A stretch of 64,000 bases of DNA from Aradus depressus (taxonomy: Eukaryota; Arthropoda; Insecta; Hemiptera; Aradidae), in assembly GCA_963662175.1 (NCBI GenBank), contig OY759221.1, positions 22,989,027 to 23,053,026 of the forward strand, read 5' to 3'. Both the position numbers and the translations under genes were made by a program. Positions 1 to 64,000 of the stretch are shown here, one piece after another. Below the pieces are notes generated by a model that did not search any database, was not told the origin of the DNA, and saw only the letters and a list, made by a program, of their open reading frames with translations. The stretch's first letter is position 1, and every line of letters starts with the position of its first letter.

Positions 1-1080
1 CAAAGTGTACATAAGTAGAACTGTTTTCTTGTTAAGTTCCCAGCGTATAGAGAAGTTATTGTAATGGGTCCGAAAATAGAAATCAAAATGTTCAACTTAT
101 TTTTATGTTTCAGTACAGAGTATTTTTACACTGTTTTTGAAAAGTACGGTCAATTTTCCCTGCACAAAATCTAGCGAATAAAAAATGATATCGACTCCGC
201 TCTGGTGCCAATCGAAACATATCAATGTCAATATGATCCAAAAGAAATTTTATCAAATTCGGTACAGCCGTTTTTTTGTTTTAACAAAATGATTGTAAAA
301 AAAAGAGGGGATTTTAGGATTTATTGAAAAAGATGTATCCGATCTAGTTTGTTCTAGTGGCAATCGATACTTTAAACTATCAGAAATTCTCATAGTTATT
401 ATCAAATAACATCTCATAGTTTTTATAATATTAAAAAATAATAAAAAAATAATAAAAAAACAATAAATAACCACCAATTGTAATAACGTATAAGAGAATG
501 AACTGAATAATATTAAATATAAATTTTATTTTATTGATTTTTCGCTTACTCTCCTGTGTTATTATTATTAATTTTTTTAAAAATGTTAGTACACGTTATG
601 ATATACTATATTCTATTGAATTGGAGTATATCGATAATATTTGAAGGTTCACTCTATTTTATGGTATGATATATTTTTCTACAATTATAATATATAAAGC
701 TATGAAATGCGTTTACTACACAAGTTAGGAATTCTATTTTTCTACTTTGAAATTAGATGCGAATGGGATTATATCTAAATGTATTTTGTTGACGTGAAAA
801 GCACGGTAGAATTATATTTCGTTTCTAAATTTTGTTTGCCATTCAAAGGTTGATTTCATCAAGTCAGTTGCTGAAATTTCTTCCTACCGGAGAGACCCGT
901 ATGTAATTTCCGAATTCATTTTGTGCAATGAAAATATAAACATCTTACAATTTTTCATTTTCGCCTACGTATGTGCATCATTCGTAAATCAATTCAAAAT
1001 GAATAAACAATTCTGTACTGAATAAAATGCCTACTTTTTTGTGTTTATTATAACTGATATTCATATCATGCTGGTAAGTT
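1..1080. other. AT-rich sequence, nothing recognised
   Basis: No credible coding frame or repeat. The only ORF over 60 codons (253-477, minus) is low-complexity. Confidence 0.6.
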
Positions 1081-1194
1081 TGCCGTGTGGACCTCAAGGG
1101 CTGCATTTAGTTACAAATGCCATCTTTATTGAGTCATAATACACGGCCCAATTTCCTCTGATTTAGGGTGCAAAGAGGCGAAACACACATCCGA

Positions 1195-1255
1195 GAACCT
1201 GCTTGTTTGTTTGTTTTAGTGGCCCTCATGAGCCCGACTCTACTATGGGAGTCTG
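1195..1255 (-). mobile_element. SINE fragment
   Basis: CTCATGAGCCCGACTCTACT followed by ATGGGAGTC is the SINE body; nothing else of it remains. Confidence 0.6.
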
Positions 1256-2770
1256 GAAACCATAGGAAAGGAATATCACACTTCGATGGTTGTTCATCCG
1301 AAAGTTATGAGAAATTGATATTAAGAAACATATGTATCAGTTACCATTAACTACAGTTGTTATTCTGGGAACTGTGGCTTGAGCTGTTTTTCCTGTAACT
1401 ACTTACCTAAAAAGAAAACTTCAGTCATGCTTTCGGAAAGCTTTAGATATCATTTTCATTTATTTGTTATTGTATTCATTTGTCTCTTCATTTTCAGATT
1501 TGCCTGAAGTCATATTGATCAATTATAAATGTATTTAAATTATCTGTATCATCATTACACACGTAAACCTTTATCAATTTAGTGAGAAATTCCTACAGGA
1601 ATCACAATTTTTTTTCTTTATTCTCACTTCCCTGACTAATTAATTCCATCTCCACTCCGACACGAGAGTCGTCCATAGACGCACTAATTTTGTACTGAGG
1701 TCAAACATGATTTTTGACTTTGACACGCTTGATTTCTTTTCAGGTTAGATATTATTTTCCAGAAAGGGATTATATGGTGGGAATAAGGATTATAATAAAA
1801 TCATATTTGCATTATTTTATAATTATATTATTATCACTAATATGATGTAGGGATTTTGACATCAATTTTTTATTTTAATTCATTGTTGAAAATAAATCTC
1901 AGATAATCTCATCTGAGAGTCCGCGATACTTTTCTACCAATAATTTACTGATTATTTTACTCTAATTTCTATTTTGATCAAGAAATGACATACTTTTCAA
2001 AATAATCAAGAAATATTTTATGTCATTGTCATCTGTAGATCAAGAAAATCCCAGAATTGGCAAAATTTAATTTTATAATTTCTTCCACATTTATCTCCAT
2101 TATTATTTACTTCTCTGGCTGGAATGATTAAAACACTTATAAATAAATAGCTAATATATACATACTTTGAAAATGATTGACAAAACAAAATTGTAAAAAA
2201 AATATTCCTTTATTTAAACTTATTAACATGATCACAAATTAAAATTAAAAATAAATAAAAATCATTGGTCGGAATATAAAGTAACAACAATTACTTGAGT
2301 CTGTAGAAATAAATACTTAATAGTCAACAAGAGGTTCACTTATTGTTATTAAAATGTGTATGTATTTTGTAGAAAATAAGAGAACAGAAATAAGTGTTAG
2401 TTTCGTTTGTTTTTTTGGTATATTTTCCTTCCAGTTCCAAGTTAGAGAACGTAAGGACATTAAATACTAAGATAAAAAGGAGCATACATATTTCTCATTA
2501 CATTAACAAACTCTTATTGTCAAATGCTCTTAAGATGCAGTCAAATACAAAAGTATATCTCTAAAACTACAATACAAATTAAAATATAAAAAAAAAAATA
2601 CATTGTTTTTAAGAGAGGATCAAAAGCTAATGACATTTTGAATTGATTATCTTCATTGATTATGGTCAAACAATCAATCTTAAATGTTACTCTTAGGAAC
2701 AAAATTGGCAAATATACTTCCTAGGAAATATATTCTTCCTAAATATACAAGTTTGAAGTTATAAACCACC
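1256..2770. other. AT-rich intergenic DNA downstream of gene A
   Basis: Holds the presumed 3' UTR of gene A (minus strand); AATAAA occurs on the minus strand at 2214-2209. No other gene seen. Confidence 0.5.
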
Positions 2771-4628
2771 CTAATGAGAATACATGTTAGATGTAAAGTC
2801 AAAAAGACTCAAGAGGGTGTTTTCAACACAAATGCCCATTTCATTGATCTCATCCGAGTCCATATCCCCGGCTATAGTGTCGCTGAGGATGAGGATGGTC
2901 TTGTCTTTTGGCTTCTTCTCCTTGGGCATACAGTCCTCAAAAAGGGACTGTGTGAAGGACTCCAGCATCCCTGAGAGGGTCCGATCCTTCTTGTGAGCTA
3001 GGAAGGTGTTGAAGGCTCGTCGAGTACATCTCTTGAAACCCAACTCTCCGCTGATGTCTGAGGAGCTGGAGTCCCGAGAATGACTGGAATCGTCTTTTAG
3101 GATCTTGCCCAGGCACGATTTGAAAGAATTGGATTTGGCAAAATTGAGTATCAGTTGAATCTCATCATCTGTAAGTTTAATTCGTTTGGATTCTTTTGGA
3201 GCACCTTGAAAAAAAAAATAATAGAAAGAATAACAATTTAGAAATTTGTATTAGTATGCTATTCTGTGAGAGAGATAAGTGCGTGTCTTATGCTCTCCAA
3301 TATCTGAACGAAGTGCATAAAGAATGAAAAACATGCAAAATTTGAATTTTATAGAAAATATGAAAGCTGGTAAAGGACCAGGGTATTTGTACTTTTCTAG
3401 TTTGGAATAGAACAGCGCCAGAGATTCTCAGGCCCCCACTACTTTTTAACATTTATCCTATAAGCATTGGCTTTTATTTCTATGTTAGAAACATACTGTA
3501 ACATAGCACAGAACTAGCTTGCTTGTCTACAGTAACTATGCTCAAGATCGCAGGTTCGAAGCCTGATCGCGGGACTTATGTTTTGGGACATGATACATTA
3601 AGTGATGTCAGTTGTTGGTCAAAAATCCCTATCTTAGGTAACTAAAGATAGATAATCAACATTTAGGACTCCCACAGTAGAGTCGTCGTCTACCAAGACG
3701 ATGAAAGAGCGTTCTGCTAGTGGGCGATACGATCACTTAGTTAAAGCCCGGGCTTGAGTCACAAAAACAAACATACTATTTTATTTAATAGTTTATGTCT
3801 ATTTAATAGTCTATTTAAACTCGTAAATAATCGTATTAATTTAGAAGAATTGTTGATGTTAGTATATTAGCGACTACATACTGATTACTCCGCCTGGATA
3901 AGGTTGTACGATAGTTTGTTATGTCAATGACGAAACGCACCGGAACTCCACAGCAGCGCTGGTGCTCATTGTCAACAGACTGTGAAATTTACGCAAGAAA
4001 TTTACTAAGCTCATGATTGCGGGATCGAAAGGTCCTTAGGTTTTTTTATCAGGGAGGTGAAGAAACCCTGATTACGCCGTCCTTCGGATGATCCTAAGCC
4101 TGTACGATGTCTGGTACTCGTTAAAGACCCCTACTTTAGCTGAATAAAAATTTAATGTTGGCAAAACGTAGGACTCCCATAGTAAAGTCGGGCTCATGTA
4201 CACCAGAGCGACAAAAGAGTGCTTGAGACACTGGGAAACGAACAAAAGAGGCGATATGACCTCGAAGTTAAAAGGCCGGACGTGAGTCACAATAATTAAA
4301 TGACTATTGACAAAAATATAGATATGCAGATAGGATAACCGAAATACATGATTATGAATTATAAAATAACTTATATATATATATGTGTGGTGGGCTGGTG
4401 TTTTACACCTAGGGATCTAAGCATCCAATGCTTTTATCCTTCCCCCTTATTATATTAACTGTATGTTTATACTTATACTGTACTTATACTAATAAAATAA
4501 CTTAGTATATTAGTTAACTATTACTATAATCCTCCATTTTTGTTGTAGAACCATCTGGGGGGTATAATCTACTTACAGTAAGCCGCAGTTAAGAGAACAG
4601 CGATTGTGACCAAGTGCAGATACTCCAT
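2771..4628 (-). CDS. Gene A: secreted Cys-motif protein, paralog 1
   Basis: Coding exons are 4577-4628 and 2771-3204 (486 nt, 161 aa). Exon 1 encodes MEYLHLVTIAVLLTAAY plus the first base of a codon; donor GTAAGT follows. Exon 2 starts after an AAG acceptor with GT GCT CCA, so the split codon is TGT (Cys) and the mature part begins APKES. The mature protein has the family motifs: NFAKSNSFKSC near residue 38, GFKRCTRRAF near residue 72, then SLFEDC and MGICVEN, giving four mature Cys. It lacks the ERC-x-LF-x-MG tail seen in B and C and ends DFTSNMYSH. Just upstream of the ATG is a pyrimidine-rich acceptor (exon resuming at 4633), so a 5' non-coding exon or spliced leader is likely. Not a family I recognise. 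The intron holds two SINE copies and the end of a LINE. Confidence 0.8.
3510..3767 (+). mobile_element. tRNA-derived SINE, decayed copy
   Basis: B-box GGTTCGAAGCC at 3552, then the family body (AGGACTCCCACAGTAGAGTC) and tail AAAGCCCGGGCTTGAGTCAC. The A-box part is weak. Confidence 0.75.
4000..4295 (+). mobile_element. tRNA-derived SINE, decayed copy
   Basis: Weak tRNA head (GGGATCGAAAGG), then ACGCCGTCCTTCGGATG, CCTGTACGATGTC, CTCGTTAAAGACCCCTAC and the tail GGCGATATGACCTCG. Confidence 0.75.
4376..4490 (-). mobile_element. LINE 3' end, second copy
   Basis: Reverse-strand copy of the 3' tail found at 8860-8970. It has the AAGGGGGAAG block, the 'gcatccaatgc' segment, CCCTAGG, the palindrome GGTGT...ACACC and a terminal (TA)n tract. 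Only the 3' UTR remains. It lies in the intron of gene A. Confidence 0.7.
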
Positions 4629-4920
4629 TTTGCCTTTAAAAGAAGAAAAAAGAAAATCCCATTATGAATTTAGTTTTAAATTGTAAGTAAATTTATTATA
4701 ATACTTATCTCTCTTATCTACATTGTATATTAAATATATTTACTCTCTGGGACTTGCATGGATGACTGCCGCAAGCCTACTCATTAGAGGTTCACTACAA
4801 TCTTTGCAAGCCATTACACAGCTCAAAGTCAGATTATAACGAGACTTTTTAATTTAATATTTTATCTTCAAATTCGTATCATTATATACGATTTTTAGAG
4901 ACCTATTTATTTTCATTTAA

Positions 4921-5392
4921 TGTAGGTATTTCAATAATTCCAAAAATTTGGCCCTTTTTGGTCTCCTATTAATTTATTTTTTCTTTATTTAGATATACGA
5001 TATTTCGTCCATCAGGACATTTTCAAGTACAACAAATTATAATATTCTCCATTTTGTTATGCTATGAAACATTTTTTTTTATATATATATATATATATAA
5101 CATAGCGTGTCAACATTTTTAACACATATTATATCAAAAATCACTATAATAAAAAAAAAAGATGCACAATGAAGATGTAGAAATACCATATATTAACAAT
5201 TTTGACACGCTATGTTATATTAAAAAAAAAAAAAAAAATGTTTCATAGCATAACAAAAGGAGAATATTATAATTTGTTGTACTTGAAAATGTCCTGATGG
5301 ACGAAATATCCTATAATTAAATGAAGAAAAAATAAATTAATAGAAGGAGATCAAAAAGGGCCAAATTTTTTGGAATTATTGAAATACCTACA
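4921..5392. mobile_element. Foldback MITE, TTAA target
   Basis: Long inverted arms of about 170 bp start TGTAGGTATTTC and pair 4921-5100 with 5200-5392. TTAA lies immediately outside both ends (4917-4920, 5393-5396). Each arm contains GTCCTGATGGAC directly followed by GAAAT. The centre is an AT tract. Lies between genes A and B. Confidence 0.85.
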
Positions 5393-5744
5393 TTAAATTA
5401 ATATTTTATTATACTTTTGGATTGTATAAGGAGATTCTGAATTCATATATATATGCCCCCCTTTAAACCCTGCAACTTTTGTTTGAACAATTTTTTTCGA
5501 TAAAGCTTATTTTTCGATTTATTATTGTTTTTCAGGTTAAATGAATCACCCGGTATAATATATTTATCAGAGCGTCATGTCTCCCATTTATTTTCTTGAT
5601 TTCTTTAATACCTCTATATTTAAACAAGTCAAAACTTAATATAGTATTGACTTGATGTTCAAATATAAAGATCGACTCAATAAATATATTCTATAAAAGG
5701 AAAATTCTGATTGAAAGAAGGAATATTTATCCTAAAGAACATAT

Positions 5745-6421
5745 GAGGCGTTGCGAATAAGATGGGCGAACTCAACATCGGGACAAACATTTTTTTTTTC
5801 TCCATCCGAATCTAGACCCTTCTGTGAATCTACAGGTATATTTTTCATGTTGAGTTCGCCCTTCTTTCCCTCTCAAAATATGCACAGAATGATACCATGC
5901 TGCCTAGAAACTCCGATAGGAGGGCGAACTCAACACCCCACTCCTCCACTGAGGAGCCCCCTGCAAAACTTAAAGATATTAGAGATCTCCTACCGTACGT
6001 TCCATTACCTTGGTCAACATACTTGACAGATATTATTGAAAATCACCAGTCAGCTGCTTCCACGCCCAACGAGGAAACACAAGATGACCAACTTGATTAT
6101 GATGACTCAATATTGCTCATTTTTAACTCGTTTTTAAAATCATTTTTAAATTTGTTTTATGTATGCATACGTACTTTATTGTAATTGTATTGCAAATTAT
6201 AAATAAAATGCATTATTTTTTTAAGTGAGGCTCAAACAAATTCCTGGCCAATTACATTTATTATTTAAAATATAAATAATATTATTATAAAATAACAAAC
6301 CAATATGCGACATCCCATAACGAAAATAACTAGAATACCTTTATTGTTGAGTTCGCCCTTTTGCAAAACTTTTCTGAAAACCAACTTTTGTTGAGTTCGC
6401 CCTTCTTATCCGCAACGCCTC
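5745..6421. mobile_element. GAGG-terminal MITE, ATAT duplication (copy 1)
   Basis: 677 bp. Inverted ends of about 33 bp: GAGGCGTTGCGAATAAGATG at 5745 and its complement ending at 6421. ATAT lies on both sides. GGGCGAACTCAACA or its complement occurs five times inside (5763, 5850, 5921, 6347, 6393), like transposase-binding subterminal repeats. A 95-codon ORF at 5897-6184 is not recognised. Confidence 0.8.
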
Positions 6422-6429
6422 ATATGTAC

Positions 6430-6630
6430 TATATACCAATTTCAAGTTCATAGCTACAATCGTTTTTGCGGTAGAGCGCTCACAACTTTCCTATCACATA
6501 CACACAGAGATTTTTCGAAAATTGTCAAAACGTATACAGGAGACCTTGAGACGAGAAAATTCCTTGATAACTCGATCTTGGATTTTCCCACAATAAGGAA
6601 ATATCCTTATACTACAACTATAAGAAATTA
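6430..6630 (+). repeat. Second dispersed repeat family, copy 1
   Basis: TAGCTACAATCGTTTTTGCG, GTAGAGCGCTCACAACTTTC, CTCGATCTTGGATTTTCCC. Shared in order with 28140-28390 and, reversed, 58925-59215. Confidence 0.65.
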
Positions 6631-7437
6631 AAAAAAAAAATGTTATTATGGACTAAAATCTCCAAATAATAATTATACAGTCTATTAACAAATTAATGTA
6701 AGTAAACAACATACCTATTCTTTGGTTAAAGTTTTAATGAGCCAAGTTCCAGTTGAGTGTACCTTTTTATACAATTTTTATCTATCATTATACTTTATTA
6801 TTATTATTTAAATGCTGAAAAGACATTATATATGTTGGCAAGATAGGTCGTTGGAGGGGAACAATGCGCTTCCAGTTACTGCAAATAGATTACAATGTTA
6901 TTATAATAATTAGTGTATTTAAAAGAAGGTTTAACCCAAAAAAAAAAATCCAAGAAACATGAGGGGAACAATGTTATGTTAATGTAATGACCATGTTATT
7001 ATGCATTCTTTTTATTTATAACAAAGTTCATATGTTGGAACTGTTGCTGTTTGATAAATAAATTGAAATTCGACATTTCCTTCATAATCGATTCTTTTTT
7101 ACTTTTTTACGTTTATTGTATAATTTCCAACTATAAAATACATCATAACTAGGAAATATGGACAGACCATAGGAAAACAAAAACATCACTTGAGTCTCTT
7201 GATGAGGCTGGTCAACACCACCATTTCAGGGGTCCTCCTCAGGCAGGAAGTCATGCTGCCAACTATGATTCTGTCATCGAGGAGGGTTGTCCGGCAAGGA
7301 TCGGATTAAAAGAGCTTCCACTAGTGTTTTCGGGTTTGGCATGAACTTGTGTAAGTTTTTGTAAAATTACTCGTTGTAAAAATGGTGTATTCAGGTCATG
7401 ATGTAGTGTTATGTATAAAACGTAGGTAGTATGGGGA

Positions 7438-9016
7438 GTGCCGGATTAAGCCCTGTGGAGGCCCCCTATCGAAATTTCGGGGTCCCTTAGCAAATTATTC
7501 CCTAATACGTTTTAAATTTTAACCGGTCATTCAATCAGATCATCAGTTATGTAATTACCCAATAACCTGTTGATCATTTACAGAAAAAAAGTCTTAAGTC
7601 CGTTCAAAAATATTTGTCTTTTCATTTTATAAACATAATATTTTTAAGTAAATTTTTTATGTTAAAAATTTTCAACACTTTCAAAGTGATTACGAGAAAT
7701 ATTCATATTATATTTTGTATTACTGAGAAACTTTAAGATAAAGAATAGGATAAAAAACAAAATAGTTGTTTATAGATTAAATTTCACAATGCCCATATTC
7801 AATACAAATAAATAAAATGTATTATACATCAAATATAATATACTATTTAATAACATTTATTAATTTTATTATTTGAAAACAGTTTAAATATTAACTCTCT
7901 TTAATTTTCTTGCCATAAACTCTTTCAGAATATCGTGCTTTTCCAAGACGTCGTATTCAGTGGACATAATGGCAAGGAAATTCAAACGGTCTTGTGTCTT
8001 TGAAGATCGATGACAGTTTTTCAAGAATTTCAATTTTTACGTCAAATACTTCCAATATTTCAGAAATAGAGAAAATTGTTTTATTGTGAAATATTGAAAA
8101 CTTTATTTTATTTATTTTTCTGTGCGCAGGGGAAGCAGTTTAGAATAACTCACATGGAGAAGGTGAAAATCTTCTCCGATAGTCAAGCAGCACTCCAAGC
8201 ACTTACCAGCGCAGAAATCAAATCAAAGCTGGTAAGGGAGTGCGCAAATCAGTTAAACATTCTAGGAAACTGCAAGAAGGTTGGACTCTACTGGGTTCCC
8301 GGACACTCGGGGATCCAGGGAAGGGAAGAGGCAGACTGACTAGCCAAGGAAGGTTCAAGTAAGCCTTTTATGGGGCCAGAGTCGGTGCAGGGAATATCTC
8401 GAGAGACATACCGAACCTGAATTAAAGAGTGGACTAAGGACCTTTTGGAGAGTACATGGAAAGAAAAGACCACATGCAGGCAGTCGAAGATGTTCCTGGG
8501 AGGGGAGTCCAGGGTTCTGAAAGACGGGATTCTGAACCTCAAAAGGAACGAGCTTCGGCAACTAACTGGAGTTCTCACAGGACATGGTCCGTTCAATAGA
8601 CACCTACACACTGTGGGAGTCAAGGACAGTCCTACCTGCGATAGATGTGGGGAAGAAGACGAAACGGCTGCACACTTCCTGGGTATCTGCTCGGGATATG
8701 TGCGAATGAGATTCCACATCTTTGGTAGAGATGTAATCGCAGAGGAAGACTTTAGAAGATTGGACTATGAGAGCATTCTTAGGTTCATTAAGGAAACTGG
8801 GAGACTGAGCACTTCATGAAGAGCTTGGTTCAGGTAGTATAGGTACAGTATAAATATAAACATATAGTTAATATAATAAGGGGGAAGCCCAGCGCTTCCA
8901 GGGAAGGGATAAAAGCACTGGATGCTTAGGTCCCTAGGTGTAATACACCAGCCCTCCATATATATATATAGGGGCCGATAGGCCGCTGTCTACATTGTCT
9001 ATTTATTAATCCGGCA
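7438..9016 (-). mobile_element. hAT element remnant with a nested LINE
   Basis: Ends are inverted: AGTGCCGGATTAA at 7438 and its complement at about 9004-9016. Both ends also share a GGCC..TATCG subterminal segment (7460-7473 and 8972-8994). On the minus strand at 7895-7975 the reading FLAIMSTEYDVLEKHDILKE followed by FMARKLKE matches the ZMYM1-like class of hAT-derived proteins. The LINE fragment at 8120-8975 has landed inside it. Confidence 0.6.
8120..8975 (+). pseudogene. 5'-truncated LINE fragment: RNase H and C-terminal zinc-knuckle domain
   Basis: The reading from about 8152 gives KVKIFSDSQAALQAL, then YWVPGHSGIQGREEAD, a ribonuclease H domain with its catalytic Asp region and the HSG/EAD ends. 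It continues past an in-frame TGA at 8337 and another near 8417 to the C-terminal region with TCDRCGEEDETAAHFLGIC. The 3' UTR runs to a GGTGTAATACACC hairpin and a short (TA)n tail. Such RNase H-bearing LINEs include the I and LOA types; clade not assigned. It sits inside a hAT remnant (7438-9016). Confidence 0.75.
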
Positions 9017-9039
9017 CTTAGTATCAGTATTGTGTGATT

Positions 9040-9250
9040 GTTCGGAGGATTTTATTTTGAATAGTTTGAATTCTTTTGATATGGGAGCAGTAGGCAGAAT
9101 CCCAGAGCTCAATGCCATACGTCCAGATAGGCCTGATAACGGTCTTGTAGACTCCCAGTTTGTGGTTGAGCCGAAGTTGAGATCGCTTGTCTAGTAGTCT
9201 TTTGAGTAGTCCAAATCGCCGTTTGATTTTCTGTTGAGTCTGCGAAACGT
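9040..9250 (-). pseudogene. Jockey-like reverse transcriptase fragment
   Basis: The minus-strand reading includes KRRFGLLKRLLDKRSQL, LNHKLGVYKTVIRPIW, TYGIELWDSA and IKRIQTIQNKILRTI. This is the conserved post-catalytic region of Jockey-type RTs. Only about 70 codons remain. It abuts the end of a hAT remnant. Confidence 0.7.
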
Positions 9251-9467
9251 AAAACGGTCTTTTCTTTCCCTCTGTAAGTCAACAGTTACTGTTGAATATT
9301 AGCACAAACGGTCGACTGGTTTTGGAGGGGGTGCGAAAAGTTAATTGATTAATTATAAGAAAACATTTTTTAATGTTCATATTACTTTTTTTTTTTCTGT
9401 GACACATTTTATGTGTCGACTTCTTTTATAATCACCTAGTCTAGACTAAGATACAAAAATAATAATA

Positions 9468-9801
9468 GGGTAATTCCATGCCATTCCATATTTTTGGGGG
9501 TTTGGTTTGGCAAAAATCAACCTTTTGACGCGAGATTCTTAATCTACGTCAAAAATCCTATAAGAAACATGCTTTTTTCATTTGATTTAAAACGAATTAG
9601 TCATTTTAAACGAAATATAAAAAATCGTACTTCAAAACGCATAAAATTTACATTTAAAAAAAAACGCCGTTACCAAGTAGTGATAAATTATTTTAATGCA
9701 TTTTTGGACTTATGTTGATGCCTTCTGCCTGAAAATCACTCATTTTCAATGATCCGAGGTGGTCATGTGTCATGCCATGTCGAGTTGGCATGGAATTACC
9801 C
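9468..9801. mobile_element. GGGTAATTCC MITE, copy 1
   Basis: Inverted ends GGGTAATTCCATGCCA and TGGCATGGAATTACCC. Flanks AATA on both sides, although the surroundings are low-complexity. A basic 74-codon ORF inside is not recognised. Confidence 0.75.
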
Positions 9802-11172
9802 AATAATAATAATCTTTATTCCATTTGAAATAAAATACATTTCATTGGAAGGAGTTTAGCCAGCCTTCTTAAATAAAATTGAAAAATATAAAAAATAATA
9901 CATATATAAAGTGTATCAGCTACAGTGAAAAAAAGAAATGAAAATTGACAGGGTAAAGTATTGAGATGAAATAATTATATTAAAAAAATGAAATGGATAA
10001 ATATGGAAATACAAATTAAAAAATTGCTTCCTCTTGAATTTTGAAATAAGACAATCAATAATAATATTAAAAACTATATTAAAATTAATCCTGAGATTAG
10101 AAAAAACTAAAAAACACGTTCAGAGAAAAATTGAAAAACAAAGAATGAGACTTCCAGTAAACAGTGCCCAATATTAAACTAATTTCACCGATTTTGACAA
10201 GCAAAAAAAAGCCACTGACTATTGGATATTAACACTTTATCACAAGTTACAACACTTGGTCGAGTATACTTCATATTGGTCCAGGAAAGAAGGGGGATTT
10301 CAGTTGTCGCTGTGAAGCCAGGTTTTAGAGAGACAGATCAGGTCCAGTTTGACTAAATTATTTATTTCCGTGGGTAGCATGTTGAACAGAGTATTGAAGC
10401 CGCTTACATTACTAAGATACAAAAAATAAATTTAAGATATTGAAGATGGTAGTTCTTCCTGAAATATCTACATTTGCTAGATTTAAAAACACACATTAAA
10501 AAAAAATGGGACTAAAAAACTGCCGATTAATAATATATTATTTTAATTGATCAATTATCTACATTCTTCAATTTAACATTAAATAAAATTAGTATGATAA
10601 ATAATAAATAATAGTTACCAGACAGTGATAACATATACAAAGGTCAAAAATAATAATAACAAAACAAATAAAAACAAGCATGAAAGTATTCACAGTTTTT
10701 ATTTTCAAAAGTACAAAAACAAATGATTTTTTTTCCTTATTTATTTACAGATGAGTATAAAGTATTTTACAATTAATACTAAATTTTGTTTGAGCACCTT
10801 AAAGTATATATTCTAATATATATATATATTTTTTTAGGACAGAAGAAAAAGATAGTTGGTTAAACATTTCCAAAGGAAAAGTGCAATGTTTTAAATTGAT
10901 CATTAATTAATTCTAGGGTCCAAAAAAAGGAGGATTTAAATGTTATTTATTTCATGGCACTCTGTTGGTGCAGTGATGGAGCTTTGTTGTGCCTCAATTT
11001 CCCAAAATCCTGCCTCCAATTGCGAAATTGTCTGAATTTAATACTTGTTGACTGAAGCAAATAGGAACGTGTCCTGCCCCTACAAATTAAATTCTTCAAA
11101 CATCAAAAACTACCTAGGCATCGCTATATATTTTCCTACATTTATTATTTAATTATTTTTCATCAATTATTT
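9802..11172. other. AT-rich intergenic DNA between genes A and B
   Basis: No coding frame recognised. Short A/T tracts; AATAAA on the minus strand at 11146-11141 fits the gene B 3' end. Confidence 0.5.
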
Positions 11173-13448
11173 CTAACCCATAATAAAAAGGAAACAACGT
11201 TCCTGGTTTTCTTCGTCTCCTGCTAATAAACCATCATTCGTGACGCCATATTGTATATTGGATTCTCTTCTTGTTTTTGCATTTTCAACGCACATTTTTA
11301 AACGCATTTTTTGTTCTTCGGTTGCCTCAAAATCGATGTCATCGCTTTTGATGTCTTTTACTGCTGTCATAATACATTGTTGAAATTGAGGATCTTCGAA
11401 ATAGTTCTGTACTGATTGTACGTCTTGAATTTCTGCAGATCGTTCTCGTAGCCTGCGTTGATGTTCCGCCTCACGATGTTGTAGAAAAGCCTGTTGAGCA
11501 CATTGTCGAAAACCAGAATTTGATTGTCCGTCTCCAAAGTGTTGTTGGCATGTTGCGAAATTTTTTGTTTTGGCAAAATTTTGAAGTAGTTCAGCTTCCT
11601 TACTTTGAACATTTCCAGCGGGTATACCTAAAACGAATGCAACAATATAGAATTATTATTAATAAATAAAATAAAATAAAAATTCTTCGATGGAGGAAGA
11701 AATATATATATATTTTTTACATATCGGTTAACGTTTCGAATTATTGAGAATTAGCCATAGTTAGTTATTGTGACTCTTGCCCGGACTTTAACAACGAGGT
11801 CATATCGCCTACTAGCAGAGCTCTCATTCGTCACTCTGGTGGACTAAACCAATAATGTGACTAAATGTTGTCTACCCTAGTTTACTAACCTAGGATTGGG
11901 GTCTTTTAACGAGTATCTGACATCGAACAGGCTCGGGACCATCGCTTAACGTTTCAACTGAAGGACAGCGTGCTCAAGGTTTTCTGAATTCCCAGATAAA
12001 AAAACCTAAGGGCCTCGTTCGGGTTTCGAACCCAGGATGTTGAGCTCAGTAGACTAACATGCTACCTCTGAACTACCGGCGCCCTCAAGAGCCACAGTAT
12101 ATTTTATCTTATAATAAAATATACTACCATCATTAGGTAAATATATTATGACTAATTGTCAATAGCTCATTAAATTATTATTTTTTTTTGTTTTCTCATT
12201 TATTGACAATTTTTGTACAATATACATTCAATTCGGCTAAAAGCAAACAAAAAACAAAAGGCCTTGACACTTGAATGAGTCGGCTGACCAACGTCAGTCC
12301 TCTTGGTTAAAGACGCGTTTTCCTAGCTGCAGTTTTTTTTGCGCTGCGTAGTGTGCAATACGTCCAACGTAATGCGCAGTGGACCCAACACAAAGAAAGC
12401 AATGGATTTGTTTTCCTTCAGTGCGGATTGCGTTGTACGTCAGCGTTTCACGTCCTGTGTGACAGGTGGACTGGCTCTGGTCGGGTCTATTTCGCAGTAC
12501 GCAGCGCAACAAACCTCTCTTCGTCGTCGATTAAGTGGTTGTAATCAGTAATTTAAACACACCTTGGTTCTCTCGATCCAAAAACATATTACTGATTGAT
12601 TTCCTTCTGTTAGCGTAATTCAGAAGAACGAAATCCTCTTCTTCATCATCCGTCATGTGTTTAGCTATCAGCAATCCAAGCAGTTTCCTTTTCTTTTCTC
12701 CTAAGCGATTCATTATTGAGATAACATGATGAATGAACACGAAAATTGCTTGAACAGCAGAGCACTTTCCAGATAACTGAATAGTTTTCAGTTGGGAGGA
12801 AGACACAAATCCGCAGCGTGTTTCAGTTGTGCGTTCCTGCCGACGCAAGAGGCTTATCCGGTTCTAAGCAGCGCAAAAAAACTGCAGCTAGAAAAACGCC
12901 GCTTAAGGTTAAATTCTTGTTTATGATTTTGAAAATAGCCGAATGTGTGAAACGTTAACCGATACGTAAAATTGTATTATTATATATTTTTTAAAATCTG
13001 TATTTAAGCCATGTCAATGTAAGTTGGTAGCAATATTATGAATAAATATTTAATTTTTATTATCTTATTACCTTTTTATTTATATTTAAGGTTGAATAAT
13101 TCTTTACTAAAGGTAGTTCTATTAGTGCCTATGTTGTTCACTTAGGATATGTTATCTGAGCTCTTGACTTTTGCACTATTGTTGTTTGTTTCGCATTGAT
13201 AAATTATAGAATAAAAAAATTAAAATTAAAGACACATATAAACAACCGAAGCATATACTCTTAACGGAATAAATTATTTATTTATTTATTATGATTACTA
13301 TTTCTGACTAAAAAATTAAATATTCAAAAGTTTGTTGCAAATTATTATGCTTTCTTCTAAATTCTTGAACATAGATTTTATGTTGGTAATTCTTACCATA
13401 TACTGATGAAAGCGTGACAGCTGTTGCTATAAAGTGTAGTAATGCCAT
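11173..13448 (-). CDS. Gene B: secreted Cys-motif protein, paralog 2
   Basis: Coding exons are 13397-13448 and 11173-11627 (507 nt, 168 aa). Exon 1 encodes MALLHFIATAVTLSSVY plus G; donor GTAAG. Exon 2 follows a TTTTAG acceptor with GT ATA CCC, giving a split Gly codon and mature start IPAGN. Motifs in order: LLQNFAKTKNFATC, FRQCAQQAFLQH, FEDPQFQQC, RLKMCVENAKTRRE and the C-terminal ENQERCFLFIMG, for five mature Cys. Order and spacing match gene C closely. A long ORF at 11367-11612 is an out-of-frame reading of this exon. A strong acceptor (T-run then ACAG, exon resuming at 13497) lies 49 nt before the ATG. AATAAA on the minus strand sits 27 nt after the stop. The 1.8-kb intron has trapped a SINE and a Harbinger-like element. 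Function unknown. Confidence 0.82.
11764..12088 (-). mobile_element. tRNA-derived SINE in the gene B intron
   Basis: Tail at 11770 (GTGACTCTTGCCCGGACTTT), B-box complement GGGTTTCGAACCC at 12024, head complement ending CCGGCGCCCTCA. Confidence 0.85.
12311..12902 (-). mobile_element. PIF/Harbinger-like element in the gene B intron
   Basis: Imperfect inverted ends of about 38 bp share CTAGCTGCAG followed by a T-run and GCGCTGC, with TTA/TAA at both borders. The minus-strand ORF at 12531-12848 (105 aa) has RLGEKKRKLLGLLIAKHM, an acidic run, NRRKSISNMFLDRENQGVFK, resembling the N-terminal part of Harbinger nucleases (LDRE-x-GxF). Catalytic part absent. Confidence 0.55.
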
Positions 13449-13655
13449 TGGTCTATTAAATCTATGTGTGGGTCTATTCCAGAATATTGTTCGATATCTG
13501 TAAAAAAAAAATATATATCTAATAAATATTTCATGAGATAAGACTTTACATATTGCAATTGTTTTATTACGAATTATATAATGTTGAAATTCGTTCAACT
13601 GATTATTAATTAAAAGCCAAAGCTCAACTGGACCGATCTTGCAGTATATAAAATT

Positions 13656-13947
13656 GAGGACGGTAGCTCAGTGGTATGCATGCTTGCTTACTGAGCTCAA
13701 GATCGTCAGTTCGAAACCCGGCTGAGGCCCTTAGTTTATTTTATCTGGGGGGTAAAATAAATTTAAGCGCACCGTCCATCGATGTCAGGTACTCGTTAAA
13801 AACCCTCTACCCTAAATGAATAAAATTAGGTAGGCAAAATTTAGGACTTCCCATAGTAGAGTCGGGCTCATGTCCACTAGAGTGACTAGCGCTCTGGTAA
13901 TAGACGATATGACCTCGTAATTAAAGCCCGGGCATCAGTCATAATAA
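13656..13947 (+). mobile_element. tRNA-derived SINE
   Basis: A-box GGTAGCTCAGTGGTATG, B-box GTTCGAAACCC, GTTTATTTTATCTGGG, tail GCCCGGGCATCAGTCATAA. Lacks the CCTAA tail. Confidence 0.85.
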
Positions 13948-14116
13948 CTAATTAACAAAAAAAGTAAATACGTATAATAATTAAATTAAGTAATGGCCAT
14001 ATGTAATAATATCAAAAAAAAAAAAGACCAAAATAAAATAAAATAAATAAATGTGGACATAGTATGTATATTAAATAAATACACAATATACTATATTATT
14101 ATATTAATTTAACTAA

Positions 14117-14151
<35 letters not shown>

Positions 14152-14320
14152 ATAAATAACCTCGTGGCGTTAACCGATGTAAAAATTTGAAATGAGTTGG
14201 TCATTCAAACAATTCACATTTTTCCAGCTTTTGAACCTCATGCTAACGATGACGTAAGCCAAAACCGGTCCACTTTATTTATATTTTTTTGTGGAATTAT
14301 TCGTAATAAAATTAAATTTT

Positions 14321-14533
14321 TTATATATTTTTTTCCACCTGGCCTATTCTCTGATAGACTGCCCCATCTATGCCCCATGAGTGGAGACGAATACCTGGCT
14401 GGCGGAGATGTTCCGGTAGATGTCTCTCAGCAACAGGCACATCTCCACAACTTACTATTAGTTTCAGATAAACAGAAGCTTCATCATATTTATTTGTTGG
14501 TCCTAATAAGCTTGAAGTTAAGAAAAGACTAAT
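14321..14533. other. Coding-like island of unclear origin
   Basis: GC richer than its surroundings. The minus-strand reading includes VSCGDVPVAERHLPEHLRQ then PGIRLHSWGIDGAVYQRIGQ, bordered by CAG/GT-like splice signals. The plus strand is also open here. Product not recognised; could be a captured exon or TE piece. Confidence 0.3.
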
Positions 14534-14766
14534 GGGTAATTCCATGTCAAATGTACGACGAATTAAGGGTCACCATCTTGGATTTAATTCAAATTTGGCA
14601 AGCAGTTTTCTTGTCTGAAAATTTGGAGCCATTATTTTAACAATTGCTCGGTACAATTGTTTAGATAATGGCTCAACATTTTCAGACAAGAAAACTGCTT
14701 GCCAAATTTGAAATAAATCCAAGATGGTGACCCTTAATTCGTCGTACATTTGACGTGGAATTACCC
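14534..14766. mobile_element. GGGTAATTCC MITE, copy 2 (foldback)
   Basis: 233 bp with arms of about 105 bp. Starts GGGTAATTCCATGTCAAATG, ends with the near-complement. TAAT lies on both sides, giving a 4-bp duplication. Loop around ACAATTGCTCGGTACAATTG. Confidence 0.85.
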
Positions 14767-15539
14767 TAATGTTACCTATAGCTTTATTTTAATTTAACCT
14801 TTTTATTAATACAAGTACTGAGTTCTTTTTGTTATCAGTTATTGAATCTATCTATGTATTTATAATTATATATCGAACTCCTTGCTGTAAGATAATTCTT
14901 TATAAGCAATAAAGTTATTCATTCATTAATTTTTTTTCCGCTAAATTTACACAAGAATAGTTAGATAACTTTTTCGACTATTATTATATTATTTTTTTGA
15001 GCTTTTTTACACATTTTCGCATCTAATTTAGCTACTGTCAACAAACAGGGTTCAAAAGGGAATATACTTACATATGGTTAATAGAAGAAAGCTTACACGT
15101 TTCAAAACAGTAACGTCGAAAACTGCGAATGGCAGAAAAATACACTTTGTATTAGCTATATACCTTTGAAAGTAATTTATCTTTTATCTTAGGTCGTCTT
15201 TGTATTTTATCATGCTTATCTGTTTATCATGGACATTCAGTAGTTACTCCAGAATATGAAAAATTAAATTATCATTTAGTTTGCGATAATATTCCAGTTC
15301 AGAGCAAATATTATTTTTTAATTATACTTTCAAAACGTTTCCAATTGTAATCTAATGAACGGATCGTCTTCACATTTAACATATTATAATTTACATCTAT
15401 GATAAGCGCATGTCCGCCATTTCACCTGTCTGCGCTCATTGCTAACAAAGGAGTTATCAACTGATTTGAAAAATAACTTCCTAAACTATTGATAAGTTAT
15501 CCTAAGGGTTTCTTAAATGAATGGATCTGCAGAAATTTG

Positions 15540-15870
15540 ACTGTTTATGTCCTTATTGGGTTTTAATTTTAAATATGAAATTTCAAACCGATACATTCAT
15601 TACCTCGGTAGTTATACTGATTTTTGAATTGTGTCCCCTCTGATCCTCCCCTCCCCTACGTCGGATTCCGCTGAAAATTGATAGGGGTTGTCCTCATAGC
15701 ACTTTGAATTTATATATGAAATTTCGTGTTATTCATTACATTGTTAGAGTTTTTGTGTTAAGCCTTTCCTCTAATAACCCTCCCCTTTAGCCGATTTGAC
15801 TGAAAATTGATAGATGTTGTCCTTATAGATTTTTGGATTTACATATAAAACTGAGGGGTGAAATTACAGA
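15540..15870 (+). repeat. Degenerate ~140-bp dispersed repeat units
   Basis: Units share TGAAATTTCGTGTCGATACATTCATT-like sequence, CGGCAGTTAT, CCCTTCGGCCGATTT and GAAAATTAATAGGTGT in fixed order. Two or more units here; related stretches at 18140, 18690, 25700, 40720, 52880, 55000 and 61760. Confidence 0.7.
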
Positions 15871-15999
15871 ATAACTTAATATAAAATTGGAAATATGAAA
15901 ACATTTCTAAATCGTTCATTATAGATTTATAACCCTTTCTTTCTTCTTAAAATACTTCCTTCGCTTATTTTTTTTTATAATTAATTATTTTTAATTAGT

Positions 16000-16292
16000 T
16001 ATTATGATTCATGCCTGGACTTTAACTACAAGGTCATATCTCCTACTATCAGAGGGCTCTTTTGTCACTCTGGTGGTCATGAGCCCGACTCTACTAAGGG
16101 AGTTCTATTTGCCTACGCTAAATTTTTATTCATCTAGGGTAGGGGTCTTTAACGAGTACCTGACATCGATGGACGGTGCGCTTAAGTTTATTTTACTTAC
16201 CAGAAAAAAAACATAAGGGCCTCAGGCGGGTTTCGAACCCACAATCTCGAGCTCATCAAGCAAGCATGCATACCGCTGAGCTACCAATTATT
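16000..16292 (-). mobile_element. tRNA-derived SINE
   Basis: Minus-oriented; tail ATTATGATTCATGCCTGGAC at 16000, B-box complement GGGTTTCGAACCC at 16230, A-box complement ATACCGCTGAGCTACC. Confidence 0.85.
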
Positions 16293-16979
16293 TTTATAAT
16301 TAAAAACCACATAATTAACAGCCAAACAAATAATAGTTCGTCTGAAATATTATTAATTGTAGAATGATATCGTTTTCTGTTCACAGATAAGCAGCTGGGA
16401 ATTACTGAAGATGTTAACTCCTTCCCGCAAAGTGGAGCCATTCCGTTTTTTCCCATTAGTCAGCATGGATGAATTAGGATAATCTGGGCGATCATTTCAA
16501 TTGTATACATTTCTTTTCATAAAATGTTCTTCACTTTGTACAATATGAAATTTTGCTAATATAAAAAATGTTAATAGTAATATATATTGTATATTAATTA
16601 TATTTGGTCAATAGATTACTTTATTATTTTCAATGTCTTTTAATATACATTTTTTAGTGTTCTTGTTGCAGATTTAGTTATGGATTATAAAGAGTATATT
16701 ACCTTTTTTTAGTGAGTAATCTGGGTTTAAAGTGGGTAACCTGGATTTGCATTAGCCAGGTTCCCGCCATAGCGCCGTTTAGTTCAGTCTAGAGGTTTTG
16801 GCTTATTGGGGCGCTGCAACTTGTTACACCGTCTATACTGCAGTTTCCCTTCTGTCTATATTATGTTATTCTCTGCTCCTCCCTTCTGTCTATATTATGT
16901 TATTCTCCTAATTCCTAAAAATGAATGTTTTTTTTTTTTTTTTTTTTTTGATTACCCTAGCTTATATAATCGGTTCTGA

Positions 16980-17160
16980 CCTCTAGATTTCAAATATGAA
17001 AAAAATGTATCTGTGTGTGTCTGTGAACACGATAACCCCCGATAGAACGAAAGTGTTAACACTACATGTTATATGCGAACCCAGAACCTTCTAACAACGC
17101 CACCTATCGATTTTCAGCCAAATCGACCCAAAGGAAGGAGAGGATTAGAGATGAGGTTCT
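16980..17160 (+). repeat. End segment of the ~140-bp repeat element
   Basis: CTGTGTGTGTCTGTGAACAC, GATAACCCCCGATAGAACG and CTATCGATTTTCAGCCAAAT match the block at 25255-25400, which precedes the repeat units there. Confidence 0.6.
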
Positions 17161-17215
17161 TTAGTTGATTTAATTTGACTTTATTCGTAATTTCAAACGT
17201 TTCTAATTCCTTTCA

Positions 17216-17700
17216 ATGGCCCCAGTCAGACATTTGAGTGAGTACGATAGTGTTAGGACAGTAACATTAATAGAGGAAGGGTACAGCCAGGTTGAAGTAG
17301 CTAGGAGACTGGGTGTACATAACTCGAACATAGGCAGGGTTCTTCAACGTTTTAGAGAAACAGGGCGTCGCCCCAGAAGGCTATAAACGACAGGAACATC
17401 TGTTACTTGGCTTTGCGAAACCGCAGCGTCACTGGAGATGAGATAAGAAGTCTCATAAGGCAAGTCCGAAATGTTTTCCATTTCCAGCAGGACTGTAAGA
17501 AGAAGGCTCAATGAAGCTAATCTTAGGGTTTGACACCCTGCCAGTGGCCCTCTTCTTACCACAGCTCACAAAATGGCCAGGTTTCAGTTTTCACGTTAAC
17601 AGATGAATTGGAATTTGAAAAACTGGCACATAGTTCTCTTTACAGATGAGATGAGAGTAGTTCTCAAGTCTTCAGATCATAATTTCACGACTTATTTTTT
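17216..17700 (+). pseudogene. Tc1-like transposase remnant
   Basis: The ATG at 17216 opens a 56-codon frame containing RHLSEYDSVRTVTLIEEGYS, then VEVARRLGVHNSNIGRVLQR, the N-terminal helix-turn-helix DNA-binding domain of Tc1 transposases. It ends at a TAA (17384). Past it, in shifted frames, are SSRTVRRRLNEANLRV, ASGPLLTTAHKMARFQFSR and NWHIVLFTDE, the last including the second catalytic Asp region. The third catalytic residue region is missing. Confidence 0.75.
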
Positions 17701-18139
17701 CAAACAATAATATTTTTGATATGCAAAATATTAATAAACCTTATTACATTAAACATTTTAAGGTGGTGCGTTAATTGTGTCCATCAGAGTATATTTATCT
17801 GTTTTTCTCCTCAGCTTTCAATATTGCTGTGAACTTCGAGATTAGTTTATTGTGGTGCAGTAATTGGTTGAAATGTGCGTTATAAAACAGGATTTACTAG
17901 TGTAAAAGTAATTTGCTGAAGTATGGCAAGACCCGACACATGAATAATATTGATCATTGAACCGCGTTTGAACACTTGTAATGAATAAAGTTGGTTAGAT
18001 CTCGATGGACAGCAAAGGAACATTACTGTATGTTTCAAAATTCAAAGAGTCGTTGGTCAGTCAGGGGCAGTATACTTCCTCAGAACGAATTAATCAATTA
18101 GGTTGTCTCCCTAAACCAAACGACCAGTGGCGCTAAAAA

Positions 18140-18840
18140 TTAATAGTTGACTTACATAGAGGCTTCTGACTCCTCATACTAAATGTTGTGTTGCTACATT
18201 CATTAGATTGATATAGGTTTTTGAGTCCTCTCCATTGCCCTCCAGTTCCACGGAAAATTAATAGGTGTGTTCCTTATGGATTTTGAATTTACATATGAAA
18301 TTATGTGCCAATACATTCATTACAACAGCAGTTATAAGAGTTTTTGTGTTATCCCTCTGCCCTAATCCCCTCTTTCTATTTGGCTGAAAATCAATAACTG
18401 TCATCTTTATGGAGTACTGGACACATATGGAGGGTTCAGAGCACAAGTGAACCAAGTCCTTCACATATGATTCCGAGCAATTGGCTCTCAAAGTTTTCCT
18501 TATGAATGAAAAACTGATGACAAGGACTTGATACAAGCTGCTATCCTGCGGCGTTAGAATCAGCTAAGGACTTGGTTCACTGTAGCACTGGAAGGTATTA
18601 CTTTGACGCCTATTTGGCACGAAAAACCTCACAAAGTCAAAAAATGGACTTGGTTCACTTGTGCACTGAGCCCTCCATATATAAATTTCATGTCGATACA
18701 TCGGGAGTTATCGAGGGTAATTTAAGGGTTTGGAGTTTAGTACTCTCCTCTGATCTACCTCCCTAACTTCCCTTCGGCCGATTCAGCTGAAAATTAATAG
18801 ATGTTATACTTATAGATTTTTCGATTTACATACACAACTC
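18140..18840 (+). repeat. ~140-bp repeat units interrupted by a MITE
   Basis: GAATTTACATATGAAATTAT, CATTCATTACAACAGCAG and CCCTTCGGCCGATTCAGCTG mark the units. The MITE at 18429-18676 splits one unit exactly at ACATAT/ATAAATTTC. Confidence 0.7.
18429..18676. mobile_element. GGAGGG-terminal MITE, ATAT duplication (copy 2)
   Basis: 248 bp. 33-bp inverted ends: GGAGGGTTCAGAGCACAAGT and its near-complement ending CTGAGCCCTCC at 18676. An internal partial repeat of AAGGACTTGGTTCACT lies at about 18570. ATAT flanks both sides. It interrupts a dispersed-repeat unit that is uninterrupted elsewhere in the window. Confidence 0.85.
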
Positions 18841-18849
18841 TGTCACTAG

Positions 18850-19957
18850 GTGATTATAGGATTATGAAATCATAAAACTTTTTTTCTTATTGAACATCGC
18901 ACTGTCTTCAGGGTCAATAGCGATAATTATTGTGTGGAGCTTCTTGTATAATTAGACTCGATGGGATTCGTTTGTTTACTTTTGTTTTTAAAGAATAGAA
19001 CATTTTAATACAAGAGTATTACTCCAACTTTCTTTCATTTTTATTTTCTATATATATTTTAAGATTATCTGTATATATTATTTATGTTATTATTACGATT
19101 ATTAAGTTGGCTGTCTATTGTCTCTAGTCATAATTATTTTTATATTTTTCTTCTTAGTCCAAATTAACTTAGTATTTTCTTTTTTATTATTTACAGTTAT
19201 ATAATATTAATTTTCCAATTGTTAATTGTATCATTTTTATCTTCATTTTAGAATTTCACTTTCATTTATTTTCTGTAAATATTGTTATTATTATTTCTTC
19301 TTTCCTCTATCCATTTATTTATTCCTATTCTATTATTGTTTATTATAATTATTGTTGTTATTAGTACCATTTTAGTTTCTGTTTATTTATTTTTACTACT
19401 TGTATATTATTAACTATTTTATATGATTTATATACATTTTTCTATCCTTTTTTATTTTTTTCTTCTAAAATTTGTATTATTTATTTCTTCCTAAATTAAA
19501 GCATTATTTTCTCTAAAATGTTATTGTATTATTATTATTATTAGATGTTTGCTAGTGACTGTAGAATTCAAAATTCTGGGGGTATTGAGGGTCAGTCAAT
19601 GATGAAAACACTATTATTATTATTATTATTAGTGTACTTAACAAACTGTAAATTGTATATTTGGCTCAGTCCCGTGAATAAAGATTGATTTATATAATTG
19701 TACTATTATGTAACTCTGTTTATGTGACAAAATAAAGTTAATTTTGGAATAGTAAATGGTGTTTATTTATTGAAATAAATTTAAAAGCATACTACTGTGG
19801 GTGAAATCGGTAGTAAAAATATGTAAAATAAAAACAAAATATATAAAATAAAAACTATGATTACAGGACATTCTTATACCAACCAAGCTTATAGTCTATA
19901 CCTAGCTGAAAAATGAAAAAATATGCTCAGAAAAAAATATGGAATATATATATATAT
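18850..19957. other. T-rich intergenic DNA
   Basis: Strongly pyrimidine-biased with ATT microsatellites near 19530 and 19610; no gene seen. Confidence 0.5.
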
Positions 19958-20692
19958 GAGGAGGTGGGATTCAAAAACAGGTTTCTTACTCAAGACAAAA
20001 ATTTGGGAAATCAGGAAAAACGTTTTTTCTTTCAGGTTGTGACCTTAATTGTTTTTTCAGAGGTGTACCTTATTGTCTTTCCAGTGCCAATAGGTTTCAA
20101 AAATGTTTTTAGTATTTTTTTAAATAAACAGAAATGTTTAGGAGAAACCTGGCTATGATCCAAACACTCCATATCTGCATATAGAAATTTCATTTGTCCT
20201 TTAAATTATTTGTTATGAGCAGCAGATAGACAATTCAGTTAGTCGACTGATATGGAATAGGAAATAAACAAAAACGCACAAGTTAAAAATGTCTGTTATT
20301 GTTTAAAAAAACCTAAAATCATCAAAATAAATCAACAAAAAAGCAGCTAAACACGGACAGCCACCTCATGCTCGAGGCAATCGCATTCTTCCTTCTGGTG
20401 TCCATCATCCATTGAGAGAACTCTTCGGTAATACTCCAGACTAGATTCTTCAACATTCGTCTCCCAGTTTTCACCAAACACGAGATACATCCTGCCTTTG
20501 ATGCACAGCTGTTGTTGGAACCTACTTTTGAACCAAATCCATTTTTTTGAAATAGTTTTACGATGAGAGAAAACTATTTTTGAACCATTACAGTTACACT
20601 TACGGATAGCTCTCAATGAGACGAAAAAAACACCATATCAAGATCATTTTCTAAAAAAATGTGAGAAACCTGCTTTTGAATCTCACCTCCTC
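19958..20692. mobile_element. GAGG-terminal MITE in an (AT)n tract (copy 3)
   Basis: 735 bp. Inverted ends of about 38 bp, starting GAGGAGGTGGGATTCAAAAA and ending with the complement at 20692; both sides are ATATAT. It holds a short unrecognised minus-strand ORF at 20347-20616 with a Cys-rich tail (EECDCLEHE). Confidence 0.8.
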
Positions 20693-21253
20693 ATATATAT
20701 ATCCGCCTCCTACGTATCAGGTATTCAGAAGAAGGATTTGTAATTGCAAAAAAAAACTTATCTTCTTTGATATAACAAAGACTGGATTCATAAAGGGCGA
20801 AATAAGCAAATCATATTTTAATAAATATTTATTTTTTTGTTAAAAAATATACAAAAACATGTCAAATAATCATTTGATGGTGGATTTATGGTTGGTTTGT
20901 TTTCAGTGAGCAGATAAGGTGCCGTTAGAACATTTCCAGTAATTGGGCTACAGATGGGAGGGACATTAGGAAGGGAAGTGCTGCGCCTATGTGTCAACTG
21001 CAAGCTTGAATAAATCCACTGTACACGTATTTTATTTTAACAAATTTTCATAATTTGAGAATAAACTGTACACATATTTTACAAATAATATTATCATTAA
21101 TAGTTAATTCTTTTTTTTCTCCATTTGAGAATAAACTGTACAAGTATTTCAACAAATAATATTATCAATAACGCTAATTCAATTATTTCTTTTCCATTTG
21201 AGAAAAATTTTTCAATTTTAGTAATAGCTACCATTCTAAATTTTTTTCCCCTT

Positions 21254-24161
21254 CTATCCCATAAAAAATAAAATACATCGTTCTTTATTTTCGTCATCAG
21301 GAACAAAGCCCTCAGTAACAGTCATATCGTTAGGGTTGATAGTTTCATAAATGGCTTCTCTTTTTGGTTTGGCATTTTGAAGACACTTGAGCAAGTCCAG
21401 TTTTTGAAGATCGCCCATTTCTTCACTAAAATCGTCAGATGTTGTCCCCTCCAGCATGGCGCTGATTACACACTGTCGAAATGTGGGATCCTCAAATGAA
21501 ATTTGAATATAACGCTCTATAACTTCTTCTATAATTTTTTTCAAAATGAGCCTTTGTTTTTTATGGTCTCGGTAAAGTAGAAACGCTCTCTGTGCACACT
21601 TTTGAAACCTTGGAGATGAATCTTCATCCTCAATATTTTTCATGCACGACTGGAATGAATGTGTCTTTGAATATTCTTGGAGAAATTGGATTTCTTCGTT
21701 TGTCAATGGTTTAATATTTTTCTCGGAAGGTGCGCCTATAAAATTAATAATTAATTAATGAAAATATAATAGTAAATATAAAATATAAGTATATATAATA
21801 ATAAATACAAACAAAAAATTATATTTTTTAAGTATTATCTATTTAACTAAATATATATATAATATACGGAAGTACTTTCCGTATTGCTAACATCATCAGC
21901 CACGACAGTCGTGGGTTTTTTATCGTATATACCCACCTGGTATGTACAATTGTTTTTTTGGGTATATGGTGGACCACCCATCCACCATTAATCCGAAAAA
22001 AAAATTGGGTAGTTTACATTATATTACATCAAATACTAAAAAAAGGGCCCCACAACAAGAAAACCTTGCAGGTTGTACCAACAATGACTCGCTCTACGAA
22101 ATACCTGCGCCCACCAGTACCTTCCTTATTTGAAAAGAATGGCGGGTTCCTATTCAAATTGTGAATATGCGGAGATGCACTTTCTGTATGAAATGGGGAA
22201 GTTTCTGTGAAATTTGACAACTTCTAGATCATTGTGTAGGGCAAATTTTAGGAATTTTGCACAAATTTTTTTTTTTTCCTACAATTTTGATGTTAAAACA
22301 GTTAAAGTAAAAAATATACTTTCAAGTGAGGGCGCCGGTAGCTCAGTGGTATGCGTGCTTGACTTCTGAGCTCAAGGTTGTGGGTTCGAAACCCGACCGA
22401 GGCCCTTAGTTTATTTTATCTGGGAGGTAAAATAAACTTAAGCACGCCGTCCTTCGGATGGGACGTTAAGCGATGGTCCCGAGCCTGTACGATGTCAGGT
22501 ACCCGTTAAAGACCCCTACCCTAGGTGAATAAAAATTTAAGGTAGGCAAAATTTATGACTCCCACAGTAGAGTCGGGCTCATGTCCACCAGAGTGACGTA
22601 AGAGCTCTCTGGTAGTAGGCGATATGACCTCGTAGTTAAAGCCCGGGCATGAGTCATAAAACCTAACCTAACCCATTCTTTCAAGCAAGATAAAAGGCTG
22701 GTTGTGGTTTCGTTGAAAGGCAATTTTTTCGATCTTTCCAAAACCATAGTTAAAAGTGCAAATTCATATCCCAAAAGCTGAGAAAAATGTTTATTTCGGT
22801 ATCAAGTCATGTTAATTCTGAACAAACTTTAAAAAAAGTCATACGTATAGACGTTTTGAGATAGAGAGCTGTGGTTGGTGGCGTTTTACTCCTTTTTTGA
22901 TCTAGTTTTATCCAAATTTTTTTTCGGGTTTATGGTGGACCACCTGGTATATAGGTATAATATATGGAAATACTTTCTGTATTACAGGCAATACTTTCTG
23001 CTAACATCACCAGCCCAGTCGTTGTTTTTTTTATTGTATTGTCAGTGCTTTGCTGTCCAGTGGGTGTCAGTATTTTCGTAAAAGTGAGATTCATTTAAAT
23101 TTCCTCATCAGTTCTTGTCATTTCAGTCTGGTATGTGGTTCCAAGTCAATTTACAGTTTCAGATAAGGGACAATGTCACTTTCTGCGAATTGATTACCGT
23201 TCAGTAAGACAGGAGGACATGAAATGAGTGGTGATCGTCGGCAGGATGAGTGTAAATCATTATCTGAATAGATAAATGTCATATCAGTACTTTCTGAAAT
23301 TTTGAAAAAACAACGCTAACGTTTTTAGTTTTTAACTTCTATTTTAACTATAGCGGGTCTAGTAGTCATACAGCAAATGCTATTTGAAGAAATATTTATT
23401 GTTTTTTTAATTTTTATTATAAATTTATAGTTTATTATTATTTTTGTAATTAGTTATTTGTTCACATTACTATTGTTTTAAGAGAATTTCACTGTAAATA
23501 AAATAACAGTTATATTTATGTTAAAATATGTATACTTTTAATATAATAAAAACTATATTCCGTATTATTGAGATTTATTTAGAGAAATGAGAAAAGAATG
23601 TTGTACACGATCTTTGTCAGTATGTGTTGAAAACAGACATGTTACAAATCGGTATTAAGTGACATAAAGCGGAATAACTGTTACTTTTGTTGTTGATTAG
23701 ATTGTTAGCTTGTTTTTATCTACAGAAAATATTTTGATATTGACACAACCTTTGATCACTTAGCTATTGAACTACAGATGTTATACATCAAACTTTAAAA
23801 AAGAGTTATTACCGATTTCCAGGCATTATTCTACAACGACCTTTTGTCAGTATGTACAGGATATACAGAAGGATATGGCTGTGTGCATAACTCGATTTTC
23901 ACAAAAATTGCTGATACAACTTTTTTCTATTCAGCTTAACGAAATGTAGTTGTTTCTGATTTTTGTTAATTGCTTTGAATTTCCATTTTTGGCTCATGTG
24001 TTGAGATGTGAATGTAGAGAGAAAGAAACATTGTAAGGATGAAGAATGAAGATTTCGGTGCAAATGTGTATAATGAGTGGGAATAAAGACTGTTATATAA
24101 TTAGGATCTTACAGTATACAGAAGAGAGTATGGCAGCAGTTGTGATCACCTGTAGTAACAT
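21254..24161 (-). CDS. Gene C: secreted Cys-motif protein, paralog 3
   Basis: Coding exons are 24113-24161 and 21254-21735 (531 nt, 176 aa). Exon 1 encodes MLLQVITTAAILSSVY plus T, donor GTAAGA. Exon 2 begins GC GCA CCT after TATAG, making a Cys codon across the junction and mature start APSEK. Motifs: FLQEYSKTHSFQSC, RFQKCAQRAFLLYRDH, FEDPTFRQC, LLKCLQNAKPKRE, ENKERCILFFMG, so five mature Cys aligned with gene B. The 5' acceptor TTTTTACAG ends just before 24174, 13 nt from the ATG. A possible AATAAA lies about 220 nt past the stop. The 2.4-kb intron carries a full-length SINE and other repeats. Probably a secreted protein with several disulfides; no known family recognised. Confidence 0.82.
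22329..22675 (+). mobile_element. Full-length tRNA-derived SINE with CCTAA tail
   Basis: Starts GAGGGCGCCGGTAGCTCAGT, B-box GGGTTCGAAACCC, ends CATGAGTCATAAAACCTAAC then CTAACCC. CTTTCAAG on both sides is a candidate target duplication. Lies in the gene C intron. Confidence 0.9.
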
Positions 24162-24213
24162 GGTTCTTTGGTACCTGTAAAAATGACATTATTACTAAAA
24201 AACTGTTTATACA

Positions 24214-24790
24214 CGGGGGCGTAGCAAGGATTTTGAAAGGAGGGGGGGGGGTATAGACTCCCGAGGGCGCAGCCCGCCGTTTCCATGGTTAGCGTTGCAG
24301 ACTTTTTGTTATTAATTTGGGAGACTCGGACCCCTAGAAGCACCCCCTGAGGTAACCACTGACTGTAATACTTAAGTTGACTTTACATGAGCAGCAAAAA
24401 TGCAATGCGCAGCGCAGCAAATGCACGCTGTGGTTTCTGTGCTTTTAGAATTAAATGACTCACATCCAATAGAGTGCATTTGCTGCTGCTGCGCTTTGCA
24501 TTTTTACTGCGCATGTAAAATTGGCTTTAAGAGTATAAAGTATAACATAAATGACGATTTTGAGAGAGGAAATGATCGAATTCATATATATATATATATA
24601 TTTAAATAAATGTAATATGACTTGTTTTGTACATGTACATTTATGTAACTGTGATTTAGGAATCAGACGCACGGGAAATTTGGAGATCCTATTGGTAACT
24701 CGCAAGCAATCCATTTTTAATAAAAACTATTTTTTTATTTTATTTTATTTTTTATTTTATTTTATTTTTATCTTGGTTTTTTGATCTGTT
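24214..24790. repeat. Dispersed repeat with nested palindromic MITE, copy 1
   Basis: Starts GGGGGCGTAGCAAGGATTTT, then a G-run, ATAGACTCCC and GGGAGACTCGG. A palindromic insert of about 160 bp (24385-24545) has arms built on TTTACATG-GCAG-AAAAATGCAA-GCGCAGC. It ends in AT-rich sequence with ATCTTGGTTTTTTG. The same arrangement recurs at 34823. The GGGGCGTAGCCAGG start resembles hAT-type ends, which is inference. Confidence 0.75.
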
Positions 24791-25179
24791 AGATTTTACC
24801 TACCAGTTGTAGAGTAAGTATAAAATTGTTAATTTTTCTCTAAAGACGAAGCTAGGCTGGAGTTCATTCACAAGAGAGGATCGTACCTGGGACAGAACCC
24901 TCGACAGCTGATTTGTCGGCGGGAGGAAAAGCAGTGTAAGACGGGGCTTGAGACGACCCCAGTAACCCTTTGATCACGAGCTCCTCCCTCCCCTCCACTT
25001 ATGACTGTGTGATATTGCACTATTGCAAGGTGCATCCTTCATTAAATTTAAATAAATGTTAACGCTTCACTCAAATATTGCTAGGTCAAAAGTACTGAAA
25101 TTGTCTGACTGTTCAATAAAAAACATAGGTTAAGCAAAATTCTACTTTGTTTTACTTCCTAGGTTAAGAAGGTAGGCTA

Positions 25180-26065
25180 TACGAAGTATAGGGGAAGTTA
25201 TGTAATCGGTCAGAAATTTTGAACGCAATTTCATGTTTTTCGAACATCTAATTCCAAAATCTGTCTGTGTGTGTCTGTGAACATGATGACTCGCAATAAA
25301 GTGAATGTTTGAACATAGAATTTTCTATGTGTATCCAGAATATTCTAAGGATGGCATCTCTTAATTTTCAGCCAGATTGACCAAAGGGAAGGGGAGGATA
25401 AATACAAGTGACTAACAAATCCGTTTGTTTGTTTTGATTTATCCTTCTACTTCACACCGAAGATGATTGTTCATTTAATCATTAAATGTGTTATAATAAC
25501 TGTAATTGTTTTAGAGGTGCTCTAGAGAAGATCTATCTCTGTCTCGTCTGTGTCTATACTTTTCTGGCTGTCTGTCTCTGTCGACGACGTACTCATTCCA
25601 AGGAAACAACTGAAATACTCTCAATTTTCTGGGGTTCGACTCGGATCAAATGTATGAAGACGAAAAATATAGACGCGTTACGATAGATCTAAGTTTGTAA
25701 TTTAAGCGATACCTGTCGCAAATTGACCGTTTGAGCTAAAACTCAATATTTGACTTATATATTGCATCTTCATACTAAATTTTGTATCGATACATTCATT
25801 ACGGCAGTGGTTCGGATATTTGTGTCGAGCTCACCTTCCCTTCGGCTGATTTCGCGGGAAATTAATAGTCATCCTTAAGGGGTTTTGAATTTAAATATGA
25901 AATCCCATGTCGATACATTTATTACATCGGCATTTATTGGGAATATCTGTGTCAAGACTTCTTTTTAGCCTCATGTGGTTAAAAATCCATAGGATTCTGG
26001 ATACTCATATAAAATTTCGTATTGACAGATTCATTTTATCAGGAATTATCGTGATATTTTCTATC
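25180..26065 (+). repeat. ~140-bp repeat element, longest copy
   Basis: Starts AAGTATAGGGGAAGTTATGT, then TCTGTGTGTGTCTGTGAACA, and units with TGTATCGATACATTCATTAC at 25785, 25905 and 26015. Provides the order of the element: end segment first, then units. Confidence 0.65.
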
Positions 26066-27480
26066 TTTAACTGGTAGGATATGTAAAGATTGCGTTGCCA
26101 TATTTTTAAACGAGCTATACTTTATTGTGTAAGATTTTAAAACAATGAATATGAGAAGAATAAAATACTTTAGAAAGACCTGTGAATTATTTTTTCCTCT
26201 TTCCATCGGAGAGTGTGCGAGGAGTGTCCCTGTTGAAGTAGTGTCACAAGATACTATGAATTACACTCGGACAAGATCTCTCTCAGAAAATTACCTGGGA
26301 CCTTATATCATAACGTATCTTGATACAGACACTCCTTCAAATGTTATGGAAACTACTATCCGTTCCTATCTCACTAATGTTGTTACTAATGATTATTTAA
26401 ACTATCGTAAAATAAAAGTTAAACTAATGTACCTGAATGATGATAATTTCATTTAAAAACTAATCTGACAAGTTGACAGAGGTATGCGGTTGGAGACTAA
26501 GTTTAACTAAGACGTAATGTTACTTTATATACAAATTATTTATCTTACAATTTATCCTATTGTTCATCTTACAATAATATACGTTTTCCCTTCATAGTTA
26601 TCATTCCTTGAACAGTGATGCGCGCATGTGAAAAATTTATTATCATCCAGTCACGCGATAATATTTTGTTTCAATAAAAAAAATTAATAAATGCATATTA
26701 CTCTCTGGAAAACAATGCTTAGTAAGGCCTCAGATTATCTCAAAATATTTTAATTATTCAACATTTGGCTTGTTTAGAATTTCAAATACACCTTGTCTAT
26801 CGCAACAAATGAATGTTGTACTGCAATTTGTGCGGAATATTATTATATACGTAATTTATTAAAATCCTTTAAATTTGGAGCGATTAAAAGATTATAAGTT
26901 GGTGGCTCTTATCATAATGTATGTTGATACATTTTTTTGAATAATTATCGAAAACTATATGCTTTATTCTTGGTTCTAGTAGGTACCTTACCTACCTTAA
27001 GAATACAATAATAATAATAATAAACAAAAACTGAATTCATGAATAATTCTGTATATCAAGTTTTGTACATGACGAACAACACTGAATCTTTGAGAATGAG
27101 TAGATTGCAATGTTACCTTGCAGTTTTTCTATGTTCGAAATAAATCTGGCGAATTCGAATCACTGGCAGTATACTAAACATCCGGTTTGGCTAACAATGT
27201 ACAGATACTTTTTAGACATGTTTACCAACACAAAAACGGAAAAATCGCGGACCAATACAACCCGCGAAATTAGAAAATTCTCGTTACTTTTTGAGTACGA
27301 ATACACCTCGTACTTTCCTAACAAGAATTTATCTATTAGGTTTTCGCTTTCCTTCCGGATGGTCTGTTTGTGCTAAAAATGAATAGTTAATTTACATAGG
27401 ACCTTCTGAATCTCATACATTTATCAACATCTCAAGCACCAAAAAGATACATAATAAATAAAATAAAGTTACTTTTGAGT
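26066..27480. other. AT-rich intergenic DNA
   Basis: ORFs at 26145-26456 and 27110-27376 have no recognisable motif and no splice context. The latter ends in a degenerate unit of the ~140-bp repeat (27350-27420). Confidence 0.4.
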
Positions 27481-27514
27481 TGTGTAAGGAGATCGTTAAT
27501 TCATATACATATTA

Positions 27515-27831
27515 TAGGTTAGGTAAGGTTTTATGACTCATGTCCGGGCTTTAACTACGAGGTCATATGGTGGACAGGAGCCCGACTCTACTGTGGAAGT
27601 CCTAAATTTTGCCTACCCTAAATTTTTATTCACCTAGGGCAGGGGTCTTTAACGAGTACCTGACATCGTACAGGCTCGGGACCATCACTTAACGTCCCAT
27701 CCGAAGGACGGCGTACTTAAGTTTATTTTACCTCCCAGATAAAATAAACTAAAGGCCTCGGTCGGGTTTCGAACCCACGATCTTGAGCTCAGAAGACAAG
27801 CACGCATACCACTGAGCTACCGGCGCCCTCT
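27515..27831 (-). mobile_element. tRNA-derived SINE with telomere-like tail and target duplication
   Basis: AGGTTAGGTAAGGTTTTATG at the tail end, head complement CTACCGGCGCCCTC. TATACATATTAT flanks both sides. The site is uninterrupted in a related repeat at about 48905. Confidence 0.9.
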
Positions 27832-27902
27832 ATACATATTATATATTATTACAGCATCACTTCTCCAACTTTTTTTTTTTGGGGGGGGGGGGGAGGGGGG
27901 TG

Positions 27903-28131
27903 GAGGCGCCGGTAGCTCAGTGATATGCATGCATACTGAGCTCAAGATCGCGCGTTCAAAACCTGTCCGAGGTCTTAGTATATTTTGTCTGGAAGGTAAA
28001 AAAAACTTAAGCACACCGTTCGTCGGATGGGTCGTTGTACGAAGTCAGGTACTCGTTAAAAAACCTCTACCCTAAGTGAATAAAAATTTATGATAAGTAT
28101 AATTTAGGACTCCTATAGTAGAATCAGGCGG
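27903..28131 (+). mobile_element. tRNA-derived SINE, 3'-truncated
   Basis: GGCGCCGGTAGCTCAGTGAT head following a G-tract; the body stops after AGGACTCCTATAGTAGAATC. Head-to-head with the SINE at 27515-27831. Confidence 0.85.
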
Positions 28132-28139
28132 TATATTGT

Positions 28140-28390
28140 AAAATGTACTTAGGCCGCGGAGTAAAGTGCTCACAATTTACGTCTGATTTCGGACAAAATC
28201 AAATCAGATCTATATCAGCACATGTGACTCCTTCATTTCAAATTTCAAATTTATAACTGCAATCATTTTTGTGGTAGAGAGCTCACAACTTTCCAATTAC
28301 ATAAACACACAAACAACATGAAAATCCTTTGAAAACTCGATCTCGGATTTTCGCACGATTACAATACATCTTTATACTATAGGTAAAAAT
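28140..28390 (+). repeat. Second dispersed repeat family, copy 2
   Basis: AATGTACTTAGGCCGCGGAG, TCTGATTTCGGACAAAATC, ATCATTTTTGTGGTAGAGAG and CTCGATCTCGGATTTTCGC. A related piece lies in the LINE leader at about 28820-28925. Confidence 0.65.
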
Positions 28391-29223
28391 AGTGGTCCCC
28401 AACAAAAACACAGTAATTATAAGTACATAAAAAACTTGAATAAACCATAAGAAACTAATGAACCTTGCTGTTCTGTCTAGATCATAGGCGTAAATTGCAT
28501 GGGGGCCACCGCCCTCACAACCCTGAGGTCGTGGGGGCAAGAGTAACTTTTCGCCCCCACAATAATCTTCTGAAAATGTATACAAAAAATATTTGAGACC
28601 AAAGGGAAGGACTCAAATCTCCGATGTGGTATAATAAATAATTATAAAACAATTTATTATTATAATAGTCGGTAGTAGGAAAAAACGTATGTGCAACAAT
28701 TGTGGATATGGGCAACAATTAGCCTTCACCATTTTGTCCTCGATATAATCGACACTAGTTGTACAATATACTATTCAATTCTACTTATGTTTGTTTTATT
28801 ATTATTATGTAGCAGGACTTCCATCTTGGATTTTGAGGTGATAACACAGCTCTATATCAGTGCAAGTTTTAAATATGTGAATCTTAAGTTTTACAACAGA
28901 AATCGTTTTCAAATTTGGTAGAGTAAATCATTTAAATACGGTCTACAAATTGAAGTATCGAAAATCAAAACTACAACACAAAAATAATACAGGACAGGAT
29001 TGATAACTAAGGTGAGTGAGTCATAGCAATCTTTTTTCAAATTTACGTACAAGTAACATTTCTTTTGCGTGAAAGTAACAATTAAAGAAACAAAAAGAAA
29101 AAAAAAGAAGAATTACTCACAAGGCGGTTATCAAAAGGTGGTAAAAGAAAAAACATAACCTAGCTTTTTTTATAACAGCACCATTCACTTTATTGAAACA
29201 AAAATTACAAAAGAAAATACAAC

Positions 29224-30012
29224 ATGGAAAAAGAAGGCTTAGAAAAGATATTATCAGCCATAAATGAATTCAAACAAGAAATTAGAAAAGATCTAGAAAA
29301 ACACACTGAACGAATAACAAATAATTTCTGTACATTTACAAATGAAATAAATGGAAAAATTAACGAACAAGAGAAAAAAATCAACTTTTTCGAGAGAGAA
29401 ATGAGGAAAAGAAATATAATAATACACGGTTTAACTGAAAATAACATTTACGGTGACCTAGTAGAATCTGTCATACATGTAATTCACGATAGACTGAACG
29501 TTCCGTTCAAAGAAGAAGAAATCGATTATATCAGAAGATTGGGAAAACCAATCGAAAATAGAACCAGACCAATTTTAATAGGACTTACAACACATAGGAA
29601 GAAAATAGAAATTTTAAAAAACAAATATAAAATTAAAGATCAGATATATTACATAACAGAAGATTTTCCTAAAGAAATAATTAAAAAAAGGAAAGAATTA
29701 AAAGATCAGCTAATTCAGGCAAGAAAGGAAGGCAAGTTTGCGATCCTAAAATACGATCGACTAATAATTAAAGAAAACAAAAACAAATTTCAAAACAATA
29801 AAAGAAACTTAAGTGTGTCGCCTCAAAAAGATTCTACGAACCAAGCAACTCACACAGCGCAGACCCCAAAAAGAAACAAAGTCTTGCAGGATGCTATGGT
29901 TCCGAAGAATAGAAACAAGACACTAGAACATTCTTTTAGAGATCGCTCAAATTCATTTGGGAGTCTAACTGCAAAACCCAACAACAACAAGTTCACCGAA
30001 ATCGATAAATGA
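29224..30012 (+). CDS. Retrotransposon ORF1 protein (L1 ORF1-like)
   Basis: 262 aa. Residues 1-60 are a Lys/Glu-rich heptad-like coiled coil. It is followed by ERKR-type sequence leading into NIIIHGLTENN, the start of an RRM-like single-strand nucleic-acid-binding domain as in L1 ORF1 proteins, through DYIRRLGKP, RPILIGL and YYITEDFPKEI. The tail is basic with Ser/Thr/Asn (residues about 190-262). Known role in L1-type elements: RNA chaperone that coats the element RNA. The stop is UGA followed by C, and the downstream frame stays open into ORF2. Confidence 0.85.
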   Translation: MEKEGLEKILSAINEFKQEIRKDLEKHTERITNNFCTFTNEINGKINEQEKKINFFEREMRKRNIIIHGLTENNIYGDLVESVIHVIHDRLNVPFKEEEIDYIRRLGKPIENRTRPILIGLTTHRKKIEILKNKYKIKDQIYYITEDFPKEIIKKRKELKDQLIQARKEGKFAILKYDRLIIKENKNKFQNNKRNLSVSPQKDSTNQATHTAQTPKRNKVLQDAMVPKNRNKTLEHSFRDRSNSFGSLTAKPNNNKFTEIDK

Positions 30013-32956
30013 CAAGCAAAGGAAACTAAACCCAGGAACTCACATCCCCCAGAAAGGCCGGTCACCGAGGGGGATCACGACTTTCACCTCCCATACACAG
30101 CAACAACAAAGAAAACAACAAACCAAAACCACCCCAAAAATCAGAAGTTAATTGAAATAGCAACACTAAATGTTAGAACTCTACTTTCAGAATGGAGAAT
30201 AGAAGAAATGGAGAAGGCACTCTCAAAAACCAACATCAAAATTCTAGGAATGGCAGAAGTTAGAAGGAAAGGAGAAAAAATAGTTTCAAGAAAAAATGCA
30301 TACAGTCTTCTATCTTTTGGAAATGAAAATGGCACGAAAGGAATTGGTTTCATGATACATGATGACCTCAAAAAAGACATTGAAGAATTTCAGGGAATAT
30401 CAGACAGAATTGGTATGCTTGTTATAAAAATTGGAAAAAATAAAAAAAATGACTATAATCCAAGTGTACGCTCCCACCACTACGTCAAGTGAAGAAGATA
30501 GCGACAACTTCTATAACCAACTAAGAGACACAATAAATAAAATAACTGTGAATAACAGAAACTTACTAGTGGTTATGGGAGACATGAACTCTCAGGTAGG
30601 GAAAAGGGAACCCGAAGAAAATCATGTGATGGGCCCTTACGGATATGGGAAGCGTAATGAAAGAGGAAGGAAGATGATAGCATTCTGCCAAGAATTAAAT
30701 CTTAAGATTATAAACTCCCTTTTCAAAAAACGTGCAGGGAAGAGGTGGACCTGGCTGTCTCCAAATGGCAAGCATAGAAATGAAATAGATTTTGTAATAT
30801 CCCCCAACCCATCAATATTTCAAAATGTAGAAGCAACCGGCCATTTTTCTTTCCAAACGGACCATAGACTACTAAGAGCCATTATATCAATTCCGAAACG
30901 TCCCTATAAACAAAATAAGACCTACTTCCCGAAACCATCTCAAATGCATGAACAAACGTATGTAGAAGAAATAAGGAAGGGAATAGAAGACATCGAAAAC
31001 ATAGAAGCAGACGAACAGGAATTTTATGATCAAATAGAAAATATGATTCTACAAAGTGCGAGGAAGGCAGCTATACCAGAGGCCAGAAGGGAGGGAAAAC
31101 TAAGTAGAGAGACGCTCGAGATGATTAAGGAAAGGGAGAAGCTAAAAATAAAAAAGAACAAAACGGCGGTAGAAAAGGTAGAGTACAATAGCATCTGTAA
31201 GAAGGTCAAATATCATATACGGAAGGACGTTGAGGAAAATGACCACCGAGTGGTAGAAGAGGTAATCCAGAGGAGCGTGGGAGTAAAGAAGGCCAAGAAG
31301 ATGCTGGCACCTGGAAGGTCCTGGATCACAGGTCTACAGGGAAAAGATGGAGTCACAAGAAGAAAACGGGAAGACATTCTGGAGGTAGCCACAAAATTCT
31401 ACACACAACTTTACAGAAGCGAACACTCTCACTCCTGGAAATGCAGCTCAACTCCAACTAAGGAAGAAATATTTCCGGACTTTCTGGAGGAAGAAATAAT
31501 GTTAATAACAAAAGCACTGAAAACAGAAAAAGCACCGGGACGAGATAAAATCTTCAACGAACTATTAAAAATACCAAAAGAAGATATGGTACCTCTTATG
31601 ACCCAACTTTTTAACAAGGTAAAAAACAGCGGAAAGATACCAAGACAGTGGTGGTTTTCTGACATAATACTGTTACATAAAAAAGGAAATATTTCAGATC
31701 TAAAAAATTACAGGCCAATTAGCTTGACGCCAGCTATAGGAAAAACATTTTCAAAAGCCCTTCAGATGAGAATAAAACCAACTCTTTTAGAAAACCAACC
31801 ACCTGAGCAAGCCGGATTTCGAAAAGGCTACTCCACCATAGACAACCTTCACTCAGTGAACCAGCTCATCGAGAAATGTAAGGAATACCAAAAAGATATC
31901 TACATGGCCTTCATCGACTACTCAAAGGCCTTTGACTCAGTCAACCACGACTTTCTCTTTAGAAGTCTGGAGCGGCAAGGGGTGAACCACAAAATGATAG
32001 AAATAATAAGAAACTGGTATCTGAACAGCAAATCTAGAGTAACCCTAGAAATGCCAGGTCCGGACTTTCAGTTGGGAAGAGGAGTAAAACAAGGGGACCC
32101 TCTGTCCCCGGATCTATTCAACTGCATACTGGAGCAAGTATACCGAGATGTCAACTGGGAAAAATACGGAGTCAATATTAATGGAACGAAAATTACCAAC
32201 TTACGATTTGCTGATGACGTCGTTATTTTTGCTAATACCCCAGAGGAGCTATCGAGTATGCTGAGTGAGCTGAATGATGCTGGGAAAAAGGCAGGACTTG
32301 AGATAAACTTCCAAAAAACAGTCATTCTGGCAAATGGGAAAACGGAAGAAATAAGTCTGGACGGGAAGAAATTAAACTGGGTTGAAGAAGCCGTTTACCT
32401 AGGACCACTACTTTCATTCAAGAATGGCCTAAAAAAGGAATTAAATCGGCGAATCGCACTTGGATGGAAGAAATATTGGTCCTACAAATATATCTTCAAA
32501 AGCAGAATGGCCATGGACCTGAAGAAAAAGGTGTTCGACTGCTGCATCACTCCTTGTCTAACGTACGGATCCCAAACCTGGGCTCTCTCCCAAGATGTGC
32601 TGAGGAGCTTAGAGGTTACTCAAAGAGCAATGGAGAGAAGCATGCTGGGAATTAAGAAAAAGGATAAAATACGGAACTCCGAAATAAGAAAAAAGACAGG
32701 AGTACGGGACGTGAAGGAAGTGGTGCTGCAACAAAAGTGGAAATGGGCAGGACATGTGGCGAGGATGGAAGAAGGAAGATGGGCCAAGAGGATGACAGAG
32801 TGGTACCCGATATACCTGAAGAGAAGAAGAGGAAGACAACTGGTGCGGTGGCGGGACGATCTGGACAGGACAGTGGGGAGTCTCTGGCACAGGTCGGCCT
32901 GGGACAGGAGTGCATGGAAGAAAATGGGAGAGGCCTATGCCCAAAGATGGGCCTAG
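30013..32956 (+). pseudogene. Retrotransposon ORF2: AP endonuclease plus reverse transcriptase, one frame change
   Basis: The frame is open from the codon after the ORF1 stop. Endonuclease landmarks: ATLNVRT at about 30160, GMAEVRR, then after a frame change IIQVYAP, VVMGDMNSQVG, NEIDFVI and TDHRLL. Reverse transcriptase landmarks: YRPISLTP, EQAGFRKGYST, FIDYSKAFDSVNH, GVKQGDPLSP, RFADDVVIF. The C-terminal domain has KWKWAGHVARM and RRRGRQLVRWRDDLD followed by Trp-rich residues, common in arthropod endonuclease-RT elements. The first frame runs to 30492 and the second is open to 32956 (841 codons); the switch falls in an A-rich run at about 30436-30450. The first ATG after the ORF1 stop is at 30208, inside the endonuclease domain, so ORF2 probably does not start at an ATG. 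Confidence 0.85.
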
Positions 32957-33050
32957 TTTCCAATTTATATAAATATCTAGAAATACTATTGTTATACTAT
33001 TATACTAAAGAAGAAATAAAAAAAAAAGGCTATTATTATTATGTAGCAGT

Positions 33051-34820
33051 ATTTTTTTAAAACGGCTAGATTTTTTTATTTGGCACAAAGGGTTGATCGG
33101 TGTGCTTGAGTTCGCCCACACAACCAAAAAGATCTTCCTATGGTCTAGATGTCATCTTTTCAATTTGATTCAGCATTTTAACAAATTCTATCCTACATTA
33201 GCCTGCTTCTAGACATTATCCCCGTAACAATCTACTTGTCTTGTATTATCTATGGGCATATTACATTTATGTAATTTTTTTTTCCACTCTTTAAACATTG
33301 CCAACATAATATGTGCATAATCAAATGATAAATTAGGAAAGATAATAGAATCATATCCTACAGCATAAAACAAAAGTGCCTGACCAAATGACCCCGTTTG
33401 TTTTACTACAAGACTGTTCTTGATGGCCCAACTGGTGCTCCAAGTGACGACATTAATGATGGAGGGGAGTGTCAAAACGTGACCGAAGAACATTCCCTTT
33501 ACATTTGAGTTGGGATTTGACTTTTGTTCGATTAAATTCATCGGTTGAAATAGTGAAGTATAATGGTTGCTGTGATTTTGAGTTACCTACCAACTATCTA
33601 AATAAAATTCTTTCAGTTTATAGTTGCAAATCTTAATAAAATGCTTTCAGTTTTTAGTTACCAATCTTAATAATGCACTATCCTAGCCATTTTCTTTGTG
33701 ATCTGAAAAGTGCCAGTCATTTGCTTTTGTGATTTAGAACGTACTTTTATTATGATTTAAAGGTTGAAGTCAAAATATACATATATTCAATATAATTTGT
33801 TTTACATTATGGATAAAAATGAGAAAATGTTTCAATAAAGACTAAAATTTTGTATAATCGAATTTTTACCCTTCACTTTTTTGTCTTATACCAACTGCAT
33901 TTAGTAAATGGAATACAAAAAAGTAATAAAAGTTCATGAAACAAGGATTCAGTGACTTTTCAGGGTAATTTATGTTCCGGGCAGAGTGAGTTTCAAAAAC
34001 GGATATGAGCCAATTCACCGGATAGAAAATTTGGTTTTTTAGTCATATCTCTGTTGAAACAAGTCGAATTTGGCAGAAATGTGGGACATAGATGAGGGAC
34101 TCATCTGGTAAGAACATGATAATATTGGGGCAAATTAAAAATTGCAATGTGCACTTCCATGAGTAAAAATGTATTTTGGGCTCTCCTGTAAAATTTAGTT
34201 TTTTGGAGTTATCCGGTTTTGATCCCAAACGCCTCAAATATTAATTTTATCTAGAATTGCTGAAGGAATTCGTTCCAACACATATGTTTAATAATTTATA
34301 TCCTTTTTAATTTTCCGGACGCTAACTATACAAGTTACAATTTGAAAATACAAGATTTTGTCTATACATCCTCAGTCTATGACGTATAATTATTGGTATG
34401 TGAGAAGTTGTAGGCTCCTGTTTGGTGAAGCCTCGAATGCCGAGTGACACATAATTAAAACAAGGCGAAACATACGATAAAACATCGAGGCAGGATTATG
34501 TGCAAAATATTTCAAAACCTTTGACAAATACTAAATACTTTTATTATTTTAGATTAATTATCATGTGTTTCGTTGATATTTTTTTTAAGAATATGAGATT
34601 TATTTTTTTGCAACCCTTATAAAAAAAAAGGGACTGGGATAGCCGAGTTGTACAATACTGTACCTCCTGATTTCTTTAGAAGGTTAACAAAATTTTCTGC
34701 CTTGATGATGGTTAATATGATGAGCAAAAATGGCTCATGTTTTAACTGATTACCGTTTTGTGCAGAAACTTCAACTCATCTTCCACTTTTTTTAAATTGC
34801 ATAGATAAGTTATAATATAA
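33051..34820. other. Intergenic DNA, unassigned ORF
   Basis: The minus-strand ORF at 33209-33541 (110 aa, starts MNLIEQKSNPNSNVKGMFFG) is not low-complexity but matches nothing I know. The rest is AT-rich with a short duplication near 33600-33670. Confidence 0.35.
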
Positions 34821-34822
34821 GC

Positions 34823-35405
34823 AGGGGCGTAGCCAGGATTTTGAGCAGGGGGGGGGGGGGCAAAATTAGGTTACATGGGTGGGGGATATAGACTCCCAGG
34901 GACAGAGCCCGCGATTTCCGTGGTTAGCGCTACAGACTTTTTGTTATTAATTTGGGAGACTCGGATCCCTAGAAGCTCCCCCTGAGGTAACCACTGACTG
35001 TAATACTTAATCTGACTTTACATGAGCAGCAAAAATGCAAAGCGCAGAAGCAGCAAATGCACGCTGTGGTTTCTGTGCTTTTAGAATTAAATTACTCACA
35101 TCCAATAGCGTGCATTTGCTGCTGCTGACCTTTGCATTTTTACTGCGAATGTAAAATCAGCTTTAAGAGTATAAAGTATAACATAAATGACGATTTTGAA
35201 AGAGGAAATAAAATGATCGAATTCATATATATTTTAAAAAATGTAATATGACTTATTTTGTACATGTACATTTAAGTAACAGCTGATTGCTGATTAGGAA
35301 TCAGAAGCACGGGTAATTTGAAGATCCTATTGGTAACTTGCAAGCAATCCATTTTTAATAAAAACTATTTTTTTTAGTTTATTTAATTTTTATCTTGGTT
35401 TTTTG
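34823..35405. repeat. Dispersed repeat with nested palindromic MITE, copy 2
   Basis: Aligns with 24214-24790 over its full length: GGGGCGTAGCCAGGATTTTG, G-run, internal palindrome 35010-35175, AT-rich tail. The nested palindrome is present in both copies, so it arrived before this family spread. Confidence 0.75.
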
Positions 35406-35642
35406 CTCTGACCAGGGGGGGCAGGAGCTTATTGTTTATAAATTTTAAAAAATATAGAAAATTATTAATAAATACAATTGAGTTAAATAAAAACTATAAT
35501 ATAAATACAAGAAATGACAACAAAATATAAAAACTACATATTGAAATTTATTAATGTTATGTTTGTTCTGGCCACAGTCGTATACAATCACTAGTAATTT
35601 AAAAGGAAAATTACAAGTTTTTTGGCTTCAGTTTCTAATGTT

Positions 35643-38600
35643 CTATTGGTCATTAGATCGCGAAATTCTCTGCTGTTGGTACACTTTAAAAGCATTTTGG
35701 GCGCATCGGAAAAAATCTTCACCGCCGGTTTCGTAACTGTTATCACTTTCATCAGTATAATAATCGTAATCATAGTCACTTTCAATTGTGTTGTCAGGGT
35801 TATAACCGTAATCACTTTCGTTTGTGGTTTCGTCATTTTCAAGTGTATAGTTACTTTCAGTTGTCTCATCTGTGTCATAAGCATAATCATTTTCATTTGT
35901 GTCGTCAGTTTTATAGGTGTAATCACTTCCTTTTGAGTTGTCGGAATCATAACCATAATCATTTTCATTTGTGTCGTCAGTTTTATAGGTGTAATCACTT
36001 CCTTTTGAGTTGTCAGAATCATAACCATAATCATTTTCATTTGTGTCGTCAGTTTTATAGGTGTAATCACTTTCTTTTGAGTTGTCGGAATCATAACCAT
36101 AATCATTTTCATTTGTGTCGTCAGTTTTATAGGTGTAATCACTTCCTTTTGAGTTGTCGGAATCATAACCATAATCATTTTCATTTGTGTTGTCCGTATC
36201 ATAACTGTATTTATTTTCATTTGTGCTGACCTTAACATAATTGTAATTATTTTTATTTGTGCTGTCCTTAACATCATTTTTATTTGTGTTGTCATATTTG
36301 TAATACTTTTCATTTGTGTTGTCCTCATCATAACTATAATCATTGAAATCTGTGGTGACCACATACTTAAAGTCAGTTTGACTTGGTTTGTCACCAGCTT
36401 TGAGAAGTGAAGAAGGTCTTGGTCTGATGACCTGCTGATGTCTTTTCTTTCCCTGACGACTGCTAGCTCCGAAAAAGTTCATCGTGCACAGTGCGAATGT
36501 GTCAGACCGTACGAAGTCTTGGAAGAGGCGAGCTTGCGCAAACAAAGGATGTTTCATTCGAACAGTGTCTGGTTGAGTTTCTTGCGCAACTGTGTCATTT
36601 TTAGTTGTTTCGTCACCTTAAATGAAAAATCAAATTTTATTACACTATAATATTAATCGATGTGTGAAATTTTCAGATATGTAGTCATTAGTAGTTATTC
36701 CAGTCATACCACTTAAATCATATTATCGTTTAACATTTCATCCTCAATATTGGGCTCAAAAAATGTAATAAATGGCCACAAAAACATCAAAAATTCATAA
36801 CTTACGAAAATTATTATGAGAATTATGGAGTCGACATGATAGATATTCTGTCAAGATTGGACAATAATATATGAAAATATTCTGATAAAAAATTGTAAGA
36901 TTATGAAATGTGTTTATTTATTTACATATTTACGACATAGATTCGTCATTAGCGAGTGCAATGACTTTGTCGAGTGCTATACTGCTGAGGTACGTGACCA
37001 AAGAGGAGTCTTGGAGGAGGTTCCTGTGCCAAGCGCGCTTAAGGCGTTCTCGTGAAAGTGTGGGGAGAGTGTCTGTGGATTATTGTTGAATAAGTGGATT
37101 GGCGTAATGATGGAGTTTTTCATGAAAATTCTGATAGCGTATCTTGATAACAGAGGGTACCAATGGGATGTCAATGTATGGGATGACTATGCAATATGTG
37201 TATAGTGACTGAAAGCGTTGTATATTTGATTCTTTGGCTGATCCCCATATCTCGATACCGTAAGTACAGATGGGTTTTAGTATATTGTTATATATGTTAA
37301 TTTTGTTTTTAATTGATAATGTCGATCGATTTCAGTCGTCCAATTCGTCGTTTGAAGTCTGTTCGTTTCAGTCTGATGTGTATTGTCCAAGTCTAAATGA
37401 ATTTCTAGATATTGAACAGTGTCGGATGCCGAAATAGACTGGTTGTTTCGGGTATTAAATATGAATTATTGTGCCCTTTTAGTCTTTTTGATGAATGCGA
37501 TGCTGAGAATGGGAGATGTCTCCCGAAACGTTTAACGTTATTACGTATTAAATTTGTGACTTGAAATAAATTGGGAGATATATAGCTGCATTACAAAATT
37601 ACTATATATTTTTAAGAAAACCAAATAGTTATAATTTAAATAAAATTGAATAATAATAAAATTGTTATAATTTAAATAAAATTGATAAATAAAATTGACC
37701 TAAAAACAGCTGACACAACTGTTTCCCTCATATTCTCATATTAATGCTGAAAATTTTCTTCACAAACTTTTTTTACATTAGATCAAAACCACGCTTGTAA
37801 TCATAAAAGGAGTACTCATTATTTAATATAGTTTTTCTTTATGTTTCCCCAATTTTGACATAATACTCTTTGAAATATTTGAAATTATATTGACAGTAAA
37901 AAAGGAGTACTCATTATTTAATATAGTTTTTCTTTATGTTTCCCCAATTTTGACATAATACTCTTTGAAATATTTGAAATTATATTGACAGTAAAAAAGG
38001 AGTACTCATTATTTAATATAGTTTTTCTTTATGTTTCCCCAATTTTGACATAATACTCTTTGAAATATTTGAAATTATATTGACAGTAAAAAAGGAGTAC
38101 TCATTATTTAATATAGTTTTTCTTTATGTTTCCCCAATTTTGACATAATACTCTTTGAAATATTTGAAATTATATTGACAGTAAAAAAGGAGTACTCATT
38201 ATTTAATATAGTTTTTCTTTATGTTTCCCCAATTTTGACATAATACTCTTTGAAATATTTGAAATTATATTGACAGTAAAAAAGGAGTACTCATTATTTA
38301 ATATAGTTTTTCTTTATGTTTCCCCAATTTTGACATAATACTCTTTGAAATATTTGAAATTATATTGACAGTAAAAAAGGAGTACTCATTATTTAATATA
38401 GTTTTTCTTTATGTTTCCCCAATTTTGACATAATACTCTTTGAAATATTTGAAATTATATTGACAGTAAAAAAGGAGTACTCATTATTTAATATAGTTTT
38501 TCTTTATGTTTCCCCAATTTTGACATAATACTCTTTGAAATATTTGAAATTATATTGACAGTAAAAAAGGAGTACTCATTATTTAATATAGTTTTTCTTT

Positions 38601-39862
38601 ATGTTTCCCCAATTTTGACATAATACTCTTGGAAATATTTGAAATTATATTGACAGTAAAAAAGGAGTACTCATTATTTAATATAGTTTTTCTTTATGTT
38701 TCCCCAATTTTGACATAATACTCTTTGAAATATTTGAAATTATATTGACAGTAAAAAAGGAGTACTCATTATTTAATATAGTTTTTCTTTATGTTTCCCC
38801 AATTTTGACATAATACTCTTTGAAATATTTGAAATTATATTGACAGTAAAAAAGGAGTACTCATTATTTAATATAGTTTTTCTTTATGTTTCCCCAATTT
38901 TGACATAATACTCTTTGAAATATTTGAAATTATATTGACAGTAAAAAAGGACAGTTTATTAATTTAATTATATACGAGATATTGTTTATTATTTATGAGG
39001 AACATATAACTCTTTATAGCTGCATCAATTACAGTAGAATAGCAGTATACTAATATTTTGCTTCAAACCAACGATTTTTTCTTCATATTCAAGTCTATGC
39101 ATGGCGAATAATTGAAACAAACTTAGTGTTTGAAATATTGCTTATTCCACAAGAAATATATAAACTAATGGTTACGGTTTTACACCATCGTTATATTTGG
39201 TTATAAACTAAGAGTTAGTTATTATGACTCATGCCCGGGCTTTAACTACAAGGTCATATCGCCTACTAACAGAACGCTCTTTCGTCACTCTGGTGAACGT
39301 GGGCCCGACTCTACTGTGGGAGTTCTAAATTTTGCCTTCCCTAAATTCTTATTCACGTAGGACAGGGGTCTTTAACGGGTACCTGACATCCGAAGGACGA
39401 CATGCTTAAGTTTATTTTATCTCCCAGATAAAATAAACTAAGATCCTCGGCCGGGTTTTGAACCCATAAACTAAGATTTCTTAATTGTATGTATACATTT
39501 CAAATTGCAAACTTCAATGTTTGTTTTTGTTTATTTCTTATAAGTTTCCACAAAACGTCAACGTTTCTCAGCTCGTTGCTGAAATTGGAAACATTTCATT
39601 TTTTTTTTTTCAAATGCGACATCCAAATCATACACTTGAAGTTTAGTCATTTAAAATCGACCGATTGCACTCTGGACACCAGTAAGATCACCTAGTGAAC
39701 ACATTATATTGGATAATAGTAAGTGATAATAATAATTATTATTATCTAAAATTAGTTTTTGAAAATATTGAAAACAATTAAATTTAATATATTCGACATC
39801 ATCTTACAATAAGCTGAGATGAGAAGAGTAGCCAGTGTTATTGTGAGATGTAAGGAAGACAT
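35643..39862 (-). CDS. Gene D: secreted protein with 24-aa Asp/Tyr/Thr repeats, paralog 4
   Basis: Coding exons are 39808-39862 and 35643-36616 (1029 nt, 342 aa). Exon 1 encodes MSSLHLTITLATLLISAY plus T (donor GTAAGA). Exon 2 starts GT GAC GAA after TTTAAG, completing a Cys codon; mature start DETTKND. The core motif LFQDFVRSDTFALCTMNFF near residue 50 matches E and F. Then comes a basic stretch, then a long Asp/Tyr/Thr/Asn-rich region with four 24-aa units (DYTYKTDDTNEN-DYGYDSDNSKGS type), then the second core motif DFFRCAQNAFKVYQQQR at the C-terminus. The repeats sit between the two conserved Cys and so stretch the loop a disulfide would close. The 5' acceptor (TTTTTCAG) resumes at 39894; AATAAA lies about 90 nt after the stop. 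The 3.2-kb intron contains the 95-bp tandem array. Function unknown. Confidence 0.8.
36960..37400 (-). pseudogene. Jockey-like reverse transcriptase C-terminal remnant
   Basis: The minus-strand reading contains CTYGIEIWGSAKESNIQRFQ, then PYIDIPLVPSVIKIRY and HEKLHHYANPLIQQ, followed after a stop by RERLKRAWHRNLLQD. TYGIxxWG...NIxRxQ followed by H-x-N near the end is the usual C-terminal region of Jockey-clade RTs. 5' part missing and frame broken. Lies in the intron of gene D. Confidence 0.7.
37805..38950. repeat. 95-bp tandem array, 12 units
   Basis: GGAGTACTC recurs every 95 bp from 37809 to 38854, and a partial GGA follows at 38949, giving 12 units. The units are almost identical; one shows G for T in CTCTTTGAAA near 38631. 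The array lies wholly inside the intron of gene D. The near-identity points to recent expansion or homogenisation. No coding capacity and no similarity to neighbouring repeats seen. Confidence 0.95.
39216..39460 (-). mobile_element. tRNA-derived SINE, head truncated
   Basis: GACTCATGCCCGGGCTTTAA tail, GGAGTTCTAAATTTTGCC, ends in GGCCGGGTTTTGAACCC (B-box complement). Lies in the gene D intron. Confidence 0.85.
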
Positions 39863-40092
39863 TGTCGATCAGTCCCAAATTTTGTATTAAATATCTGAAA
39901 AAGAAAAACAAATATGATAAATAAATCAATATATCAAATATATATAAATACAATAAATCGATATATAAATACAATAAATCGATTGGAAAGATGGTCTACT
40001 AGTATACTAATGGCCATGTTGGACATCAACTCAGTTTAATAGAAAAATTGTAATCAGTGATCCAAAAAAAAGTTTCCATTCTCCCTTTAAGT

Positions 40093-40704
40093 CATGTATG
40101 GGCAACCTTTGACATGTTGCGGGCCAAACCGCGTAGATGGTTCAAAATAAAATAACGTCGGACTTTAAAGTAGTGTTCATAATTTTTAGCGATAGATATC
40201 AGACATGAAATAATAAGACAATGTTATTATAATACAATTTATTAAAATAACAAAATGAAATGAAAAAAAATAGATACAATATTATAATTAAATCGTGAAA
40301 TTTGCAATTATTACAAACTACGAAAGTTAAGTAGCGACACCGAAATCAATGAGACACTGGAGCTTGAATTTGGGAAACTAATCCATTGATGTTTGGATTA
40401 ATTCCACTGATACAAAGACGTCTTAAGGCAATCACATGAATACGATCGCATCCGCAAACACGCACATTAAAAACACAAAAAAAATACACCAATTTATTGA
40501 CCATAAACAAACACGCGATGACATGAATTTTTCTTCATTCGCCTTGCTCGCTCACTTGATTCCGCAGGAGCAAGCGACAAACCCCATCCTACTCGATCTT
40601 CCTAATTTGGAGTAAGTAGTGTAATATATTTTTTTTTTTTTTTATTGGGTTTTTCAAAATGTCTCGCGGGCCGGAACAAATCTTACGATTGTTGCCCACA
40701 TATG
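40093..40704 (-). mobile_element. Non-autonomous copy of the same hAT family, with target duplication
   Basis: Reverse-orientation relative of 52112-52840. Starts CATGTATGGGCAACC and ends with the complement of CATATGTGGGCAACA. Flanks CTTTAAGT (40085-40092) and CTCTAAGT (40705-40712) match at 7 of 8 bases, the hAT duplication length. Keeps the end of the coding part (antisense of NINGLVS near 40385) but is further deleted. Confidence 0.75.
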
Positions 40705-40719
40705 CTCTAAGTTCTTCTT

Positions 40720-41015
40720 CTCATTCGCCCGATTTCACTGAGAATCAAAGCACCAACCACTCTTAACTCATTCTCTTTGGTAGATTTGGCTGAACAAACT
40801 AGACTGTGTTACTTCTGGACTTATGAAATACAATTTCGTGACGAGATTAGATCGGCAATTAGTGTATGTTTTTTGAGTTAAGGCCTCTCTCTTATCTCCC
40901 CTTTCCTTTGACCGATTTGACTGAATATGAATAGGTGTTGCCTTTAAAGGGTTCTGAATCCTCTTTTAAAATTTCATGTTAATATTTAATTTCTGTCTGC
41001 AGTTATCCCGTTCGT
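40720..41015 (+). repeat. ~140-bp repeat units
   Basis: CGATTTCACTGAGAATCAAA, CCTTTGACCGATTTGACTG and TTAAAATTTCATGTTAATAT are decayed unit landmarks. Confidence 0.55.
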
Positions 41016-41137
41016 AGTCTCACAGATGGGCATTTGGTTTTTTGGGGAACGTTTTGATTCAGGGAATCGAAAAATATGAATTTCAGGTGAAAACTGAACA
41101 AATCATTTTTGACCGATGAAAAATCTAATTTTACTGA

Positions 41138-41485
41138 GGGCGCCGGTAGCTCAGTGGTATGCGTTCTTGACTTCTGAGCTCAAGAACGTGGGTTCGTAAC
41201 CCGACCGAGGCCCTTAGTTTATTTTATCTGGGAGGTAAAATAAACTTAAGCACGCCGTCCTTCGGATGGGACGTTAAGCGATGGTCCCGAGCCTGTACGA
41301 TGTCAGGTACTCGTTAAAGACCCCTACCCTAGTTGAATAAAATTTAGGGTAGGCAAAATTTAGGACTCGCACAGTAGAGTCGGGCTCATGTCCACCAGAG
41401 TGACGAAAGAGCACTCTGGTAGTAGGCGATATGACCTCGTAGTTAAAGCCCGGGCATGAGTCACAAAAACCTAACCTAACCTCTA
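41138..41485 (+). mobile_element. Full-length tRNA-derived SINE, 12-bp target duplication
   Basis: GAGGGCGCCGGTAGCTCAGT head to a CCTAACCTAACC tail. TCTAATTTTACT flanks both sides exactly. The B-box is altered to GGGTTCGTAACCC. Confidence 0.92.
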
Positions 41486-41617
41486 ATTTTACTAATCAAT
41501 ATAATAATACCAATTATATAGTTAAATTATTATTAGTCTCTCTATTTCATGTATATATTCTCCTGTTTTATGAATTTAGACTTGAAACTTTCTTGCTGAA
41601 GACTAGACCTCTGCTTA

Positions 41618-41905
41618 TATGTGACACATGGCCAGGCGCTAAATAAGAGGTTATATCGCCTACTACCAGACAACTCATTCTTCGCTCTAGTGGACATGAG
41701 CGCGACTCTACTACATATAAAAGTCCTAAATGTTTCCTACCCATGTTTATTGACTAAGCCATCGCTTAACGTCCCATCCGAAGGATGACATTCTCAAGAT
41801 TTTTTCACCTCCTAGATAAAAGGCTAAGGGCCTCGGCCGGGTTTCAAAATGGTGATCTTGAGCTCAGTAGACAAGCGCGCTATCTCTGAGCTACCGGCGC
41901 TACCT
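41618..41905 (-). mobile_element. tRNA-derived SINE, decayed
   Basis: GAGGTTATATCGCCTACTAC tail part, AACGTCCCATCCGAAGGATG, and head complement CTGAGCTACCGGCGC. Confidence 0.8.
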
Positions 41906-42304
41906 GCTTAATTATTGAAGGTGTTTGATAATAAAATTATTACCTGAGAACTTACCTATTTTCTAGCCGAAAAATAAGTGATAATGTTGATCCTGATGCA
42001 TCGTTTATATATATTTTTATTTATCTAATGCAATAATTCAATTAATACAATCTCTGGTCAGGATTTATTACTATTCGCCGTTCTCTAGAACAATACCAAA
42101 CGGAGTCTTATGTTCTTTATCATATGTTACATAAAAAGTAAAAAAAATATATATAAATATTTGATTCTGATATTTTTATATTAAATGGGTTTGTGATTAC
42201 TGAAAATAAATTTAAAAAATGTCATTGTAACCGGCTTATAAGATATGTCAGATAATGAAATGAAAGGACTAAAATTTCGCACATTCAGTTCAATAGTATC
42301 ACAT

Positions 42305-43355
42305 TACAACAAAGTAGTGATAGGCGTAGCGTGATTGCCTACTGTGCAAAAGTGAGTGAGATCCATTCTTACCGGGACCCTTAGGTTCTTTTGACTACGC
42401 TGACCTTCGTATGATAGTTAAGCCGTAGTCTCAAGCCTGTGTGATGTCAGTTATTCGTTAACAGAGCCGTGCAGATCTTATGACGAAAGCGTGCGAGGCA
42501 CATGGACGGCCAAATTTAAGGCCATATTTGGAGCGGCCGCTAGGCCGTCCTAATTTTTCTTTTCCTTATTTTAAATCTATCATTGACCAAACCCACTATA
42601 GTCAAGAGAACAAAAATAAACCGAAACCAAGGGGAAAAACAAGATGAATTCATTTGAAGGGATTGGGAAAAAAGGGAAGTATGGGTAATCAAAGAGAGTA
42701 ACTGACGTTCGTTATTGTAGAGAAACTGACGTTCGTTATTATCCATCGAAAGTGATCTCTTGAATTCTATTGACACAAAACGTGGTGTAGAAAATTTTGC
42801 TTCCATTAAGGCCAAAAGAGCCATACTTTGAATACAATTTACTTTTATTTAATAAATTACTATTTGTGATAAGGGTTTCTACATTTATTTGAAAAAAAAA
42901 AAATTGTGTTGTGTTCCTCAAAAACTGCTTTAAATAAACTAAAAGTTGTGTTCTTAGAAAAACAAAATCCATTATTATATCAAAGTTTATTATATAAAGT
43001 AAATTTTATTACCTATCATTATATCATTACGTATCATTATTATGTACATAGGTAATAATTATGTTTTATATTTCATAATATAATGTTTGAAAATAAAATA
43101 TTGTTGTCGTTACACTTATTATTAATTTCCTTGCTCAAGTATTTATTTGGAACATAAAAATCATTAACTTATTCAAAATGTAAAGGGGAAAACATGAAAA
43201 CATTGGGGTAATTTAATTGTGGAGGGGAGCGGCGTTATCGTTATTTGCAGACGGGCGGCCAATACTCGTTGTACGGCCCTGCTCGTTAATGACCTCTTTA
43301 ACAATGAAACTTGCGTAGGCCTGTCACAGCCGAGTCGGGCTCTACTGTGGGACTA
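42305..43355 (+). mobile_element. tRNA-derived SINE split by a hAT element
   Basis: Left part 42305-42461 ends GTTATTCGTTAA; right part 43282-43355 resumes CTCGTTAATGACC and continues to GAGTCGGGCTCTACTGTGGG. The inserted element is 42462-43281. Confidence 0.75.
42462..43281. mobile_element. hAT-like element inserted inside a SINE
   Basis: Ends CAGAGCCGTGCA and the complement of CAGGGCCGTACA are inverted. Flanks TTCGTTAA (42454-42461) and CTCGTTAA (43282-43289) match at 7 of 8 bases. The flanking SINE reads through the site once the element is set aside. Internal GGCGGCC/GGCCGCC blocks; no transposase recognised. Confidence 0.7.
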
Positions 43356-43361
43356 CAAAGA

Positions 43362-44188
43362 GGAATAATAGAGAGGTAGTTTGCTTGCTTACTGAGCTCA
43401 AGATCGCGGGTTCGAAATTAGGCCGAGGTCCTTATAGGTTTCTTATTTGGGAAGTGAACACTTTAATCATGCCTTCGGGTGGGATGCTAAGCGAGAGTCC
43501 CGAGTCTGTATGATGTCAGATATTCGTTAACACTCCGGTAGTCGCGCCTGATCTCAGAGATCGCTGAGAGTTTCAACATGTTACTACTAGAGGGTGTTTA
43601 GGTAAAGAGCCGCGCCGCTCCATCTATCTTTCTATGAGCAGACCACCTGTTTGTTGTTAGGAGATACAGCGCGACCACTCTTGTAAGTGTATGTGTTCAT
43701 TAAAATTTCATGTTTTCATTAAGTATGGCTCAGTAAATAAGCAACTAAGATAGTTTATAACAAGAATGTTGTGGGGAAAATTATTTCATGGCCGATGAGA
43801 TGAGGCGTTATTGAAGAACACCTGCAAAAGAGGAAATGTGTACATTCTTACCTCGTACGATTTTGAACAGGCTTGTAGGGCTTTGCCCGTGCAAAGATTG
43901 TGATGAAAAAAATAAAAATATTCAAATAAACAACAATATTTCTGAAGGAACATCTCGGAAAAGATGCTACCATGAACTTGCTAAAATCAGGAGGCTCACC
44001 AAGGATAGGTGTCAATCTTGTGGTCAGTATCTATTCCTCAGTCATTGTGCTTCTATATGTCCAGATGGTTGTTCAGCGCGACTAATAGCGATGAAGAATA
44101 AGAGGAGAGTCAAAGTAAAACCAACCTGAATTTCTCACACTTGGAACACTGATTTTAAACATAATATTTTTATTCTGAATGTTCCTCA

Positions 44189-44231
<43 letters not shown>

Positions 44232-44480
44232 TAATATAACTTTCAAATAAACATTTTTTTCATGTTTACTATTATTTTTCTTAATTCCATTTCAATCTAC
44301 GACTATTAAAACTTATAATACTGCAAAAATTGTAAGGTGATCTGACAGATTCAGCGCGACTACTTTTGCGACAGGAGGGGGTGCGACTACCGGAGTGTTA
44401 AAGACCCCCTGCCCTAGTTGAATTTGTAGGCCAAATTTAGGATTCCCACAGTAGAATCGGGCTCCTGTTCACCAGACTCA
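43362..44480 (+). mobile_element. tRNA-derived SINE split by a piggyBac element
   Basis: Left part 43362-43530 has the B-box GGGTTCGAAATTAGG and ends TATTCGTTAA. Right part 44398-44480 resumes TTAAAGACCCCCTGCCCTAG. The inserted element is 43531-44397. Confidence 0.85.
43531..44397 (+). mobile_element. piggyBac-type element inserted at TTAA inside a SINE
   Basis: 16-bp inverted ends CACTCCGGTAGTCGC-R-C, flanked by TTAA at 43527-43530 and 44398-44401. The ORF at 43836-44129 (97 aa) is Cys/His-rich at its end (KRCYHEL..., RCQSCGQY, HCASICPDGC), reminiscent of the Cys-rich C-terminal domain of piggyBac transposases. The catalytic part is missing. Target is a SINE running 43362-43530 and continuing at 44398. 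Confidence 0.75.
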
Positions 44481-44576
44481 TGTTTATCCGTAGACTATCA
44501 CCATTCGATTTCATTAAGAAAATGTATTCAGTTTGTATTTTATAAATTAATATAAAATAATATTTTCACAAAAACG

Positions 44577-45282
44577 TAGTTGGGGTCACGCGGGACCCCA
44601 CGTGGTATTATCCGTATCATATTTTCGTTCGTCTGATGAGAAGTATTTTCAAGAAGTTCCACTCAGTAAATTCCGAAAAGTTACGTTTGCTCTTCAATTG
44701 ACCTGCAATTCGAAAAAGACATTGCCCGCACCCGTTGGAGTTTTTCCTGTAGCTCTTTCTGATCAACATTTCTTGGTTTCCACTTCTCGTTCACCTCTTG
44801 AATTTTATTTAGATCTAATTTCAGTATGCGTTGACGGTTCGGACCGTAAAGATAAATCATGAAACACATTGTGTCCTCGCGAACATTGATGTTAGTAGAG
44901 CGTGCCAGGGTGTGAAGTGATCTCCGATGTTGAAGACGTTTTGGAAACGGACGATGAAGAACTTGATGAGCTAGAAGCACGTATGTAAAAACCATGTCAC
45001 AAAAAAATTTCTTTCCGCTAAATGTAAATAATAATAGCACCCATAGTGTGAATATACTTTTATAAGTTTCATGATTTACTTTTTTTTGAATAAACATTTT
45101 TTATACCATTTTTCTCAACTTTTTTAACTCTTTGTTATTTTTCCATCATTTTTGAATGAACTTGATTGAAAAAGTTAGAATGAAAAGCTAGTTGGTACAT
45201 GAAAAATTGAAAAATGAAGTGGGGTCTCAAAAGGACCCCACATGGTATTTTTCGTTTCACAGGTCACGTGGTATTAGGAGGG
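44577..45282 (+). mobile_element. piggyBac-like remnant (right end intact)
   Basis: The right end reads, on the minus strand, TTAA then CCCTCCTAATACCACGTG, typical of piggyBac termini. Both ends carry GGGGTC...GACCCCA palindromes (44582-44600, 45218-45241). An acidic reading EVISDVEDVLETDDEELDEL near 44915-44975 resembles a transposase N-terminus. Left terminus not found. Confidence 0.5.
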
Positions 45283-45379
45283 TTAATAGTAATTTTCATA
45301 CAGTTACTCTTAATTTATTTAAAATCACCAAATCAATAATGTTAACGTTAAAACTTTAGGGAGACGCGTCCCATTATAA

Positions 45380-45497
45380 ATAACGGTCTTATCAAATGGA
45401 TAAGTCACAAAATCATCCAAAAATCCATATTTTCTCTCAAAAATGTTTGGATACTTTGTGGACTTTTTTGTCCATTTGATGAGACCGGTACTGAGCG
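45380..45497. mobile_element. Small foldback element
   Basis: CGGTCTTATCAAATGGA near 45385 is mirrored by TGTCCATTTGATGAGACCG at 45473-45493, with the interior pairing through CAAA and TCTCTCAAAAATG. TA lies on both sides, so possibly a Tc1/mariner-type MITE. Confidence 0.6.
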
Positions 45498-45775
45498 TAC
45501 CTACTCCGTCTTCCTGAACGTTTCGACATTAATTATGATATAGTTGTATGAAAATAGCTAAATTACCTAAAAAGCTTCTCACACATTTGATTTTTTTTTT
45601 ATTCTGTATGACTCTAATAACTCCACATAACATTCATGGGGGAACATTTTAAAAATAAAAAACAATTTGTGCAATTTACATTTTAATATGAGTTTAAAAA
45701 AACCGTAACATATAAAAAAAAATTTGAAAATGCGACACAAAACCTTTTCTCACAGCCTCATATATCATAAGTAGA

Positions 45776-46663
45776 AGCCCGGATTTCCGTGCAATTGCAT
45801 TTTTTTTTTTCGCTTGCTTGAAATCATATAACAATTTATTTTTATGAATTAAGACATCCTGATTAAAATGCAGACATTTTATTTTACACGAAATTGCACG
45901 TTTTTAACTTTTTTGGCAAAATTGCATATTTTGTCGTAATTAGAAAATTTATTTGTAAGTTAGTTTGAAAATTTACAATATTTTGAGAAAAAATCCCGGA
46001 TATGACCAACTCAAAAAGTACAATGCGGAAGTAAATGGTGAAGATATTAGATTGGATCTACAATCTGACATTATAAGCAGTTCCAAAAAATGCCCCATCA
46101 CAAGCGTCAGCGTCGAGAGATCGTTTTCTCAGCTAAAACACAAACCTAACAACAGGCGGTACAGTTTTTCAGAAATGAATTTTGAATTGTATTTAGTGGT
46201 AAATTTTAACGCATCAAATGCTTATGTAAAAAAAAATATATATCATTTTAATTCAAGTCAAATTCTCGGCCTAAAGTAATGTGATGACTTGTTTTGTATT
46301 TGACATATCTCTAGTATTTGTTTAATCAACATTTATATATAATATGTATAAATGTTTGATATATTATATGCTTTTGTAATTAAAAAATTGAAGTAAAAAA
46401 AAACTTGTGTTTCAGTAAATATTTTTTATAAATTGTATAAATAAATTCCTTTAGGCTTTTTATTTTACAGATTTATTTTTAAACCCTACCCAATTTTATT
46501 CTGACAAAAGAGTTATTTAATTTAAAAATTAGATCCAATTTTTTTTTTTTTTTTTGCAGAAAAACAGTTTATGGCAGGATTTTATTTTTTGTTGGACATT
46601 TTTGCACGTTTTAGCCTTTTATTGGGCGTTTTTTAATTTTTTTACTGCACGAAATCCGGGCTC
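45776..46663 (+). mobile_element. hAT element with dimerisation-domain remnant
   Basis: Inverted ends AGCCCGGATTTCCGTGC (45776) and its complement at 46646-46663. The ORF at 45965-46279 includes PITSVSVERSFSQLKHKPN then RRYSFSEMNFELYLVVNFN, the C-terminal hAT dimerisation domain (SVxxERxFS...L...LxxxL). The rest of the transposase is gone. Flanks TAAGTAGA and TAATTATA agree at 6 of 8 bases and may be the 8-bp duplication. Confidence 0.7.
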
Positions 46664-46858
46664 TAATTATAAGCATAATATGGGAATGAAACATTGTCAT
46701 TAACTATATTTCATTCATTTTATTCTCCCATGTATGGCATTAGTCTTTAGAAAAATTGAATATTGTAAATATTAATTGAAAATTGTTGAATAAATATTAA
46801 TCTTAAAGTACAAATTTAAAATGGCTTCATTGGCCTTTAGATGGTACAGATATCTTTA

Positions 46859-48447
46859 TCAATTGAAGCCTTGCTTATTGTTTGAGACGTGACTTGGAGG
46901 GTACATCTCTTCCCTGGAGTGGCCCTGAACATAGGACTGTAAGGCCTCCTTAGCACACTGGAGGTAGTCATTGTCGTCATTGTTGCTCTCATGGGCGTTG
47001 TAGTCTCCGTAAACATCTTCACCAACATTCACATTTCCAGTGTTTGTTGGTTCATATTTCGTTGGTCTATATTTTGTTGGTCTATCATTAACTTCATTCC
47101 CAACAAAACGTGGTTTTCTTGAGTAGCCCTTATCGGAGTCAAAGTAGTTCATTGTACACACGGCAAATGTGTCCGACCTGGCGAAGTCTTGGAGAAGGCG
47201 AGGCAGTGTTCCGATGGAGTCAGCTGGGATAGGTTGGTTGTCTTTTGTTGGGGGTAGAAGTTCAAGTGGGTTGCTGAGAATCTGAAGGTTCGCGAGTTGA
47301 GTTTGGCTGGGTATTTCCTCAATTCCAGCTGGAGCACCTGTTGTAAAAACAAGCGAAAAACAACATTTTATTGACTCCTTTCTGCAAATTGACTTACTGT
47401 TTACGATGCATAATCTACTGAGAGCCATTCTCAGTATCATAGACAAGGGGATCCTAGGGCTCTAAGGTTACATGGGCTCACCACGGGTGCGGATTCGAAT
47501 CCCATCCGTAGGATTGTTTTATTCAAAGATAAAACGTCTCTCCCTAGTCTTTGGATGTTTGTAAATAACCCCGGTAAGGTAGCCCTGGATGGGCGTTGTA
47601 AGAAAAAAAAAGTATTGTAGAAAAAAAAAACATTTCAATATATATATTTTTTTTGAGAGTAATCAATCATTCGAAAGAATATTACAAGAGCTCTTAGGAA
47701 CAGGAATAGTTCAATCTATTTGTGAAATAGGATGAGTGTAATGGAGGATTTTTGGATGTTATACTTCCTTGAGCCCCATCCTGTAGCAATGAAAGATCAG
47801 AAAAATATTGAGGATAAAACATTTTTCTTGTTGGAAGATATTTATTGGTTTAACTTGACTAATCGTTGTGACTTTATCTTCACAACACTTACCACAAAAC
47901 CCCCCTCGAAGGTTGAAGAGAAGATGGAACCGCGACTTACTGCCACCTTGAATCATATTCGTTCTTAATTTTTTTTTTTTTTTTACATCATTTTCTTTAC
48001 TTTTATCATCTCTCTTATCCGTCCATCAAAATTGTCTTTCAATTCCTTTTTATTATTTTTTTTTTTTTTTGTTCTTGTCCTAATAATTAAGATAAATTTT
48101 CGTCCCGAGGATCTACCACTGGGTATTTCCTCTCACATGCCCTTCACGCCAACATATCAATACCATCATAGATGCTGGTTGTTGCACCCTAGCAACAGTT
48201 GTATCTTTATAACTAAAAGACAAAAAAAAAACTTGACTAATATACAATTTTGCGCCAAAAGTATATTGTGAAACATGTAATTTCAACTTTTGAGTGATTC
48301 AATAGAATTTCATTTAGGAAACCCCAATAAATAACAAATATTTCACATTAATTATATGATTGATATGTTTTAAATGTAAATAATCTAGTACTTACTATAG
48401 ACTGATGCGATAATAGGAGCAGTGACACTTAGGAAAAGAAAATTCAT
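46859..48447 (-). CDS. Gene E: secreted Cys-motif protein, paralog 5
   Basis: Coding exons are 48396-48447 and 46859-47337 (531 nt, 176 aa). Exon 1 encodes MNFLFLSVTAPIIASVY plus A (donor GTAAGT). Exon 2 begins GT GCT CCA after ACAACAG, completing a Ser codon; mature start APAGIEEIP. A Pro/Leu-rich linker precedes LLQDFARSDTFAVCTMNYF. Then comes a basic stretch with a short KYRPTKYEPT repeat, the acidic block GNVNVGEDVYGDYN shared with gene F, and the second core motif DYLQCAKEALQSY. Only two mature Cys, as in D and F. An apparent upstream in-frame ATG at 47446 lies in the intron and is not the start. The 5' acceptor TTTCAG resumes at 48479. Closest to gene F, of which it looks like a version without the long repeats. 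Confidence 0.8.
47450..47612 (+). mobile_element. tRNA-derived SINE related to the second family
   Basis: CTAAGGTTACATGGGCTCACC, B-box GGATTCGAATCCC, TTTTATTCAAAGATAAAACG, GGGCGTTGTAAG then an A-run. More divergent. Lies in the gene E intron. Confidence 0.7.
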
Positions 48448-48639
48448 GTCTGTTTTGTTAACAATTGTTTTCTGGCGTTCTGAAACATAAAAAAATTTTC
48501 CATACTGTTATGTGCACATTTTTTATAGTTATTGAACTGTGATATTATTTGAGAATAATTATTTTTACAAATATTAATTTATTTGTTTATTTTTGCTTAG
48601 TGTAAGGAGAAATAATTACGAAACGGAATCAGGATCCTT

Positions 48640-48805
48640 AAGATTAAATGTTAAGGGATGGTCCCGAGCCTGTGTGTTGTCAGATACTCGTTGTAGACCC
48701 CTATCCTGGATCAATAAAAATTTAAGGTCGGCAAAATTTAGGACTCCCATTGTAGAGTCGGGCCTCGTAGTTAAAGCAAGGTCATGAGTCAAAATAAATA
48801 ACTAA
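48640..48805 (+). mobile_element. tRNA-derived SINE, 3' part only
   Basis: Begins GGGATGGTCCCGAGCCTGTG, includes AGATACTCGTTGTAGACC and ends GGTCATGAGTC. No tRNA head. Confidence 0.8.
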
Positions 48806-48894
48806 CCGAATGAGGCTCTAACGGTTATGATGTAATGCACTTTGAGTATCATCATTCATGGAAGGCAAATGTAATTCTCATCTAATGTTTTTTA

Positions 48895-50094
48895 CTTATA
48901 ATTTTTGTGAGGAGATTCATATATAATATATTATTACAGCATCATTTCTCTAATTTTTTTTTTACAATAGCAATACAAACGTTTCGGGAATCACTCCCAT
49001 CACCAGTATCTATAATACATGTGTTATTTTGGTTAACTATTCCTTCTGTCAATCAGAATCTTCATTTTTTAAAACATACTTATTGAGTCGACTTCTGTAT
49101 TTAGACAACTCATCAAAAAATTTTGAAAATTGAATTTTGGAAATGGAGTTGGCTTGTTCAGGTTCACGCAATGCATCGTCGACAACTGAAGGCGGATAGG
49201 TAATTTTAATTTCTTACAAAATATTTTATTATTCACTCTAAGCCATGAAAACTTATATGAAAAAAATCTGGAACAATTATTGCTTTGTGAGGTAAAAAGA
49301 TTCTGTAATAAACGTGTTGGAGATTAAATGGTTTTGGGTATGTTTGAGAAACGAATTAAAACCTTATAAAGACTAAATGTTAATATTCAGAAAAATCCGA
49401 TCAACTGTTAAAGATCTAAAAGTCATTTTATATATCCTAAAACTCCACATCCTCTTGTATTCCAAATTTCGAAATGCCAAGTATGCGTTATTTTAAGTTT
49501 GGTGACCCTTGATAAGCACTGCATATTTCATGATTATACAGCTGTAATTCCTTGAAGCTCAAACAAACATACAAACAGAAATTGAACTGATAGTTTCTAT
49601 GTTCTTTAAACATGAAACAGATTTCTAACTAAACAAATTTCTGACAGTGTATAGACAAAACATTAATTTTACATGTATAAAGATTCGGTTATATGGGTCT
49701 CTCATATAAAGAAATTATTATTTTTTCTAAGACAAATATTTTTGTTTGTCAACAACCACCAAACAAATCTGAAGTAAAGAAAATACTAAAGAAGACGGTT
49801 TGGAGTGTTTATGTCCAGTGTTAATGCGTTCTATTCGACATCGTCCATACAAGTATTTTCGCGCTGAAATAAATTTTGAATGAAGAAATTACTCATATGT
49901 GATAGTAAGATGTTGTGGGACGAGATTTCTCATAGAAATAAAAGTCTTCCCAATGTTTTATTTTAGACCAGAACCAGTTTTCAACGCAACAGCGTCATCA
50001 TCAGTGGTTCATCCCATCCACACAGCACAGTTCTTTAATCGCTAGAAGAAATTACTCATTTGCTTTTACCAAAGGAAGACGCTCAAATATTATT
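48895..50094. other. Dispersed-repeat DNA upstream of gene E
   Basis: 48900-48960 repeats the sequence flanking the SINE at 27515. 48975-49005 and 49970-50005 carry hairpin-GAAA motifs described under findings. No coding gene seen. Confidence 0.45.
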
Positions 50095-50450
50095 ATAGGT
50101 TAGGTTAAGTTTTATGACTCATGCCCGGGCTTTAACAACGAGGTCATATCGCCTACTACCAGAGCGCTCTCTCGTCACTCTGGTGGACATGAGCCCGACT
50201 CTAGTGTGGGAGTCCTAAATTTTGTCTACCCTAAATTTTTATTCACATAGGGTAGGGGTAGGGGTCTTTAACGAGTACCTGACATCGTACAGGCTCGGGA
50301 CCATTGCTTAACGTCCCATCCGAAGGACGGCATGCTTAAGTTTATTTTACCTCCCAGATAAAATATACTAAGGGCCTCGGTCGGGTTACGAACCCGCGTT
50401 CTTGAGCTCAGAACTCAAGCACGCATACCACTGAGCTACCGGCGCCCTCA
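50095..50450 (-). mobile_element. Full-length tRNA-derived SINE, target duplication
   Basis: AGGTTAGGTTAAGTTTTATG tail end, head complement ACTGAGCTACCGGCGCCC. AATATTATTATA and AATATTCTTATA flank it (11 of 12). Confidence 0.92.
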
Positions 50451-51169
50451 ATATTCTTATATAAAAGATTTAATTTTTGGTTTTATTATTTGTTTATTTA
50501 TTTATTTTTCTTGGCAGAGATCCTCTATCAATATCTTATAATCGTATCTACTTTTATTCAATATTCTCATTTTTCGCTTTTTATGATCTGAGGAAGGAGC
50601 TCGTGATCGCCCCGAAATATCGTCCTGAAAGAAGATTTATCTAAAGATATATATTTATAATTAAAATATACATAATAACTTTAGTACTATGGAGTGGATA
50701 TTCATGGATCTTTTATTATTTATTTAAATAATATCTTTTATCTCATACTTATGTGTTTGTATTCTAAGATTTTATATAGGTCGTATATATGTTTTATATG
50801 CTATTTCGATGTACGAAATCCTATGATGTATCCAATTTTATGGTTTAATGGAAATAAGTACTATTATCATTCTCATTTTGAAGTTTAGAAAGAATAGCTT
50901 TGGTACAATAGGTTCGAAACAAACAACAGATTGACCTTCGGTCTCCCAAAAATATATGTATTTATATTATTTTTGTTTAAGTTTCCCCACTATTCAGACC
51001 TTATCAAAACTATTGTAACACAATAAAACAATTTATAACCATTATGTTTTATATGTCAGTCAATAGTAAACATTGATTAAATAACCATCATGATATTGAT
51101 AACTAAAGGCCCCCATACGCGATCAAACTTGTTTGACAAGCCAATTTGATTGGACTAGTGAATAGATAA

Positions 51170-51490
51170 GGACCCTTGCTCCTTCAGAACAATGGTCGGC
51201 CACATACGATAAGGTTGACCAGGGATAAATTGATAGAGATTGGATTGGAAATTTTACCCCAACCGCCATATTCTCCAGACCTTTCCCCCACTGATTATCA
51301 CCTTCTCATATCTCTGGACAATAGCCTCAGGCAGAAATGTTTTGATAACCGGCAAAGCCTAGAATCGGAGTTAAATAAGTTTTTTGGCAGCAAAAATCCA
51401 TCGTTTTTTTAAAAAGGTATTTGGGTCCTTCCGTCACGTTGGGATAACGTTGTTGATTGTAATGGCGATTATTTTGATGAATAGAATGAT
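51170..51490 (+). pseudogene. Mariner transposase C-terminal remnant
   Basis: The reading LLQNNGRPHTIRLTRDKLIE then ILPQPPYSPDLSPTDYHLL covers the region of the third catalytic Asp of DD34D mariner transposases. The preceding HDNARPH-type catalytic position is lost (NNGRPH). A frame change near 51410 is followed by WDNVVDCNGDYFDE, the usual mariner C-terminus. 5' two-thirds missing. Confidence 0.8.
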
Positions 51491-52111
51491 TTTTATATAT
51501 ATATATATTACTTTCTTTAATTTTTAATTACCTAAAAAAACGACAGGACTTTTGAAAGGACCCGTACATACAACAATTTATCTATTGATATAAGCGTTAA
51601 ACAAAACGCATTACACTATTCAACTGTGAATACAATAACATACCTATTGAGTTCTCTATGATGGAATATAAATGGATAAACTCTGGAACATATATATATA
51701 GGTCATATATAGGTGATACAGAAACCTTTAGATACAAATTTTGGTTAGAAGATAAATTAATGAAAGGTCAACAGCCTGGAACAATGCGGCCATGTGCGTT
51801 GGTAACCTCTAATTGTATGATACAATGACAGATTGGAAAATAGGCATAGGAAAAAAACAGTCTTATGTGGTTGTTTTAGCATTATAACAATGGAGATGTT
51901 TTCAGAATTGCTATAGATAAGGGTGGTAACGATATATTGAAATGTTTATCGAATGTGGTTTGCGGTTATTGGTCAATCGAACTTCATTATACAACAAGTA
52001 ATCATCCTATGATATAATAGAATTTAGATAGTGTGTATTGAATTTATTGTATAGCTAAAGTCTCCCACTAGCTGAACATCCTCGTCCCTCTTCGCTCCGC
52101 AGGGTCTAGAT

Positions 52112-52840
52112 CATACGTGGGCAACAACCGGCCCGCTGTAAGATTTGGTCCGGCCCGCGAGACATTTTGAAAAACCCAATTTAAAAAAAAAAAAATATTA
52201 CACTACTTACTCACTACTTGCTCCAATAAACTTGCAAATGGAGTTGATCGAGATTCAAGAAAACTCACTCCTAAAATTTAAATTTGAAGACGTGGAGTTG
52301 TGCGATTTCTACAAAAAATATCTCGAAGAAGACCATTTTCCGCAGCTTAGAAAATTCGCAAGAAGATTGATTTGTGCATTTGAAAGTACTTATAAATGCG
52401 AACTGTTCTTTTTAATGATGAAAGTTAATAAATCAAAACATCGTACAAGGCTCACAGAAGATAATTTGGAAAATTCTTTACGTCTTTGTATCAGTGGAAT
52501 TAATCCAAACATCAATGGATTAGTTTCCTAAATTCAAGCTCAAGTGTCTCATTGATTTCGGTCTCGCTACTTAACTTTCGTTGTTTGTAATAATTCCAAA
52601 TTTCACGATTTAATTATAATATTGTACCTATTTTTTTTCATTTCATTTTGTTATTTTAATAAATTGTATTATAATAACATTGTCTTATTATTTCATGTCT
52701 GATATCTATCGCTAAAAATTATGAACACTACTTTAAAGTCCGACGTTATTTTATTTTGAACCATCTACGCGGCCCGCGAACGTATTTGCACACTAAAGTT
52801 TGGCCCGCAACATGTCAAAGGTTGCCCATACATGTAGACT
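52112..52840 (+). mobile_element. hAT element related to GTF2IRD2-like transposases
   Basis: Ends CATACGTGGGCAACAA and the complement of CATGTATGGGCAACC are inverted, with CCGGCCCGC segments just inside. The ORF at 52145-52531 (128 aa) has FEDVELCDFYKKYLEEDHF, RKFARRLICAFESTYKCELF, MMKVNKSKHRTRLTEDNLE, the C-terminal dimerisation region of the hAT proteins often annotated as GTF2IRD2-like. The N-terminal three-quarters of the transposase is deleted. Confidence 0.7.
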
Positions 52841-52879
52841 CTAGATGATGTATAAAAAATCAATTACCTTTTTGCTATC

Positions 52880-53165
52880 ACCCCAAAGCCAATGGACCGT
52901 TTGAGCTAAAACACAATATTTGACTTACATACTTCTGGATCCTCATAATAAATTTTGTTTTGATAAATTTATTATTTCGGCAGTTATTAGGGTATTTGAG
53001 TCGAGTCCCTCTTCACTGATTCCTTCTTGCCTTCGACCGACGTCGCGGAAAATTAATATGTGCCATCCTTACGGTTTTTTTAAATTTAAATATAATATGT
53101 CGATACTGTCATTACATCGGCAGTTCTTGAAATTTTTAACATTGAGCCCCCCCCCCCCCCCCCCC
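52880..53165 (+). repeat. ~140-bp repeat units ending in a C-run
   Basis: TTTGAGCTAAAACACAATAT, GGCAGTTATTAGGGTATTTG and GTCGATACTGTCATTACATC; closes in about 20 C. Confidence 0.6.
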
Positions 53166-54154
53166 CTTGATCCCTGTTGACGACTACAATGCTAAGCACA
53201 TAGAGAAGGGATGCAGGAACAACCAATCCCGAAGACAAATCCTTCACTACGTACTGTCGTTGCCGGATCGTATAATTGGAGAGATCATGATGTGCCTGGG
53301 GTTGCATTTCGTGATCTGCCGCCATTTCATGAAATAACCAACTAATATCCGCCATATTGTTCAATGCAAAACGTTTGTCGATTTGGCCAGCCATGGTTGG
53401 GCATATCAATTCCATTTGAAAAGGCTGGGATTTATCAGAAAAAAGAAAAATTTGACCCTCCCGTCGGTCTTTTTAGTTAAACTGAACAGGTTCTCCGGTT
53501 TTGCGAAAGCTAATTCACGAAACCAATGAAGTTTTGTTTTGACGCAGCCATCTCGTGTGCACTTAAACGAAACGGAGAGTGTGGAGACAGCGTCACTACC
53601 GGCGAAAAATTCAACTATTTCACGATATGCCCCGCCATATCATGATGTGGCAAAGCGTTTAGTTTGGAATATCGACAAACGTATTGCTCTCATCGATCCG
53701 CCCGACTTTAGGCACATCATAATATGACCGCTAGACAATACTCGTAGAGCAGATCATGAAATTCGACGACCATGTAAGACACTACTCCCCACGAGCTAAC
53801 ATACTGACCAACCAATAAGGGGGAAAATACAGGGAAGATTCTAGACTTGTAGCTTCAAAATTCCTTCCATATCCATCAATGTAAATAATTTCCAACCTGA
53901 CATCAGATCATCATTCCCCAGTATTTTTCACCCTAGACTCTGAACCAATTTAAAGGACACCCTGACCCTCCCTCACTTCAGGGCATTGGGACAGGTTCCA
54001 GGAAACTGAGGGGAATCAATTTGTCAGTCGCTTTGAAAACACCTCAGGACCTAGATAAATACATTGAACACTTTCACAACAACACTTGGGGAGGCGGCAT
54101 GGAGCAGTAGCACACCCAACCTTGCCCGGGATATATTTGAACAATCCCAGTAGT

Positions 54155-54345
54155 TTCTGTTGAGATGTAATCACAAAGGAAGAATAGACCACAGGAGTAT
54201 GCTTAGATTTTCTGAGGAAACTGCGAAACTAAGTCCTTCATGGAGGACTTGGCATCTTGAGAACCATTTGATGACAAGGAGAAAGCCCAGCGATATCCGG
54301 GAAGAGATAAAAACATTGGATGGTTGACGATCTGGGATACTTCTG
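54155..54345 (+). mobile_element. Decayed LINE 3' end, third copy
   Basis: GATGTAATCAC at 54165, AGCATTCTTAG-like sequence, GAGGAAACTG, a TCATGGAGGACTTGG stretch and GAGAAAGCCCAGCG match, with many differences, the coding end and 3' UTR of the LINE at 8729-8910. Too decayed to hold a frame. Confidence 0.6.
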
Positions 54346-54416
54346 TCTTCTACCGTACTCAAGGACAGAGTCATTGTTAAAAAATAAAGAGATAAAACTT
54401 GTTTAAAAAAAAATAT

Positions 54417-54916
54417 TGTTTATTTCACAAAATATATATAATATGGGAGTACTTTCGGCATAAATATAGGCATTCAATACCTACATTTTGTGACAAAGGT
54501 ACATTACTCAACTCACTTGAACAACTGGAAATAAACAGAGCACTACAAAAAGTACATTGTATGAACGATCAGACCAATTTCAAATATTCACTCCTGTTAT
54601 CGCCAATAATATAATCCTCCAGTCTCTGTGTATACAAACCCATTTCCTCAAAAAAAAAAAATATGTATCTTTATTTTATGTATTTTTTATTTTTATTCAT
54701 ATAGGTATTTATTACAGTCATGTATGTTTTATTTCATATAGGTGTGCATATATATTTGTATCATCAGCACGAACTATTTAAATATTTTTCCTCATGGGGG
54801 CTGAAGGAATGGTACAGTTTGGATTGTAACCTGGTTGAACTTCCATTTAGTCGTGGCTTCGGATAGCAATACCGAAAGTACTCCCATATTATATATATTT
54901 TGTGAAATAGACAACG
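54417..54916. mobile_element. MITE with 45-bp inverted ends
   Basis: GTTTATTTCACAAAATATAT plus AATATGGGAGTACTTTCGG at the left is mirrored at 54866-54916. Interior 400 bp with no recognisable coding. GGAAGTACTTTCCGTATTGC at 21870 and GGAAATACTTTCTGTATTAC at 22976 are fragments of related ends. Confidence 0.75.
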
Positions 54917-54994
54917 TTTTAAAAAAAAACATACTTTTTCTATTTTTTTTTTGTTATAAGTGTTTCACAATTTCTCTCTCTCGAAATTTTATAC

Positions 54995-55290
54995 GTAAAT
55001 TCAAAGACCTATAAGAACGACATCCGTCAATTTTCAGAGGAACCAGCGGAAAGAATGAAGGGATCATTGGGGGATTAACTCAAAAATACCGACATTTGCC
55101 GATGTAATAAACCAACATGAAATATTGTATTTAAATTCAAAACTCCATAAGGACAGCATTAATTTTTTGCGAAATCAGCTAAAGGGAAATAGAGGAACGA
55201 GAGAAGAGGGCTCGACACAAAAACCCCAATAACTATCGATTTAATGAATGTATCGATTCAATATTTAGAATGAGGGTTCAAATGCCCCTA
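54995..55290 (-). repeat. ~140-bp repeat units, reverse orientation
   Basis: GACATCCGTCAATTTTCAGA, CGATGTAATAAACCAACATG and AAAACCCCAATAACTATCGA are complements of the unit landmarks. Confidence 0.6.
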
Positions 55291-55294
55291 CGTA

Positions 55295-56997
55295 GATTGG
55301 TTTTGGAGGAAAAGCAAAAACTTAACTAGGTGTGCAATACATTCTGCTGTTTGCAAAAACTGAGCTGAGTCAGGCATATCTGTATAAAAAACAGTTAATG
55401 TTTTAATAATTATCAGTAACTTCTCACCTTGTATGTTCTTTATGAATATATTAATACTTTAAATAGATTTCAATTGAATTCAATGGATTTTTTCTAGCCT
55501 TTTTGTAGACAACAACAGCTGTTTTTGCACAAAATTCTTTTTACTATGTGTTCTTTGTATGTTGAAGAATATTTTCATCGAAAAAAAGTCGAAGTTTGTA
55601 CGTTAGAACACTGAAAAAAACGGCTCAAGAAAAGTGGTGTCCGATGGTAAACCGAAAAGGGCTTCGCCCGAATTTTTACATTTGAAATCGAAAAAAAATT
55701 TTGTCTCTCAATTGATTTCAATAAGGATTTCGTTTTTCGGTGATTGTTCCTCCGTGGTATGTTCGATTTCAGATTTTTTTTAGTAGTAAACCATCGTCAC
55801 CGTGTCCACTACCATCGTGGCAAATTTCAATGTGATCGGTAAAGTGGTTTAGGAGGAGTACGAGTACAACGAAATATATGAGTTGCCTAAGGAAGAGCTT
55901 CATAAACTCAGCTCAATTAATTCATGCTGGGGAAGTTCATAAATGGTGATTCACCGACGATTATTTTCTTATTTTCAACCCATAAAACCTATCTCGGAGT
56001 TATGTCCACTTTCACTCGAGTTGTATAATAATAATTTGTGGTTCATTAAATAAATAAAAATGCTTACCGACTTGAATTTGAAGATGAAAGGTAAATTATA
56101 ACAATGCTTTATATAACTGAAAAGTTATCTCTGTTATGCATGAATAAATCATTAAATTGAATCTTAAAAAAGTGCATAATAATTACATGCAAACTAATTG
56201 AAGTTAATGACCTTGTTGACGTCATATCCGCCGAAAATACCTTTAGGCTATAGACACCCATAATCCTATTGAGGACACTTACAGGTTTCATGAAGTTTTA
56301 TGCAAGAAAATCATGTAATTCTTTTTACAGCTTCAGTTGTTACATGCAACAGTAAGTTTGATTTTTTACTTAATCCAGTCTATCTAATTTAGTTAATTTG
56401 AACGTTAAAATAATATATTCAACTTATGTACAGTCAAAATCTAGTAGTGATACTTCCGAATGTTCTATAATGGACTCAGTAAATACTTGTATTTTTTATT
56501 GGAATCGTGAAAAAAATAAATATAAATAAATTTAAAAAACATTTACAGAAATATAAAATATATATATATTACTAATGCACATACTTACAAATAAAAATGA
56601 AAATTCAGTTTAAGAATAAAAACCATTGAGTGTGTGACAAAAATAAATCCACAGATATATTAACTTTGTATAAAAAAATAAATTAGAATATATCTAATAC
56701 ACATACTTACATATAAAATAAAAATTCATAATAAGTATAAAAAACAATAAATGTGTGATAGAAATAAATTCACAGATATATTAACATTATATAAAAAAAT
56801 AAATAGGATCTAACTAATACACATACTTACATATAAAAATTAAAACTAATAATAAATAAGTATACAAAAACTGAATATGAAAAAGAAATAAATAATTGAA
56901 TACAAATACATTTGTCTGGTTTCGGATTTGTACATACACTTTCTTTGTGGGGTACAAAGAACCTTGAACACATCTCAGTGTTTTGTGCGGCACCACT
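55295..56997. other. AT-rich DNA downstream of gene F
   Basis: Three imperfect copies of a ~115-bp segment (ACATACTTACATATAAAA near 56580, 56703, 56823) precede gene F's stop. No other gene. Confidence 0.5.
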
Positions 56998-59900
56998 TCA
57001 CTCCAGGCCCAGATTGTAGTTATTGCCCGGAGTGTATTGGTTGTTGTTACCATAGGTGGGGTAGGCGTAATTGTTGCTAGGAGTAGCATATTTGTTACTG
57101 TTGTCATTTGAGTTATAATAGCTGTTGGGGGTGTAATTGATGTTACTATTACTGTTTGGGGTGTAATTGTTGTTACTGTTACTATTGGTGTTTGGATTGT
57201 TGTAATTGTTGCTGTTATTATTTGTGTTTGGGGTGTTGTAATTATTGCTGTTAATATTTGTGTTTGGGGTATTGTAATTGTTGCTGTTTGGGTTGTAATA
57301 GTTGTTACTGTTACTATTGGTGATTGGATTGTTGTAATTGTTGCTGTTACTATTTGTGTTTGGGGTGTTGTAATTATTGCTGTTACTATTGGTGTTTGGA
57401 TTGTTGTAATTGTTGCTGTTACTATTTGTGTTTGGGGTGTTGTAATTATTGCTGTTACTACTTGTAGTTGGGGTATTGTAATTGTTGCTGTTACTATTTG
57501 GGTTCTTGTAGTTGTTGCCGTTACTATTTGTGTTTGGGGTATTGTAATTGTTGCTGTTACTATTTTTGTTTGGGGTGTTGTAATTATTGCTGTTACTATT
57601 TGTGTTTGGGGTATTGTAATTGTGGCTGTTACTATTTGTGTTTGGGTTGTAGTAGTTGTTGCTATTACTACTGGGCTTGTTGTAATTGTTGTTGGGTTTG
57701 TATTGGTTATTATTATTATTGTTGTAGCTAGGGATACTTGGAGACGAGTAATCCGAAAAGTCGCCTCCAGATAAACTATTTAAGTAGGTTGCGAGATTTT
57801 TATTATCATTTTTGTCCTGAGAAGAGTCTGAAATGTCGATATCATACTCGTTCGATTCGTAACTTGGTTTTTTATTTCCTTTATCCTTATAGACTTGGTA
57901 AGCATGCTGGGCGCATTGTAAAAAGTCATCATCATCGTTTTCTGCAGACTGTACATTGTAATCGCCATAAACATCCTCACCAACATTAGCATTTCCAATC
58001 TCTGGCTTGTTATTATTCTTGATAGGCCTCTTGTGATATTGTCTCGACATTGAATTGGAAAGAAGTGCTCTCCCAAAGAAATTCAAGGTGCATACTGAAA
58101 ATGTATCTGATCTGGCAAAGTCTTGTAAAAGTTTAACTTGATCAAGAACTTCCTTGAGAGGTTCAGATTCGTTGGATGCACTTTCAGCTTCTGATTCAGG
58201 TTCGGGTAGAGTTTCAATGACAGATGGCAGTGATTCAGATACTTCAGGCAGAGTTTCAATGACAGATGGCAGTGATTCAGATACTTCAGGTAGAGTTTCA
58301 ATGACAGATGGCAGTGATTTAGATACTTCAGGCAGAGTTTCAACGATTGGCGGCAGTGCTTCAGGTGCTTCGGGCAACGTTTCTGGTATAGGTTCCTGGG
58401 GATCAGCTTCAAGGACTGGAGAGTCAGGACTATTTGATATAGCGTCAATTTCTTCAATCTCGGTTGGAGCACCTTCAAAATAAAATATATAAATTATTAT
58501 TTTTACTCTTTTTATATTTATAGTATTAAAAAATATTGTAATCGGGCGAAAATCCTTCGGAGCTAAGCGTCATCTATTCGGGTACTTGGGAACTAGCTCT
58601 CTCCCTCTCACTTTATCGACTTTACCGCCCTCTTTGTCTCCCGAAGGAAGATTGCATTTGACGTCAATAAGTACCCTTCGGGAATAACTATTCGAAAAGA
58701 TGAATCAAACTTATGACTCAATCATTTTTTCTTTTTTTTTTACTTTCTCCTTACATAAATATCGTTAGAGGTTGTCTACACATAATTAGATAGTAATATT
58801 TATCTGTACTAATGTAAGAACCCAATCCGAATAAAACTATTACTTTATGAATCATATAAATAACTTCATGAACCTTGTTATATTTTTCCAAATTATAAGC
58901 AGAACTGCTCTTCTTCCAAATATTTACTTTCTTATACCTATAGTATAAGGAAGTATTGGAATCGTGCGAAAATCCAAGATCGAGTTTTCAAAGACTTCCA
59001 AGTTTCAAGTTCCCCTAAACTGCTTTGACCATTTTCGCGATGATGTCTCTCTGTGTACATCTGATTGGAACTTTATAAGCTTTCTACTAACTCAAAAACG
59101 ATTGCAGCATTCAACTTAAAATTTTAAGTAATAATGTCATTAGATCTGATAGGCTTTGGCCGAAATCAGAAAATTAAGACCACTTTACTTCGAGGCCTAA
59201 GTACATTTTACAAACTGATGCTTATATTTACGACCTAATGAAAAATTTCTTTGGATAAGAGTTGCAGAGAAAACTAAAAGGCACATTTTATAATCAATAA
59301 GATGTTTTGTAAGTCGCCCGGTTCGCGAGATACACGTCCACAACCACATTAATATGTCGTCTTGAAACTCATTTTATCTTACGTATGCTTGATTTATGCG
59401 AAAACTGTTAGTCCTATCGAAAAATTCGTTCGTACCAAAAATGTTCCATAATAAATGCCCAATCGCCAGTGGTCCTTGGATTTGAGATAGGATGAATATG
59501 ACAAAAGTTAAGCGCCTCAAACAATGAAAAATAAATTGCCGTAGTTATGTTTAAAATGTATCGCCAAGAAGCGAATTATAAAATATATTTTTTTTATTCG
59601 TAGTTTTATGAGATTTGACCGTTACACGACTTTCCAACCACTTTTGCAGTAATCGCTCTCCCTTCCCATATCCTCTCTCAAAATTATTTCATACGGACAT
59701 TACTGGGTATACGAAAGTCACACAGAATTACGTTGTGCAGTAAAACAAAGAAAACCGCCGATGCCAACACATTATTTTCATATACAAAGTAACGCCAGTA
59801 TGACATGAATTTGAGATGGTAAATGGTATAGATTTAGTATTTTGCCACTCTGGTGGATATGAACCCGACTCTACTGTGGTAGTCCTAAATTTTAGCCTAT

Positions 59901-60181
59901 TGTTAATTAGGCTTGGGATTTTAAATGATCATCTGAAAACGAACAGGCGCGGGACCATCACTCAACGTCCCATCCGAAGAACGTCATGCTAAACGTTTTT
60001 TCTCTTTCCTCTCAGATAAAAAACCTAAGAGTTTCAGTCGGTTTTCTTCCGAAACCGAAAGTGCTACTGGTAAATGATAAAAATTATTATTTGCCAATGC
60101 AAATAATGTATTTTAAAAAATGCACTTACTATTCACTGCCGTCATTATCACTGCTATTGTAATATAATGTAGAAGTGCCAT
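56998..60181 (-). CDS. Gene F: large secreted protein with Pro/Glu and Asn-rich repeats, paralog 6
   Basis: Coding exons are 60130-60181 and 56998-58472 (1527 nt, 508 aa). Exon 1 encodes MALLHYITIAVIMTAVN plus A (donor GTAAGT), nearly the signal peptide of gene B. Exon 2 begins GT GCT CCA after TTGAAG, completing a Ser codon; mature start APTEIEEID. Order: Pro/Glu/Leu-rich region with three or more 14-aa units (SLPSVIETLPEVSE), core motif LLQDFARSDTFSVCTLNFF, basic stretch, block GNANVGEDVYGDYN, second motif DFLQCAQHAYQVYKDK. Then a C-terminal tail of about 220 residues built largely of a 12-aa Asn/Ser/Tyr/Pro/Thr unit (SNSNNYNTPNTN type), ending YNLGLE. Only two mature core Cys. The acceptor TTTCGTAG resumes at 60207, and ACTGATCGACAATG around the start is shared with gene D. 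The Asn tail suggests a disordered or matrix-forming secreted protein, which is inference only. Confidence 0.82.
58925..59215 (-). repeat. Second dispersed repeat family, copy 3
   Basis: Complement order: GAATCGTGCGAAAATCCAAG, CTCAAAAACGATTGCAGC, GGCCGAAATCAGAAAATTAA, AGGCCTAAGTACATTTTAC. Confidence 0.65.
59225..59480 (+). repeat. Third dispersed repeat, copy 1 of 2
   Basis: AGAGTTGCAGAGAAAACTAA, GTTCGCGAGATACACGTCC and ACCAAAAATGTTCCATAAT recur in order at 61045-61340. Directly follows the previous repeat, so they may form one larger element. Confidence 0.6.
59840..60060 (-). mobile_element. tRNA-derived SINE, decayed fragment
   Basis: CCACTCTGGTGGATATGAAC, CCGACTCTACTGTGG and ACGTCCCATCCGAAGAACG match the SINE body; ends are lost. 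Lies in the gene F intron. Confidence 0.8.
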
Positions 60182-60764
60182 TGTCGATCAGTATTTATTT
60201 TTTAGTCCTACGAAAAAAAAAAAAAAATATAGATTATAGAATTTTAATTATCACTTATCACATTCAATATAAATACAGGCATTATAATTTCCAAGTTCTT
60301 TTTCGAAAATGAACTGAAGATGTTGTTAGATGATTTTTTCTTCACATTTCTAGTAAATGGTGATTGATAAAACACTTCATTGGGCTAACAGTTCCCCAAA
60401 TTTATTTATTTTTTATATACCGATTGACGTTTCACCCATTCGAGTATTTTCAAAAGTTAATTTTTTCATGTCTACATACATCTTATCATATGTCAGGCAG
60501 AATATCCTGTATTACAATTATACAATTATATTTAAGTTTTCATAATAAATTTATGGCTAAAAAAAATGCACCAACCATGTGAACATTAAAATTGTCTTCA
60601 TTCATTTCATTGCAGCATTTTCTTTCATTCCTGCTGCTATGAAATTAATAAAAAAATGTTTAATTGTCACATGGTGGGTGCATTTTTTAGCCATAAATTT
60701 AATTTATTATGAAGACGTAAATATCATTGTAATATTGCATATCATGACTTACAAATGATAAGTA

Positions 60765-60955
60765 GGGGGCCATGGTGGCCGTGCAAGCTAGGGCTTTGGT
60801 CGCATGGTCTCACCATGGTTGGCGGGTTCGAATCCCATCCGGGAGTAAGTTTTATTTCGTAGTTAGAACTCCCTCCCGGGGCCATGGATGTCGTAAATAT
60901 AACTAGATAACACATTGACATGGCTAATATGCATTGTACATAAGGCCAAAATAAT
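60765..60955 (+). mobile_element. Second tRNA-derived SINE family, copy 1
   Basis: Begins GGGGGCCATGGTGGCCGTGC, B-box GGGTTCGAATCCC, then CCGGGAGTAAGTTTTATTTC, CTCCCTCCCGGGGC and GACATGGCTAATATGCAT, ending in an AT tail. Unrelated in body to the first SINE family. Confidence 0.85.
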
Positions 60956-61044
60956 ATATATATAAAATAAGTATTTACACACCACGAAAAAGTAAACCAA
61001 TCAATTTACCGATGTATAAAAAATATATTTATAACCTAATCAAA

Positions 61045-61340
61045 AGTCTCTTAAAATAAAAGTTGTAGAGAAAACAAAAAAATATCTTAAAATAAAAGTT
61101 GTAGAGAAAACTAAAAGACACATTTTTATGAAACAGGATTTTTTTGTAGTTTGCCCCCTTTACGAGATACATGCCGAAAACCGTCTTAAAATATCGTTTT
61201 GACACTAATGTTTTTAGGCATTTCCTAGATTTAGACGAAAAAGTGCAGTCCTTTCGAAAAGGTGATTCTTACGAAAAATGTTCCTTATTAAATTTGCGAT
61301 AGATCCAATAGGACCAATGTAATAGCGCCCCAAAGATTGC
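61045..61340 (+). repeat. Third dispersed repeat, copy 2 of 2
   Basis: AAAGTTGTAGAGAAAAC is present twice (local duplication at 61063 and 61094), then TTTACGAGATACATGCCG and CGAAAAATGTTCCTTATTAA. Confidence 0.6.
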
Positions 61341-61439
61341 AAATAAATTTCCATGGGAATTTAGAAATTTTTTTTATTAGTGGTTGTTCTTTTATTGAAA
61401 GTGATTTAAGAAAATAAAAAAAATATATTTAATTAAATT

Positions 61440-61610
61440 GGGAGCATAGGCCTTTGGTCGCATGGTCTCACCTTGGTTCGCGGGTTCGAATCCCATCCGG
61501 GAGTGAGTTTTATTTCGTAGATAGAACTCCCTCCCGGGGCTATCGTAAATAATTAGATAACACATGGTCATGGCTAATATGCATCGTACATGAAGCCCAA
61601 AAAAATAATA
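61440..61610 (+). mobile_element. Second tRNA-derived SINE family, copy 2
   Basis: GGTCGCATGGTCTCACC, B-box GGGTTCGAATCCC, GTGAGTTTTATTTCGTAG, CTCCCTCCCGGGGC, TCATGGCTAATATGCAT; A-rich tail. Closely related to 60765. Confidence 0.85.
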
Positions 61611-61744
61611 ATAAATTTAAAAAAAAATTTAATTACTATATCGATGTAATTTTGTTAATAAATCTGCTAGCATTAAGTATTTTTTTTAAAGTCGGTGAAT
61701 CACCGGTAGTGTATTTGCCCAGAACGAATTCAACTGTTAACTTT

Positions 61745-62400
61745 TCGCCCCCCCTCCAGAACCAGTCGATCGTTTGCGATGATACTCAATAGATGACTTA
61801 CTCCTAAATCCTCATACTAAATTTTGTGTCGATAAATTTATTATATCGGCACTTATTAGAGTTTTTCAAAATTGTGTTCCCTCCCCTGAACCCCTACATC
61901 CCTTCGGCCGATATAATACAATTTGAAAGGTTATGTCCTCATTGGGTTTTGACTTTAAATTTGAAATTTCATGTGATACATTCATTATAAAGGCAGTTAT
62001 TGGGGTTTTTGAGTTGAGGCCCCCTCAGCCTTTCGTTCTACCGATTTCGCTGAAAATTAATAAGTGTCGTCCTCATGAGGTTTTGAAAACCCATGAAATT
62101 TTGTGTGGGTACATTCATTCTACTGGTAGTTTTATAGTTTTTATGTTAAGCCGTTCTCTTAATCCTCCATTTCTCTTTAGTCGATTTGACTGAAAATCAA
62201 TAGGTGTCATCGTTAGAGGGTTCTGAGTTCACATATAAAATTTCGTGTCGATGCATTCATTCTATCGGGAGTATTGTGTATAGACACAAACACTGACAGA
62301 CATTTTTTTTCATATTTGGAATCTCGAGGTCGGATAACATAAAATTCCGTTGAAAACTCCGCATCAAATTTTTTACATAACTTCCCCTATACCTCTTATA
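61745..62400 (+). repeat. ~140-bp repeat units, four in tandem
   Basis: TTTATTATATCGG (61839), TTCATTATAAAGG (61981), TTCATTCTACTGG (62113) and TTCATTCTATCGG (62255) mark a 132-142-bp spacing. Ends with the complement of the block that opens the 25180 copy. Confidence 0.7.
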
Positions 62401-63214
62401 GCTGGCGAAATAAAAAACAAAAAAATTATAAAATTGCGAATAAATACCTGTCTTAACTCTTGGGTTATAGTTAGAATATTACCACATTCTCCAGTTGAAC
62501 TATTATATACATCACATTTATCGATAATTCTAAAAAAAAGTACGTCATTAGGTGGGAGAGTTTGTGATAAATAAATTAATGATAGGCCGATGACCTGGAA
62601 CAATGCTCTCTTTGACTTATATCGTTTATTATCGCCATAATAACTCAAAATATATAATAATAAATATTTTTTACATAGAAACAAACTTGGCGGTTCATAA
62701 TATATTACATCTAATATACAAAGTTTTATTGTATTTGTTTTATAATATATTTATCGAAACAGTTTAATTGTACTATGATTGATTTACCAGATATTATGTT
62801 GGCCCCTTATATCTTCGTCTACATGTAACATGTGTAGGTAATTATGATAATTTTTTTTATTTATGTTTCATAAACTCATTAACATTATTTAAAAACCTAT
62901 AAATGCTGGTCGTAGAAGACCATTCAATGTTTGGCTTTTTGGAAGTATAGAATTGAGTTGCAGTTGAGAGAGAAAAAAAAATTCAGGTATGTAAATGTGA
63001 TATTATAACCGCATTGTCGCCTTTAATATTTCAAGTAGATTAACTAATCAATAGGATTGAAATAATGAATGGAGGATTAATTTGTCTAGTTTAATATGAT
63101 ATCTCTTCCTCCATTGAATATGTATAAATATTAGATTATAGCAAAAGTAATTGTGGCTTTTTGTTTAGTAGACAACAATAATACATGGGAGAGTCTCATT
63201 TGAAAAATATTACA
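62401..63214. other. AT-rich DNA, nothing recognised
   Basis: ORFs on both strands at 62350-62684 overlap without motifs. Precedes the 179-bp array. Confidence 0.5.
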
Positions 63215-64000
63215 TTACAGTCTCTTAAATCTAGATATTTTAGGTTTGCAATTCTTGCATCTTTAATCTAGACTTCTTAAGCCTACATTCCTTATCTCTT
63301 GAATATATCTTAAATTTACGATCCAATCTCTTAGATTTACAATCATTCCCTCTTTAATCTAGACTTCTTAAGCATATATTCCTTATCTCGAATATGTTTT
63401 AGATTTACAATCCAGTCTCTTAGATTTACAATCCTTCCCTCTTTAACTAGACTTATTAAGCCTACATTCCTTATCTCTTGAATATATCTTAGATTTACGA
63501 TCCAGTCTCTTAGATTTACAATCATTCCCTCTTTAATTTAGACTTCTTAAGCATATATTCCTTATCTCGAATATGTTTTAGATTTACAATCCAGTCTCTT
63601 AGATTTACAATCCTTCCCTCTTTAACTAGACTTATTAAGCCTACATTCCTTATCTCTTGAATATATCTTAGATTTACGATCCAGTCTCTTAGATTTACAA
63701 TCATTCCCTCTTTAATTTAGACTTCTTAAGCATATATTCCTTATCTCGAATATGTTTTAGATTTACAATCCAGTCTCTTAGATTTACAATCCTTCCCTCT
63801 TTAATCTAGACTTATTAAGCCTACATTCCTTATCTCTTGAATATATCTTAGATTTACGATCCAGTCTCTTAGATTTACAATCCTTCCCTCTTTAATCTAG
63901 ACTTATTAAGCCTACATTTCTTATCTCTTGAATATATCTTAGATTTACGATCCAGTCTCTTAGATTTACAATCATTCCCTCTTTAATTTAGACTTCTTAA
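63215..64000. repeat. Tandem array with 179-bp higher-order period, cut by window end
   Basis: A roughly 90-bp monomer (TCTTAGATTTACRATCC, CTCTTTAATCTAGACTT, CCTTATCTC elements) alternates between two variants. GCATATATTCC recurs at about 63372, 63551 and 63730, a 179-bp period made of two monomers. The left end is more decayed and the array runs off the right edge. Small leucine/isoleucine-rich ORFs within it are by-products of the repeat. Confidence 0.9.

Follow-up and report, generated by a model that had tools for sequence, protein, structure and literature searches.

Whether six large exons, each preceded at a distance by a tiny exon on the same strand, form one family of genes, how old such a family would be and what its products might do are the questions raised by this locus. 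In the window (the whole stretch of 64,000 nucleotides analysed), positions 2771-60181 of the minus strand hold an array of six predicted genes, A to F, arranged head to tail with two coding exons each, and joining the exons yields frames that stay open as far as a stop codon, for proteins of 161 (A), 168 (B), 176 (C), 342 (D), 176 (E) and 508 aa (F). The introns start with GTAAG, end with AG and lie in phase 1 in all six cases. The plan of a signal-peptide exon of 49-55 nt, a phase-1 intron and a single mature exon, proposed in a preliminary description of this DNA, holds at the coordinates given below, where each signal-peptide exon is backed by a check of its splice sites and by a signal-exon scan.

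4577-4628, minus strand: signal-peptide exon of gene A, 52 nt
2771-3204, minus strand: mature exon of gene A; 4 mature Cys; block 1; BLASTP to C, 1e-16
13397-13448, minus strand: signal-peptide exon of gene B, 52 nt
11173-11627, minus strand: mature exon of gene B; 5 mature Cys; block 1; BLASTP to C, 4e-36
24113-24161, minus strand: signal-peptide exon of gene C, 49 nt
21254-21735, minus strand: mature exon of gene C; 5 mature Cys; low-confidence all-helical model, mean pLDDT 61.9
39808-39862, minus strand: signal-peptide exon of gene D, 55 nt
35643-36616, minus strand: mature exon of gene D; 2 mature Cys with acidic, Tyr-rich 36/72-nt tandem repeats between them; block 2; BLASTP to F, 7e-11
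48396-48447, minus strand: signal-peptide exon of gene E, 52 nt
46859-47337, minus strand: mature exon of gene E; 2 mature Cys; short 15-nt repeat only; block 2; BLASTP to F, 4e-25; model with mean pLDDT 49.1
60130-60181, minus strand: signal-peptide exon of gene F, 52 nt
56998-58472, minus strand: mature exon of gene F; 2 mature Cys; Cys core preceded by a 42-nt repeat and followed by a 36-nt repeat rich in Asn, Ser, Pro and Tyr; block 2
3205-4576, 11628-13396, 21736-24112, 36617-39807, 47338-48395 and 58473-60129, minus strand: predicted introns of A to F, in this order

Gene B had been said to be hidden by an out-of-frame open reading frame (ORF), and indeed the ORF list gives 11367-11612 in another frame and lacks B. 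The introns lie close to where the -3/-1 rule would set the cleavage site, and the products of the six genes are probably secreted. Upstream of the first of the Cys motifs described below (motif 1) there is no in-frame ATG in four of the six genes (A, B, C and F), one in D and two in E, so that, as far as this test goes, D and E might still start without splicing.

For the signal-exon scan, modelled on the six exons themselves, a candidate was an ATG followed by 15-20 open codons, one base and GTAAG, and candidates were ranked by hydropathy. The minus strand gave seven, with the array exons at ranks 1-6, and the plus strand a single one, also high-scoring (hydropathy 2.33). At a hydropathy of 1.9 or more, a cut-off chosen after the candidate list had been seen, six candidates on the minus and one on the plus strand compare with a mean of 0.2 and a maximum of 2 per strand in 200 first-order random sequences.

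The possibility of a further, non-coding first exon was considered from the sequence 5′ of each ATG. Acceptor-like sites score 14 in A, 14 in B, 11 in C, 16 in D, 13 in E and 16 in F, against a background of 2279 ATGs of which 14% reach 13, 6.5% reach 14 and 0.6% reach 16; there is, then, a good hint of such an exon in D and F, a weak one in A, B and E and none in C. A scan for promoter and first exon by the combination of TATA, initiator and donor returned four overlapping candidates only, all for D and all in an AT tract, and was set aside. The stretches shared among the regions upstream of A-F mostly look like dispersed repeats.

Mobile elements and tandem arrays occupy the space between the array genes, namely a LINE, the remnant of a second LINE, SINE-like copies, a hAT remnant and tandem arrays. 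The LINE (29224-32956, plus strand) has an ORF1 devoid of Pfam matches and an uninterrupted ORF2 for endonuclease and reverse transcriptase (PF14529, PF00078). Among the 120 of its 791 matches that were listed, those named by organism belong to Lepidoptera, one psyllid and one Spiroplasma ixodetis assembly, with identities of 39-43% for the named insects and 38% for the Spiroplasma assembly, perhaps host DNA. The second LINE remnant (8076-8819, plus strand) shows similarity to RNase H and zf-RVT, both below the curated cut-offs, and a hAT transposase dimerisation region (PF05699) lies at 52145-52531 on the plus strand. A tRNA-Gln predicted at 50372-50445 (minus strand) is probably the head of a tRNA-derived SINE and not a gene, since it belongs to a dispersed repeat that recurs near 11.9, 22.3, 27.6, 39.3 and 41.1 kb. 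The intron of gene D carries at 37805-38951 about 12 copies of a 95-bp unit (99% matches), a 179/91-bp satellite at 63240-64000 runs into the window edge, and an inverted pair of 293 nt (40129-40421 and 52480-52772; 98% complementary) is spaced by 12 kb. Searches of viral and prokaryote collections with the patterns of the dispersed repeats gave no match, a result that says little about an animal host; from the insects among the listed LINE matches, the DNA is likely to come from an insect.

Kinship among the six mature proteins is carried, in the first place, by two Cys motifs that the preliminary description had given as [FY]-[AVS]-[KR]-[ST]-x-x-F-x-x-C (motif 1) and F-x-x-C-[AT]-x-x-A (motif 2). 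Slightly loosened, each finds six matches in the six-frame translation of the 64 kb, one per gene, so both are indeed shared, the second with the amendment that E has Y in place of the initial F (YLQCAKEA). As the motifs were drawn from A-F themselves, these counts demonstrate specificity and not independence. BLASTP pairs B with C and E with F, and joins A to the family through C and D through F (E-values in the list above). The genes fall into two neighbouring blocks, A-B-C on the left and D-E-F on the right, a division that the preliminary description had not drawn. Profiles of both blocks, that of D-E-F consisting of joined pieces of the three proteins, were run on the 2094 stop-to-stop ORFs of the window. 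After its own members, the A-B-C profile finds F (16.1 bits, E 0.00085) and then E (12.3 bits, E 0.012, under the HMMER inclusion line), with D absent from its matches among these ORFs; the D-E-F profile finds B (20.3 bits, E 4e-5) and then C (14.7 bits, E 0.0023), places an unrelated ORF at 10.2 bits and scores A at 6.8 bits, which is noise level. When the residues of each ORF were shuffled ten times, the top scores were 7.7 bits for the A-B-C and 8.9 bits for the D-E-F profile, the latter being exceeded by the unrelated ORF, and among reversed ORFs neither block profile had a match at E <= 1. A profile of motif 1 alone gave B at E 0.14 and no further gene of the array among the matches listed. 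Taken together, the BLASTP pairs and the matches across blocks support the earlier view of a paralogous tandem array built on one gene plan. How the Cys segments correspond between the blocks is uncertain, because one alignment places the second Cys segment of E and F opposite the third F-x-x-C in B and C.

The age of the duplications can be gauged from the codons. Over the 20 codons of motif 1, D, E and F differ from one another by 4.0-7.5 non-synonymous changes over about 47 sites and have reached saturation at the synonymous ones (10.0-13.5 differences over 12.5-12.8 sites). The dN is 0.27 in a second block of 34 codons in E and F and 0.40 in 96 codons picked by hand from the alignment of B and C, dS being saturated in both; all these blocks were picked for conservation and describe the core rather than whole proteins. 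With motif 1 hardly altered among D, E and F despite saturation at synonymous sites, the codon pattern indicates that A-F arose by old duplications and that their core is under constraint, and the array is not a young one. The description of the family as rapidly evolving can accordingly be kept for the flanks and repeats, and has to be given up for the core. What might still be supposed is that unrelated ORFs have been joined by wishful splicing, the splice junctions being, after all, predicted from sequence alone; the pairwise E-values, the profiles, the codon pattern and the signal-exon scan all oppose such a chance assembly, to which we give next to no credence. A-F are, judging from these comparisons, almost certainly a real gene family. 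Gene prediction readily overlooks secreted families whose signal exons are tiny, and this array was recovered from the DNA letters by themselves.

The preliminary description had recognised no named family, and this agrees with the searches. In Pfam-A the six proteins found none above the curated cut-off (three weak families up to E = 1, the best at E 0.074), matches to PDB sequences stayed at noise level, and a set of about 5.8 billion proteins that includes insects held no convincing relative of A-F. The literature searched, also with the motif strings, contained no family recognised as this one, and as far as those searches go the family is unpublished.

Predicted structures give some orientation. 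The AlphaFold2 model of gene C (3 sequences) is all-helical, with all five mature Cys in helices, and that of gene E (5 sequences) has both Cys in helices and about 50 non-helical residues between them; both models are too weak for fold assignment, and fold comparisons of the C model decide nothing. The calculated masses are 16.1-18.7 kDa for A, B, C and E, 37.7 kDa for D and 54.5 kDa for F; A, B and C measure 143-159 aa after the leader and have a pI of 5.0-5.9. Small size, acidity and the all-helical model of C would suit soluble carrier or haemolymph proteins that bind ligands, at least as regards A, B and C. This is an unlikely reading, as it leaves the repeats of D and F unexplained, finds no Pfam family above cut-off and meets a Cys spacing unlike that of odorant-binding proteins.

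The repeats set two members apart. In D, tandem repeats lie between the two Cys; in F, repeats flank the Cys core on both sides; A, B, C and E are free of long ones. Within mature exons the repeats preserve the reading frame: periods found by TRF are divisible by three in 13 of 13 rows inside these exons versus 8 of 27 outside (Fisher p = 1.9e-5, from 40 rows that overlap within an array and are not independent). Variation at codon positions 1/2/3 is highest at the third in the 36-nt repeats of F (20/28/48), and shows no clear third-position excess in the 36-nt repeats of D (56/39/65) or the 42-nt repeat of F (8/1/6). In composition, F contains 26.3% Asn, 13.9% Ser, 9.2% Pro and 7.8% Tyr, and D 16.4% Asp and 11.5% Tyr, with a pI of 4.1.

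The preliminary description had suggested that the products might be gland, cement, cuticle or host-interaction factors. The best explanation that we can offer is that A-F are structural secretory proteins of a lineage-restricted family, contributing to a product such as a glue, coat, silk or eggshell, a tentative reading to which we would give somewhat less than an even chance. It is suggested by the shared plan, the old age, the constrained Cys core, the lack of recognised domains and the in-frame low-complexity repeats in two members; against it count the four members that have no long repeats and so are unlike bulk material, the weak models, the failure of the A-B-C profile to reach D and its score for E under the inclusion line, the noise-level score of A and the unrelated ORF above the shuffles with the D-E-F profile, the weak match of B to the motif 1 profile, the 36-nt repeats of D with no clear third-position excess and the uncertain correspondence of Cys segments between the blocks. 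Alternatively, the array might supply salivary, venom or other host-interaction proteins, i.e. tandem secreted factors directed at host or prey and diversified by duplication. Probable secretion, clustering, the lack of relatives found and divergence outside the core would all fit; the strong conservation of motif 1 in D, E and F at saturated synonymous sites would not, and long low-complexity in-frame repeats like those of D and F would seem less typical of such factors, so that we regard this alternative as rather improbable.

If the products are indeed structural, all six would be secreted from a gland or epithelium, and their Cys-bearing helices may be linked by disulfides, either inside one chain or from chain to chain, into a small core that would serve as the unit of folding and assembly. 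The long repeats of D and F, between or around the Cys segments, could then provide flexible, cross-linkable material, and A, B and C may be small core-only partners in a lineage-specific structural secretion. A more specific form of this proposal, which we consider rather doubtful, is an old, undescribed family of secreted material proteins in which repeats of variable length were inserted in the connecting loop (D) or around (F) a disulfide-joined helical core, so that one array would supply assembly partners made of the core alone as well as the repeat-bearing bulk polymers of a lineage-specific secretion. Should a structural role prove true, the array would offer a compact series of natural variants of a biomaterial, the core being present with and without repeats.

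Several known systems invite comparison. The Osiris genes of insects form an old tandem cluster, a likeness to A-F, and encode a signal peptide, a two-Cys region and a DUF1676 domain; DUF1676 is not among the Pfam matches of the six proteins up to E = 1. The bicycle proteins of aphids form secreted, lineage-restricted families in which Cys motifs come in pairs; their genes are split into many tiny exons and have a C-Y-C motif, whereas A-F have two coding exons and F-x-x-C segments. Odorant-binding proteins are small, secreted, helical Cys proteins, often from clustered genes, with six (or four) Cys in which C2-x3-C3 and C5-x8-C6 spacings recur; A-F differ in Cys number and spacing, the mature Cys lying at 48, 77, 109 and 143 in A, at 44, 60, 102, 130 and 162 in B and at 47, 63, 105, 134 and 170 in C. 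Brochosomins are the coat proteins of leafhopper brochosomes, and A-F could be brochosomin-like coat proteins of a membracoid bug (leafhopper or treehopper), which we hold to be very unlikely. The size of 21-40 kDa given for brochosomins in part of the published text (PMC12119089) includes, by calculated mass, one of the six proteins, D, with A, B, C and E smaller and F larger. Brochosomins are described, in the portions of the sources concerned, as secreted, paralogous, lineage-restricted orphan proteins whose cysteines may form disulfides (PMC12119089, PMC10607721), and it is in secretion, paralogy, lineage restriction and cysteines that, description against description, A-F resemble them.
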